In this document: piece after piece, positions 1 to 64,000 of the stretch | Layout of the letters: each line of letters opens with the position of its first letter | Numbering within the stretch: position 1 is the first letter of the stretch | NCBI GenBank assembly: GCA_918026815.1 | Contig: CAKJVC010000006.1 | Span: 1-64,000, forward strand | Direction: 5' to 3' | Length of the DNA stretch: 64,000 nt | DNA from: Chalara sp. BL73 | Taxonomy: Eukaryota > Ascomycota > Leotiomycetes > Helotiales | Notes under the pieces: generated by a model | What the model was told of the DNA's origin: nothing | What the model saw: the letters and a program-made list of their open reading frames with translations, nothing else | Databases searched by the model: none | Program-made: the position numbers and the translations under genes

Positions 1-127
1 TAACCTAACCCTAACCCTAACCCTAACCCTAACCTAACCCTAACCCTAACCCTAACCCTAACCCTAACCCTAACCCTAACCCTAACCCTAACCCTAACCC
101 TAACCCTAACCCTAACCCTAACCCTAA
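1..127. repeat. Telomere repeat array (CCCTAA)n
   Basis: The sequence is an almost unbroken run of CCCTAA units, with two shortened CCTAA units near positions 1-6 and 32-38. It ends at 127, where unique AT-rich sequence begins. This is the C-rich strand of a TTAGGG telomere, so base 1 is at or near the physical chromosome end and everything to the right is subtelomeric. Confidence 0.98.
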
Positions 128-3100
128 ATTTGTCGTATATCCGTTATTACTATTAGACTTAATTATTCCGATAGTGTTTTAAGTTCGACGCATTACAGCG
201 TTTTTTGCGAATTCCGTTTCGGTATTTGTTTTTACTGTAGTAATTAAGCCGGTTTTTAAGTTTCGAATAAAAGCAAAAACAGAGCTGTTAAGAAAATCTT
301 TAAAATAACGAAACACTATTCTGGCTTTGCGTATAAATAAAAAGCTTAGAATTAGCTTAAAACCAAGAAAGTCTATAATATAGAATCGGGTTTTTATAAC
401 TGCATTGCTAATAGTAACCGGCAAATTGTTTACAAACTCTACAAATTTCGACGTACTTTCTGTAATAGTTTTTAAAGCTATATTGTCGTTTCGAGTAATA
501 AGAATGTTTACTTTTGTTGCAACTTTTAGCGTTATTAAGCTAACTTCGGTACTCGTGTTAAAAGTAGTTTTAATGTCTATAAGCTTTAAGCGGCCTGCTA
601 GTGTAATAACTACTTTCGGCGTAAAAAAATAAACTTCCGAATATCCCGAATAAAACTCAACTAAGCTAAAACTAACGTTAGCTGTGCTTTTGCTGCAGTC
701 TACTAGCTTTCCTAAGCTTATTATGCTTTTTTTAAGTGCTTGTTCAGCAGTTGTATTAAAGTCAATACTAAAGCAAATTACTAGCTCTTTTAAGCCTATT
801 ATACTTTTTTTAATAAGTACATGCTTCATTTTTTTATCCAGAGTTTCTTTTAGAGTTTTAAGCTGTTTTTTAAAAAGCAAAGCCGAATTTGCTAGCGACA
901 GCAGTTCTTTTAAAGTAAATTTTTCAAAAATCGATTTTTAAGTTATAAGTTTTGCTAGCGAACTTTTATAACTGTAGCTAAGCTTAGCCAGCGCACTCGC
1001 TACAGTAAGCTTCAATTTTTAAGCTTTTGTAGCTTTTCGCTTTAAGCTTGCTTTGCTTAGCTTTTTAAGCTTGTTTTTAAAAAAAAAATTCTGAAAACGT
1101 ACCGTTTTTAGCTGCAGTGATTTAACTATACTGTGCTTCGTTTGCTTTTGAAGCTTTTGCTGTAGCGTAAGTTTAAAGTTATATAGTGCTAAACACTTTG
1201 CTTTTTTAGTAAATAGTTTAACTTTTACAAGCTTTATTCCGGCTTTTTTCGCAATAAAGTTTTGCACTTAAGCACTCGTTTTATTACTTAGCTTCGTTTC
1301 CGTCAGTATGTCGCTAGTTTCGCAAACGTAAGTTTTAATGTTGTTAACTACGCTTTTTTTCTTGGCTTAAGCTTTTTTTTTTTTAAACTGGGCTTTTTTT
1401 TTCAAAGCTCGTTTTCTATTTTCAGAAATATAGCTAATTTTAGTATTGATAGTCCGCGCTATAACTTAGTTTCGGCGCAGAAAATCGTTGCTAAACTGTA
1501 CAAGTATTAAAGTTTTTCCGGCTTTTTAAAGTTTTAAACAAATATAGTGATTTTTATTAGACTTATAAATAACGCTTAGACTAATAAACTTTTTGTAGTC
1601 GTAGTACTAGTTTATATATTTATAAAGCTTTTAAAGTTTTATATTACTTAATTGCTGATTCCTGTACTATTTGCAAGTATCGTTATTTCGAAACTCTTTT
1701 TTTTTTGCGAATTTTCCGTAACCGACTTTATATTTTTCAGTATAGTTCTTTTTCAAATTGTTGAAGTTAGCTATTCGAGCTTTTTGCCGAACTCGTTCTG
1801 CAACAGCTTGTAAAATTTGCAAACGTTCTAAACTTTCTGTAATATTGTTTATTTTTTTGTTTGTAGCTAAACGGTTTTTCAGAGATTTTTTTCTGACGAA
1901 AAGCAAAATAGCTTTGTTGCGTTTTTTTAGTTTTAACGTCGAAAATGCCGAAAATGCTAAACGAGTTTTTTTAAACACAAAAAAAGTGCTTATTTCTAAA
2001 CTATTAAACTCTGTAAGCAGCTTTTTTATTTTTTGTTTTTGTATTAAATTATTTATTTCTTTTAATACCGCACATTCGTTTTTAACGTACTTATAAACTT
2101 TTTTGTAAAGTTTAATGCTTTCAGTACTTAGTTTTCTAGGCTTTGCCGCATATTTAAAAGCTTTTGCTTGCAGCTTATAAAGCAGTTTATATAAAAACTT
2201 AAACGTTAGCATTTTGTTTGTAATAACTCTTTTTTTTAAGTATCTTGATTTCGCTTAGTTAAACTTTTTGCAATAGAAGTATATTTGCTTTTGTGTCACG
2301 TGACTTTAATTATCGATAGTTTTGAACTTTTTAACGTATTTGTCGAAGTATGCAATAGTATATAAAAATTGCTTCGAGTTTTTGTACCGGTACTTTTTCA
2401 ACAGCTTTTGTTGAAAAGCTTTTTACGTTACAGTCGAATTACTGTATCCGCTTAGCTGTTCAATCTCTTTTTTCAGCTAAACCGAAACGTATTTTGCTGC
2501 TTTTTTTTTTTTTTTTTGTTATTTTAGATTTTATAATTTTTAAAGCTTCTGTTAAGAAACTTAAAGTATGCAGTAACTTTTTTGCCGTTGAAAAAAAAAC
2601 TGCTATATTTTCTAGGTACCGGCATAAGTTGAAAATAAGCACGGTTATATACTCGGCTCGAGTTTGTAAAAGCTACCGATTGCTTTTTAAGCTTTTTATG
2701 CTTGTGTGTTTTGTCGGAGAATAAACTTAAAATAAAATCTTTAAGCGTTACTTCAAGCTTTTTAACTGTAAATACGAACTTTAGTGCGAATGTAAAAAAC
2801 ATTGTATATAGTGTAAGTACTGTAGCAGTAGTAATAAACAAAAAGTTGTTCTGTTAAAAAGCTTTTAAGCGTAAAAAAAAAAGTTGATGTAACTAGTCGT
2901 TGTTATTAAAGCAATCTATATACTTGATAATACATAAAAGTAGCAGTACAAAAAGTCTTTTGTACTAAGTTCTTGTAACGCTTAAACTTTAATAACATTT
3001 ACTGTTTTGTTCGAAAGTTTAAAGCTTCTTTAGTAAAACTTTTATACTGAAACTCCTTTAACGGAACTTCTTTATGCCGTAAATTAGCGTATACACAGTT

Positions 3101-3640
3101 TATGCCGAAGCCCTGTAGCTTTTGCTTTTTAGTGTGACTTTAATTATCGTACTGAATTCCGGTACTTTTAAGCTTTTCATTTCCTGAGCGTTAATTAAAC
3201 GCTTGGCTTTAGCGTTTACACGCTGACTTTTATTCTTAAAATGTCGTCCAGAAAAGTCGCTTGCTAGCAGAAATCACTTAACTGAATAAGTTTCTGTAAA
3301 CTGTTGTAATGCTTTTCAAACTTCGTGCTGCTTTATAAAAGCCTGTAACGTTTTTCCCTGTATAACAGAAGCATCGTTGTAGTGCTCCTTATCGCGTAAC
3401 CTGTTAGTAAAGCGTTTTTTAGGAAAAAAGGATGCCGGTGCTCCCTTTTCTGCCTTTTCCGCACCGCATATCGAGTCTATAAGCTTTGCTGTTGCTACAG
3501 AGAGTGCCTGATCCCCTGCGTAAGTCACCAAAATACATGTAGCGGAGAACATGCTAAGAGCAAGAACAGCAACAAAATCTAGCACAAAACTTATAAGCGT
3601 AATAGCGGTGGCTGCAGCATACTAGGGAAAGCACCGGCGA
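128..3640. other. AT-rich decayed subtelomeric block without a recognisable gene
   Basis: About 3.5 kb of strongly AT-rich DNA, dominated by runs of T/A and repeated AAGCTT/TTAAGC words. The open frames here (for example minus strand 1667-2212 and 3316-3585) translate to Lys/Leu/Phe/Asn-rich protein with no motif I recognise. Their composition follows the base bias rather than a fold. The frame at 3316-3585 is less biased and contains a hydrophobic start, but I cannot assign it. The picture fits a telomere-associated repeat or gene eroded by C-to-T mutation (RIP-like), which is inference only. Confidence 0.6.
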
Positions 3641-5295
3641 GCCTAAGCTCTATATAATAAATAAACGTTAATAGCTTATAGTAGTGTAAAATATAGAAAG
3701 GTGGAAAAGTGTGTTGTATGATAATGGTGCGCCTCCCTACCGGAAGCGCAGGTTATATACAACTCATGCTCATTAGGTCACATGACTGACCACTCATGAA
3801 TATCACGTGACAGAGTGTGAAAGGAAAGAAAATCGTCCCCACCACAATAGCAAAATAAACTCGATAAAAAAATATTATAAAAAAGGCCGTTTTCGGCTGA
3901 CTTAATGTTTTTGTATAATATAACGACGCAAAAAATCACGGGCTAGAATAAAAGCATATAAAAGTGCGTACAATAAACTGATCGTAATTGCTTTATAGGT
4001 TTAAAATACTAAGAATACAAAAACATAAAGAGCAACTGTAAAGAATAGGAACAGGCCTTTATATATAAGCGATTCCGACTCTACCCCGTATTGGGTCTGA
4101 AACCCCTCATACCCTGATCACCACCCCTTGCTCCTGTATCATGACTTCCGCGCCGTGCCTTGGGCATACCGATTGTTACAAATTTCGAAATATCGAAAAA
4201 AAAAAAATTGAAAAAAATCTGAAAAAACAAATAGTTTTAAATAGCGAAAAAAAAAACATGCTTGAAATCGACATTTTATAAAGTGTATAAAAGCAAGAAA
4301 GTCGATTTGTTATAGTAAGTACATACGTTGTAGTTTGTCGAATTGTAATATTAGTTGTCACGGCCCTGGCCCTATCTCGAGCTTGGCGCCAAGCACTGCA
4401 GAGCTCGGTAGAGCTTGGCCCCCCCCCCCACATTTGTCTGGTGTCTTGGCATTTATGCTTTAATGCACAAAGCATTGACATGATCGCCAAATATCAAAAC
4501 CTTGTTTTATAACAGCTAGTTACAATACTTGTCGCTTATGTAAATGAACATACTATAACTCTTGTTTAACTGTATCAAATAATTTAATATTTAAAAAATA
4601 GCTTTTAATTAAATATGTTGTTCATTTATTATACTGGATTTATAGCTATTACTATGTTTAGCGTAGCTCTAACTTTAAAGTTAAAGTTAAAGTTAAGCCG
4701 GCTAACGTCCAACTGGCTGTTTTTACAAGGGATAATATTAAATTCCAAGGTCAGGGTAAGCTAATTTGCTTAGCAGGTTCCGGCAGCAGGTTACATCATG
4801 TTGTTAAAGTTCGCCAACGGCCTTATCGGCACTTGCTTGTAAGTACTTGTAAATGCTGATGCTCTGTAGTTGTAGTTAAGTTTGTTAGCCAGCACTGTAT
4901 CAGCCAACTCCAGGGAACACCTCTTCTTTATGTGACTTGAGCATATAATGTATACTCAAGATGCAAAAAAAAGTAATTAACTCTGAACTCGCGCCGTCAA
5001 GGAGAACAGCCGCGAGCGCAAGACATCTGTATAAATTCGGATAAATTTCCTCCCTTATTCCGAACTTCCCGCGATCCAGGGTTGACGGACCAGCACATCC
5101 ATGTCTTAAGCCATCTCTGTAAGTTAATAAAGCGGAGGATCCCGCCGCACTTTGTCGATCCAGTTTAACAGCTTGGTCGGTGGGAACAGATATAAGAGCT
5201 CATAGACCCATCTGATATCGACCTTCGTCCCTCATCCTAAACACCCGGGCCAATTCAATCATTTAGCACATTCGTTTCTATTCCTATCTACCAAT
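3641..5295. other. Intergenic subtelomeric spacer with LTR-like GC island
   Basis: No gene seen. The stretch holds a GC-richer island at about 4356-4440 that starts TGTCACGGCCCTGG, contains a perfect 14-base palindrome GCTTGGCGCCAAGC (4381-4394) and a C run at 4420-4429. It also has a short tandem array of TTAAAG-like units at about 4673-4695. A TATA-like word (TATAAG, 5191) lies about 105 bases before the next start codon. Confidence 0.5.
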
Positions 5296-6732
5296 ATGCG
5301 GGTTCCTCGGCTCAGTTCGGCAGTCTTTGTCTTGTGCCTCTTACAAACCAGTGCCGCATCTTATGATGCCACAGCCTCAACAGCTATTGATGTTGATGTA
5401 GCCATCATTGGCGGCGGCTCCGGCGGTATCCATGCGGCAATCCAGCTGAAGGATGCGGGTGCCAAGGTTATTGTAATTGAGAAGAAGTCCCAGATCGGAG
5501 GTCACGCAGAAACGTACACCAACCCTGAGACTCGAATTCCAGCAAACGTAGGCGTAGTATTGTTCGAGAACAGCGAAGTTGTCAAGAAGTATTTCGCACG
5601 CCTGGGAGTTGCCACAGCCAACACCAATCCCCTTACCGCTACTCAGACATCAAAGTCGTATGACTTTTCGCTGGGCATCCCTATCCCTTCACAGAATGCC
5701 ACTACTGCGGCCGCAGCCCAGGGGGCTATTATAGCTGCAATTCAAACCTACTCCCAGGGTGTCCTATCGAAGTACCCATGGGTAGACCAAGGATATCTCG
5801 TTCCTGACCCCGTACCCAAGGAGCTCACTCTGCCCTTCGGAGAGTTCGCTCAACAGTACAACTTCACTGCCCTCCTGTCTGTCATCAGCCAGCTGAACTG
5901 GTACCCAGGCGATATCGCCGCTATTCCTGCACTCTATGGCATCAAGAGTTTGGGAGCTGGACTGTTGAGCAGCCTGGTGGGAGAGTTTATTGTCTCTGCA
6001 TCAGGAGACTCTAGAAGTCTGTACGAAGCGGCTGGGGCTGAACTGGGCAACAGCGTGCTCCTCAATTCGACCATCGTGCACGTCCAGCGCGGGTCCAAGG
6101 ATGCGTCCGGTGTCTCTTTGGTTGTACAGCAACCCGATCAGGCCCTTAAGTACATCCGAGCGCGGAAGCTCCTCGTCGCCATTCCCCCAATTCTGGAAAA
6201 CGTGGGTTCATTCGACCTGTGCAGTGACGAAGCTAGTCTATTCTCTAAGTTCTCCGCCTTTGGTTACTGGGCCGGTGTTGCCAATATCCCTGGATTGAAC
6301 GTGAGTCTCCAGAACGTTGGTGCCTTCACGCAGTACAACACACCAGTCGTTCCTGGAGATAACGGGTTCTATGCTACCGGGTCGCCCGGTCAGTTCCTAC
6401 TTGGGGTGGCCTTTCCCAACACCCGGTATACGGATGCTGATGGAGAGGCCATCGTCCGTAAAGAGCTGGCCACCCTTGCTGCTGTCGGTGCGGTACCGGC
6501 CAACGCGGCGGAGACTGTTACTTTCCCATACACCTCGAATCACGCCCCTTACAATGTCCGTGTATCGGCTGAGGAGATCGGTGCAGGCTTTTACCGCAAA
6601 CTTCTGGCTCTGGAGGGTTCTCGTAATACATACTGGACAGGCGCTGCCTTCTCTGGCCACAATAGTGGTTTGGTGTGGACGTGGAACGATGGCACCGTAG
6701 TGCCTGGTTTGAAGAAGGATCTCGGCCTTTGA
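5296..6732 (+). CDS. Secreted FAD-dependent oxidoreductase (amine-oxidase-like)
   Basis: Single-exon gene of 478 residues. Residues 1-21 form a signal peptide (Arg-rich start, hydrophobic VFVLCLL core, Ala-Ser end). The dinucleotide-binding fold follows: beta strand VAIIGG then GGGSGG (39-44), an acidic Glu62 ending the second strand for the ribose of FAD, then IGGHAETY (67-74). This is the usual layout of fungal flavin amine-oxidase-superfamily proteins. The C-terminus has the expected FAD-contacting region with a GAAFSGHNSG stretch near residue 455. The substrate is unknown; family members include secreted or vacuolar oxidases of small amines and prenylated aromatics. It has no cluster partners nearby. 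The start is the first ATG after a TATA-like box and is the only one giving a signal peptide. Confidence 0.85.
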   Translation: MRVPRLSSAVFVLCLLQTSAASYDATASTAIDVDVAIIGGGSGGIHAAIQLKDAGAKVIVIEKKSQIGGHAETYTNPETRIPANVGVVLFENSEVVKKYFARLGVATANTNPLTATQTSKSYDFSLGIPIPSQNATTAAAAQGAIIAAIQTYSQGVLSKYPWVDQGYLVPDPVPKELTLPFGEFAQQYNFTALLSVISQLNWYPGDIAAIPALYGIKSLGAGLLSSLVGEFIVSASGDSRSLYEAAGAELGNSVLLNSTIVHVQRGSKDASGVSLVVQQPDQALKYIRARKLLVAIPPILENVGSFDLCSDEASLFSKFSAFGYWAGVANIPGLNVSLQNVGAFTQYNTPVVPGDNGFYATGSPGQFLLGVAFPNTRYTDADGEAIVRKELATLAAVGAVPANAAETVTFPYTSNHAPYNVRVSAEEIGAGFYRKLLALEGSRNTYWTGAAFSGHNSGLVWTWNDGTVVPGLKKDLGL

Positions 6733-7599
6733 GCCGCCTCTGTTACGTTCCAAGGCTTTATATTTCAGTCAGCTAGAGCTGTCTAGTATTTAATCATTAT
6801 TCTTCTACACGCTATATGGCGCGCTACGTTCCTTGTTTTTGCCTTGGAGGGTATAATATTCAATTTCTTCCAAATAACCTCTTCATGGGTAAATGGTATA
6901 CGCTGGAGCGTTACACTTCAGCCCAATGTAGTTACTAAGTACTAGGCACCGAATTAAAGACTTTCCACACTATACTACTCCGAATCGAACGCCGTACACC
7001 ATGCAAGCGGCACTATTCAGTCTTTGGTCTCTGTTTCCTTGCCCTGCCCGGCACCTCCTATCAGCTGCTCTCGTCTATCACCACATTACTACGTCACTCA
7101 TTGTTACCGGCTTCATCGAGTACCTTGATATTATCAATAGTTGCTTAGCAATATTAAGTTCAAGGTCAAAAAGGTAGGTAGGTGGTGGGGGTTTGGCCAG
7201 CTTAGTGATATGGCCAGCTTAGCGACGGGCTACGTTTGTGGTTGTCAAACGGAACGTCTATAGGTGATATTATCACAGAATGGATTGTAGAATAGGGCAT
7301 AAATATTTGATTGTAGAGCTAATAGATGAAAATAGGTTCGGACGCCAAGATATAACTAAGCTAAATCTGGCCAATAGGCTTGGCTGTTTCACAGTGGTGG
7401 TGGACAAAATTAACTGCTAGTAGTGGATTACGTTATAGGTGTGTTCGTGACGCCACGGCAAGATGAGCCCTACCTGTATACATCATTTCATTCTAACGTT
7501 AGATTTGAAAGGTATCACAAACATCAGGTCAAGCATACGAACTCTCGACTGTTTATTAAGGGATATCCCGTCAAATTCCCCCTCCTCAGCCAGTTACTA
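6733..7599. other. Intergenic spacer between convergent genes
   Basis: Convergent 3' ends of the FAD oxidoreductase and the P-type ATPase relic. It contains only short overlapping frames with no recognisable protein. A GGTGGGGG run near 7180-7190 resembles the cluster regulator core by chance composition only. Confidence 0.5.
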
Positions 7600-10289
7600 C
7601 TACCATGCAATTCCGCCCAGTGGCCCCCTTGGCCATGTCCTAACTATCAACTTCCTAGTCTCATCCATCACGAGTATTCCAAATGCTAAAGGGAGAGGAA
7701 GAAGCCAAAACTCAATTGGCACACTGGCAGTACCAAAAATGGTCTGAATCCCAGATTGCTCTGTTACAAAAACGGCAATACACAGGCTGATTACTACGCT
7801 AGCCAGAAGCCATGGATTGCGTCGCTTCATCCGGATTGGATCCGCTTGTAGGATGGACGTGCGTTTATTGCGGACACTGAGAATATTTCCCCACTGCAGG
7901 ATGACAAGTGTGACGAAATAGACGCACTGGCCCGTAGTATTGAAGTGCTGAAGTTCGGCCTGCGTATACCCGTAGAAGCCATCCGAGTAATTTTGAAAGG
8001 CTAAAATGAGGGCGTTGAAAGGAATCCCGGCGTGCTTGTACATGTAGAGGAAGAACATGCTGTGTGCGCATACCGTCTCCATGACGCCGATAAAGAGGTA
8101 GCTCTGCGCATAGATCTTGAAATTGATCAAGTGGTCCTTCTTGTGGTTGCGGGGGGGCAGCTCCAGCAAATCGAACTCCTCCTTCTCCATTATGAGAGAA
8201 AGGGCAAGGAAAAGATCGGTAAATACACAGATGATGATCATAAGGAAGGACGAGAGTGGGAGGGGAACACCAAAGTAGACATTCATCAGTACCGGCCAGA
8301 TCTCAGACCAGGAACCGGCAGGCAACAGATAACCGATGACCTTCTGCAAGTTCTGGAAAACCAGCCTCCCAAGTCGGATTGCGTCAATAATGGCATCAAA
8401 CTTGTCGAGTAGCACCAGATCGGCGGCTTCGAGAGCCACATCGCTCCCCGTCACAACAGCGACCCCTACATCAGCAGCACGGAGTGCAGGCGCATCATTG
8501 ACGCCGTCACCTGTGACAGCCACGGAATTGCCGCGAGATTGGAACTCCTTGACGATGCGAAGCTTTTGCTCCGGACTCGTGCGTGCAAAAACGATTTCTT
8601 GGTAGGTACAGATGACATCCCAGTCATCGTCATTGAGATCTGAGATTGAGGGTCCCTCAAGGAGCAGGCTGGTGCGAGTGTGTAGGTCTGGGATGGTTCC
8701 TTTTTCAGGCGTGAGCCTAGGATCTACGAGATACTTTCGTTCGACTATGGTATTCATTGTATCGGCGTTGGTAGTGCTAGTGAAGATACCAACGCTGCGG
8801 GCAATAGCAGCTGCGGTGAGACCGAAGTCGCCAGTCACCATGAAGAATCGAATCCCCGCACGACGACATGCCGCCACAGTTGCGGCAGACTCATTACGAG
8901 GTGGGTCAGTGATGCCAAGGAGGCCGATGATGGTGAGATCGTTTACGGCAGTGTCCTGTATCTCGTTTGAGAAAGCATTAGATCCTAGACGTTCGTGCAG
9001 GGTAAGGCGGCGTTCGCATAGCAAAATCACACGCTCTCCATTTCGCGAGAGTGCTTCCTGAAGCGCCGCGAATTGAGCTTCCGCAGCAACGTCAAATGGC
9101 TGGACACTATTGCTACAGTGCGACCAATAGGTAGTGCAGTATGGTTTCAGGACATCTGGTGCACCTTTGATAAATACGAGAAATTCGGACCTTTCCCCAG
9201 CTGGTCCAACGAGGAGACTTGCGTCGCTTGCAGCATCGCCTCTACTCTTATGGAGAGTCAACATCCACTTGTTCTTGGAGTTGAAAGGAATTTGAAACAC
9301 TCTTGGATATGCATTGTTGATCGTACTGGAGAGTCCTTCGCGGGCTAACTCGGCAAACTTCAGTGTCGCCCCATCTGTAGCATTGCCTTGAACCTCGCGG
9401 TCCAGAACCGGGCGATTCATAGATAAGACATCGAAGCTCGCATCATTACAAAGAACTGAAGCACGGCATAGATTGTCGAGGAGTGGCGACTGTGATGGCA
9501 CCGAGAGCATACCCAGAGCCTCATCAGTATGCATGCGCTTATCAACAAAGCAAACACTGGTAACGACCATTCTGTTCTCGGTCAGCGTGCCAGTCTTATC
9601 AGAGCAGAGGACGTTGACACAGCCCAGAGTTTCGACCGTCGATAAGCCTTTTGGCAGGATATTATGGCTTCGCATTCGTCTCGCCACAATCATGAGTGTA
9701 AGCGCTACAGCGACCGGCATACCTTCAGGGATGAAGGCTACGACACAACCCATGACATTATTGAGCATCGCAACCACATTCATGAAGGCAAAGTGATCAA
9801 CACGGAGCCAGCCAACCCAGGTGAAGAGTATAAGGAGGGCAAGGATGAGAGTGAGGCACACAATGATCTTCACAAAGCGGGTAATCTCGCGCTGGATATG
9901 AGTGGGAGCGTCAGTGATTGAAGTTGTGGCTTTCGCAATGCAACCCATGACGCTGTTACTGCCAGTCAGGATGACGACTCCGGTTGCGCTTCCATTTGTG
10001 ACTATAGTCCCCATCAACGCGATGTTACGAGTCTCAAGGAAGTTCTTGTCTGTCATTTTGGTATTGCCTTCAATCTCTTCAGACTCGCCTGTCAGCATAG
10101 AGCGGTCGAAGCGGACATCACCGGAAGTACTGAGAATACGCACGTCCGCGGGAACCTTGTTGCCAATAGTGATTTTGACAATGTCACCAGCTACAAGATC
10201 AACCAGAGCGACCTTGCGCAATTTTCCATCACGAAGGACCACCACATCTGCAGGGAGGAGATCCAGGATTGATTTCATCGTCCGAGCTA
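7600..10289 (-). pseudogene. P-type cation ATPase, N-terminally truncated
   Basis: An open frame of 892 codons carries most of a P-type pump of the Na+/K+-like fungal group: actuator TGES (residues 63-66), membrane PEGMP (184-188), phosphorylation site DKTGT (227-231), nucleotide-binding KGAP (371-374), hinge TGDGVNDAP (589-597) and the C-terminal membrane helices. Family members are about 1050-1100 residues, so roughly 150-200 residues are missing: the cytosolic N-terminus, helices 1-2 and the first part of the actuator domain. A good intron acceptor (CCTGTAGTAG) sits just before the frame at about 10290, but no upstream exon is visible in the next several hundred bases, which are AT-rich and lead to a poly-G tract. 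The remainder shows no internal stop, so the break looks recent. An unseen distant exon is the alternative. Confidence 0.8.
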
Positions 10290-12189
10290 CTACAGGAAAA
10301 CATGTTTTTGCAGCTGTTAATTTATTTATTTCAAAAGACGGCCGGGTTTAAATCTGTATATCTGGAAAGCTAGAAAAGTGCTTTGTAAGTTTTTGTCAAA
10401 TGTGATTTAATTACTCTATACTAGAATTGCTAGTAGGGTATATATAATTTAAGGCTTTTCAGAATCTTTGTATTCGCTCACACTTGGTGGATAGGGCTGG
10501 TTTTTTAGTGGAAACTCGGTGTAGTTGCCCATCTGACCCGGCTGTCCAGTATTGTTTGGCGGAGGATCTTGGTCTTTTTATAGATCCATGAGGGGTCTAC
10601 CGACTCTTTAGTGAAAGACTGAAGACTTTGTGTGGCGATTTATCAATCGATAATCTTAGTCTGAAACTCAAGACTATGTTTTGTTTTTAACAGTTTTTTA
10701 TATTAGATAAAGCCAACTAACAAGCGAATTGAGAAAAGAAAATCTATTACAAATGTACTTCAAGTATCATTACCAAAAGATGGCAATTGATATACTATGA
10801 AATGTCAACAATTAGAAAGTCATGCTTATGAAACAATAAAAATAAATTGCATAGTAGAAGTTTTTGGGGGGGGGGGGGGGGGGGGTGGGGGAGGGGGTTC
10901 TTACACTCCGAAACATCCTTTCAACAGATCAAGTCTATCTGTATGGTGAATCCTCGAGTGGTTGAACCTTTAGTCCCTAACATTTTCCCCAGTTCCAACC
11001 CCCATCTTTAACTTCTCGAGCTAGGTATCGATTTTCCACACTAGTGTCGGCCCCAATAACCCTGACTCTACCTGCATCCTCAATTCCGTTGATCAACACA
11101 TAGTTAGCTCCTTCTTCGATCTTGCGCTTGATGCAATATTTATCTTTAGTTCAAATATCCTCTAGGTGATTTAGCAGAACTTCTCTATGCGAAGATATAG
11201 GAGGAATATACAGGCAAGATGTCATGTTGGGCAGTCTAGCTTTAAAGAGTAAATTTTCGAAGCATAGAAGAATGTTGGTGTGCAAGAAGCCACTATAACC
11301 CATAGACCTTTGGGGGAATAGTAGCGGCCAATTGGCGGAATTCAAGAGACCACAACTTTGCGGGGCACTCAACTTCGCAGAGATGAGAAGCCTGTTGTAC
11401 CTTGACATTCTATTCTACCCTAGTATCTAGGACCCTTATGTAAAAGGAGACAAATTAGATGCATTATTGTTATCTAAATGGGGTTCCAAGGTAATAACTC
11501 TCCAGAACCTTTTTCGAGGACTATTGTCCTATCTTATGATAGTATGCTTCCGATCCCAGTGCTCTCCTTGAAATAGCTCTCCCAAACGAAACCAGCAAAT
11601 CGGCACCAATAGGTCTGCGGATGCTGTACGTATGATCCGTATTGAAAGAAATGGCTAAGCTCTTAGATACGGAGCATGCCCCTTTAATGACGAAAATGGC
11701 CTTACGCTTTCATCTGATAAGGACTCTTTCGATATAATAAACTCGCAGCTATTGCTGCCTCTGTTTTTCTTCGACAAGATGACAATCTACGTCTCTCGAC
11801 ATTTCAAGTACACCAGGAAAGCTAAAAATGGAACTTTACACACCTATAAAGTTACTTGTATACTACTACAGAGAAAGTAACCAAGGCAGGCAGGTTTTAT
11901 GTTTAGATTCGAAATGTTTCAGCAGCCATACCACTTGTTAGGATTGACCTACAGTGCCTTTATACAGACAGTGTATGGACTTCTCCTGTCTAAAACTAGT
12001 GAGCACCAATTCCCAAATGTGACCGAAGCTTTGGGAGAAGATAAATGGTTGTGTAGGCAGCCTTCGTTTCCCGCAATTATTATAGCAGAAATTTCTGTGT
12101 TCTTCTCTGCGGAGCGGTCCCAGTATACAGAGCTCAAGCTGAACGAATTGGGGCAGGTAATAGGACAGGATAAGAACGCTAATATAACT
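10290..12189. other. Gene-less spacer with a poly-G tract
   Basis: No gene recognised. A homopolymer-like tract G20-T-G5-A-G5 occupies 10866-10897. The flanking DNA is AT-rich up to about 10860, and 10900-12190 contains only short unrecognised frames. The spacer lies directly upstream of the truncated ATPase and may be the site of the rearrangement that removed its 5' end. Confidence 0.5.
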
Positions 12190-13425
12190 AAAGGAAATCC
12201 TATAAAAATGAATTTGAGTATACCGTTTGCTCTCTGAACTTTCATACAGTGAAAGCACTAGTGATATCACGATATATTGACCCCTAAAATCGAATACTAT
12301 ACACCACGCAATATGAGATTGGAAAATTGTATACGTATCACGGCCAAATTTGCAATGTTATATTATATTATACTACACTGTGATATACTACGATATCGGC
12401 TTAAAATAAAGCTATTCCCAATTAGCAACACGTAATGAGCTATTTCGAGATTTCACTTAAATTTGCTTTATTAACACTGTAACAATAGCAATAAAAATAA
12501 GTTTTACCGCTGCGCTAACCAGCCAAAAAAGCACTAGAATTGGGCGAAAAGTCAATTTCCTACACCGCTATATATATAGGTCACGTGTACCGTAACAAAG
12601 AGCAGAAAATCCTCGGCAATTTAGGTACGTTTTAGCTGCAAAGCCGCATTTCAGCTTTAGCATAATATTATAGTATATTGCCAATATGATATAAGATCAA
12701 AATTTTATATTAATACTAGTGCTTTACGAGATATCTCATACTAATCTAGTGTAGTATCAAAAAGTCGATCTCATATGACTCAAGCCACAATATCACTAAA
12801 TATCACCATACTAGTGCTTTCACTGCTTTCATACCCAGTGGCTGGCTGTGCAAACCGTGAGGCTGAATTCTATTCTTCTTGCGCTGGACAACATATTGCA
12901 TGATAGACACAAGATAGCCAAAGAATCCCATAGCGAAACTATGGAGACTAGAATAAGAGAATTGATAAGCTTTGTATGGAAGAATTGGTAGCGCGTCTAG
13001 TAAATACGGATAAGAATTGGTATTTCGGGCTGAGTATGAGAGCAAAAGAATTGGCACTCTAACCACAGTTGTAATCTGCTTGCTTCACTATATCTTGAAT
13101 GTACTAATCTTTAAAGGTACACCAGCTCATGGCCCACAAGAATGCCATCGAGAGCAAAGGGTAGTTCTGCAATAAAGGCTGTTGCTATCATGGACATGGT
13201 TTTCTTGCCCGCCGCTGTCACTGCTGCGAGCTTCTGTTTTTGTTAATCCGAGCGTAATGTTTGCTGATACTTTTTGGGGGATCATTGCCATGCCAGTGTT
13301 CAATTAAGATGATAGAGGGGCTACAGCAGCTAAAACAAGGTTCAAGTACTATTTGGCAATCACTGCAACACTGACAGTTGGAGTGCTCACTGTATTGGTG
13401 CGCACTGTAAACTTGCCATAGGGAT
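12190..13425 (+). pseudogene. CorA-like membrane protein relic, split by a MITE
   Basis: Two diagnostic pieces remain downstream of the MITE: an AIKAVAIMDMVFLPA stretch (about 13171-13215), the family's conserved pre-membrane helix, and, further on, a GIIAMPVFN piece (about 13284-13310), followed by a hydrophobic helix YLAITATLTVGVLTVL (about 13352-13400). In-frame stops occur after FCFC and where the family has the Trp of the MPxFxW motif. If the MITE and one copy of its 8-base duplication are ignored, the frame immediately left of the insertion runs directly into an open helical segment on the right. The insertion therefore hit what was coding sequence. It is related in fold to the intact gene at 25544-27163. 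Confidence 0.6.
12247..12825. mobile_element. Non-autonomous hAT-type element (MITE)
   Basis: A 579-base element with perfect 16-base terminal inverted repeats CAGTGAAAGCACTAGT. It is flanked by a perfect 8-base target-site duplication CTTTCATA (12239-12246 and 12826-12833). The CAGTG ends and 8-base duplication are hallmarks of the hAT superfamily. The inside is AT-rich, has subterminal copies of the ACTAGTGCTTT word (near 12714) and encodes no transposase, so it must be mobilised in trans. Confidence 0.88.
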
Positions 13426-15230
13426 TGTGGCTAGCGAAAACGCGGCGAAGAACCTTTAGACCAGAAAAAGGGACCACGCTGATTAAAATCGATTATTGTT
13501 CTAGCGAGAACCCGTAAAGGAAGCAGATAACAATAGAGATTGAGGACATTCTTGAGCAAAAATAATCAAGGTTAACTATACTCCGGAAGAAAATACGTGT
13601 TGACGCCTTGATATCAAAGGTGCAAGACTGTACTTAAGCTTCTTGGCTAAAGTCGAAGAACTCTTTGGCAATCGAAGTTTGCTAATATATTTTGATGTAC
13701 GTGCTGCCACTATCTCTAGCTTCCAAGGAGTTATAAACCCGCTCTTGTAGCGATAGGTCTTGGGTTTTCAGGCTCTGTTTTAACAACAAGGCTGGCTTTT
13801 CATTCTTAAAATCACAACTAAGGATCGGATAAGCTTTAGCCAGGCTCTGGAATGTCCATTCTTTGACATGCGTATGATGTACCTATTAGCTATTGTCGAG
13901 AACAAACCTTATTGAGGATCAGAAAGACATTGCTGGTGAGTCTTTCAAGCCCTTAGTTTGTAAATGTCTGAAGTCTCTCTGCTTCCTGGCGGCTACGATC
14001 TGGACCAGGAATAATAGAAACCTTGATAGTGCTTCTTGTGTCACGGCGGAAGGTAATTTGGTTGTGAAGCTGGTTGCAAGACTCGTTGTTCCTGGCCACT
14101 TCCATATCGCGAACAGTGCCTGCTACAATGTGTAGACTCTAATGATCAAGCTCCTGTTGCATCTTGTAGAAAACGCCTGCTGTGGAAAATGTGAACTATA
14201 ATTGTCACAAGAACACCAAGATTACACTTCGTGCGATGTAGAGTCACGTTATATTATATTTACAAACCATCTTCATATAAATAAGTAGACTTATAGGACA
14301 GGAGTATTGCTGATGAACTAAGGGACCGGAGCTGCTGCAACATGTGATTGATTTGAATTTATCCACACTGTCAACTGCAAGAAAACACCACATATGCCAA
14401 GGAGCCCCGACAGTCTGGTCATTAGACGGAACTATTTACAATATAGCCCCGCACCGAATGTTACTTATATAGATGTAGGTCTTTCAAGGCGTGACGTAGA
14501 GGGTGCCAAACTCAACTATTCGGACAATTACAGCTTTTTGCTCCAAAGCATGGTAAGCCACAGCCGGAAGCTTCTGTGCATAATTCCAGTCCTTTGGTTC
14601 TCAATCCAAGTAATTAGTAGGTGCTCATTAACGCGCGGTGTTCCGCGCTAATTCAGAGAAGAAAGAACTTATCTACAACATTGAGTTTGTAGTTCAGTAT
14701 GCAGGGTGAGAGGCGGAGCGCCTGAGAAGGCTGTCCTGAAGTTAGCTTAACAGAATGATAGCACTTGAACAAAGACAATAGGTCAATTAATTTTCTGATT
14801 GCGTGGTCGTCTCCCTTGCCTTGCTGATCGAGTGGGTGATGGCGTTTCCTGGAATGGTATGCCATGCAAGCCTTTTGCTATCTTTTGTATGATCAAATAA
14901 TGGATCATCGGGCGAGATTAAAAGATGGCACATTTTATTATCCATGCCAACCCTGTTGTAGCATTCCATCAGAATGCCTGTTGGGTACGTTAACACAGAT
15001 TCAGGAGGCACCAGTAGTTAAACTTAAGCATACGTGGCCATAGTATCTTGCAATGCCTTCATCGAACTCAGGTAGCGTCGATTCATGCGGCCAGAGGTTC
15101 TTGCTACCGTCCCTGCTCCCACCCAATTCTACATAGTTCCAATCTCCACTAGTGTGGTCTATTTTAGTCTCGTAACCCTAATTAAGAGCCTCTTTCGCCT
15201 CTTTAGCTGTAAGGGTATTGATGGACAAAA
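13426..15230. other. Gene-less spacer
   Basis: Only short frames without recognisable motifs (for example 13893-14135 plus and 14787-15011 minus). The part beyond 14650 on the minus strand could be degenerate continuation of the oxygenase relic next door, but no motif supports that. Confidence 0.45.
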
Positions 15231-15416
15231 AGCGGCTGGTTTGTATCCGCGGAAGTGTTTGGCATGCTTCACATGAATTGCGTCTTTCGCTGCCTGTGGT
15301 GGCTCACAAAAGAACCGCTCTGCGGGCTTGAGAAAATCATCACCGACCTGCTCAGGAATTCCATAGCCGGCGATGTAAAACAGGCGTGGATCTCGAGGAC
15401 CACTGCCTGTCGAGCC
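15231..15416 (-). pseudogene. 2-oxoglutarate/Fe(II) oxygenase N-terminal fragment
   Basis: About 62 codons on the minus strand read like the DIOX_N domain of isopenicillin-N-synthase-type oxygenases: a LFYIAGYGIPE segment (family pattern GFFYxxxHGIP), a PAERFFCEPPQAAKD helix (family FFxLPxxxK) and a RGYKP turn. The conserved His before GIP is Tyr here. The catalytic HxD...H core is not found on either side, so this is a fragment. It is recognised by pattern memory only. Confidence 0.45.
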
Positions 15417-16707
15417 CTGCGAGAAGAAGAGAAGAATGGTGTAAAGTCCATAATTGGGATATAACAGAAGGCGATTGATCCAGACGTTACTTTCAAGCGA
15501 GCCTGGAGATATTCTTGGCTTCAACAGCAGTGGTAAGGGAATTTTCAGCAGCATTCCTTCGGATCTACGACGGCGCGGTCTTGTACCTTCAGCCTTGTCT
15601 TGGTGTATAAAGGATGAGTATGCCCCTTACTGACAACTTAGGGCGTCATGGCTGGTGGCTACTCTCAATCGGGTTTGGCTGATTATGGATGCTAAACTCC
15701 TTTCAATGAAATTGAGTTTGCCAACCACAAGCCCCCAGCACATGGCCGCGCGGACCCAACATCACAACCTCGCAGGCTGGCATAAAAACCTGAACAATGA
15801 TTCGGTGCAAGAGTAGCCAGGGACCCTTGCAAAACCTTATTCCCCTTCTACGAAGTACTTTAAGTATCTCCTCTCCCAACCGCAATCGACAGACGGCTTC
15901 GCTCTCGCCCGGAAACGCATAGGATCAGGGTCCAAACCCCATGCTCTTTTTGAGAGTTGGGTTGTACATCAAACTCTCCTCTCGCCTTCAAAAGTCTACC
16001 CAGCCAATCAGACCTCCAGCCTCGCGTTTCTTTTGTCCAGAACGCCCCAGCCCCGGCCCGTGTCGGGCCACCAGTCTGCCCTGCGCTCATAAAGGTTATA
16101 CGGTGGGAATGGTGGTAAAGCCAAGTGTTTCCCCCCCATGTGAAGCGATGCCAAGCAGTAATAAATGCTTAAGGCAGCCCTACTAAAATACTAAGGAATT
16201 TGGCTACCTGTCTTTTTGGTCCATTTGTATTAAAAATAGTGAAACTATTTGCCCCTTGAACCTCTTTTACGTTGTTCCAGGGCCAATATGTACATGGCTC
16301 ACACTTTAAAGTTCATACAGGGCGCGGAGGAGAGGGTAGTATCAGGGGACCATGCACACAGGGGTCAGACACCTTATCAACCGGCCACAAACCAATCAAG
16401 CCTATCAGAGCCGAACCGCTTTCCCAACGAAGCCCCCGTACGGAAGATCCCTGCGTCCACATCCAATGGGAAGCGCTATCACTGAAATTGCAATGTGCCT
16501 AATGTCTTTCTAGGAACACGGTGACTTTGTATTTTCTTCGTATCCTAGCAACTTGTAAAAAGTTTAAACCACTACTCTTGATCTCACTTATACCAGTCTT
16601 GACCCGGGAGTTCAATCGCGCTTTCATGTCATAGACTGCACTGTAATCAACGACAACTCTTTGTCCACCTTCCTGCAGAGATCAGGAAGGACAAGTGTCC
16701 GTTTACC
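15417..16707. other. Gene-less spacer
   Basis: No convincing gene. GC-richer than the subtelomeric block. Several overlapping short frames on both strands lack any recognisable domain. Confidence 0.45.
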
Positions 16708-18206
16708 ATGCCGACCTTTTCGCAGAATTTGGCGATCGAGTCATGGGTCCTGCTCAGTATTGGGGTGTTTTTGATCAGTTGTCGAATGTGAGGAATAAAG
16801 ATTCTGTCTGGATGGAGCGGGGTGACTGTTACTAACATATTACCAGGGCATCACGAAGGATTCAGCTGGGATCTTTTGCAAAATTTCAGTTGGATGACTA
16901 CATCATGCTTTTTACAACCGTGGGTATCATCCAGATATGCCTGGCTCTTGTGATATAAAACATGTTCAGCAGCTAACAACTATTCCTCCAGTTCACCTTT
17001 ACTGGCGTGATTGTCAGTACGAATCAAGTTGCCAATAATGGAAGCAACTATCTCCCTCCCGGAGCTGCAGAACTCCTCACTCCAGAAGAAATGGACAGCG
17101 CCGTATACGGAAGCAAAATGTCGATTGTTCTGGAACAATTCAACCTGTTCACTCTCTGGCAAATCAAGTCGTGCATCTTACTTCTGTACGGTCGTCTAAC
17201 GTTAGTACATCAGATATCATGTATACCGCCCACCACTCCAATTAACTAAAACATTATATAGGGTAGGCTTGAAGGAACGTGTGGCAGTGAAGGTCATTGC
17301 ATGGTACTGTCTGCTTGGATTTACCGTTATTCAAATTACGTACTGGGGAGTTTGGTGTCGACCAGTTCAACAATACTGGCAAGTTCCTGTTGATGAAGGT
17401 ACGCCCCTTTCAGGTGAATAGATGATGAAGTAATGCTGACAAAAGGGAGAACAATGTGCGACATACGTCCACCATATGATCACCATGAGTGTATTTAACA
17501 TCTCGTCCGATTTGATGATGCTCTTCATCCCACTTCCCTTATTAATCAACTCGTCACTCCCATTGAAAAGGTACTTCCACTTGACGTCCAAGTTTTGCCA
17601 CATGATTAAACAAGTGTAGAAAACTCGTTCTTTGCGTTGTATTCGGCCTCGGAATATTCGTAGTAAGAATACCCTTGAGCACCACGTCTTTTAGTTTCCA
17701 CAAACTCACTTAGGCAGATATTAGCGGCCGTTCTCAATCGTTACTTTAATTTTACAGAGAACTACAGCCTCATCTTCCTCAATTGGTACGTCGGTGAAGT
17801 GTCTACTGCCGTTTTCGTCGCCAACATTCCGCTCTGCTGGCCGCTCATCCGACAAGTCTTCTCCCTCGATGACTGGGTAACAAAGCGTTCTCGGCGTACC
17901 GACAATAGTGGATCGACCTACTTCTCGTGGCGATTTTACAGCAGAGGCGAGAACTCGACACATGGTAGGGCTGAGAGGCTGCATAGCGATCACGGAAGCA
18001 GGGTAGGGATCAATAATATCGAGGAGCATGCGACAGCATCATGGGAGAATCAAGACAGGGAAGAGTTGCAATTGGATCCCCTGTCGAAAGTGACGAGGTA
18101 TAAGACGGATATTACCAGCGGGGAAGAGGTGCCAGAGGACAAAGACAGTCGTGGGGACAAAAATACTATAGTGAGGACCTTTCAAGTTTCTCAGTACACA
18201 ACCTAG
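16708..18206 (+). CDS. Rhodopsin-domain integral membrane protein (PTH11-related/SAT4 family)
   Basis: Seven exons: 16708-16787, 16847-16919, 16992-17200, 17262-17398, 17450-17570, 17620-17662 and 17718-18206. They give 383 residues with every junction in phase. The product matches the fungal rhodopsin-domain family: an N-terminal helix (ESWVLLSIGVFLI), LDDYIMLF, the conserved YGSKM and LLLYGRLT, a WCRPV segment between helices, CATYVHHM, FNISSDLMMLFIPLPLL, then LNWYVGEVSTAVFVANIPLCWPL. About seven membrane spans are followed by a charged cytoplasmic tail of roughly 110 residues. Proteins of this family are plasma-membrane receptors or orphan membrane proteins, and the ligand is unknown. The start is the first ATG in frame with the family N-terminus. 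The gene appears intact and stands alone among relics. Confidence 0.88.
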
Positions 18207-19045
18207 ATATCTCGAGCATCGATTGTTTCGAAAAAGCTGGCCACATATTTATATTTGGTATGATCGAGTTGTGTCCAGCGCTCATGCTATATGCCGCTCA
18301 TGGGGTAACACTATTTACGACTGGATGAGCGTCAAGCTTCTGTCAGCCCTCAGCTGGTGTCGGACACCACAAAAACAGAAAAATGCCGCAAACTCCTCAC
18401 GCTCCAATCAATATGGTGCGAGTAACAGCCCATGGGCCATCTGAACGGGACAGCAAATTCTACGGCACAACTCAATTGGTATTTGCTATGGAGCATTAGC
18501 TGTCAAGCCAAGGTAAACTAGGTTGGTTCTTTTGGCAGGAAGTTACTTACCGGTGAGCCGCGCCGCACCGGAACTCAAAACTCGCCTATTTGTGCCCCAA
18601 CCCCTCCATCGCAATGCGCCCCCCGAATAAGAAATTAAAACTTAAAGTCATGCCAGGATCCAGAGCTCTGGGCAGTGGATGTAGCCAAGAAAAGAAAGTT
18701 CATGTTACCGTCCGGATGTTCCAAGATGGGGTCCGCCACGTTTTAGTTCTAGGTCTTATAGGATTTCGCTTACAATAAATAAATGGTTTTTCAGTTCTGT
18801 CGGTACGCTAGCTCGCTTACAAACATACTGATGGGGCTTCAATACATGAACGGCCGCCCGGGGTTCGGCCCCATAGGCTGGGATCCCGGGTCAAGCTCTA
18901 TCGCAGCGGGTCTTTGGGTTCCACACCACACAAGGCATAAATATTGCATCTTTGCTTAAAGCAGCACGCATACCTAGTCGATCTTGCCGTCTTCTACAAT
19001 TCATCCCTCCCTTCTCGAAGCTTTAACTTTCCTCCTTATCTCACC
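18207..19045. other. Intergenic spacer
   Basis: Promoter region of the permease, with no further gene seen. The last 100 bases are pyrimidine-rich (CTTCTACAATTCATCCC), as is common before fungal start codons. Confidence 0.5.
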
Positions 19046-20779
19046 ATGGAAATTGCAACTTCTGCTCCAGCGACGAATAACAATGGCTCTCCAGTCAATT
19101 CGATGCCCCCTGATCTGGAGAAAGGGCCCCCAATCGCCGTTGAACCTGTGACGACTTCTTCCTCAGATGTTTCTCCTCTTCCTCAGAGGTCCATTATCCC
19201 CGGCGTTTTGAAAACGTGGAATGACAAGATCGAGAACCTCGCAGGCTTTGAAGCCCGCGGTATCACACGCGTGCTGCCAGAAGAACGCCATGGCACAAGC
19301 CCTTCCACTGATTTCCAGATGGGCTTCTTGTGGTTCAGCGCGAACCTCACGGCCAATATCCTCGCCGTGGGATTTCTTGGCCCCTTGGTATTTTCGCTTG
19401 GGTTCGTCGATTCTGCAATGTGTGCTGTGTTTGGGTCTTTCCTGGGATGTGTGCTTGCGGCTTACATGAGTATTTGGGGAGCGCAGAGTGGCAATCGGAC
19501 AATGGTAAGATGCTACCCATCCAGGTCTCTTGTAATCCCCGCAGCGGCTCCAAGATGGTCTACGAATAGTGAAGAAGGTGCTAAATAGCAGTTCTAGGTT
19601 GTTGCGCGTTTCTTTATGGGATATTGGCCATCCAAGATCTGCGCACTGCTAAATATTGTGATCATGGTTGGATACAGCATGATTAATTGCATCATCGGCG
19701 GCCAGATCTTGTCTGCCGTATCGGGCGGTAGCATGTCAATTGTTGTGGGCATCATCATAATAGCTGGGATCAGTTGGGCCATTGCCGTGTTTGGGATGTC
19801 TATGTTCCATGCTTATGAAAGGTAGCTTATATCCTCTAGACAACCCTGTAATCTGAAGACTAATTCAAAGTATAGATGGGCGTGGGCACCTCAGCTGCTT
19901 GTTCTTTTCGTCCTTGTCGGTTCTGCAGGGCCGAAGTTCGATGCATCAGCCGTCTCTGTTGGATCAAGCTCCGCCATTGCTGCCAACCGCCTATCGTTCT
20001 TCTCACTCTGTCTCTCCGTTCCCGGCTCTTGGGCTTCCGCATCTTCAGACTATTTTGTTTATTACCCAGAGAACACGCCAAAGTGGAAACCGTTTCTCTT
20101 TACCCTTAGTGGCCTCACTTTAGCCGTCACTTTCATGAACCTGCTTGGTATTGGCCTCGCGTCGGGCATTGCCAATAACGAGAATTGGAGTGCAGCGTTC
20201 GACATTTCGTCCGGAGCTCTCATTCTCGCTGGGTATGATGGCTTGCGTGGTTTCGGCAAATTTTGCGGCTCTATAGTTGCACTTGGTCTCATTGCAAACA
20301 ATATCCCTTCAACCTACTCCGCGGCATTGGGTTTCCAGATGCTCGGACGATACCCCAATATGGTTCCACGATACCTGTGGACCTGTGTCGTGGTTGGAAT
20401 CTACTTCATCTGTGGCATGGTTGGACGCAACAGTTTGTTCCTTATCTTCCAAAACTTCTTGGCTTTGATGGGGTACTGGGTTACAGTATTTGTTTCCATT
20501 GTGCTGGAGGAACATGTGCTGTTTAAATGGAATAAAGGGTTTGATTGGAGTGCCTGGGCGGATAAGAAAAGATTACCAATGGGATTTGCTGCACTAACAG
20601 CATTCTTGGTCGGTTGGGCTGGATGTATTATTTCGATGTACCAAGTGTATTACGTGGGCCCCATTGCGACACTTGTCGGCGAGTATGGGGCTGATTTGGG
20701 AATCTGGGTCGGATGCGGGTTTGCACTTATCACGTACCCTCCACTGAGATTCTTGGAATTGAAGTTCGTCGGCCGCTGA
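19046..20779 (+). CDS. NCS1 purine/cytosine permease (FCY2-type)
   Basis: Three exons (19046-19504, 19598-19821, 19876-20779) give 528 residues. The hydrophilic N-tail (about 70 residues) is followed by ARGITRVLPEERH, the family signature before helix 1, then FLWFSANLTANILAVGFLGPLVFSLG. About twelve spans follow, including GYDGLRGFGKFCGSIVALG and IPSTYSAALGFQMLG. The protein is a proton symporter of purines, cytosine or related bases in the plasma membrane of fungi. Length and motif order match full-length family members, with no damage seen. The exact substrate cannot be read from sequence. Both introns are short (93 and 54 bases) with standard borders. Confidence 0.92.
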
Positions 20780-21262
20780 CAGGAACAAGCACTGACCTGT
20801 CTTTCATTGCTAGAGTCCCCGAAGAAAGCACGATGAGAGTTTTGAAAGCCAGATGAATCAAAACTATAGTTTCAAGCCAGTAACATCGATCCTACTTCAT
20901 GTAATATCAACGAGTTGGAGGACTGGGGATGAATAAAAGTTGGTTACGAACTGACTTAGGATGGAAAATAACAAGTAACCATGCCCATTTTCTGGCTCCC
21001 TTTATCCCCTCCCCCTTTCTTGCTGGAGTACCAATAGTAAGCTTGGTCGTTTATAGTTTACATGCAGGGACAGACAGTCACGGAGCTTTATATGTAAGGT
21101 AAGTAAACGAAACAATCGTTGTGAAAAAGGAAAGCTTTGTGCTCAACTTAAATAGTACGTTTACTTATTACTAGGATCTACTGTGCACAGAATTACCTAC
21201 CTCTATTCAGACTTACAATGCATGGCAAGATCTTTTATTATAAGTTAACAAGTCTTATAGGC
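20780..21262. other. 3' flank of the permease
   Basis: No gene seen. Confidence 0.5.
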
Positions 21263-21448
21263 TGTAACTGTCATGTCCCGACCCCGGTCGAGTACGGGAC
21301 CTGCCGTAGCCGAGCCGCTAAGGCTCCATCGTGTATATATAGCCTGCTCTCCCCGAGCTCCTCTTCTGTCCTTAGCTATAGATTCTTGTATGATACCACC
21401 GTTGACCTCTGTGTCTGTAGATCCACAGCGCGTGTCGTGGCAGTAACA
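21263..21448. repeat. LTR-like fragment (probable solo LTR)
   Basis: The segment starts TGTAACTGTCATG and ends CGTGGCAGTAACA, so its ends are imperfect inverted repeats with TG..CA termini. Inside is a TATA box (TATATATAG, about 21334) followed by a pyrimidine-rich stretch, as in LTR promoters. No flanking 5-base duplication is visible. It resembles the segment at 30654-30876 in layout. Confidence 0.4.
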
Positions 21449-22011
21449 ATTTTATACTTATTAGATTCTTTTTTATACGTAATCCACTCACTTTTACTTC
21501 AATTTCAATTTAACAAGATTTTTTTACTCAAACGTTAAAGTTCATGAGCTATAATATTTAAGCACTAGTGTTAAAACTAATAAGCTTTGATGCTTGTCAC
21601 GTGCCTAGCTTCACCTTGCCTGCACATAACTTTGGAGAACCCGAATTCAAAGCTTAGTAATCATAGGGTGCATGTAATAGCTATAAATGCGATGGTTTTA
21701 TCTTTTTTAAAAAATATTACCTCTTAACTCCACCAGATTGTAGGCTAAGTTACGGCAACCAGTCGGAGAAGAGCCGGGGCGGCAATGAAAAAAAGCGACA
21801 TAGCCGCGCAGATATCAGCTCGGAGAGATGTGGGGCCGACTGTTGCGACATCAATATCTGAGTGGCTAGTTAATGGCATGAGCAAAGTGTACTTATCTGA
21901 GCTGTCTACTCCAGCTTATTAACAATCGTCAAATCAATCTAGTTACGGCAAACACCGGGAGGGACTATTCCCTCCTACAACTAGTGCTTCCAAACTACTC
22001 GCCGGCTCAAG
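21449..22011. other. Intergenic spacer
   Basis: AT-rich, then a pyrimidine-rich promoter zone for the next gene. No gene seen. Confidence 0.5.
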
Positions 22012-23266
22012 ATGGCTCCCGGAATGGACGCGAACAGAATTGCCGAGCTCTATGAGTATACACAGAGCGCCTATAATGCCGAGGTTTCACAAAATTGGGG
22101 GGCCGCGTACAATTTGCACGAGGCCGCCCAGCAACAGTGGTCTTCCTTTGCAAGTACGGCCAAATTTCTCTCTAGAGTGGACAAGGTGACCAAGAGCTTG
22201 GCGCTTAGACGCGCTGAACTCCATCAACAGCGGCTGAATACACTGCGACCCTTTGCTCTAGGGGGGCAGCCGGTCCCAAAGGTGCTTGTTATGCACCCAT
22301 CAAAGAGGCTGACCATGATGGGCTTCTCGGAGCGAGTGGACCTCAACCAGCTCGCCGTGGCAACCGCAAGTGATCAATCTGAACAGTCTCTTCCTCTGAC
22401 TACAGTAAGCCCATCCTGAGATATAAACGCCATGCCATAACGCTCATTGCCGGCAGCAAGAAATGAAAACCCCGAGACAGCATATACCCGACTTGTCCCA
22501 ATATACAGTGTCTCTGCCTAGCCTCCCATCTATCAACTATCGCACCGAGTTCTCGTCCAAGCTTAAGCTTGGCCTTGACTTCGAAATGGTCACTGTGACC
22601 ATTTCTGATGTTGATACGGGCACCGTATTGTTGATCCTAGAAACGCGCACGCTGTCCACAAACTATCCTCTCCGCGTCAATGAGGCCTTCGTTTTCAGGG
22701 CAGCCGACTATCCAAACCCTGCCTTCACACTTGTACCAGCCATATCGAAGCCAACCTCCATTCTTGCAGAGGGCATCCCAATAGCAACATTGATCCACGA
22801 CATCGCCGGGGTGGACCAGCCTATCTTAGAAACACCAGACCGCCTTAGGAAACGCTGGGGGCCATGTAGATTCACCTACGGAGGGAGGGCGTTCGTGCGG
22901 AAGCCTTTGCAGGAAGGCAAACCGCAATCGGGAGATTCGGTGCATGAGTATACTAAAACATGGCCGAAGCCCGGGAGTAAAACGGGCAAGTTAGACGATG
23001 ATTCCAGCAATATCTCGCTCTTCAACATAAAGTATTCGATCTGGTCGACGCAATCTGCCTCTGGGGCGGTAGGTCTCGATCCACTATTCAAGGAGTACTT
23101 GTTCGCCGTTCAGTTGATGAAGGCAACAACCGATCGACACGGTGCGCTGCCACCAAAGCAGTCTCTAGCTGCGGCGGCGGGCATCAGTGCTGGTGCCGCG
23201 GCTGGAGCTGCCATTGGGACTGTTGGCCTCATCATGGAGATAGTAGCTGCGCTGGCTGGCGCCTAA
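22012..23266 (+). CDS. Unknown protein with MIT-like N-terminus and hydrophobic C-terminus
   Basis: Two exons (22012-22404, 22457-23266; intron of 52 bases) give 400 residues. Residues about 8-75 form an Ala/Gln-rich helical hairpin (YTQSAYNAEVSQNWGAAYNLH, then a Lys/Arg/Leu helix) that looks like an MIT (microtubule-interacting and transport) domain. The middle region (about 165-340) is beta-rich, with FEMVTVTISDVDTG, LILETRTL and FRAADYP segments, and could be a tubby-like/LURP-type fold, though this is a guess. The last 35 residues are an Ala/Gly-rich hydrophobic helix (AAAAGISAGAAAGAAIGTVG), suggesting a tail anchor. I do not recognise the family. MIT domains act in ESCRT and endosomal trafficking, so a membrane-trafficking role is possible but unproven. 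Confidence 0.7.
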
Positions 23267-23527
23267 TGGCTCCATGTGTCCCAGATGATTTCCCATGTTC
23301 TAAGAGATTGGCAGCTAACATGGTCTGTATTGATGGAGGAGGTTGCTTAGGGAGCCGCGCCTAATGAGGATATCGTGAGATGTGACTGATCATACACGTG
23401 ACTGTGTCGAACCTCACGCTACTCCCTCTAAACCCGAGCATCTGCAAGGCAAGACCCTCTCCTTTCCACATTCTCTCGAAACCTTTTTTGTAGGCAAACA
23501 GGCACGAGAGATTATCATGTAACCAAA
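23267..23527. other. Short spacer
   Basis: No gene seen. Confidence 0.5.
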
Positions 23528-24035
23528 TCATCCTGGTGTTATTGTATCCTCAAAGTTATCCATGTATTCAGGCCTCACATCTCCGCCATATGCAATGTAA
23601 TGTACATTCATCAAGCTATCGAGGTACCAAAACCCCCTTAGTTCCGCCAGAAAATCTTCACGGACGCCAATCGTGTGCTCTGTCGGGGCACAAGCTGTAT
23701 CGTGTGCTGTAGTTAATTGCAGTGTGACGGCTTGAGTGATTGCTTTGCTGGCGCTATGTACCTTCTAGACGCAGCGCGGCTAAGGCATCAAGGATGAAAG
23801 ATCGTTGGTTCTAGAAGGACGGTCGGTCCAATTCGAGTTCGTGGGTCTTGTTGAATCCATCATTGGCAGCTTTTCGTGTTTTGTCAACCCCGAAGTATGC
23901 CGTCAAATGCAGTCCCGTCATCCCCTTTAGAACCCTCTGGTTGTACTGCATGTGTGAACGGCCCACGCACTTGGTCACCACCCGAATGTGGGCCTCAATC
24001 TCTTCAAAATATCTATTATCTTTATTGTCAGCCGC
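23528..24035 (-). pseudogene. Decayed ankyrin-type protein fragment
   Basis: Minus-strand coding-like blocks: GMTGLHLTAYFGVDK (about 23880-23925), similar to the start of an ankyrin unit, is preceded by a helical segment with EIEAHIRVVTKCVG. After stops and frame changes comes a clean 60-codon tail ending at a TGA at 23528 (with GFWYLDSLMNVHYIAYGGD). The blocks lie in different frames without plausible introns joining all of them. The tail motif is not one I can name. Confidence 0.35.
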
Positions 24036-25543
24036 AACCTAAGCCTTGGCAGTCTTGAACATTATTTGTCACCAGTTAGCAAGAGGTGCGACAAAAGAAT
24101 ATCACGATTATCTGAAAAAACAAATAGCAAAAATAGTAACACAGGACTATTATACCTAGAGATACGCCAGCCTTGGTGTTTATGTCATCTATATCATTTA
24201 GGTTTACAGATCTATGCTTAGTGACTGGCAACGCCTGTACACTTTGATCTAGTTAGGGCGATCACTTCTCTTTAACACATTAACTAGGCATCAAACAGTG
24301 TCAGTCTTGTAAAATTAAGAAAATCTTAGCGTTTCATTGTAGCTTAATGAAGCGATTCCGCAGAAATATTTATAAAAGGACATAATTGTACTTTGATATG
24401 GATATATACTGTTAGGTACACAATGCCACGTGCTAAAATAATAAGTGGTTCGGTAGAGGCTCTAGGATTCGGCCATGACTGTGAAATTAGTCACATGCTA
24501 GATATGCGCGACCTATTCGCTAATAGCTAATATTCCTTGTACGAATTTAGCGACATCCGCCTGGCTTCGGGCCAATATTTTAAGATATAAATATCTGCTT
24601 CTGTCCCTGGTCTGAGCGGTATAGGGGCCCACGATTCTGGAGGCCTCTTCCACTCTAATCTCAGAGATTGAAGACTTCTTTCCTCAGTTCAATGAAAGCT
24701 ACATAGGAACGTCAAGGGGACAACGAGCCTATACAAATATTGAAAAGAGTACTTGACTTGGTTCGGCTCGGCGGGGTGGCCTACTCTTGCCACCTCCGTC
24801 GATTTCCAATTTGCGATCTTAGGCGATGGAGTGTTCGGATCTTCACTGAAAAGAGCGAAACACCTCACACTACTGGAGACGCTCATATATTCACCTAAAA
24901 AGGCGGCTCCTGGACAGCTACAGGATGCTTGGAGAAACTAGCCTTTGTTCTTGATGAAGTTAGCACAACGCGCAGTACGAAAGCGACTACGACTCTTGAC
25001 TCTGTTTTGGGATCATATAGACGTGCTCTTGCACAATGCAGCTGTCAGAGAAGGAGACCATATAAAATTGGTTGGCTTGGTTGTATTGTAATGAATTGAA
25101 TTGTGTGTGAGAGTGAGAGAGAGAATGACGTGGTAAATACAGGTTTGTGGTCCCGTGACAGCGGCTTAACGGTAGGTTGCACAGTGTCCAGCACATTCTG
25201 AGAATATGATACTTCTGATCGCGGTTTGCGACAAGTTGACAGGTTTTTGGGAACGCATCGTTAGCAAGTATCATCAATCCAAACAAGAACTTGAGGGGCA
25301 GAGTTTGTTGTTTGTTGAATACCTTGTGGATTCTCGATCGAAACGGAGCTTAGTAATGAGAAATCTTGTATCTCTGCAAGTCTGTGGCCTTGCGAACTTG
25401 CAGATGGCGACGAAGCAGAAAGCGGCCTAGAAATCCACCGTCTATTGTAATCTTCTGTCAGGGATTGCCTTGGCAGCAATACTCGCTTAGTGACTTAAAC
25501 CCGCTACTTAGACACAAAAATTTAGCGCAGGAACAGTATTTCG
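24036..25543. other. Gene-less spacer
   Basis: No convincing gene on either strand. AT-rich to about 24600. Confidence 0.45.
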
Positions 25544-27163
25544 TCAACTTCTCTTCTCTCGTTTAATGTTTCGTCTTCGAAGCGACTGCCACGCACTTCC
25601 AAGAACTGACTCAGTGTTCCCTACGCCTATGTTCCCCTTTCCCCTTCTTGTACTACCCGAAGCTGATTCCTCAATATTCTCAATCTCAAAAAGGACATCC
25701 TGATCCAAGTTTCTCTTTTCCCATACCCAATAAAGGCGCCATGAGAAGGCTACGATTATGGTTAGTGGAACTGTGAATGCCCAGTAGATCCAAAAATAAG
25801 CGGATACTATGCGGGGTCGTGACTCAGAGGCAGAGGACTGCCAGTTGAACATGCCTGTGCTGAAGATTGTCTAAGTGCTATTTAGCTAGGCAATAGGTGG
25901 GGGTGTGAGAGGGTCTGTACGGCTACGAAAGTGCCAGGAAGGAAAAGTGTAGTGATGAATGCCAGTGTCTTCATTGCGGAGCTGTCGCGACTGCTTGTTG
26001 CCGCCATTTTCGCAGTGAGTCTGTTGTCTATTTGCGCGATGAGGCTGCATAGCTATGGTGTTTTGAATAGTTCGTTGGTCAGGAGAACTCAACTTGCAGT
26101 TGATATAGTTGAGCACTTACCACATTGAAATCGGCTTGCAACCTTTCCCTCCCTCGATTATTATGACCTTTCAACCCGGTAGCGGCTGAGGTCATGTATT
26201 CGATGCATTCTCGTATCTCTCTGGTCTCCGGTGGAACGAGATCCGCGCGATATGCATTATAATTTACTAGTTCATCTAACGTGCGTGATAGGAAGTGAAG
26301 GCACTCACATTCCCATTCTGATACTTGACAGAACCAAGTAAGCTCCGTTATACATGTGTTTATCTCTCCCGTCAAATTATGAAGGTTAATTTTGGTATCC
26401 TGGATCGGTCTCCCTTTTGCCGGGTCCATATAAGGACCACTTAATCCATTCAAGCGGCCAGCTCGGGACATTCCAAGCTGGCTTTGAAGGTTATTTACTC
26501 GGTCATCTAGCTGAGTAGTACAGAACTGCTCGACTCGATAGATGTGGTGTTGGAGAAGAATGACAGGAAGAACCATGGGATGTGTCCACAAGTGGGGTAC
26601 GGCTTTGATGAGATCGAATATTTCTATTGATGGGCAATTGGGCCATGCCGGGAAGTCGTTTCTATTCAGCATTACCCCAGTGCCGTGCAAAAGACCAGTT
26701 GTGATGTGTGTGGTGAAATCATGGGAAATAGAGAGGCCATAATTGCCAACTTGGTACTTCTGCGAAGCTTTAATAACAATGCCTGCCATGCAGTCAACTT
26801 CCGTAGCACTGTAGCATGAATTTTTTTTCCCAACGAGATCAAGACATAAATACCAATTCTTTGAAGCTTTCCCGAATTATTCTTATCATAATCCATATAG
26901 CGCGAGAATATCCCACTCTCATTTGAGAACGCATAGAGTGTTGCCGGGGGTAGGTGGAACGCTTCCTCAATTCTCAAGTATGACGCCTCGCTCATAGAGA
27001 AGCTAGGCGGCCGGTAGTATTGCCGCTCTGAGATAATAAGTCGGATGCCGCCTAGTAACTTGGCATCCGGGTCTTTGCTCACCGGCGTCGAATAAAAACG
27101 ATCCCGAGCTAGCCATTCTTCAATTTTCGAATCGTGAAGGCGAGCGTGATAAGGATTGTCCAT
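25544..27163 (-). CDS. CorA-like Mg2+ transporter-type membrane protein
   Basis: Four exons on the minus strand (27163-26854, 26782-26121, 26052-25921, 25870-25544) give 476 residues, all junctions in phase. The N-terminal half is soluble. An LSISHDFTTHITTGLLHG segment is followed by long helices (about 230-330), then the signature FNVLCSLIAQIDNRL, AATSSRDSSAMKTLAFIT and FLPGTFVATIFSTGMFNW. A second membrane helix (YFWIYWAFTVPLTIIVAFSW) and a basic tail follow. The two closing helices and the FLPxTFVAxxFxMxxFxW loop define the fungal CorA-like family. The GMN ion-filter motif of true CorA is not present (GMFNW instead), so ion transport is uncertain. It appears intact; the longer upstream frame lacks a better ATG. 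Decayed relatives lie at 12.2-13.4 and 28.1-28.8 kb. Confidence 0.8.
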
Positions 27164-28148
27164 TGTGATCGAGTTGCCCTGGAATTTTAGTATGAGATTC
27201 AAAATGCTATGGCACGGATGGGATTCTGTACTTTGGAATATTGCCAAGCTTCGATATACTCAACATCGTTTGATGGGTCCACAGACCAAGCCACGCTACG
27301 TAGGGCTTCTGCGCGTGAGGTTGAGAACATCTGTACGGCCTTGTTATATATACTGTTTGATCCGCTTAGGTGGTTTTGGCGGATGCATCTTCGTTTTGCG
27401 TAGAATAGCTGAGATTATATATCAAGATAGGGGGTGGCTGAGCCTGGAACGAGGCTGATTTAAATCACGTGATAATATTTCAACGCTAGCGTCATAAGAA
27501 TACCTGGAGTGAGGCGCAGTCATGATTGAAGAGCCAAGAGAAAAACCTTCATAAGTTACTCAAAGGGGCACATAAACTTTGAGTTGAATTGATAGAACCT
27601 GACATCCCAGAGTTGAAAAGGGCGCAAGCATCCAGAGTACCACCAGCCCTCCGGAAGTTGACTCGGTCATCTTGCCTCAGCAGCGACACATTAGGGAGGT
27701 GATGGATAACCGAGAAGGATAACCGGGAAATTATAGGGATTGGCTGCACATGTAGCTAGGCGGTTTCCACTTCATCAGGTGGCATCTGCCCAGTACCAAC
27801 ACACGTAGCTAAGAAAGTAGCAGGAAGGTACATGAACTTGCTGAATGTGTCGACATCCAACGCCAACAGTGTTGCCAGAAAGGATATAGGACTAAGATAA
27901 GTATGGTGATGGTAAATCCGAGGATAACAACAGAGGGAAGTTTGCTTTGACGAGCTTCCTTGATGCTGGCTGTTGAAGGCCATATGTGTCACGTGAACTG
28001 TCACGTGAACCCTGTACGGAATAGGTTTGGTCTCAGCCTACAATATGTATATATCACTCGTTTTCTCTCATTCTGTAGAAGAATCAAGCACTTTTCACTT
28101 CAATACTGGCGCTGGCTGTGGTCGTGCTGGCGACTGTTCATTTGAGGT
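27164..28148. other. Spacer upstream of the CorA-like gene
   Basis: No gene seen. Two tandem TCACGTGAAC words lie at about 27988-28008 (CACGTG E-box type palindromes). Confidence 0.45.
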
Positions 28149-28833
28149 TCAGTTTGTCCTGGATAACCTTCTTAATCCGTTCAGCGTCGCAATCAATCCT
28201 CTCCGTTCGATCGTGATAATGCATGATTGATTTCCTGGCCTGATATACTGGCGCCTAGCTTCATCTCCTTGGTGAGCCGAGCTGGATGATGGCGAAGCGT
28301 CGTTTCTTGATTCATTTCTGTTTGAGTCTCTAAAAAATACGCCTCGTGCCATTTTTTGCTGATATAAGATATCTTTGATCATTGCCAACACGCTCCTGAT
28401 GTCGGATATGTTGTGAAAATTAATTTTTCTCGTTGAATTAAGTTCTGTTGAATGTTGATCCCTCATGTATTTGTCTACGTTGGACAGAACTGCTACCATC
28501 GCTGGTGTCTCGATCTTGTTTTCGGGATTGAGAGACGTCTCATATTCTGGTTGTCCGGAGGGCGCAATAGCAGAGACAAAAATTGTCTAGTCGCTAAAGC
28601 CAAAATTACGGTATCGTGGAAATTGGGGTACGATCGCTGTCTGGCTCTGATGATCTTGTGGACTCCCTCCGTACGACCTGGTCTTTGTTTCGCTGTTCCC
28701 AGACTTTGGCACTGGGCCTTGGATAGTATGCTTCGTCAAGAGTGCGTTCTAAATGGATTTGTTTAGAGGTTTTTAAAGTGGCACCCTTTCCTATAGCGAA
28801 TAGTTCATTCATTTGCTCCAACTTATTCCTCAT
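28149..28833 (-). pseudogene. CorA-like/ankyrin gene relic
   Basis: On the minus strand, ERTLDEAYYPRPSAKVWEQR followed by NKDQVVRRES (about 28660-28750) matches the RTLDxxYYPxL...RNxDQV signature that precedes the CorA-like region in fungal ankyrin/CorA proteins. Downstream is a helical block ISDIRSVLAMIKDIL (about 28370-28420). Stops and frame shifts separate the two blocks. It was probably one gene with the ankyrin piece at 29336-29692. The attribution rests on pattern memory. Confidence 0.4.
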
Positions 28834-29335
28834 CTCTATGGTATTTGGCCGTTCTCAGGACTAAACACGGAAACTAGCAGGTGTGAGTATTATTGTAAAG
28901 GAAATGCTAAATGATCACATATCGCAATCGCCGTAGGCTTCCACTAGCCAGCGCCTCCGACCGTGTTATGCAATGGCTTTTGATGCTTTAGCAACGGATC
29001 TCGAGAGCCAGCGGATGAACCGGAGGCAAATGATCGCCAACGACAGAAGGTGTCCGGTATAGTCATACTTTTATTCGGTGTTCTACTCCGAAGGCTATTT
29101 CCTATTGCTCGCGAAATTTTCTAGTCACTATTAGTTTCAGATATGATAAGGTACTTCCTATAGTTACCGCAGGAATGACGCCCTAAAATCTCATTAGACC
29201 GATACAATAATGGTGGAAACAAAGAGCAGTGTCGTGAGTTGGTAGAGTTCAATTGGATCCATTGTAACCTTCGACTCTCCGAACCATTCAGCTGGCTATC
29301 TTCTATAACTCGATGGAACTGTAGGTGGTCTAGAC

Positions 29336-29692
29336 TTAGTTCACTAACCGAAGTAGCAGTCGATTTCCCCTACTATCGCCTCCTGGGGTGGAGATGGTGA
29401 CGGTCTCAATTGGGTGCTTTTTCGCGAGACAATCAAACTCAAATACTTCATACATCTGTAGCGCTATCTCCGAGCTCCACTGTTCCTCGCCCTTGCAGGC
29501 AAGGCAGAATTTCAATGGTGTTAGACCATTATTTTCGAGAGATTCCGATTTAGCCTCGGAGTCAGCACCGCTGGAGAGAAGCAGTCCAGCACAATCAATC
29601 CTGTGGTGTTTCACTGCGACATGTAAGGGCGATAACCCGTCAGCACCGAGCCTATTCAAACTAGTTGATATTTCTTTCCCCGAGGCGGTCAT
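29336..29692 (-). pseudogene. Ankyrin-repeat fragment
   Basis: About 118 codons hold one good ankyrin repeat (DGLSPLHVAVKHHRIDCAGL, then LLSSGAD) and the start of a second (NNGLTPLKFCL). The 5' context has no clear start or further repeats. It lies just upstream, on the same strand, of the CorA-like relic, consistent with one broken ankyrin/CorA gene. Confidence 0.5.
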
Positions 29693-30653
29693 ACAGCTCG
29701 GTGCTTGAAGAGTTTTATCTTTGCGGGCCGGACATGAAATCAGCGAGTGAGGTTACATCTTCACCTAGTTCCAAGAATTAGCAGGAGCTAAGTGATAGTT
29801 TTAATTTAAGAGCGAGAAGAACAACACACTTGCAGGACCGTGTATTCGATTTAGGTGCTGGAGGTCGAGCTCTTTGCAGCGGCTGTGAACCGCTCCTCAC
29901 CATCTAGAAGAATCAACAGCTAGGGCTGGAAGAGTGGACATAGTTATGATAGCCTCTTTGATTTTAAACATTGTCTTAGGTAATAAGTACTAGTAGAATA
30001 TTGAAATAAGCACCAGGCATCGGGGCTAGGGGATGATCGCGATTTTCACCATTAGAATGATTAGTAGCTGGTGGAAATGCTGAAACTCATGAAGAAAGGA
30101 ATTTCAGCCATATCACTTGCCCACCCTGCTTTTTGTGCAGGGTGGTTTTGGTTTTCGAGACGGGGCCAATAGATGGCACCTCTAAGCGGGTGTCTCTAGC
30201 ATTGCCGAACTTAGCATTGTGCTGATTTTCATATGCGATATTCTCTCTTCATGTGCTATGGTTGTGTTGCTTTCTTATCACTAAAGGTCTTGCCTTTTAT
30301 TATTATTACCTCTATCCTAGGCTTCATTGTTAACCTGAACCTATATTTGTTGTATATGCCATGTTGTTTAATTGCTTGTTTAATTTTGCAGTCGTATATT
30401 TTGTAAAAGCGACCAAAAGTCCTGAAGAAAAATAATAATATATCCTTTGTAGTCAAGCGAAAAGTTTCTATAAAATAAAAGTAAAATCAAAAATTTTCTT
30501 ATTTAATTCTCTTGTTTTCGATTAACTTTTTATAGCGTATAAAATATAGTATAACTAGCTTCCGCTTACAGTGAGTATTTTATCGTTATTCAGTGTGATT
30601 ATATCTATAACTGGATATTTTAAGCAACTGATAATCGAATGGAAAGCTCAAGT
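29693..30653. other. Gene-less AT-rich spacer
   Basis: No gene seen. 30250-30600 is very AT-rich. Confidence 0.5.
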
Positions 30654-30876
30654 TGTCAGTCCTGGCCTTTTCTCGCTTGGACCTTGGCTCCGGACACCAC
30701 AGGGCTCGCTTGTACTGGCCTCCGGCCAGCCTCATGTATATAAAGCGCTGCTTTCCTTCCTTTCTTCTATCCGTAGCTTGTTTTCTTATTTATGTCAATT
30801 GATAGTTGTTCACACCTCTAAGTCCTCCTACCTGATCTACGGATCGAGATCCCTGTCCAGCTTGAGTTGTCGCACA
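30654..30876. repeat. LTR-like fragment
   Basis: The segment starts TGTCAGTCCTGG and ends GTCGCACA. It has a TATA box (ATGTATATAAAGCG, about 30739) followed by a pyrimidine-rich CTTCCTTTCTTCTATCCGTAG stretch, the same order as at 21263-21448. No target duplication is seen and the boundaries are uncertain. Confidence 0.3.
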
Positions 30877-32356
30877 AGTGTGTTTCTTAAAGCACTACTC
30901 TATACTGTTGACATTGAACACGCTGAACGCTTCGTCTGTGCTTTTCTGTCCAACATGGAAAATAGGCGCTGGTGTTGTGTTATTCATTGCAAATCCAAGC
31001 TAATAATGTATAACTGTTAGCCTTCTGCAAATATGATATGCTGACTACCCAGTGTCCAAATTTATTTCAAGGCTACAACTAGCAGAACTACAAAGCTACA
31101 ACATGCATAATAATAAGCTACAGTAGCTAATTACATTTAACAGTGCTTATCAAGGGGCAAAGTAAGGTTAGCGTCAAATTCCAGTATCACTTTCTGAAGT
31201 TTGGCGTTGTGCTTCTCCATCCTATACACCATGCACGTTACATCTACAAGCGGTTGTGCCATAGGGTGTGGGAGCATGGTCCCTTCGTATAATTGCCTTG
31301 TGTGATATTCAGAGACACGCGCCATGAAGATTGGCGCAGTTGAGGTCTCACGGTAGAAAGCCTGCCGGAATACATCCTACAGCGATTTAGCTTAGTATTG
31401 AATGAACCTGTCATGTGGGAAGCGTCGAAAGGATCTTCTTCTAATATGAACAACAGGAAAGATAGGCTTAAGTTTAAGCGTCGCAAAGTGGAGAGACAAA
31501 GTGCAGGTTATACAATTTACGCAAAGTGAAAAGGTGACAACCCATCTCGAAACAAGTGATTCTGTCCTGGACTCGCTAGTAGCTCTCATATTCTCACAAT
31601 TCAGTTTCGCCTTACACGCTAAGTAATTGTGACCATTGGGTTAACCGCACCACTTGAAATATAGTATCAGTTTTGCTCCACATTTCATCTTAAGGCACTG
31701 CGTATATCAACTATTCTCATTTGCTTAATTCACAGGTAGCCATGGCCATAGGTTGAATTACTGAGCATCAACGTTCTTTGGGACCATTCTTCAACTGCTC
31801 CCAGCTCTTCAAAAGACATAAATCTCATAAAATCGGTCGAATTTAGCATGGGAGACTGCATTTCATGTGTGTTCCGTATATCTCCCACTTCTAAGTAAGC
31901 CTTGTCTCACTGGCATCTTGAGTAAAGAAGCTTGCTAGAGCTTAATCACCGTTGGAGACACGTGGTCGGAGCTCGTCACAATATACTTGCGATATTTCAA
32001 AGCCAGTGCTAGCCTCCATATTGTAAGGTGACAGTAACTTGGTCCAGGAGAAAGTACGTTTCCTCAATACTCTGCAGTAGTGCCTGAATTGCCAATTACA
32101 TTTTTAGGGATATGAATTTAGTGCTTGGTTATCGTCGCTTATCTCAAGGGGTTCACCAGTAACAGGGCACAGAGATGCAAGTTGACGTGCTCAAAACCTT
32201 GCAGTGTGTTACTTTGAATATTATCAGGGGTGTTTTCTTATTATGCCTAGTAACGCTTTATTTTACAATGTTTGGACAATCCTCGATATGCTTTATTTCG
32301 CCACATAATGCAATGCCAAAGGACTTACACCAGCATTATATAACCAAGCCTCCATA
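30877..32356. other. Gene-less spacer at the left edge of the cluster
   Basis: No recognisable gene. It contains the 3' flank of the regulator gene and several short unrecognised frames on the minus strand (31137-31589). Confidence 0.45.
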
Positions 32357-35300
32357 TCATAAAGTAGAGATATTGCGGGCTTTTAAATATGCCTTTGAAA
32401 GCAACCTCAACAAATGTCCCATTCTCGGCGTGATGCCCCAGACCCAAGTGTCATCAAGAAAGTCCGCCCAAACATGCGCAACATCAGCTGCTAGAGACTC
32501 AGTTCTTTCATAGTCACTCTCGGCATCCAATAGAAGCTCTCGGAATTTTGCAAGATTTTCTGCTTCCGCAATGTCAGGTGCACCATGAGGCGTGCTCTGG
32601 TTGGTCTCGATTCCATGAATCCATTTAGTAACGAAAAGCGCTACTCAAACATCCCAGTTAGCCACTTTTACAGTCAAGTTCTAGCTTTTTACCAAATGAC
32701 AAATTTTCTGAAGGAAAAACCGCTTACCGCAGTCCCAAGCGGCAATAGCATGCTCCACACTCCAAGTCAAAGCTGCTGTCCGCCTCACCAAAAGATAACC
32801 TGCTGTGATTGGCGTCAGAAGTCCCACGTAAGCCTTGCTGACAGCTTTGGTCAAGAATGGGCTTCTCGGTTGTTGCGAGTGTACAAAATTGTGTATGCTG
32901 TATGCAATTTGATCATCATCTTCGCTTAGAAGCATCAAGCGATCAAAGCTGCCAGCGCCCGTAAATATTCTAACATATGCACTGCGAAGTAAAGCCTGGC
33001 AGTTGAATAGTTGTGGTCCTTCACCAGGTTCAGGAGTTTCCACATCTGGTTGATGCATAGTCAGCAGTGTGTAGCATCGAGCAAGGCTCTGCTCAATCTT
33101 CAAAACCATTTCGTGACCAATGGTAGATGGCTCAATAGGAAACCCTGTAAATGACTGTGTGCACTGCATTATGTGCCACATATGAATATTTACAGCATGC
33201 ATAACCACTGTTATAGCAAACCCAGACCACATTGTCCGATCATTGGCTAACGTGCTGTAGGATGGTGGGCACCGGTGGAAGATGAGGTGAGCTAACACAT
33301 CACGGACTGTGGGTAATTGATTGTTATGATGCGCAAACGCTGCGTGTTCCCAATCTTCGGCAGTTTGAGCCTTCCACTTTATCTCTCGCTCCGGAATTTC
33401 GATATTGAGATCCTGTGTAACAGTCAAGAACGGTGTAGTGTCGTAAGTTACCGTCAATAGACTTCCCAACACAAATATCCCACAGAGGAGCCTTCGGTTG
33501 TTAGATTACTTCGTATGTAGCGAAGACTTTTATATACCTCTTTACAGTTTCTCTGGATGTCCATTCGGACCAGGATAAGCGTTTGTGCTCCACACCTTGC
33601 CTAGCTAAACTTGCTCTACGTAAGCGATATTCCTTAGCAGCATGTTAGCGTCAGTCGTGTCAGAAGAATGTTCTATCAGAAGTTGACAAAGACTGACCGC
33701 CGCCCAAAATCCCAAATTTTGCGTTGAGGCAACAACATCTTGAACATGACCGCCAAAAACTGCAAAAATCGTCAAAAGCAATTTGGCTTGTAAAGCTTGT
33801 ATTGGTATTTGTTCCACAAGATTCTTCCGTCGGCAGTCCTGCAATAGTTTAGAGGAGTTGTTGAAGTAGGAAATGAGCCTTGAAATGGGCATACCGGCTC
33901 AACCATCGACCCAGCAAATTCCCAGAGATCTTTCGCAACTGTTCGTTTCAGTTTATATAAAGCTCCAATGGCGGATATGGCGAGGATTAAAGGGGTATAC
34001 GGTGGGTTTGCTTCCATGGACGGCCAATGAAGAATTGGGAAATGGTCATGGAAACAAGAGAGGTAGCACTTCATAAATTGCCGCAGTTTTGCCGCACTCG
34101 GTAATGTAAATGTACCTCCCGATACGAGGCGTGTTCGCACATCCTCTTGAAGCTTGGCATACATGCTATCATTCATCAGTGATTGATCTGACTTAGCAGA
34201 ACTTGGACGCTTAATTCCAGTTGCTATAGTAGATTCGAAGTTTTCATCTTGTCCGGCTCCTGGTTCAGTTTGCGAGAAGTCTTCCGATGTATGATCTTCC
34301 ATGGTTGGATGGGATGCCACATCGAATTGTCTACTTGGTGCCGAAAAGTCAAGACTAATAATCGGCGTAGAACCCCCGAGCAGAGCGAAGAAATCAATAT
34401 CTTGAGACTGGCCATCCCCGTAAACGTGAGAAGGTGGTAAGATTCTAGTAAAGTCTATGTCCTCAGATGCACCAAAGCCCGTTTCTTGGCCGTCCAGGTG
34501 CTGCCAATGATTATCGTATTGGGCTGTAATTTGGGCTATATCGTTCACCAGTGATAAACCCTCCTCGCAATTATTTTGGACGGACACATTCTCGCGATTC
34601 CGCTGAGCTGACCTGTTGCTGAGTTCATCGTCCTGCGAATGGGTCGAATCAGGAGGAATATAGTTGTTTAGAGCCGCAACATGAGGTGAATAGGGTGGGA
34701 GGGTCTCATGGAGTGTTATGTTTGCTGGTGATGCTAGATTATCGTTAGTATATCTTGGGGGTGTTGAGTCTATAGGGAGCTGCATAATAACAATACCTAA
34801 ACCTGGCTGGTTATTTGTAGTCGTTTCCAACTGTGATGGTCTTGGGCTGAGGGAGTTTTGTTCGGTGGAATTTTCGTTGTCAGAAAGCTGAGGAATAGCA
34901 ACATTGATCGTGGACGGATCATTTGTCACAGCATGTGAAGGGGATTGTCCGGCCGTAGAACCTTCCTCCTGCGGCGAGCCTGAGGAAGAGGAAGAGTTAT
35001 GTCTCACGGCTGAATTATGTAGTCTCTCGGCGTTACCGTTTGGATGGAAAGATTGTACATGACGTGTGACTAAGTCTCTGAAGGTTAACTATTAGCAATT
35101 GGCCCGTTTCTGGAGTGCTGCGGATGCGGTACTTTCGAGCATAGTGCCTCCCACAGAATTCGCAAGGAAATGGTTTTGTATTGGTATCTTTGGCGCCAGT
35201 CAGTCATCTACCGTACTCCTCACTATTGAAGACAGGTGGCGCTTACGGCCTCTCTCATGGCGCACACAATGCTCGCTTCTCTTGAATAATCGACCACAGA

Positions 35301-35406
35301 ATGAGCACTTATATACTTGTCGTGGTTGCCGCTGCTTAGGCCTGTGGTGGATGCTGTCAGGGCCATCAATGTCAATGATGGGTAAAGCATCCGTAATGGT
35401 TACCAT
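32357..35406 (-). CDS. C2H2 zinc-finger / fungal_trans transcription factor (cluster regulator)
   Basis: Seven exons on the minus strand (35406-35247, 35187-35133, 35077-33895, 33838-33698, 33632-33538, 33491-32728, 32640-32357) give 893 residues in phase. Two adjacent C2H2 fingers occupy residues 34-83: finger 1 has C34, C37, H50 and H54 with helix residues R43-E45-H46-R49; finger 2 has C62, C65, H78 and H83 with R71-D73-L74-R77. Finger 2 is only complete when the 55-base second intron is removed. A Ser/Asn/Gln-rich linker (about 95-350) follows, then a fungal_trans middle homology domain (FHDHFPILHWPS; LLLTIFAVFGG; YRLRRASLARQ), ending in VWADFLDDTWVWGITPRMGH. By the finger code the pair should read 5'-GTGGGG-3', the core of the repeated word in the promoters to its right. 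No such word was seen in its own promoter. Confidence 0.9.
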
Positions 35407-36527
35407 GCTGCGCAATACACGTATGTCTACTTCTGCACTTGCTCGGCTTGAAGCTTATTGCGCCTTTCTGCTGGTAAACAGTTGGGTGTAGTCGTTCGCG
35501 TTGTTATCGTATGTGGTGCAGCATTGAAGAGAGAGGGAGAAATCCCGGATCTGGGGTTCGTGATTACAGGGCATCTGCGGGGTAGTTTAGTGGGTCAGGG
35601 CTCATGGATCTTGATCATGGGGGGCGCGGTGGCGGTGGTGGGTCGGTAGTCAGAGCTTACGTACTGTACACTCAGGCCCTTAGGCGGATACTGTATAGAT
35701 TCAAAGGTTAACCAAGCCTAAAAAGAAATAGTGTAAATGGCTAACATTGCCCCTTTTAATCATGATTGATACCTTGTAGCCTTAAACTCTTGAAAGTCCA
35801 ATGTCTTCAGAGCTGTTTTCAAAGTCACATGCTCAAATGTTAATATTACTTCAGGCTTATGGGCATACTTCACTCAAATCATGGGCTCAGCGATCAAAGA
35901 TAAGTGTTCAACAATCATAAAATTTTATAGCCCTGCAAGGAACATCCCAAAGACGCCCGAAATGACATCTAGCCTAGTGTCAGCAGCAAACTGGAAGATG
36001 CCGTCCCGTCTCCTAGCAACTTCCTCGTGGTGCCAATAGTATCCACTACAAAGCCCTCGGTTCGATCGGCCGAAAGGCCATCATACTCAAATGCTCTCCA
36101 AAGGCCTTTTCCCATTGATAAAACGAACGACATCAGCACCAAATCTCTCCGTAACCTACTTTACACTAGTTCTATAAATTCCTGGTAGCTCTAAAAACGA
36201 AATGCCATGTCAAGAATATGTAAGACTTTAAACTTGAAGCGACCACCCCATGGTTTGTTTCATTGAGGGATGCGAAGGCATTGATTAGGTGACTGATTGT
36301 TAGGGCGAGGAACGCAATATCGATGGAAGACTTAAGGGGGGCAGGTACAATTATGTTCAGACTATCTCTCTTGGATTTCCAGGTCTTAACAATTTTAAGT
36401 AAAGAGATTCAAGGATCTAGACAGAAAATCCCCAATCTAATCCATAAGCAGGTTGATGGGAATGTTTTCTCATACAATAGGCAGCTCTTAGCCTAGTTTA
36501 AACCAAGTAAGGAGTTGAGCTACCATT
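35407..36527. other. Spacer between regulator and CYP
   Basis: No intact gene. A minus-strand stretch near 35990-36080 (with SADRTEGFVVDTIG) looks coding-like but is isolated and unrecognised. No ATGTGGGGTA word here. Confidence 0.45.
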
Positions 36528-38240
36528 CTATATTCCTTGCTTCTCAGCTTGCTTGAATGCCTCGCGCATCACAGCGACGTGCTTGGATGACCTAGGAACG
36601 AGCTCACATTGAAATTTCACAGGCACGCTCAGAAAGCCGCGAACCATTCTAGTGTCAATATCTTCCCCTCTCCCATCAATACCTTTTCGCCGGGTTATAT
36701 TGAAACCCCACAATGTTCGCACAATATTTATAAATAGGGACTTCTCAGCAACGTGAACGCCGGGGCATACACGTCTGCCAGCTCCGTATGTGAAATGGTC
36801 GCGATCGTACGGATCGTTCGTATTAATGTATTCTGCTGCTGGTAGCGGTTTATCCAGGTAACGCTTCGGCTCAAATCTCTCGGGTTCGCTGTGGATCTCG
36901 GGGTTCATGTGTATTGCCCTTCGCATATTAGTTTTAGTTTGGCAAGCGAACAGAAATATACACTTACCACCAATTTAGGACTGCCACTGTGCCCTTAGGA
37001 ATAAAGTGGCCATTGTACCAATCGTCCTCTGAAGTAGCATGTGTCATGCCAAACTTATTTACAGGCCTCCATCGTAGTACCTCTTTTACCAGCGCTCGAG
37101 TGTAAGGCAAATCCATTTCATCCTCAAAATCTGGTAGACGTTCGTTGCCGATGACGCTGTCAATTTCCGCTTGTGCTTCTACGGCGGCGTGAGGAAAGAG
37201 CAGAATGGCGAGAATGAAATTGTTTAAAGTGGTACTTGTGGTCTCTGACCCAGCCTCTACCAAGCCACCGCAGGTGTATGCAGCCAGAAGGTCATCAATC
37301 CCTTGTTTTTCCGGGTTGGCTAAGTAGAATGACTTGCAGAAACAATCTTTAGCTATACCTTGATCAACTTCCCTCTTCAGATTGTTCCATAATTTGGTAT
37401 ACACTTTGCTATCATGTTCAAAGACCTTCTTCCCAAACGTGCGCCAGTTTCCAAGAAAGATCTCGGGTAGATGCGCAAGTGATGGAAAGCTGTCCACAGC
37501 ATGCGCACCAGGAGCTGTCATTTCGGTCAGATTATCGAGGACATCATATATCTCTTTAACTAGTGGATGATCCCATTTGGGCAACCGATAACCATAGGTG
37601 ACCAGCATGATCACCGAAGCGGAGTAGCGGCGATTGTGCTCGTAAAAATTCCCGGGAGAGTCCAGGAAATCCACCAATAGTTGTTTAGACTCAAAGTCTT
37701 GTATAGGTTGATACTTGACTGCTGATGTTAAGTTTAATAGTGCATGGCTGGCCTTGCGGATCTTCCTCCATTCTGGCCCGTATTGCATGAAGAGCTGCCG
37801 TCGTCCCGCGCTGGCCACATCCTGAGCCAATGGCAAAGATGCCCGAGAGGAATAGACAGCGGATTTTTTATCCATCAAGTCTTTTACGACCTTCGGAGAG
37901 GATAACCAAACGTAGTCACTACCCCCGAGCCTGGTATAGAAAATGTCTCCATGTTTTTGAGCCCAACCGATCACCTTGCCTCTGACCAAGTCAGAATCCG
38001 CAAAATCAAGGAGGTTACCAATAATTGGCAGTCCTCGAGGCCCAGGAGGGAGGTGTTTTCGTCGGGGGTCCTGTAACGGTTAGCACTCGGTTCTTCACAG
38101 GCTGGATGTAAATTTCGGACCGTCAAGGAATTGGGAACGACATATAAATACAAGGCTGCGGGTAAGATGAATACAACTAATATCAAAGAGACATTGTAGT
38201 GTGACACTAATAGATAGCTCCAAAAGGTGTGCACAGCCAT
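36528..38240 (-). CDS. Cytochrome P450, microsomal (copy 1)
   Basis: Three exons (38240-38121, 38070-36968, 36918-36528) give 537 residues. The first exon encodes the N-terminal membrane anchor. Then come a proline hinge (LPPGPRGLPIIGN), I-helix AGSETTS, K-helix KEVLRWRP (ExxR) and the haem loop FTYGAGRRVCPGVH with Cys459 as the iron ligand. It is a class II, ER-bound monooxygenase needing cytochrome P450 reductase. It is close in length, intron position and motifs to the CYP at 55916-57644 (both have RRYSAS in helix C-E, AGSETTS and FGAGRR-type haem loops). Their style recalls fungal CYPs that hydroxylate small phenols such as the m-cresol hydroxylases, but the family number cannot be assigned by eye. 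A GTGGGG word lies 163 bases upstream. Confidence 0.88.
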
Positions 38241-38402
38241 ATTGAGAAGTAGAATATTAATATCGATTCTGGTATCTGAGCAGGAACTCGGTGGTCTAAT
38301 AATATACCAAACATCGGTGCTACTATCAGATAAAGTCGAGACAGGGGGGCATCTCAGATCAATACCAATGAGTCTTCATCCCTCAAACGCCGAAGGACGT
38401 AA

Positions 38403-38412
38403 TACCCCACAT
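38403..38412 (-). promoter_or_regulatory. Putative regulator site ATGTGGGGTA
   Basis: Exact ten-base word on the minus strand, 163 bases before the CYP start and ahead of the dead SDR gene. Confidence 0.7.
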
Positions 38413-38556
38413 GGTTATCTAGAACGCTTATAAGCTAAGATCTTATGATACTTGTGAGGGAGTAACAACGGGATGTTGAATTGCATTAAAGAGCTATGAG
38501 TAAAATGGTCAAGCTTCATTACTGCATGATAGAATTGACATTGTTCTTGTTCTAAC

Positions 38557-39565
38557 TTGGTCATGACAACGCACTTATTAGATGCTCAAGAGCTATATGC
38601 GCTGCATGGTAAAACTATCCTTAGCACAGGCGCCTCCACGGGAATTGGTCGTGAAGCAGCAATAATATCACATAGTAAGATGTTAAGTATTCTTAACTCA
38701 ATCCGAGTATCTTTGAGAATCAGGAGAATGACATGTTTAATAAGTCTACACGGAGAGCTAACAGTGAGTAGGACATGGAACCAACGTCGCTTTTAGAGAT
38801 TGGAACACAGGACTTGGACAAGCACTTGCAGATGAACTCAAGGAGCGCGTTTTGTTTCGAAATGTGACGTATCAAAAGGGACTATGTTCTTGCGTTATTC
38901 CAAACGACTTGGAAGGCCTTTGGTCTAATTTATGAGGTGTTCAACAATGTTGAGACAAACAAGGAGAATTTATGATTGATACTTACTAAGAAAGGACAAG
39001 GGGGCTGAAGGCACTGTTTTTAGATTCCATCAGCACTAATTTGGTGTGCCAGGTATATCTAGTCAAGTGTGTACTACACTATCTCAGCAAATAATAGGAT
39101 GTCCGATGCCGGATAGTAGTTTCAGGTTCTGCAGCAAGATACTCCGCCTATGAATCTATATTGCGCTGCTACAGTAGGTGTTTTGGGACTCCTGCGTCCG
39201 CAACTAGAGCGTCGAAATGTCACTGTGAACATGATTGCGCGATGAACGACAGGCATATATCAGACACGTTCTATACCATTCTCGTCAATCTCTGTAAAAT
39301 TTGCCACACTGATATTGAGATGTCACCCCAATGCTAATGCCGGAGTTCCTCAAATGTGGGGTAGTCTCCCCGCAAATCAGCCCATGCTTTACTGCTGCCA
39401 AGAGTACTCCCCCAGTTTTAATAGCAAAGCTTTTTCTCGTCACTGGGGCACGAGATTGTGGACTTTGAGGACAAGCTACACGAGACGCACCCTTTTAGGG
39501 GAAAACAGCTCAACAAGGATGCGGATGTAGGTCAGAGAAAGGTTGATTCCATAGGTAGTGTGAAA
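38557..39565 (+). pseudogene. Short-chain dehydrogenase/reductase relic
   Basis: The N-terminal glycine motif is present (LHGKTILSTGASTGIGREAA, about 38602-38661; one Thr in place of the usual Ile before TGAS). A WNTGLGQALADELKERVLF block (about 38802-38858), a LYCAATVGVLGLLRPQLERR block with NVTVNM (about 39153-39230) and a C-terminal VDFEDKLHETHPF block (about 39457-39500) follow. These lie in different frames separated by stops, and the Tyr-x-x-x-Lys catalytic region is disrupted. The order of blocks matches 15-hydroxyprostaglandin-dehydrogenase-like fungal SDRs. It shares the left bidirectional promoter with the CYP, so it was probably once a cluster enzyme. Confidence 0.72.
39354..39363 (+). 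promoter_or_regulatory. ATGTGGGGTA word inside the SDR relic
   Basis: Exact ten-base match, but located within former coding sequence, so it may be chance or serve the downstream relic. Confidence 0.4.
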
Positions 39566-39740
39566 GCCAAATGCCTGGTTCTTTGTATCAAATTTCTACC
39601 AGACTTTCTCACCCTTTCACATGACACAGAGATAACCATTTGTAGGTATTCGATAAATTTCTCAGATCTCTTATTATCGTCAGTCATATTTTACTAATCC
39701 CAATAAGCGCAGCCTACTTAAGCCAGATGAACTGGATAAC

Positions 39741-39784
39741 TACCCCACATCACCCTTTCCCTCGCCCAAACTGTATGTGGGGTA
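39741..39784. promoter_or_regulatory. Inverted pair of ATGTGGGGTA sites
   Basis: TACCCCACAT at 39741-39750 and ATGTGGGGTA at 39775-39784 form a perfect inverted repeat with a 24-base spacer. It lies upstream of the dead MBL-fold gene and downstream of the dead SDR, the densest occurrence in the window. Confidence 0.65.
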
Positions 39785-40189
39785 ATCTTGGCATCAAAAA
39801 GGCATCACAAACATCTTACCAGCACTGGAAGTTGTAATGATATTTGCTTTTGCGAATACATTTATCTTGATTAAAGAGTGACTGTATTTTTGCTGCAAAT
39901 ATGGAGTTCTGGGTCTAAAGTTGGATTCTTAAGCCGCTTAAATTCGAGAAACTTATTGATCTGTAACTTCTTCAGCATTATGGTGTATATTGGGTTTGGC
40001 CTACAGGCTTTCCGCTTAGTAGAAGCCTGGAGCTGCTATTTAGGATCCTTCTTAAGTACGCCATCTTATAGGTTGCTCGAGGACATAATTTCCACCAGAC
40101 ACGTCTTAGAAATATGCCTCGGTCTCCACAATCGCTAGTAGCTTTATCGGAGATATTTTTATCACCCCCTGTGATTCAAAAGCCAAGAA

Positions 40190-41001
40190 AACTATTCCAT
40201 CTTTGGTATTTGTTATCACACATCCAGGAATCCACGTATATAATACTACATTGTTGGAGCAGCTGCGACCGATTCGATTCATGTCTGATCTAGGCATTAG
40301 GTTTCAACATAATGGCTACACAACAGAACAGCTTCATCCCGAGAACCAGCAGCCTGTCATACCAGGACCCGACTTGGTCGCAATATTATCGGAGAAGGGC
40401 ATCCAAACATTGACGGATATTGATTTCATTTGTTCTCAGCCATGTTCATTGTGGCCATCATAGAGACCCAGAACTCCTCATGGGTTCAACATTTGTTGTG
40501 GGCCTTCGCTCTACCAGGATGAAATCCTAAGTCTACTGCTTCCAAATGAGCTTGTAATTCAAAGCAGATGGGAAACGTGTGGCCTATTTCCTTTAGCTAT
40601 GGATCTGCGTAGGGACGGATCTATTTTCAAATAGATAGCCCAGGGCATTTGCAAAGTCACATCAACCTCCTTTGTTGTATTGGAACTCGAATCTGAATAT
40701 TTTTGGGTGACTCCTGCCACGATGTTCGTCTTTTTTAAGCGGGGAGAAGGCGATCGGAACTTGGGAAGATGCTCATGGAAAGACGCTTTGTATACATATA
40801 GATAAAGAGAAGGCGGCAGATACTCTCCGCAGAATAGCACTACTTTCGAGTGATGGTTATGCAAATGAACAAAAGGTAGAAGTTACCATGGCTCGTAATG
40901 TAGAATGGCACGAGAGGAACAAAAAATTAATATTCCCAGCATTGATTAGTAAATGCAGCACGCATTGGTGTGTATATAGCCACGCCTCTAGTGTAGATTA
41001 A
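40190..41001 (+). pseudogene. Metallo-beta-lactamase-fold hydrolase relic
   Basis: Recognisable in order: SLVFVITHPG and LGIRF strands, PGPDLVAILSEKGI with DIDFIC, then, after a frame change at about 40437, SHVHCGHHRDPELL, the metal motif HxHxDH with Asp changed to Gly. Further frame changes lead to a DGSIF strand and a long clean C-terminal block (SGEKAIGTWEDAHGKTLCIH, then AADTLRRIALLSSDGYANEQ) to a TAA at 40999. Frameshifts plus loss of a metal ligand make it dead. It belongs to a fungal MBL subgroup different from the intact hydrolase at 45438-46602. Its promoter carries the inverted pair of regulator sites. Confidence 0.72.
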
Positions 41002-41121
41002 GTGATACTTCACATAGTTCCTTCTTCGTTTTCAGAGTCGGAAAAATTAACTTTCTTCTTTCAGTTTTACCGACTTTCAAGGTGTATCTTTCAGACCAGC
41101 TTTTACGAGTTTAAAATTTTG

Positions 41122-41131
41122 CTACCCCACT
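41122..41131 (-). promoter_or_regulatory. Putative regulator site (AGTGGGGTA variant)
   Basis: TACCCCACT at 41123-41131, about 120 bases before the dehydrogenase start at 41252. Confidence 0.55.
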
Positions 41132-41251
41132 TTGCAAACGCCCCGTGGCTGTAATATATACATGTATTCCAGACTTCGAAATTTGTATCTGATCTGTGGA
41201 ACAATTTTTCTGGTACGCTTCCATGAGACTGCCAAAAAAGAATTTCCCAAG

Positions 41252-42284
41252 ATGTACAAAATTGGTTTTATTGGCCTCGGAGTCATGGGTTTCCCGATGG
41301 CAAAAAATCTGGTTGAAAAACTGCCGGAGACGTCGAGCTTCTGGATTTTTGACGTTTCAGTAGAGACACTACACAAATTCTCGGAGACAACAAACAAGTC
41401 TGTATATATCTGCTCAAGTTCAAAAGAAGTAGCGGAGAATTCGGTAGGATTCCAATAATTGACAATAGCTTCAAGCTATTATACGAAGAATGAAAGTTCA
41501 GCTAATGATAGTGTAGAATATTATTTTCACCATGGTTCCCGAAGGAGTACATGTCCGAAGTGTTTATCTCACTCCAGGTCTAGGGCTGCTAGCCACAGAT
41601 TTAGAATCGAGAATTTTGATCGACTGTTCTACTATCGACACTACAACATCGAATTTGGTACGGGAGCAACTCAGCACTAAATATCCATCTACCTCGTTCT
41701 ACGATGCGCCGGTTTCTGGAGGATCACTAGGAGCAGACAAAGCGACGTTGACTTTTATGCTCGGTGCTTCCTCGAGCGACCCTAATATGCCGTTACTGAA
41801 GACCCTCTTGGGCACTATGGGGACATCAACATTCGTGTGTGGTGCTCCTTCTATGGGCCTCACCGCCAAACTTTGCAACAATTACTGCTCCGGGCTCGTA
41901 GCCATCGCAACGGCAGAGGCTATGAATATTGGAATGAAAGCCGGCATAGATCCGCGTATCCTGGCGAGCATCTTCTCTACTAGTACTGCGCAGAGTACTA
42001 TTTCTGACAAGTGGAACCCTGTTCCAGGCATTTGTCCTGATGCTCCCGCAAGTCATGCTTATGAAGGAGGTTTCAAAATCCAACTGATGAAGAAGGACTT
42101 TGGCTTGGCTGTTGATACAGCAAATGCGGTCAATGCAAAGCTGTTACTGGGTCGAGCTGGTTTGCAAGCATATACAGATGCGAGCAATGACAAAAATTGC
42201 AGGGATCGAGATTCAAGAGTTGTGTTTAGATTCTTGGGAGGTGACGAAGAATGGTTGAAGAAATATTCAGATGAGAATCGCTAG
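41252..42284 (+). CDS. 3-hydroxyisobutyrate-dehydrogenase-type beta-hydroxyacid dehydrogenase (copy 1)
   Basis: Two exons (41252-41443, 41517-42284) give 319 residues. The NAD(P) motif GLGVMGFPMAKNL begins at residue 8. The substrate loop DAPVSGGSLGADKATLTFML (127-146) and the catalytic lysine K182 in GLTAKLCNNY follow the family pattern GxxGxxxKxxxN. The C-terminal DRDSRVVF helix is standard. Members oxidise or reduce short 3-hydroxy acids or semialdehydes with NAD(P). In this cluster it may reduce a semialdehyde released in ring degradation (inference). It is convergent with, and paralogous to, the gene at 42477-43577. The start was chosen at the ATG immediately before the Rossmann strand. 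Confidence 0.88.
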
Positions 42285-42476
42285 GCGTCGCAAAAATAAT
42301 GAAATGATCTACATCTAGATACGGAGTAAGAGGACTAATATTGTAAGAGATGTTTGAAAAAAAAAATCAAATTTTCGATTTCAAAGACAGAGAAACAAGA
42401 TCAAAACAGGAAACCTATAAGCACACGGCAGTTGGAGACGCATTCAAGTTGGAGTGTACCCGTAGGAGAATGAGCT

Positions 42477-43577
42477 TTACTCCGGTCCATCAAGGAACCT
42501 CCAAATAACTGAGACATCTCTATCTATACATCTTGGATCTTTTGCGGCTTCTTTATAGACTTCTAGCGCTGCTGGTCCCATAGTCGCACGGCACCCAACC
42601 TGCTTTGCAGCTTCTACCCCTAATGTCATATCCTTGACCATCATTTGAGCCTTAAACCCACCCTTATAGTCATGACTGCTTGGTGCCGCTGGCACAACCC
42701 CAGGAACGGGGTGTACCTTGTCATTCATGAAGGACTGCCCTGTGCTGTTTTGGATAATACGATAGAGGAGGTGACTATCTACACCTAACCGAATACCAAT
42801 GTTTGCAGCTTCCGCAGCTGCAAGCAGATTCGTGCCACTAAGATAATTGTTTGCAATCTTAGCTGCAAGACCTAATCCCAATCCCCCACAGAAGAAGAGC
42901 TTCTCTGGGGAGCCCATCAAAAGAATCGTATCTCTAAGGACTTTCATCTTTGGCGTGAGTTGACCACCAGATAAGTCCGGGTAGCCGACTAAAAATGCGA
43001 GTGTCCCTGCTGCTGCTCCAGGAACACCTCCCTAGATCCAATCTTCAGTTACATTCATGTGTTTAGACTTGGGAGGGGCTTGGCTGATATCTGAGATTGA
43101 CTCACGGAAACAGGCGTGTCGACGTATGTTCCTGCACCAGCACCACTCAACTGCCCTCCTACCTCCCGAGCAGTCTCACAATCAATTGTACTACACTCTA
43201 GAATCAATCTCTCAGCATTCTCCTTGGCAGCAATGACTCCCGTTGCGGCATCGAGATATACACTTTTAACATGGCTAGCGGCAGGCACAATCGATATAAT
43301 AACACTCGCCGCGTCAGCCACTTCCCGAGCGTCTCCGACAATCTCGATACGACCTATAGAAATGCACTCGGCAGCAAATTTCTCACAAGCATCTTTGTTC
43401 ACATCCTGGATAAACAGCGTAGATTCCCTGGGAATCTTCTGCCGCACATTCTTTGCCATTTCGTATCCCATGGCGCCGAGACCTACGCAAGAATGAGAAT
43501 GTCTGGTTAGCAAAATTGCAGCTCATTGTCAACTTGATTGTCAAAGACGAACCAATAAATCCATAGCTCAAGCTCAT
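42477..43577 (-). CDS. 3-hydroxyisobutyrate-dehydrogenase-type beta-hydroxyacid dehydrogenase (copy 2)
   Basis: Three exons (43577-43553, 43482-43106, 43031-42477) give 318 residues. A 25-base first exon splits the NAD motif GFIGLGAMGYEMAKN at residues 6-20. DTPVSGGVPGAAAGTLAFLV is the substrate loop and K192 in GLAAKIANNY the catalytic lysine. It is almost the same length as copy 1 and tail-to-tail with it, consistent with an old inverted duplication followed by divergence. Its promoter is shared with the NmrA-like gene and holds one regulator site at 43796. Confidence 0.88.
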
Positions 43578-43794
43578 CTCGAAATCTTGTAGATACTTTT
43601 GGAAGTACTAGAAAACAAAGTGCGAATGTATAAGTTAAACCAGAGTTAAGGACTCTTAAACAATCACTATAAGCTCTTTTTTTAAAAGCGTAAGAGCAAT
43701 AATTTACGAATTCCACTTTGGTGTTCAGCTCAAAAGTCCTCTGTATTGTGGTTTCCCCGCATCGCTAATCAACTGGTTGTTCTCCGGAGTGTCT

Positions 43795-43804
43795 ATGTGG
43801 GGTT
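43795..43804 (+). promoter_or_regulatory. Putative regulator site in divergent promoter
   Basis: ATGTGGGGTT (one base from consensus), 219 bases before the dehydrogenase (minus) and 166 before the NmrA-like gene (plus). Confidence 0.6.
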
Positions 43805-43969
43805 GGACCGCTACCCGTATTGTTTGTGATGGCTCAGGATCAAATATCATCAGTTGTGGTGGTATTAACAACGGAAATCAATAGGATCAGCAATAGAAAC
43901 TAGGAGTTCTATACTTCCATCTTGTAAAATTCACAAAACCACCATCTCATATGCAGAAGCTTTGCAATT

Positions 43970-44980
43970 ATGCCTCCCTTTAGCGAGCGATCACTCACGG
44001 TGGGCGTAATTGGCCCAGCAGGATTCGGTGGCTCTTACCTGTGTCTCGAGCTCATCAATAGGGGTTATTCTATTATTGGAATCTCACGGCATCCGGAGAA
44101 GTTGGGTTCACATCCTTGTTATACACCGCGCGTGGGCAATGTGGCAGATATGAGCATCGAATCTCTTGCCCAGATCTTCAGCGGCCTAGATGTTCTAGTG
44201 AACGAGTATGGACCTCATTCAGCAGGTGTTGATGCTTTGATTTACAGTATGCTTTTCCGGCTACACCTGGCAGGAATACCTCTTAACATGATTTGGCTGA
44301 CTCATTCATTGTGTGCAGTGCCTTTCCTTGAAGTCACTCGGAAAATCATTCTCGCGAGCAAGCTTGCGAAAGTGAATTATTTCGTTATGGTTGGCGGCTG
44401 CTGCAGTCTTTACATGCCTGGGGGAGCTCACAATTCCGTTCTGGAGAACAAAGATTGGTGGGTCGCTTATAGACGCGGTATCGCCGATAGCGAAGCCCAT
44501 ACAGTTTATATGGAGGAGAGGCTTGGTCCCATGGGAGATAAGCTTCGTAGCTATCGCAATGCACGGATGGCAAAAGCGAAAGGTATAGCTACACAGGCAG
44601 ATGCTGAAGTTATCGAAGACTATGAATTGCAGACTCGCAACAACGATCGTGCCCTAGAATTCGTCACAGCATGTAGAACAAGCTATATGTTCTTCGATGG
44701 TAACACATCCTTCCGCTGGACATATGTCTCCCCGAGCGCCCTCTATAGACCAGGAAAAAGAACTGGCGCATATAATATCCAGTTTGACTATCTTGCATTA
44801 AAAGGAGATTCTGAAGATCCTACCAACCTAGATGGCCGACTACATGGAATCTCTGCGGCCGACTTAGCTGTGGCAATCGCTGATGAAATAGAATCTCAAG
44901 AGAAGGCTGGAAGGCATTGGACTGCGTATGGAGATTTGTCAGATGATACACCCACTGCAAGTTACGTGACCTTAAGTTAG
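43970..44980 (+). CDS. NmrA-like NAD(P)-binding oxidoreductase
   Basis: Two exons (43970-44246, 44319-44980) give 312 residues. The 72-base intron has no stop and is a multiple of three, so an unspliced frame of 336 codons also exists. The intron is preferred because it has a GTATGC..TGCAG structure with a CTTAAC branch, and removal joins DALIYMPFLEVTRKII as in relatives. The Rossmann motif is GVIGPAGFGGSYL (12-24); VNYFVMVGGCCSLY is the fourth strand region, and the C-terminus ends HWTAYGDLSDDTP. It is an extended-SDR/NmrA-type reductase or redox sensor without an obvious YxxxK pair. The substrate is unknown; co-clustering suggests it acts on an aromatic or ring-cleavage intermediate. Confidence 0.82.
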   Translation: MPPFSERSLTVGVIGPAGFGGSYLCLELINRGYSIIGISRHPEKLGSHPCYTPRVGNVADMSIESLAQIFSGLDVLVNEYGPHSAGVDALIYSMLFRLHLAGIPLNMIWLTHSLCAVPFLEVTRKIILASKLAKVNYFVMVGGCCSLYMPGGAHNSVLENKDWWVAYRRGIADSEAHTVYMEERLGPMGDKLRSYRNARMAKAKGIATQADAEVIEDYELQTRNNDRALEFVTACRTSYMFFDGNTSFRWTYVSPSALYRPGKRTGAYNIQFDYLALKGDSEDPTNLDGRLHGISAADLAVAIADEIESQEKAGRHWTAYGDLSDDTPTASYVTLS

Positions 44981-45437
44981 CTATAGGCTAAACTTGGATA
45001 TAACATGCTATTAACAGTAAGAAAGACAAATTACAACAATATGTTAGGTCTCGTGTTACTTCTTATCCTAGTGGAAAGCAAATTTATTAGTAGGGCGTCT
45101 CGTTTCTGCAGATATTTGCATGTCAATTAGTCACATTAAGAATGTATTCTGCTACGACGTTCCCAAAGCTCAATTGCTTTCACCATAGTTACAGCTAGCC
45201 TAGTCTAGATTCATATTTCGTAATACGTTACAGAGTTAAAAATGGAAAGATGAGTCGTCATTAGTGAAGCAGGACCTAATATAAGAATTCTTGCAATTCA
45301 GATAAACCTCTGAAGCAACTTCTAATGCCACAAAAGTTATTCTAAACCCGCCGATCCATCCACCTCATTAAAACTGGACTTTGATGTTAACCTTAAGTTA
45401 TAGAAAGCCAGTAGTTCATTTGTAGTATATGTGGAAA
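44981..45437. other. Spacer between convergent genes
   Basis: No gene seen. AT-rich 3' flanks. Confidence 0.5.
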
Positions 45438-46602
45438 CTATATGACCTTTTCTTCACGAACACTCGACTTTGCAGTTTCTTTCATATTTTCGTCAAGCAT
45501 GCCCATTAATACACTGTCCGTACCGTTCAAGATCCACTGTGCATCATGCGCCAGTGCAACGTGACATCCTAGTTGGGATTCCATGATGCGAATGCGAGCC
45601 ATGGTGTCTTTTGCGGCAGGAATATCAGTATGCAAGGATGTTGTGGAGCCATCAGGAAGCATCCAGACCGCAATCTTGTGCTCCCCATCAAGGAGGGACC
45701 TTTGTATTAAATAATTGTTAGCGGCAAGCGCAAAAGAACATGCAATAAGTTTTGGCGAACCTAGAATGACAGCAGTCACTGCCCAAAAGTATCCACTGGT
45801 CTCGTGCTTGACGAACAAGAGCGCAAAGATTCCCCGGCATATGTCCTGGTGCTTGCATAATCCAGAAGGAACCTGTTCCAAAGAAATCAACAGCTTTCTC
45901 AAAAGCACCCAACTTGACCCATGGACCATTTAATTCTTCAAAGGGGTCTGTCGCTTGATCGGGATCAAAAAAGCGGCCATCCCACTGCACATTATCTGGA
46001 TCATGAAAATGGCCAGGAGAACAGAAGTCTTTTGTCCCTGGTCCAAAAAGAATTTGGGCTTGAGGGAACGAGCTCTTAAGAGGTCGGCAGTGATCCCAAT
46101 GAGCGTGGCTGTATTGCAGGTGGGAATGATTAGTAGTTGATTATTGCAGTAGAGAGGCATATTTTAGGATTCGTCTTTTCTACCTGAATATCACCGTATC
46201 AATCTGCTCACTCGATACCTCCCGACGAGCCAACTGTTCCACAAGCAAAGTGCGAGGACCTACCGCTTGCACACTTGCCATGGACTTTTGAACCCACGGC
46301 GGGTAATCTTCAGGATTCTGTTCGCATTGTTTATATCAGATTCTCGGGTTCAAGCCACTGCTACTGTTGGTGGTATAGTTAACTTGTTTACGTACCGAGC
46401 TCATACCTGCATCCCATAATATGTGGCGATCGGTTTTTATGTCATGAACATGAAACGCCCAATTGTACATTCGGAATGTCTCATCATCACTAGCACTAGC
46501 ATGCAGGTATGTCGCGAGGGCTATAAAGGAGCCACCATCTAAACAGTTGACCTTTGCGAAAGAACCCTCGATAGGCAATGAGCTCCACGATATCCCGCCC
46601 AT
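45438..46602 (-). CDS. Metallo-beta-lactamase-fold hydrolase (lactonase-like)
   Basis: Four exons (46602-46396, 46317-46184, 46108-45761, 45699-45438) give 316 residues. The zinc motif SHAHWDH is at residues 114-120 (HxHxDH intact) and is split by an intron. Later ligands are the His of QAPGHMPGNL and the Asp of LGSDCCHSR, and the final His is probably in HDAQW. The order matches AhlB/AttM-type lactonases and related hydrolases that open lactone rings in the cytosol. In the cluster it may open a lactone formed after ring cleavage (inference). It is divergent from the dioxygenase gene, with two regulator words between them. No damage seen. Confidence 0.87.
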
Positions 46603-46832
46603 AGTTTTTTGTTTTTAAACAAGGGTTTATCGTCTTGGTAAATGGAAAACTAATGAACTAGGTAACGGTCAATCACTTTGTCTTTTGTGAGAATATAAGC
46701 TGCTAACCGAATGCCTCTGAGCTTGCCCCTAACAGAACCATCTATCATCCTAGGCTTTTGACATCGTGGTGCATTCCTCCTCCTACGAGTAACTTTTATC
46801 ACTTACCTTATGCTTAAGATTTCTACCACCTT

Positions 46833-46842
46833 ATGTGGGGAA
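46833..46842 (+). promoter_or_regulatory. Putative regulator site (ATGTGGGGAA variant)
   Basis: One base from the core word; lies 232 bases upstream of the MBL hydrolase. Confidence 0.5.
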
Positions 46843-47059
46843 GCCGGGCACGTGATTACACTCGATGTGTACCTCTCTTACTCTGTAATTCTCACGTGTT
46901 TGTTAGTCAAGAAGCATATGCACACTGACTAAACAATTCACCTGTCTTTGTTGAAATAAAATATCATACTTTCCCAAGGTAACTGCTGACAACGAAATGA
47001 CCCGCGTTTAAAATGGTGTGTGGTTAGGTGAATGGAAGTGTGCTAAAATGGTAGCTCCA

Positions 47060-47069
47060 TACCCCACAT
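47060..47069 (-). promoter_or_regulatory. Putative regulator site ATGTGGGGTA
   Basis: Exact word as TACCCCACAT, about 160 bases before the dioxygenase start codon. Confidence 0.7.
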
Positions 47070-47227
47070 GCGTACTCATCGTTAATCATGCACACCTCTA
47101 CACGTGGATTACGAACAGGCGACTGCTTCTTTTGATTTAAATAGAGTCTCCATACAGAATAATGATGAAGACTTCTTTCTGGTGCTCTCAATCCATTTCT
47201 TAGAATTGTCAACCTCCCCAGTTCATC

Positions 47228-49212
47228 ATGGCTTCACCGGACTACCAGAACATTTTCCACTGGGCAGAAACACAAAAGGATGGCGCTATTCAATCATTTA
47301 GCTTGAGAAAGGACGATCCGTACAAGGTATATTTATGTGCCCTTCATGCCGACACAAATCGGAAGCATTAACTTCAGGTTTTAGTACCAAGCAGGTTTTA
47401 ACAACAAGTATGTGGAATGTATATGCTGCTGCGCTTTCACTACTTTGATCCTTTGCTTACCATAACGATGCAGTTTCGAGTCTGAGGCCATACCAGGAAC
47501 ACTGCCACAGGGGCAAAATAACCCGAGATGCGTCCGCTTCGGACTTTATACGGAGCAAATGACAGCATCTGCTTTTGTAGCACCCCGACATTCCAACAAA
47601 AAAGCTTGGCTATATAGAATTCGCCCTGCTGTTGCGCACCAAGGATTTGTGCGTTATTTACTCGCTTATAGATAATATTGCAGACATCCTGACCATGACT
47701 TTTAGACAGATTTACCAGACAATAAAGATACAGAGAGCAGCTTCTTATTAGGGAACCCACGAGTTCAGTAAGCATAATTTTACAATTATCTGCACACTAA
47801 GCCCAAAACCACCCCCGCTCAATACTTTCTAGATAGCCGGGCTATTGATTGCTGTCGCTCAAAGAACTTAGAAGCCCTCGGCGCAGAGTGACGCAGTAGT
47901 TTAGCTTTCCTCGAGGCGTTTTGACATATTAATCACCCTAATCTGACTGCAATATTCTAGTGTCTCTCCAACACAGCTCGCCTGGCTGCCTTTTGATATT
48001 CCAGGAGATCAAGAGAAGATAGATTTTATCGGCGGACTTAAGACGCTAGCTGGATCTGGAGATCCGACACTTCGTGAGGGAATCGCAACCCATATCTATA
48101 CAGCAAATACGAGCATGAACCAGAAAGCATTCGTGAACTCAGACGGGGATTATTGTATCATTCCTCAGCAAGGAATCTTGGATATCCAGACCGAGTTCGG
48201 CCCTCTGTATGTACAACCTGGAGAGATTGCCGTCATTCAGAGGGGCCAGCGTTTTCGTGTGGCACTACCTAGCGGCGCATCGCGTGGCTATATCCTAGAA
48301 ATTTGGGGTGCGAATTTCGAGCTTCCAGAGCTAGGTCCTTTAGGTGCAAACGGTCTTGCAAATGCCAGAGATTTTTTGCATCCGACAGCCCACTATGAAG
48401 TGAAGAACGAACCCTGGGAGATTGTGTATAAGCTTGGAGGCAAGTTCTTCCAGAGCACACAAAACCACTCACCATTTGATGTGGTTGCTTGGCATGGGAA
48501 TTATGTAAGTGGTCTATATATTGCTCTGGTAAATTAACGCGTACTGGGACGTTCAATGAATGATAGAAAAAATCACCTAATTGGCCATGAAAATTCTCAT
48601 GACGCTCACTAGAACCACGGAACTCCGCCGAACTACTTGCAACAAAACTGGGCTAATGACGTGTCTTAGGTGCCTTACAAATATGATCTGACAAAATTCG
48701 TCAACGTAGGATCAATATCTGTTGATCATATCGACCCTTCCATTTTTTGCGTTCTGACTGCAAAATCCCGAGACCCTACAGCTCCTTTGGCGGATGTATT
48801 AATATTTTCGCCTCGTTGGGATGTCGCCTCTCATACATATCGACCACCTTACTACCATCGAAATGTTGCCTCCGAGCTGATGGGCCTTATCTATGGCGAG
48901 TACGCAGGTCGTTCTGACGAGTTCCAACCTGGGGGTGTGTCCTACGAATGCGGGATGGTACCTCATGGGGTCGCATATGAAGAATTTCAGGCCGCATCAG
49001 CAGCCGCTCCTCCAGAGATGCAGATCTCTAAAGGTGCTATTGCATTTATGTTTGAATCATCACGGCCATTTACCATCACAGACTGGGCGTGGAATAGTAC
49101 TAAGAAGCATGAGCATGATCCTAAGATGTGGGATAATCTCGTGGATAATTTTTCCAAACATGCTGAGGAAGTGAAAGATATTCTAGGAAACATGGGCACT
49201 GGAAGAGCGTGA
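47228..49212 (+). CDS. Homogentisate 1,2-dioxygenase-family ring-cleavage dioxygenase
   Basis: Six exons (47228-47326, 47385-47407, 47474-47648, 47706-47767, 47961-48504, 48670-49212) give 481 residues in phase. The family body is clear: YQAGFNN, GLYTEQMTASAF, WLYRIRPAVAH, a cupin core with FGPLYVQPGEIAVIQRG and RGYILEIWG, and YKYDLTKFVNVG with the conserved active-site His321. Iron ligands are H364 and E370 (YHRNVASELMG) and H400 (MVPHG). The loop before the last ligand reads GGVSYECGM instead of the GGGSLHS-type sequence I know from true homogentisate dioxygenases. The substrate may therefore be another para-diol, such as hydroquinone or gentisate. The next gene, maleylacetate reductase, supports this. 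The 193-base intron 4 is unusually long for the locus. Confidence 0.9.
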
Positions 49213-49907
49213 TGTATTCTTCGATAGTATTGGTAAATGGGCATAACAATACTTAATGTTGTCCGAGATGAAGCGTTCATTAAACTAATAGGCTCAGGCG
49301 TAGTAAACAATTGTATTTTACAAATATCATAATTCGCTTGCGGATGCTAGAAAAGGATCATTGCAAAACTAAACGAAAAGGAACTACATAAGGATTTCAT
49401 CTAATTCAGGTGAAAATTTATTTCAGGAATTATTATCGAATATGCGTATTCACTGGCCTGTCTAGATGTCTTTCCAGCGGTCTAGTAGCTGCCCTACTGA
49501 TTGGAGATAAAGATACAGCACAAGCGCAATTGCTTTGATCGAAAAATCGCCTCCTGGTCTTTCACGATGACGTATCAATCGCCTGGGTAGTCCCGTTCAC
49601 TTTACATACGCATCGCAGTGCCATGATCTAACGAAATGACTCTCTCTCTGAGAGATGCGAGCTGCATCATGAGTGTGGCATAGTCTAAGGACAAGGCAAA
49701 ATCGAAAAGAGGCTCAACTAGTGACTACATAAATATGTTTGAAACCCGCATCAGCCACCCGAGAAAGAGTTATATCAATTCCATCAATACTTCCCCTGCT
49801 TTATCCTCACATTATGGAAAGGTTGTGTACTCACAACTGTTCAAGGTGTAGCAAAAAGGGTTCGTATTGCTATCATGTAATCCCATCGAGAGCCAGAAAG
49901 GGGACGG
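49213..49907. other. Intergenic spacer
   Basis: No gene seen. Confidence 0.5.
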
Positions 49908-49944
49908 TGTGGGGTCAAAATGTTTGAAAATCTGTGGTGGGGTA
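49908..49944 (+). promoter_or_regulatory. Two direct GTGGGG sites
   Basis: TGTGGGGTC (49908-49916) and GGTGGGGTA (49936-49944) in the same direction, 28 bases apart, 204-240 bases before maleylacetate reductase. Confidence 0.6.
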
Positions 49945-50147
49945 ATTTGTACGGGCATTTTCAACTTTGATGTCACTAGAGAAGACCAGTTCCACTCTGC
50001 TTAATGGCTAAGCTTTTCTAATCCTCTGATGCGTAATTTTTTGGAATCAAACAACCCCTGTCAGATATCCTGAACTCATATATATCACAACTTCGTTAAA
50101 AGTTCCTTCATCCCAGAAGCTATATCATATCTAGCAAAAAAGAGGCT

Positions 50148-51312
50148 ATGGATTCTTTTGAATACAATACCGCCCCCACGCGTGTAGTCTTCGGTCAACG
50201 GACTCTTGATAGACTCCCAGATGAGGTTGCACGATTGAAAGTGAATGCACCACTGCTTTTATCAACCCCAGAGCAAGTTTCTCACGCCATAAAGCTCCAA
50301 CGAATACTCGGCGGCAAGGTGGCTGGCATCTTCAGTGAAGCATCAATGCACACGCCTATAAGCATCAGCACAAAAGCACTGGAATATGCAAACCTAAAGG
50401 GTGCTGACGGACTTATCTCTATTGGTGGTGGAAGCACGATTGGTTTAGGTAAAGCGATATCTATTAGGACGGGACTGCCGCATATTTGCATTCCTACAAC
50501 GTATGCAGGGTCAGAAATGACGCCAATTCTCGGGGAGACACTGGACGGAAAGAAGACGACTCGTAATGACCCCAAAATCTTGCCTGGAACCGTTATCTAT
50601 GATATTGATCTGACTTTAACACTGCCTGCCGGTATGAGCGCCACAAGTGGAGTTAATGCCATCGCACATGCAGGTAAATAAAATTCTTACTAGTCTTTCG
50701 GCTATCTCCTTATATCTTTCATGAAGCACTCCTGAAGAAGACTAATTCGCGCACAATTCTATAGTTGAGGCGCTGTATGCACGCAACGGTAATCCAATTA
50801 TCTCCTTATTTGCAGTTGAAGGCATCAAGTCTCTGGCGGCATCACTACCTCTTATCGCCACTTCGCCCACTGACATTTCTGCACGGAAGTCCGCTCTATA
50901 TGGCGCTTGGCTTTGTGGAACATGTCTTGGCTCGGTCGGAATGTCGTTACACCACAAGTTATGCCATACACTAGGCGGATCATTCAATATGCCACACGCA
51001 GAAGTACATACTATTATTCTACCTCATGTTCTTGCATATAATGCGCCTAATATTCCTGGTGTCTTGGAGAAACTGGCAAAGGTGCTCCCTCCCAACGACG
51101 GAGGCGCCATCAAAGGGCTGAATATGCTGCTAGAGAGCTTGAATGTTAGAAGGGCGTTGAAGGACTTTGGATTCAAGGAGGAGAGTATAGCAGAAGCGGC
51201 AAAGCTCGCTCTAGCAAATCCGTATTGGAATCCCAGAGCTCTTGAGTTAGACTTGATTACAGAACTTCTTCGAAGAGCATGGGCAGGGGAAGATGCAAGG
51301 GCAGACTTATAG
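50148..51312 (+). CDS. Maleylacetate reductase (iron-alcohol-dehydrogenase family)
   Basis: Two exons (50148-50673, 50765-51312) give 357 residues, the usual length. The N-terminus FEYNTAPTRVVFGQRTLDRL is typical. The nucleotide motif GGGSTIGLGKAIS follows at about 94-106, then PTTYAGSEMTPI. The metal region is DIDLTLTLPAGMSATSGVNA followed by IAHAVEA, and HHKLCHTLGGSFNMPHAEVH carries the two C-terminal histidines. It reduces maleylacetate to 3-oxoadipate with NAD(P)H, the last step before the 3-oxoadipate pathway in resorcinol, hydroxyquinol and hydroquinone degradation. Directly following the dioxygenase, it defines the fate of the ring-cleavage product. Two regulator words precede it. Confidence 0.92.
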
Positions 51313-51704
51313 TTTTAATCCACCGCCTTTAACAAAAGCCCTGGGGGCTTACGAAGTATAAGTAATCTGAAGTTAGGTTTCTATAAATTGTGGACTAAGG
51401 GTGACATTTTCACTCAAGTTCTTTGCCCTTTATAGTAACCAATGTATTTGTATCTCTTTACCTCTAATGTGTGAGATATTAACCTTCCTGGGTGAAGCCG
51501 AAAGCCGGTGCATAAAAAGCAAATCTGAGAGTCCTATGTTCAGCTTCTTTTCATAATGCAGAATGAGCACAATAGGTCCCCAAGATTACATATAAGGAGT
51601 GAAAGCAAAGTAGTAAATGGAATATGGTATGTTACAACGATTTATTTACCAGGGAGCCAGAGGCTATATAGTCTAAGTGTTAATCTTGATTCTACTTAGT
51701 AGGC
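51313..51704. other. 3' flank of maleylacetate reductase
   Basis: No gene seen. Confidence 0.5.
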
Positions 51705-52401
51705 ATGGGATTCCAGACCCTCGGAACGTGTCTAGCTGATTACGCTTATACTTCCCCTGGCAAGATTACAAAACCTTCTGTCAAGCGCTTCACTTCTGTT
51801 TCACTTAAGGCTTCCCATGGTTTTACTGGTCTCTGTTCCGCGTACTCCCAATATTCAATCTCCTCACAGCTGCCAAACGGACCGAAGGCAAAGTATTTGC
51901 TGTCATCCTATGGATTTCGCCATATGCAAAACCAATCCATTTTTTCTACCTCATCCGACCCATTTTTCTTGCTCTTTGAGACAAAAATATGCTCTCTTGG
52001 TTCCCGAACAGGTACAGCAGGTCAACACAGTGGTGTGCGCGTGAAGAAGCCTGAAATGGGGAAGGCTAGTCAAACGCGTTCTAGCGGGCTTTAACAGCAA
52101 GGCTGATAACCAGTTTACGCGCTGCAACTATTTTCCATGAAGTATAGCCAAATCGTAAATCAGTGAGAAAGTCTAGCACGTCAGTTCTGCTGATTTCATC
52201 CCATACAGGCGATATAGAGTAAGTCTCTTTTAAGATTTGTCGCTGGCTAGGATGACTAGAAGCAGCTGAAACCTCGTTGCCACTTATATCCTGAATACCT
52301 GGACATCGCATATACCTGATTCCCAGGAGATCATATTTTCTTCCTTTAGAGCCACAGTATGTTAATGTTATCCTCCTTAAACTGTAATAACAATTCTGCA
52401 A
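51705..52401 (-). pseudogene. Possible decayed gene, family not recognised
   Basis: Minus-strand blocks look like former coding sequence: IRYMRCPGIQDISGNEVSAA with VWDEISRTDVLDFLTDLRFG (52401-52081), then KYFAFGPFGSCEEIEYWEYA with PVKPWEALSETEVKRLTEGF (about 51760-51900). They are separated by stops and frame changes. No domain is known to me; the composition is unlike the flanking spacer. Confidence 0.3.
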
Positions 52402-53688
52402 TTAGAGCGTCCTCAAGCGAATGCCCATTTTCAGAAAAAAATGTTCGGAAAACGCAGAATAAGCCTCGCTCTTGAGGCCTGTCTTTGAGACGGAGACCCT
52501 GACTGAAGTATTATGTTATTATTTCTTATGAAGTTAGTGAAATAAATCTTACCTTTACACGTAGGAAGAAGAGCCTTATCACCTCCCAAACCCTAACGTG
52601 TTTTGCCATTCAATCTATTGCCAGTCTCTAGTATTTTAAAGTAATATTGAGTTCTGATCAATTACCGAAGCCTAAGATATTTAGCCGGCACATGAGGATA
52701 TTGCCAACAGCGTCGCAGAAGCATGACGAGATTTGGAGCCATTACTTGAGACCCTACGATTTGAGGGCCGAAAGCTGACAACTTAAAAGCCCCCTGTTTC
52801 TTCAGCTTCTTAGTTCAAAGTTAGCTCATACATGGTGGCGACAAGCTCACAGGTTTGAGTTACTATTAATTCATAGTACTACCAGAAGTAGGGCTTAGGT
52901 AGGAATGCTAGCTTTCAGCTGAGGTACTCTTATAGTAGTATTTAGACATCGAAACTTGTTCCGCTCTACGAGACTAACCATGTTATCGGCGTTCCTGGAT
53001 ATGCAGTAAATAACCAACAGCAACTTTGATTCTAGGGGCAACTGGGTCTACACATGGCCATTCTGCGTCCGCTCAATCTTCCGAGGGAGGTAGAAAGGAC
53101 ACTACAGACACTAACTCACCTAAAGCTGGTACAGTCAAGCTCAGAATTAGTCTACTGTTTCATCGATTTGGATTTTTCAAATTGCGTGGGCATTTTAGCA
53201 TACTTGAGTTCCTCGATAACGAAAGATAGAAATGCTATTGTGAGATAACTTAAGACCAGTGTGAGTGGGGTTTAATGTTGGGTGATGCAGAATAGAGATG
53301 AGATAGGATTCTTTAGTGCACTGGTAGGACGTAGTACAACGATTCAATAAGTTATCGAAAAGAAGTAAGAGTGTTACCAGCTCAACGAAATATTGTTGTT
53401 CTAGAAGGATACAAGATAAAGCGGTGGGGCTAGGGCAGGCACAGATTGCTTATTCACCAAATTACCCCTCTTCAGAAACATGCCTATCTCTGTTCCTTTA
53501 TCTAGCTGGTTCCCTCCAGGCCGGGGTGAGATCCAGATTTCAGAGTAACCTCACAAATCTACAACATAAAACAATATGTAGGTTGATACATAGCAGCACG
53601 GAGCCATTCTCATTCTTAGCTAACAGCCTACTAAGTCACTTTCAAATCTACCAATTTTATAAAGCTCGCATCCTACATATACAATACC
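52402..53688. other. Gene-less spacer
   Basis: No gene seen. A GGTGGGGCT word (53423-53431), carrying the GTGGGG core, lies 258 bases before the next start. Confidence 0.45.
53423..53431 (+). promoter_or_regulatory. Weak GTGGGG core site
   Basis: Only the six-base core matches (GGTGGGGCT). It is the sole candidate upstream of the decarboxylase-like gene. Confidence 0.35.
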
Positions 53689-54138
53689 ATGGCTTCTTCT
53701 TCTTCAACTACCTCCTCCCAGCATAAGATTCAAGAAGCACATCAAACTATATTTGAGGAAGGTATCAGGATCCGATATGAGGTGGCAGGCAAGGAGTATG
53801 TAGACATGGCTCTTGCAAACGGCTCCTCAGCTTTTGCCCGTCCAATGCAGGAGTTGGTAACAGAAGCATGCTGGGGTTCCGTCTGGACGCGTCCCGGCCT
53901 GGAAAAGAAGACGCGGTCAATGCTCAACATTGCCATGCTGTGCGCTTTGAACCGTGGGCCGGAACTGGCTGTTCATATACGTGGCGCCCTAAACAATGGA
54001 GCTACAGAGATCGAGATCCGGGAGGTGCTGCTCCAGGTTGCGATATATTGTGGCATGCCGGCCGGGCTGGAAGGTTTTAAAATTGCTGAAAGGACTATTC
54101 TGGAGGTGAAGAAGGTGCTGGAGAAACACGGTGAATAA
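53689..54138 (+). CDS. Carboxymuconolactone-decarboxylase-like protein
   Basis: Single exon of 149 residues. All-helical CMD/AhpD fold: helix with GKEYVDMAL, then ELVTEACWGSVWTRPGLEKK, SMLNIAMLCALNRGPELAVH and IREVLLQVAIYCGMPAG. The spacing matches gamma-carboxymuconolactone decarboxylase, with the ELAVHIRGALNNG segment bearing the conserved His. It lacks the AhpD CxxC redox pair. In the 3-oxoadipate pathway the true enzyme decarboxylates 4-carboxymuconolactone; fungal cluster members often carry out other decarboxylations or cyclisations. With the neighbouring alpha/beta hydrolase it mimics the bacterial PcaC/PcaD pairing. Confidence 0.87.
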   Translation: MASSSSTTSSQHKIQEAHQTIFEEGIRIRYEVAGKEYVDMALANGSSAFARPMQELVTEACWGSVWTRPGLEKKTRSMLNIAMLCALNRGPELAVHIRGALNNGATEIEIREVLLQVAIYCGMPAGLEGFKIAERTILEVKKVLEKHGE

Positions 54139-54327
54139 TGCTCCTATGTGTAAAATATTTGTGGCCAATACTTCTCCTTACTTCTTGCAGAAGCATATAA
54201 TGCAGTAAATATGCTCTAGATACTCTAAATGCTTTGGATGCTCTGAGAATTCACAGTTGGGTGGAAGGATGCCTGAAGGTTAAGGTTGTCGATACGTTCG
54301 CCCCTTTACTAAAGCACGATTAAGCCG

Positions 54328-54337
54328 TACCCCACAT
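54328..54337 (-). promoter_or_regulatory. Putative regulator site ATGTGGGGTA
   Basis: Exact word as TACCCCACAT, 195 bases before the hydrolase start. Confidence 0.7.
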
Positions 54338-54531
54338 GAGCTTTCAACTACGACATCACAAATGTGGTCCTAGCTTGCTCCCACTAAGTTTATAGCGAAC
54401 TTATTTCTGGGTGAGGCCTAATAAATGTGGAGCCTGCTACTTTTTGACACATTTGGCCATCAAGATGCTATTCGACTCATCAAATATTCCTCTGTATCCA
54501 ACATAAGTGAACACTAGTTGTGTTATTCTCC

Positions 54532-55386
54532 ATGGCTACATCAACAAGCAGAATAATTACTCACCCTAATGGCCAGACGACGCATATATTCGATGACGAC
54601 TTTGTAGACCCGTGGATCGAACACGAAACTATCGTAATTCAGCATGGCTTTGCTCGCCACGGAGCTTTTTGGTACCACTGGGTCCCAATTCTCGCTCAAA
54701 AATATAGGGTTATCCGTCGGGATGCTCGAGGCCACGGGCAGTCTAGCTATCCTGAACCAGGAGATGGTTATGAGTACTCCGTCAATACTATCATCGACGA
54801 GATTACAGATACTCTAGATCAACTTGGGTTGTCCAAAGTCCATTTTCTAGGCGAGAGCACCAGCGGAATAATTGGAGAGATATTGGCCGCAAAACATCCA
54901 CAGCGTCTCCACAGCTTGATTATCTGCTCAAGTCCAACATATCTACCGGAAGAAGCACTTTCACTCTTTTCATTTGGGTTTCCTAGTTGGCCAGCAGCTT
55001 GTCGCCAGCTCGGCTCTCGAGGCTGGGGACAGGCACTTTCCAAGGTCACTGGCACAGTCTCTGTGCCAGATCCTAGGTATATTGATTGGTGGATCCAACA
55101 AGTCGGTATATCGACAGGAGAGGGTCTCGCAGGTTACGCCCAATTCCTTTCAACGCTAGATTCACGCCGATACCTGCAACAGATCAGGATCCCTATGCTC
55201 ATCTTAGCTCCTGCGAGGAGTGCGGCAACCAAGCTGGAGGAGCAGAAGTGGATTCAAGCCCAGATACCCACTGCGAAGCTGGTAGTTATTGATGCGACCG
55301 GCCATGAGATATATGTAGAGAAGCCGCAAGACTGTCAAAAGGCAGTCATAGAATTTATATCGCAACTCGGGGATACCATAAAATGA
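54532..55386 (+). CDS. Alpha/beta hydrolase (3-oxoadipate-enol-lactonase-like)
   Basis: Single exon of 284 residues. Oxyanion strand IVIQHGFARHG (34-44), RRDARGHGQSSYP (62-74), nucleophile elbow GESTSG with Ser109, and catalytic His258 in DATGHEIY. The elbow is GxSxS rather than GxSxG, which is less common. It is similar in layout to enol-lactone hydrolases and C-C bond hydrolases of aromatic pathways. The start was set at the ATG at 54532 because the ATG four codons upstream gives no extra fold. It follows the CMD-like gene in the same direction. A lactone or ester from the ring-cleavage branch is the likely substrate (inference). Confidence 0.85.
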   Translation: MATSTSRIITHPNGQTTHIFDDDFVDPWIEHETIVIQHGFARHGAFWYHWVPILAQKYRVIRRDARGHGQSSYPEPGDGYEYSVNTIIDEITDTLDQLGLSKVHFLGESTSGIIGEILAAKHPQRLHSLIICSSPTYLPEEALSLFSFGFPSWPAACRQLGSRGWGQALSKVTGTVSVPDPRYIDWWIQQVGISTGEGLAGYAQFLSTLDSRRYLQQIRIPMLILAPARSAATKLEEQKWIQAQIPTAKLVVIDATGHEIYVEKPQDCQKAVIEFISQLGDTIK

Positions 55387-55686
55387 AGCTTGGCGAATAT
55401 GACGGGCCACTGCTTAGTTCTACATGTTTTATAGCCGCATAGATAACAGAGATTGTTAGATGCAAGTGCAGCACAGATCCATTTAATCCTCAGGATATTA
55501 TTCTCTGCTTTCCACTATCTGCTAGGTGTGTAAACGTACTTCTACAGCAATTCAAGGCTTTTTAATGCCTTCAGCCATGGGCAATATATGTAGCAAAATC
55601 GCTCTTTCAATATTTCTAAATGTCTCCGGAAGAAGATCCTTCTTGCAAGCTGCTACCAATGTTCATACAAGCATATCCCAATACTG
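55387..55686. other. Intergenic spacer
   Basis: No gene seen. Confidence 0.5.
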
Positions 55687-55783
55687 TACCCCACTAGTTG
55701 GCTTTTGTAATACTAAGCTGTGGGAGTCTGTGCTTTTTTGCGCCTGCTTTCGTCGGAGTGGCAGTTGAACCACCTACCCCACA
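55687..55783 (-). promoter_or_regulatory. Two regulator sites before CYP copy 2
   Basis: TACCCCACT (55687-55695) and TACCCCACA (55775-55783), same orientation, 221 and 133 bases before the chosen start codon. Confidence 0.65.
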
Positions 55784-55915
55784 AAACAGAAACTCGCTCA
55801 ATCACTTTTTGTTTCTATGAAGGCAGGCTACGACTTAGACATTAAATTTCCGTCTTCATCAGACAAGACTCAAATGACATTCAATTGTTTTCGTGTTCTT
55901 AATTATACGCTTCTT

Positions 55916-57644
55916 ATGGCTGAGCTTACCTCTTACTTGGTCCTGGCAGGTGTCGGGCTACTGTTTGCAATTTGGGCCTCGGGCAAGCAGGCGAAATCTA
56001 TTCCGAAAGCCCTACGACATGTACCTGGTCCGAAGGGTTTACCCCTAGTCGGAAATACACTGTCCTTGAGTTCACAGCCGCAATCGCTGTTTCGCAAATG
56101 GGCATTAGAGTATGGCGAGCTTTTCAAGGTACAGATGGGATGGGATACTTGGATCTTCGTTAATAGCCCTGCTGCTGTGAAAGAACTTTTCGACAAGCAG
56201 TCATCCGTCACTTCTGGGCGCCCAAGAATGCCTGTTGCCTCCGATCTTGTTTCTGGAGGCATGAGATTTCTGCTGATGGACTACACCCAAGAATGGAGGA
56301 AACTTAGGACGGTGGTTCATAAACTCCTCACCCCGAAGATGTCAAATACGTTCCAGCCCTCTCAGCAATTTGAGGCTCTACAGCTTATGCATGATCTATT
56401 GGAAGACAATAAGGACGAGGAAAGCTTTTACAACCATTTTAGAAGATATTCTGCTAGTGTAGTCATGACTTCAACTTACGGAAGACGCATTCCATCATGG
56501 GTAGGTTGCGCAGCTCAGATATGTATGGATAAAATTAACCTAAATAGAAAAGCGAAGATATAACAGAGATCTATACAGTGATGGCTGAATTTTCAGAAGC
56601 GGCGGCACCAGGAGCATTTATTGCGGACCTTATCCCACCACTGGCCCAACTTCCTGTCTGGATGCAATGGTGGCGAAAACGAGCACTCCGTTATCAACAC
56701 AGACAGAATAACCTATGGATGAAGTACTGGAATACTCTAATGCAGCAAGTTCAGAACGGGAAAGCACCCGAGTGTTTCGTTAAGCAATTTTCTGAGACCA
56801 ACTATAAGGGCCAAGGAATCACAGATTTACAAGCAGCGTACGTTGCAGGAAGTAAGGAAACCTGTCCTTGAACAAAACGTCCTGCTAATGTTGGATGAAA
56901 GCAATGATTGAAGCAGGGTCTGAAACCACTTCTTCTGCGCTGAATAGTATCGTCAAGTTTCTTGCAGCAGCCCCAGACGTGCAGAAGCGTGCCCAGGAAG
57001 AGCTCCTAAAAGTCGTAGGAGAGGATCGAAGTCCTCTTTTTGACGATGAAGAGAACCTCCCTTACATCAGAGCTATGGGCAAAGAGATCTTAAGGATTCG
57101 GCCTGTTACTAATATTGGTACGCCTCATCGCACAACTGCGGATCTCGTTTACAAGGACATGTTTATCCCTAAAGGAACGATTATATCTATATGCCAGTAT
57201 GCATTACACTTTGACCCGGAACAGCACGAGAATCCTGATGAGTTCAACCCAAGTCGATATCTCAATCATCACCTAAAGGCTGGTGCTTATGCTGCTCATG
57301 CCGACCCGTATGAAAGAGATCATTTCAGCTTTGGAGCCGGACGAAGAATTTGCCCAGGAATGCATCTTGCCGAGAATAGTCTCTTTATCGTACTTGCGAA
57401 GTTGCTGTGGGCTTTCAATATTTGTCCTCCTCTAGCGGATGATGGCACTGAAATGAGTATGGATCTGTCGGATAATAGCTTGGAGCCAGGTGCGAATACG
57501 CTTAGCAAACCTTACCGTGTGCGCTTCCTCCCAAGAAGTGAAAGCGCTGCTGAGATTGTTCGAAAAGAATGGGTGAATGCGCAGAATGAAGGATTCTTTC
57601 TTGGATCTGTGAAAGTCAACAATGCAGGAATGGTTGTGAACTAA
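55916..57644 (+). CDS. Cytochrome P450, microsomal (copy 2)
   Basis: Three exons (55916-56504, 56567-56851, 56902-57644) give 538 residues. The ATG at 55916 puts the anchor helix (TSYLVLAGVGLLFAIW) at the N-terminus; an in-frame ATG at 55817 would add 33 residues. Motifs: VPGPKGLPLVGN hinge, RRYSASVVM, I-helix AGSETTS, ExxR E353-R356 (KEILR) and haem loop FSFGAGRRICPGMH with Cys442. Intron 1 uses a donor three codons past the obvious one, which keeps the EIYTVM helix in frame. It is a paralogue of the CYP at 36528-38240. Two successive CYP steps on one small aromatic (ring or methyl hydroxylation) would fit the cluster, but this is inference. Confidence 0.88.
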
Positions 57645-57886
57645 GCTTCTCTCAGATATCACTATTTAGAAATTGTAAATCAATTAAACTATAATTGTAC
57701 TTTAGTTTCTTGAGTAATATAAGAACAAGAGCTTTTTATGTGATCGGCTATGCAAGTTCTAAGATACATTTAAATTACGCACGAGTAACCATTCCTGAGC
57801 CAGAAGACAAACTGTATTGACTTCGTGACTTTTGCCAAGTCCCTGATATGAAGCGGATTGACCTTATTACCACATCTGGATAGCGC
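57645..57886. other. Intergenic spacer
   Basis: No gene seen. AT-rich 3' flank of the CYP. Confidence 0.5.
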
Positions 57887-57896
57887 ATGTGGGGTA
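57887..57896 (+). promoter_or_regulatory. Putative regulator site ATGTGGGGTA
   Basis: Exact word, 271 bases before the FAD monooxygenase start. Confidence 0.7.
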
Positions 57897-58166
57897 AATC
57901 ACTGTCGCCCCTTGATCATAACAATGAACGATGAGGGTGGAATGTAATGTATCTCGATTCCTGGACCGTAAGTTTGAGACTAAACCATTGGTGTGATACT
58001 ACTTGGCCGATGATTGACCCACAACTACAATTCTAGAGTCGATAGCTGTTTAAAACAATCACATCACTGTCAGCCTAGGAGGTGTCCATCTATTTCTGAT
58101 TTGCAATTATCATTTGATTTTTTTTCATTCTGCAAAAATAGCCTTGAATCGTGTTTTATCCTCAGA

Positions 58167-59599
58167 ATGCCGTCTATGTCGCCGCCAAAGGTATGTAACT
58201 ACCCGAATCAATCAGCTTTCCGTATTCTGAAAAAGAAAAACGCAGGTAATTGTAGTCGGTGCCGGCCCTGCAGGCCTGCTATTGTCTTTGCTTTTAGCAA
58301 AACAGGGCATTGCAGTAGAAATACTGGAAGCGACAGAAAGGCTCGATGAACAACCGCGTGCTACCCATTATTCTTCTCCAGCGGTTGCCGAGCTTCGTCG
58401 TGCTGGAGTCCTAGAAGATATTATTGCAGAAGGCTTTTTGCCTGAAGGTGTATCATGGCGAACATTAGACGGTACCTTCCTTGCTGGTATAGATGCGAGC
58501 GCTTTGCCGTCAGACTACCCGGACAAGATGGTTTGTCTCCCACTGAATAAGCTTGGGGAAATTCTCGGCAAGCATCTTTCCAAGCAGCCCACGGCAAAAA
58601 TTAGCTTTGGGCATAAGGTCGTAAAACTTCACCAAACCGACGACAGAGCTTCCGTGGAAGTACAGACAAATTCTGGGATTATCTCATTGGAGGCTGATTT
58701 TATTGTTGGTTGTGACGGGGCCAATAGCCAGATTCGTAGATCTCTTTTTGGAGATTGGGAGTTTCCGGGGAAAACATGGGATAAGCAGATCGTAGCTACA
58801 AATGTAGGACATGGCCAACAAAAAGGACGTTTAAGTTTAAGCTAAATTCGCAATTAGGTCTACTACGACGTCAAAAAATACGGCTGGAGCGACTCAAACT
58901 TCATCATAGATCCAGATCATTGGTTCATGGCTGCTCGTATATCTAATGACGGCCTCTGGCGAGTTACCTATGGCGAATCCCCCGGATTGACCCGTGAAGA
59001 GTACCTCGAGCGATTGCCAGAGAAGTTCAAGATAATACTGCCTGGCCATCCTGAACCGTCAGATTATCGCCTGGCAAACTTCAGCCCATACAAAGTACAT
59101 CAGCGTTGCGCAGAAAAGTTCCGGGTTGGTAGATTTCTCCTTGCGGCAGATGCAGCTCATCTATGCAATCCTTTGTAAGTAGCTTGCTCTAACCAGTTTC
59201 GGTCGCCATTAACAGGCCGTTTAGTGGAGGATTGGGTCTAACAAGTGGTATTGTAGATGTGGGTGGACTATCCGACTGTTTGATAGGAATCTTCTGCGGC
59301 AAGACAACGCTAGAGATCCTGGACAGATATGATACCGTCCGACGACAAAAATACAATGAATTTGTAAATCCAATCTCAAGCCAAAACTTTGAGAGACTCT
59401 GGGGCCAGAACCCCAGCAAGGCATTGGAAAATGACAAATTCCTCCAAATATGTGTCTCGGCGGCGAGCAACAAGGAACTATCTCTTGAGCTGCAGCTAGT
59501 ATGTTTTGAATCTCTCTTTCCCGCTTAAGCAATTGATATTAACAAATGCTATAGGCTGCAAATGCGTTGAAGTATGATTTTACACAACACTATGTTTGA
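58167..59599 (+). CDS. FAD-dependent aromatic monooxygenase
   Basis: Five exons (58167-58190, 58246-58803, 58858-59174, 59216-59498, 59555-59599) give 408 residues. FAD motif VIVVGAGPAGLLLSLLLAKQ begins at residue 9. The second motif GCDGANS is at 163-169, the third is LLAADAAHLCNP followed by GGLGLTSGIVDVGGL. It belongs to the single-component flavin hydroxylases (UbiH/PheA/MhpA group) that insert one oxygen into phenols using NAD(P)H, sometimes with loss of a carboxyl group. At 408 residues it is short: the C-terminal thioredoxin-like domain of phenol hydroxylases is absent. It is the natural candidate for producing the para-diol that the dioxygenase cleaves (inference). The 24-base first exon is easily missed. 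Confidence 0.88.
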
Positions 59600-60130
59600 T
59601 TTCATTCGGTAGAGTTGATAAGAATTCGTTTACATGAAATGAATCGAAGCAGAAATTCCGTGTATAGTGTCTAAAAACAACTCGGTAAGTGCTTCGTGAC
59701 TAGAATTGTATGCTGTGACAGTACGTTTATACATGCGTCCAATTCAATATTATCTGCTTGTACCCTGTATCTTGTAGACTGTATAGACTTCAAGCTCTTA
59801 AGTTCCCAGTAGGATACTAGAGTACTGAAAATAACATATTCAAAATTAAACTTGGCAGGCAAAGCAAGGAGTTGGCTTCTCCCACCAAACCGAGAAATAT
59901 ATACACCAAATATCCGAACAGGCATTAAAGTAAGTACGGATAAAATAAGTGCTTTTATTTGGAGGAATTGTGGTATATATTGGAAGTAATAACTAGCGTC
60001 CACAAATTATAAAGGTCTTTCACCATGCCCAGTCATAACAACGAAATTGAACCTCCCGAGGCTAACAAGCTTTGTGTAGTATCCGTGAGTTATTGATTGT
60101 GTCGCCTCAAAACCTGAGATCAGCTTAACG
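59600..60130. other. Spacer between convergent genes
   Basis: No gene supported. A short plus-strand start (ATG at 60025, about 20 codons followed by a possible GTGAGT donor) has no continuation that I can find. Confidence 0.45.
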
Positions 60131-61713
60131 TTAGCTTCTATTAAAACCCCGAAACCCCTGGAAGAGGTTCTGCGGGTCCCATTTGCTGCGGATAGACATC
60201 CATTTCTTGAATGCGGAGTCGGTCATAACCTGCTTGCATCAGCATCGCTAGTAGGCTTATTATGTCTCACTACACGAAAATAAGATGGCTGTATGAACAA
60301 GTGACTCACTTTTGTTACCGGCAACGTAGAGTTGAAATCTGCAACGTACACTCCACATGCAGCTGGTGCCGCAGTGGAATATACATTCTCCAGCCACTGT
60401 TGCACTTTGCTGTCATGCTCATTTCCATTCCAGCACACCATACTAGCAACGTAGAACTGCTGTGGTAGGCTGGAGCAAAGTCGGTTTTCATCCGGAATTG
60501 TCTCTGCAAAGTATACACATCCGATAGACCGACGCGTAGGCAGGTCGCAGAGAGCCGGCTTAAGAGAGCTGATTAACTGTTGCAACAATGATCAGAGACA
60601 GACACGAGACAAGTTGAAATTTAAAGTAATGGCCCTGAATTATATATTTACCTTCGATCGAGGAGTCGCCGGATCAGTTAAGATACTGCCTACCTGCCAC
60701 CTCTCATTGTTAAACAGCGGCGTGAATTCATCTTGTTCTTTGAAAATCTTCGCCCAAGAAGTTGGCATAGCTGTTTCTGAGAAGACTTTGCTGTTTTCAA
60801 GGGACTTTGGAATAAACTGCCAAGGTTTCAGCCATTCGGTAGCTGCTTCTTGGGTATCTGTGTACGCAGTTAGAGCTACGGCTGCCATTAAAGCGCTGGC
60901 TTCGGTTAATTCATCGGTGTATACTCCTGGTATATTTTTGTCGGCATAAAAAGTGCACAGTGCCCCATCCACAAACTCCTTTTGTGTGTTTTCTAATGAA
61001 GCCAGGGCCCACTCTACGATCCTTTCGAATTGATCACCGCACTTGAACACAATTGTCGTCTGGAAGAGGCTTCGTCCTGGAATTGTGCGGCACCAAAATT
61101 TCGTTACGACACCAAAGAAACCCTGTCCAGCGCCTCGCGCCGACCAGAACAAATCCTGGTTTTGCGTTTCACTTGCGATAAGGGTATCTCCCGAGGCAGT
61201 GACAATCTCAATTTGTGTGATCCAAGTATCAGATGTTAAGCCCCAACCACGCATGAACCAGCCCTGCCCCCCTGCAAGCAGAAAGCCGCCAACTGCAACA
61301 GTTGGGGAGTGCCCATGAGGGAAAAAGCGGCCAACGGAGACCATCTTCGCGGACACCTCAGAGCCGTTTACTGACGGTCCGAAAGATACAAGTTTCGTTT
61401 CGGGGTCAAAGTCGACGGCATGGTTGAGATACCGAGTGTCAATCAATAAGCCACCCTCAATGAGCGATGAGCAAGTCCACTGATGACCCCCTGAGCGAAC
61501 GCCAACTTTCCAGTTCTGAGCCGCCGCATGCTTCAATGCTGCGCTTACTCCCTGAGTGTTGATAGGAGTTGCTATCTCGGCTGGCTTTATGTCGGGAACC
61601 CTATCGTTATAAAATGCTCGACGAAGAGCCTCGTACGTCTCGGTACCTTCATGATGTGTTGCGCTGGACAAAGGTGTCTGAGCAGGTATACCATGGTTGT
61701 TCTGCGCCAACAT
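60131..61713 (-). CDS. FAD-linked oxidase, berberine-bridge-enzyme-like
   Basis: Three exons (61713-60652, 60576-60310, 60229-60131) give 475 residues. The PCMH/FAD_binding_4 domain is at the N-terminus, with VGVRSGGHQW holding His77, the site of 8-alpha-histidyl FAD. Then come SPTVAVGGFLLAGGQGWFMR and GLTSDTWITQIEIV. The second, cysteinyl attachment residue of bicovalent members is absent. The BBE C-terminal motif is KWDPQNLF in exon 3. There is no clear signal peptide, unlike many secreted relatives. It oxidises alcohols, amines or ring carbons using O2. It is divergent from the MFS gene across a promoter holding two or three regulator words. Confidence 0.88.
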
Positions 61714-61924
61714 GACTAACTAGTTCGTTGAAGAAGTGCCTCAAAACTCCTTTTGGTAGAAAGGTACTAAGAGAACTTTAAGACATACTTGTGACCTGTA
61801 AACCCAAGGGTCCTATAAGCATCAAAACTGACAATAGCTTCTCGGCCCATGTAGCAAGAATGTTTGGTAAGACTTTTGATGTAATGGGGGGGAATTTACA
61901 TGTAGCAAGCATGGGTGAATCTTC

Positions 61925-61933
61925 TGTGGGGTA
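61925..61933 (+). promoter_or_regulatory. Putative regulator site TGTGGGGTA
   Basis: Exact nine-base word, 212 bases upstream of the BBE-like oxidase. Confidence 0.65.
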
Positions 61934-62007
61934 AACTTGAGAATTAAGGTTATAGGGGTAAAGGGCCTCCCGCTCCCCCAAAAACAAAACAAAAAAAAAA
62001 ATATTTG

Positions 62008-62016
62008 GACCCCACA
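62008..62016 (-). promoter_or_regulatory. Putative regulator site (TGTGGGGTC variant)
   Basis: GACCCCACA, 305 bases before the MFS start. Same TC variant as at 49908. Confidence 0.5.
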
Positions 62017-62320
62017 CGCTTTTAAGGTAACCGTAAGGACTTGAATAGGTACTAAATTAAATTAAGCAATAACACATTTTGCGGGGTATTATGTACCCCA
62101 GTCTTGCCTGGAGAGCTAAGCTCCACAGTTCCCATGACTAAGTAGAAAAAACTATGCGCTAGACGGGGAGCTTGGAATTTAGTTGAGAAAGGCGATACCA
62201 TATAATACCTGTTGCGATCTGCATTCTTACTTCTGAATTCTGCCAGGCATTGATTACCCGTTTCAAAATCACAATCTGTCCCTGCTTTCCTGAAATTTAC
62301 ATCCACATTTATTGTTCACA

Positions 62321-64000
62321 ATGGCAGTTGGCCTGCTAGAGAGCAAGAGCAACGAACATCCCCCAGGAACCGTTCTCTTGGCCGACGATGAGTCTCTAAC
62401 TGATTCCACTGAAGCAGTCGTTTCTCGTACGCTGAAGCATGGGCATGGAAGAAACTCGCATATAGTCCTTGTACCTCAGCCGTCTGATGATCCAAATGAT
62501 CCACTGGTATGTATAAGCAACAAACTCTCGTCACGTATTAAGAAGTGACTCACTAACTTCTCATAGAACTGGTCTATCTATTATCGTGATTTTGTACTAC
62601 TGGCCTTTGTGTTTTGTACCTTCACCTTCGCTGGGGCCATTGGGCCATTATTATCTCCGGTCGCCTTCCAGCTAGTCGTCCAATACAACGAATCTTTCAA
62701 AAGAGTCTCGCTTTTAACAGGATGGCAACTACTCACAGTGGCGTTGGTGGGCTTTTTTATTTCTCCCACGGCCAAGAAATATGGGAAACGGCCAGTTCTA
62801 ATTGCTACATCTGCCGTTGGGACCGCTGGAAGTATCTGGCTCATCTACGCTGGTTCTTACAATAGCATACTTGGAGCCCGAGTGCTACAGGGCATTGGCG
62901 TGTCATTTGTGGGTCATCCCATCGTCAAGGTATTGTGTGAGCTAATAAATAGCAGTACGAAAGCATAGGCTTTGGATTGATTGCGGACATGTATTGTGTA
63001 CATGAACGTGGGACAAGAATTGCGGCATTTCTGTTTCCTCTAGGAGCATTCAATGTCCTATGCCCCATGATTTCGGGCGTTGTTGCCCAGAATCTTGGTA
63101 TGAGGTGGATGTTTAAAGTCATGGCTATTTTTGCAGGAGTTGCGTATGTATCATCTTAGAATCCTATTTTGCAACGTTAATATACTAATTATCATAGCTT
63201 TGCCGTCGTTCTCTTCTGTATACCTGAAACTGCCTACGTTCGGGATTCCATATACAACATCGATGCTGCCTCTGTTGAGCATCTTGGGGACTTGGCTAGC
63301 AAGCAAGCCGAGTCTGGACTAGCGGCTGAGGTCGAAGAGGTTGCTATTGGTCATACGGATACACAACAGGGGTTGAGGATTCGCAAAAAGTCTTACTCTC
63401 AAATCCTTTTGCCATCTTTTCAATCTTATTCAAACCAAAGCATGATTGGCATCATTCTGGCACCATTAAAGCTATTCTTGAACCCTGCCGTTATATGGGT
63501 ATTAGATTCATGATACTTTAGCAAACATCTGACTGACCATTACTCTAGGCATGCTTTACACAAGGCGCAATTTCTGCATGGACTGTAGCCGTTTCATTCT
63601 TGTTGGCACAAATATTTGCTGTGCCGCCATACAACTACAATCCTGCACAAATTGGATATCTTTATGCAGGCGCTATGATAGGCGGACTTGTCGCCGAAGT
63701 CTTTTGTATTTTACTAAACGATAATGCAGCAAAATCACTTGCACGTCGAAATAAGGGAATATATGAACGTGAGTAATTCTAGGGGTGTTGTGTACCAGCC
63801 GCATAAGCTAACCACTCTACAGCTGAATTCCGTCTATGGCTGATAGTCCCTATGCTAGCCACAGGAATCATCGGGTTCTACGGTTTCGGTGGAAGCATCG
63901 TAGCAGGCTATGGGCCAATAGTTGCGAGCATGTTTTACGGCTTCATCACTGCATCCTTGATCTTCTCGCATGTTGCAAGTGGATCTTACATGACAGACGC
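62321..64000 (+). CDS. MFS transporter, 5' part (runs off the window)
   Basis: Exons: 62321-62506, 62567 to about 62912-62929, 62969-63143, 63198-63498, 63549-63768 and 63823 onward; the stop lies beyond 64000. The soluble N-tail (about 62 residues) is followed by NWSIYYRDFVLLAFVFCTFT, then helices with GWQLLTVALVGFFISPTAKK and YGKRPVL (the loop 2-3 motif), RVLQGIGVSF, ADMYCVHERGTRIAA (loop 4-5 signature) and IPETAYVRD. This is the fungal DHA1-type family of drug and metabolite carriers. The end of exon 2 is uncertain: the obvious GTATTG donor breaks the frame, while a GTCATC donor at 62913 restores it. It is likely the importer or exporter of the cluster's aromatic substrate. Confidence 0.82.

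Follow-up and report, generated by a model that had tools for sequence, protein, structure and literature searches.

A subtelomeric cluster and an adjoining candidate regulator gene

The window (the whole 64-kb stretch of Chalara sp. BL73 DNA analysed here) begins at a telomere and holds a gene cluster, running from P450-A through an MFS transporter, that encodes a set of enzymes for aromatic catabolism: a homogentisate-type dioxygenase, a maleylacetate reductase (MAR), a carboxymuconolactone-decarboxylase-like protein (CMD), an alpha/beta hydrolase (ABH), a hydroxylase and an MFS protein were all found in it. P450-A (36531..38240, minus strand; PF00067, 1.5e-45), whose start was read by eye, is followed by a possibly decayed SDR-like gene (38563..39200, plus strand, end approximate), recognised by its reading frames and a 36% match to a second locus, C82, with no Pfam match in its first exon. 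MBL-1 (40101..40944, plus), of the metallo-beta-lactamase fold, is apparently decayed, its 44-54% matches lying in three frames with stops. Next come two 3-hydroxyisobutyrate-dehydrogenase-like genes, HIBADH-1 (41252..42284, plus; PF14833, PF03446) and HIBADH-2 (42477..43522, minus, start approximate; PF03446), a gene for an NAD(P)H-binding protein (43970..44980, plus; PF13460) and MBL-2 (45438..46602, minus), which gave no clear match in a Pfam search and is related to the MBL protein of C82 (32% match).

The homogentisate-1,2-dioxygenase-like gene (HGO; 47472..49212, plus, from the first recognisable codon) matches PF20510 (2.3e-75) and PF04209 (1.8e-48), and MAR (50148..51312, plus) matches 3w5s (1.1e-108) and 3hl0 (5.5e-108). 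CMD (53689..54138, plus; PF02627, 8e-22) reaches 3.5e-40 with the PcaC model, just below the cut-off, and the enol-lactonase-like ABH (54532..55386, plus; PF00561, 1.8e-26) also stays below the cut-off of the PcaD models. Further on lie P450-B (55817..57644, plus; PF00067), an FAD monooxygenase (58167..59525, plus, end approximate; PF01494, 1.1e-29) with PnpA and HspB as nearest solved relatives, a berberine-bridge-like FAD-linked oxidase (60226..61713, minus; PF01565, 7.2e-21) and the MFS transporter (62321..63773, plus, end approximate; PF07690, 4.4e-11). Paralogue pairs are present inside the cluster, namely the two P450, two HIBADH and two MBL genes.

The cluster is adjoined by a gene (32357..35406, minus) whose reading frame is open through seven exons, separated by six GT-AG introns of 46-87 bases, and which encodes an 893-aa protein with two C2H2 fingers (CX2CX12HX3H and CX2CX12HX4H) and a Fungal_trans domain (7.8e-9, above the Pfam cut-off, the finger models scoring below theirs). 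The preliminary description of this DNA named no regulator, and this gene supplies a candidate. Its finger-coding part (35077..35307, minus), split by two introns, specifies the helices RSEHCVR and RKDLVTR; in this adjacent pair the DNA contacts would be made by R,H,R in one finger and R,L,R in the other, as in yeast Adr1, and the pair matches the Adr1 structure 2adr at 1.3e-15. Identical contact residues occur in an ADR1-like protein encoded on contig C127 (467 kb), whose fingers are RLEHLKR and RRDLLLR. The window was also considered as the place of a Zn2Cys6 regulator; this was rejected, as no pattern match appeared in six frames, a search that intron-split domains could escape.

A ten-base word in the cluster promoters

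The word ATGTGGGGTA occurs seven times in the window, always between 38.4 and 57.9 kb, as an exact count on both strands confirmed for every copy of the preliminary description. In 100 dinucleotide shuffles the mean was 0.04 and the maximum 1; with at most one mismatch, 15 copies are present against a shuffle mean of 2.66. In the whole genome (58.7 Mb) the exact ten-mer is present 100 times (its reverse 63 times), seven of these copies falling in a single 19.5-kb span of the cluster, and the nine-mer 342 times (its reverse 314 times). At these rates, 0.03 ten-mers and 0.13 nine-mers are expected in the cluster spans, where 7 and 9 are present.

A ranking of k-mers over 36-62.4 kb, with no word chosen beforehand, placed GTGGGGT/ACCCCAC first among the 7-mers, with 17 copies there and 18 in a 176-kb background from elsewhere that includes stretches picked for containing the word; from 106 kb of background not so picked, 2.2 would be expected. 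At nine letters the word's nine-mer ranked third, and the ten-mer itself fell outside the top 8, partly because background stretches had been picked for the word. Five rearrangements of the seven letters of GTGGGGT gave 2-4 copies each in the same interval, and single changes at any of the six core bases (GTGGGG) gave 0 or 1 per variant. As for a second cluster-wide motif, the ranking further included words such as CTATGGAT, GTCATGACT, CCAAAGTCC and TCTCGGG.

A weight matrix finds 18 sites in 36-62.4 kb, 17 of which served to build it, against about 1.0 expected there; at scores of at least 12 it gives a single match between the telomere and 36 kb and no match at 64-84 kb, the 20 kb that follow inward. 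Within the window and these 20 kb the word is dense only between P450-A and the MFS gene. Seventeen of the 18 sites are intergenic, although intergenic DNA makes up 37% of the stretch, and a site is present in all 11 intervals that were drawn as cluster promoters, both the intervals and the intergenic share resting on gene bounds drawn in this analysis. The regulator's own promoter is without a site. A dispersed repeat as source of the word was rejected, the flanks of the copies being unlike each other.

The exact word at 38403..38412 (minus) lies 163 bp from P450-A and 151 bp from the SDR-like gene, and those at 39354..39363 (plus), 39741..39750 (minus) and 39775..39784 (plus) stand in front of an apparently decayed gene, the last two being found 5' of the MBL-1 relic. 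Variants occur 120 bp from HIBADH-1 (AAGTGGGGTA, 41123..41132, minus), between HIBADH-2 and the PF13460 gene (ATGTGGGGTT, 43795..43804, plus) and 231 bp from MBL-2 (ATGTGGGGAA, 46833..46842, plus), and a further exact word (47060..47069, minus) lies between MBL-2 (458 bp) and HGO (about 400 bp to the first recognisable codon, 47472). MAR is preceded by the variants GTGTGGGGTC (49907..49916, plus) and TGGTGGGGTA (49935..49944, plus) at 232 and 204 bp, CMD by the weak variant GAGTGGGGTT (53263..53272, plus) at 417 bp and ABH by an exact word (54328..54337, minus) at 195 bp. Near P450-B there are a variant at 121 bp (TAGTGGGGTA, 55687..55696, minus) and a nine-base copy 33 bp from the first possible start (TTGTGGGGTA, 55775..55784, minus); the FAD monooxygenase has an exact word at 271 bp (57887..57896, plus), and between the FAD-linked oxidase and the MFS gene lie the nine-base copy CTGTGGGGTA (61924..61933, plus) and the variant GTGTGGGGTC again (62008..62017, minus). 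The weaker copy TTGTGGGGTT (36704..36713, minus), inside P450-A, is the sole genic matrix site; others are ATGTGGGATA at 49126 and, outside the cluster, ATGTGCGGTA at 2066.

All nine-base copies (55775, 61925) and variants (41123, 43795, 46833, 49908, 49936, 55687, 62008) of the earlier list are present, the weaker copies at 36704, 49126, 53263 and 2066 having been missed; the near match at 26591, the only one noticed outside the cluster in that list, is there as well. The placement of nearly all copies 120-310 bases upstream is mostly right by the measured distances, with exceptions at 55775, 47060, 53263, 39354, 39741 and 39775. The density and intergenic position of the word support the view that it behaves as a cluster-wide cis element; to call the regulon self-contained was an overstatement.

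Copies and homologues elsewhere in the genome

The claim that the word is found only in this cluster goes too far, given 93 exact copies elsewhere and a second site-dense stretch on C82, the contig on which, apart from the cluster, two exact words lie nearest to each other in the genome copy list. The C82 stretch (397-417 kb) holds homologues of ABH, HGO, HIBADH, MBL and P450 at 1e-6 on the genome scale, together with a weaker match to the SDR, and is a decayed paralogue of the cluster. It lies about 0.4 Mb inside a contig of 2.07 Mb. Sites were found upstream of three of the six homologues, namely MBL (126 bp), SDR (216-296 bp) and ABH (two sites, some 250 and 500 bp away from where its coding sequence can first be recognised); the HGO, HIBADH and P450 relics have none within 1.8 kb upstream of their own first recognisable codons. 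When the MBL promoters of cluster and C82 were compared, the best local alignment was the word region around 39775..39784, with 17 of 18 bases in common and a score of 31, equal to the best of 100 shuffles; between the ABH promoters nothing beyond chance aligned.

None of 12 other stretches held a cluster homologue at 1e-6. Five groups of stretches fetched for exact words, on C96, C83, C136, C20 and C55, contain 1-3 matrix matches of at least 12 each and likewise lack cluster homologues at 1e-6. By their repeated match patterns, the loci of the word on C96 and C83, as well as the two on C136, resemble duplicated segments. On C7, where the regulator has its closest paralogue, an ABH paralogue lies about 2.5 kb from it; a sample of 551 bases there was free of sites. 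A MAR paralogue on C118 has a marginal site only.

Interpretation and known systems

We consider it fairly likely that the word is the binding site of the adjoining 893-aa C2H2-Fungal_trans regulator, and that this protein switches the genes from P450-A through MFS together, as a pathway-specific, ADR1-like regulon. By the zinc-finger code, the finger helices should read GTG-GGG, the word's invariant core; since the word looks like the regulator's landing site, its genes are probably turned on jointly, as a single unit. As regards binding and activation, we infer that a regulator monomer would read 5'-GTGGGG-3', the N-terminal finger (RSEHCVR) contacting the 3' GGG and the second (RKDLVTR) the 5' GTG, with the flanking AT and TA contributing affinity and (A)TGTGGGGTA as the predicted preferred sequence of the pair. 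It would act from one or two sites per gene, in either orientation and mostly 120-420 bp in front. The trigger for the joint switch-on may be a sensed aromatic substrate or product, and the presumed pathway would open a homogentisate- or hydroquinone-type ring and then lead from maleylacetate to 3-oxoadipate. What the computation shows is the sites with their density and placement, the open regulator gene, the enzyme set and the sites preceding three C82 homologues. Several results tell against the proposal: the C127 protein shares the contact residues, the regulator's own promoter and the C7 ABH sample are free of sites, three of the six C82 homologues lack a site, the C118 MAR site is marginal, the MBL promoter alignment scores no higher than the best shuffle, and the finger models fall short of their cut-offs.

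It is unlikely, in our estimate, that the word is a cluster-wide element read by an unlinked ADR1-type general regulator, in which case a carbon-source circuit with the cluster among its targets would take the place of local control. The C127 protein, with its identical contact residues, could be such a reader, and the many exact words outside the cluster agree with it, but the nine-mer is genome-wide no commoner than its reverse, yet packed in the cluster, and an open C2H2 regulator gene lies next door. Another general circuit, carbon catabolite repression, acts through CreA, whose consensus is SYGGRG. GTGGGG fits this consensus, and contig C185 encodes a CreA-like finger pair; however, the flanking AT and TA are foreign to the consensus, and among the forms counted against background only GTGGGG is enriched (21 against 7.5 expected), GCGGGG (5 against 6.5) and CTGGGG (16 against 12.0) remaining near expectation. 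On these counts the CreA reading was rejected, and its probability is very small.

The sites precede unrelated gene families with differing flanks, and the C82 comparisons aligned either the word region alone or nothing beyond chance, which argues against words inherited with their promoters through gene duplication and devoid of function; this origin, to which the paralogue pairs and the paralogous C82 cluster lend some support, is highly improbable. Scarcely any credence can be given to a chromosome-end mark or a stress element (STRE) unrelated to the cluster, although the window starts at a telomere and the word contains GGGG. The chromosome-end feature was rejected because the subtelomeric flank is nearly site-free and the second dense stretch (C82:399-414 kb) is internal, and the STRE (Msn2/4) reading because AGGGG/CCCCT words are not enriched (CCCCT 28 against 31 expected; AGGGGT 8 against 7). 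Under the favoured reading, a local regulator acting through the word, a doubtful and quite tentative extension may be added: regulator and word could form a movable unit, the subtelomeric protein also driving the unlinked, largely decayed cluster at C82:397-417 kb, where sites would have outlasted genes and the open MBL gene would still be under subtelomeric control.

The proposal can readily be falsified, as it joins a single zinc-finger protein whose helices can be read to a single site of ten bases that recurs across the promoters of a catabolic cluster. If it is true, a C2H2-Fungal_trans regulator would command an aromatic-catabolism cluster, as against the Zn2Cys6 type reported for a gentisate cluster (PMC8283699). 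Furthermore, additional targets could be found by their sites, and a promoter that can be induced through a defined operator would be at hand. The decayed C82 cluster offers a natural test of which disappear earlier, coding frames or regulatory sites. In the literature on Adr1, fungal clusters, C2H2 regulators and aromatic clusters, mainly at title and abstract level, no description of the word was recognised.

The word does not agree with the TTGGRG site of ADR1-type regulators; because its core is GTGGGG and single-base core changes are not enriched, the candidate is described as one that would work like Adr1 and is not filed as Adr1. A published ADR1 matrix, ACCCCAC, is identical to the core of the word. 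One table row contains both ADR1 and accccac, without equating them (PMC3429914). Like the present system, Adr1 of S. cerevisiae with its UAS1 site combines two C2H2 fingers with a half site that is rich in G and laid out in the same way (AAGTTGGAG, PMC6769490); unlike it, the core here is GTGGGG and not TTGGAG, there is no fixed palindrome, and the candidate regulator has a Fungal_trans domain and a gene beside its presumed targets, whereas Adr1 targets are reported as unlinked glucose-repressed genes (PMC2527678). GipA, which acts on the gliotoxin cluster of Aspergillus fumigatus, also has two C2H2 fingers, and almost every intergenic region of that one cluster contains a putative site; its consensus, however, is TNNVMGCCNC, the fingers are described at the other gene end, the cluster is biosynthetic, and GipA cooperates with GliZ (PMC4006717). 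Finally, the gentisate and hydroxyquinol clusters of Scedosporium similarly group dioxygenase, maleylacetate reductase, P450, monooxygenase or MFS genes, some with a regulator; the one reported for the gentisate cluster is of the Zn(II)2Cys6 type, whereas the candidate here is C2H2, and the present cluster differs from the sets summarised there in its homogentisate-type dioxygenase and its CMD, enol-lactonase-like, HIBADH-like, MBL and FAD-linked oxidase genes (PMC8283699).

Gene content of the cluster and the shared word

The cluster (about 36-62.4 kb of the window) comprises, inward from 36 kb, P450-A, an SDR-like gene, a decayed metallo-beta-lactamase-fold gene (MBL-1), two 3-hydroxyisobutyrate-dehydrogenase-like genes (HIBADH), a PF13460 protein and MBL-2, followed by a homogentisate-dioxygenase-like gene (HGO), a maleylacetate reductase (MAR), a carboxymuconolactone-decarboxylase-like gene and an enol-lactonase-like alpha/beta hydrolase (ABH), and then by P450-B, an FAD hydroxylase, an FAD-linked oxidase and an MFS transporter. 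The reductase matches solved enzymes of that name at 1e-108, and the FAD hydroxylase is closest to PnpA and HspB. This set fits the breakdown of a presumed aromatic substrate, with ring opening by a homogentisate-type dioxygenase and passage via maleylacetate toward 3-oxoadipate. Outside the cluster, the window, which forms the beginning of contig C3, starts in a (CCCTAA)n telomere repeat (1-126), its first 4 kb have 32% GC as against 43-48% elsewhere, and a 915 aa frame for a cation-transporting P-type ATPase (PF00122, PF00689) lies at 7600-10347.

The seven exact copies of the ten-base word ATGTGGGGTA given in the preliminary description, as well as every variant listed there, were recovered at the positions claimed when the sequence was re-scanned; 100 dinucleotide shuffles give an expectation of 0.04 in the window. 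In the whole genome (58.66 Mb, 199 contigs) the ten-mer occurs 100 times and its reversed form 63 times. The nine-mer TGTGGGGTA occurs 342 times against 314 for its reversal, and is thus ordinary at genome scale. The cluster's share is 7/100 ten-mers (0.03 expected) and 9/342 nine-mers (0.13 expected).

All 6- to 10-mers were also compared between 36-62.4 kb and 176 kb of other sequence from the same genome, a background partly chosen for holding the word and so biased against finding it. The top 7-mer was GTGGGGT/ACCCCAC (17 copies against 18 in the background, P about 1e-8), the leading 8-mers were GTGGGGTA and TGTGGGGT, and GGGGTA and GTGGGG ranked first and third among the 6-mers; TGTGGGGTA came third among the 9-mers, after two words with four copies each and none in the background, and the ten-mer was absent from the top eight of this ranking. 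At the rate of 106 kb not chosen for the word (the window's first 36 kb, the 20 kb that follow the window and 50 kb from around other finger genes), 2.2 copies of GTGGGGT are expected where 17 are seen, and five rearrangements of its letters have 2-4 copies each. The cluster (36-62 kb) shows mild enrichment of AGATAA, a GATA-like word, and of CTCGGG.

Each single change at the six core positions of TGTGGGGTA has zero or one copy in the cluster, and forms changed at the first or last two positions reach up to two; the element is a GTGGGG core with a softer (A)T before it and TA after it. A weight matrix built from 17 sites finds 18 matches with a score of at least 12 in 36-62.4 kb against 1.0 expected from 4 in the 106 kb, a count which is partly circular, the matrix having been made from these sites, while that of GTGGGGT is not. 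With gene bounds, starts and promoter intervals as drawn by us, all but one of the 18 are intergenic, though intergenic DNA makes up 37% of the stretch, and all 11 promoter intervals carry at least one site (16 sites in 5.1 kb, 0.19 expected), in both orientations and without fixed pair spacing. Three of the seven exact words stand before an apparently decayed gene, MBL-1 (40101-40944), whose homologous pieces lie in three frames with stops.

A candidate regulator and its rivals

Directly outward of P450-A lies a minus-strand gene (32357-35406), absent from the preliminary description, which encodes 893 residues and has six GT-AG introns of 46-87 bases. Its Fungal_trans domain scores above cut-off (7.8e-9) and, together with the intron-rich genes, marks the source as a fungus; its C2H2 finger models score below theirs, with canonical spacing in both fingers. 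The helices RSEHCVR and RKDLVTR present R, H, R and R, L, R at positions -1, 3 and 6. Helix residues can be read into bases by the standard zinc-finger code, which assigns a 3' GGG to the first finger and a 5' G-T-G to the second, so that the predicted site is GTGGGG, the invariant core of the word. The gene's own promoter is without a site.

Elsewhere in the genome lie finger pairs which we take to be CreA-like (C185), Msn2-like (C179) and ADR1-like (C127). CreA-type fingers, with the helix RSDELTR found on C185, would prefer GCGGGG, a word without enrichment in the cluster. The ADR1-like protein on C127 remains a rival, its contact residues being identical to those of the candidate regulator. 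The closest paralogue of the latter (51%) lies about 2.5 kb from an ABH paralogue (56% match) on C7 (stretches C7:2170860-2171140 and C7:2174100-2174650). The helix of this regulator paralogue's first finger, RREHCSR, likewise agrees in its contact residues, and a second finger was not seen. Against a regulon marked by the word count the C7 ABH paralogue, with no site in 551 bases of presumed promoter, the MAR paralogue on C118, with one marginal site, the siteless promoter of the candidate regulator itself and the position of three exact words before the apparently decayed MBL-1.

A decayed sister cluster

Sequence was taken around those of the 100 genomic words that were close to each other or to a finger gene. 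The closest exact pair outside the cluster (C82:399621 and 404200) is accompanied by homologues of HIBADH (in three frames), MBL (44%, open frame), P450 (33%), ABH (43-60% by piece, frames changed) and HGO (60-75% by piece, two in-frame TAG in one match), all passing 1e-6 at genome scale, and by a weaker SDR match (36%) which fails it. No cluster homologue reached this threshold in any of 12 comparison stretches, namely six word-bearing (C20, C136, C96, C83, C55, C1), four near finger genes (C83, C79, C127, C179), the next 20 kb of C3 and the window's first 32 kb. The word-bearing stretches of C96, C83 and C136 show repeated match patterns resembling segmental duplications of about 12-13 kb.

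The C82 stretch (388001-420000), a decayed paralogue of the cluster, has 8 matrix matches in 32 kb against 1.2 expected (P = 0.0015 with the two selecting words removed, uncorrected for the handful of stretches examined). The MBL start there has a site 126 bp before it and the SDR start three at 216-296 bp, and the first recognisable ABH codon is preceded by sites at about 250 and 500 bp; for HGO, HIBADH and P450 the 1.8 kb before the first recognisable codon are free of sites. Sites before three of six homologues would arise with P about 1e-4 at the background rate. Aligned locally, the two MBL promoters agree best at ACTGTATGTGGGGTAATC / ACTGTATGTGGGGTATTC (17/18), with a score equal to the best of 100 shuffles, and this agreement is therefore informative by its place, not its length; alignment of the ABH promoters is no better than chance. 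One of the eight matrix matches (411697) falls between two divergent carboxylesterase-like frames (PF00135).

Relation to known regulators

The proposal of a regulon marked by the word gains from the plausible regulator next door and from the paralogous cluster on C82; to call it "self-contained" goes too far. The points of interest are the zinc-finger class of the candidate regulator and the decayed sister cluster. The shared word and adjoining gene make a good, testable prediction from sequence of a pathway-specific regulator with a common site in a fungal cluster, an already known kind. ADR1 (2adr) is one of the solved structures that match the regulator's fingers, with many vertebrate multi-finger proteins ranking ahead of it. 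The half site of Adr1, AAGTTGGAG, has the same layout as the word (PMC6769490).
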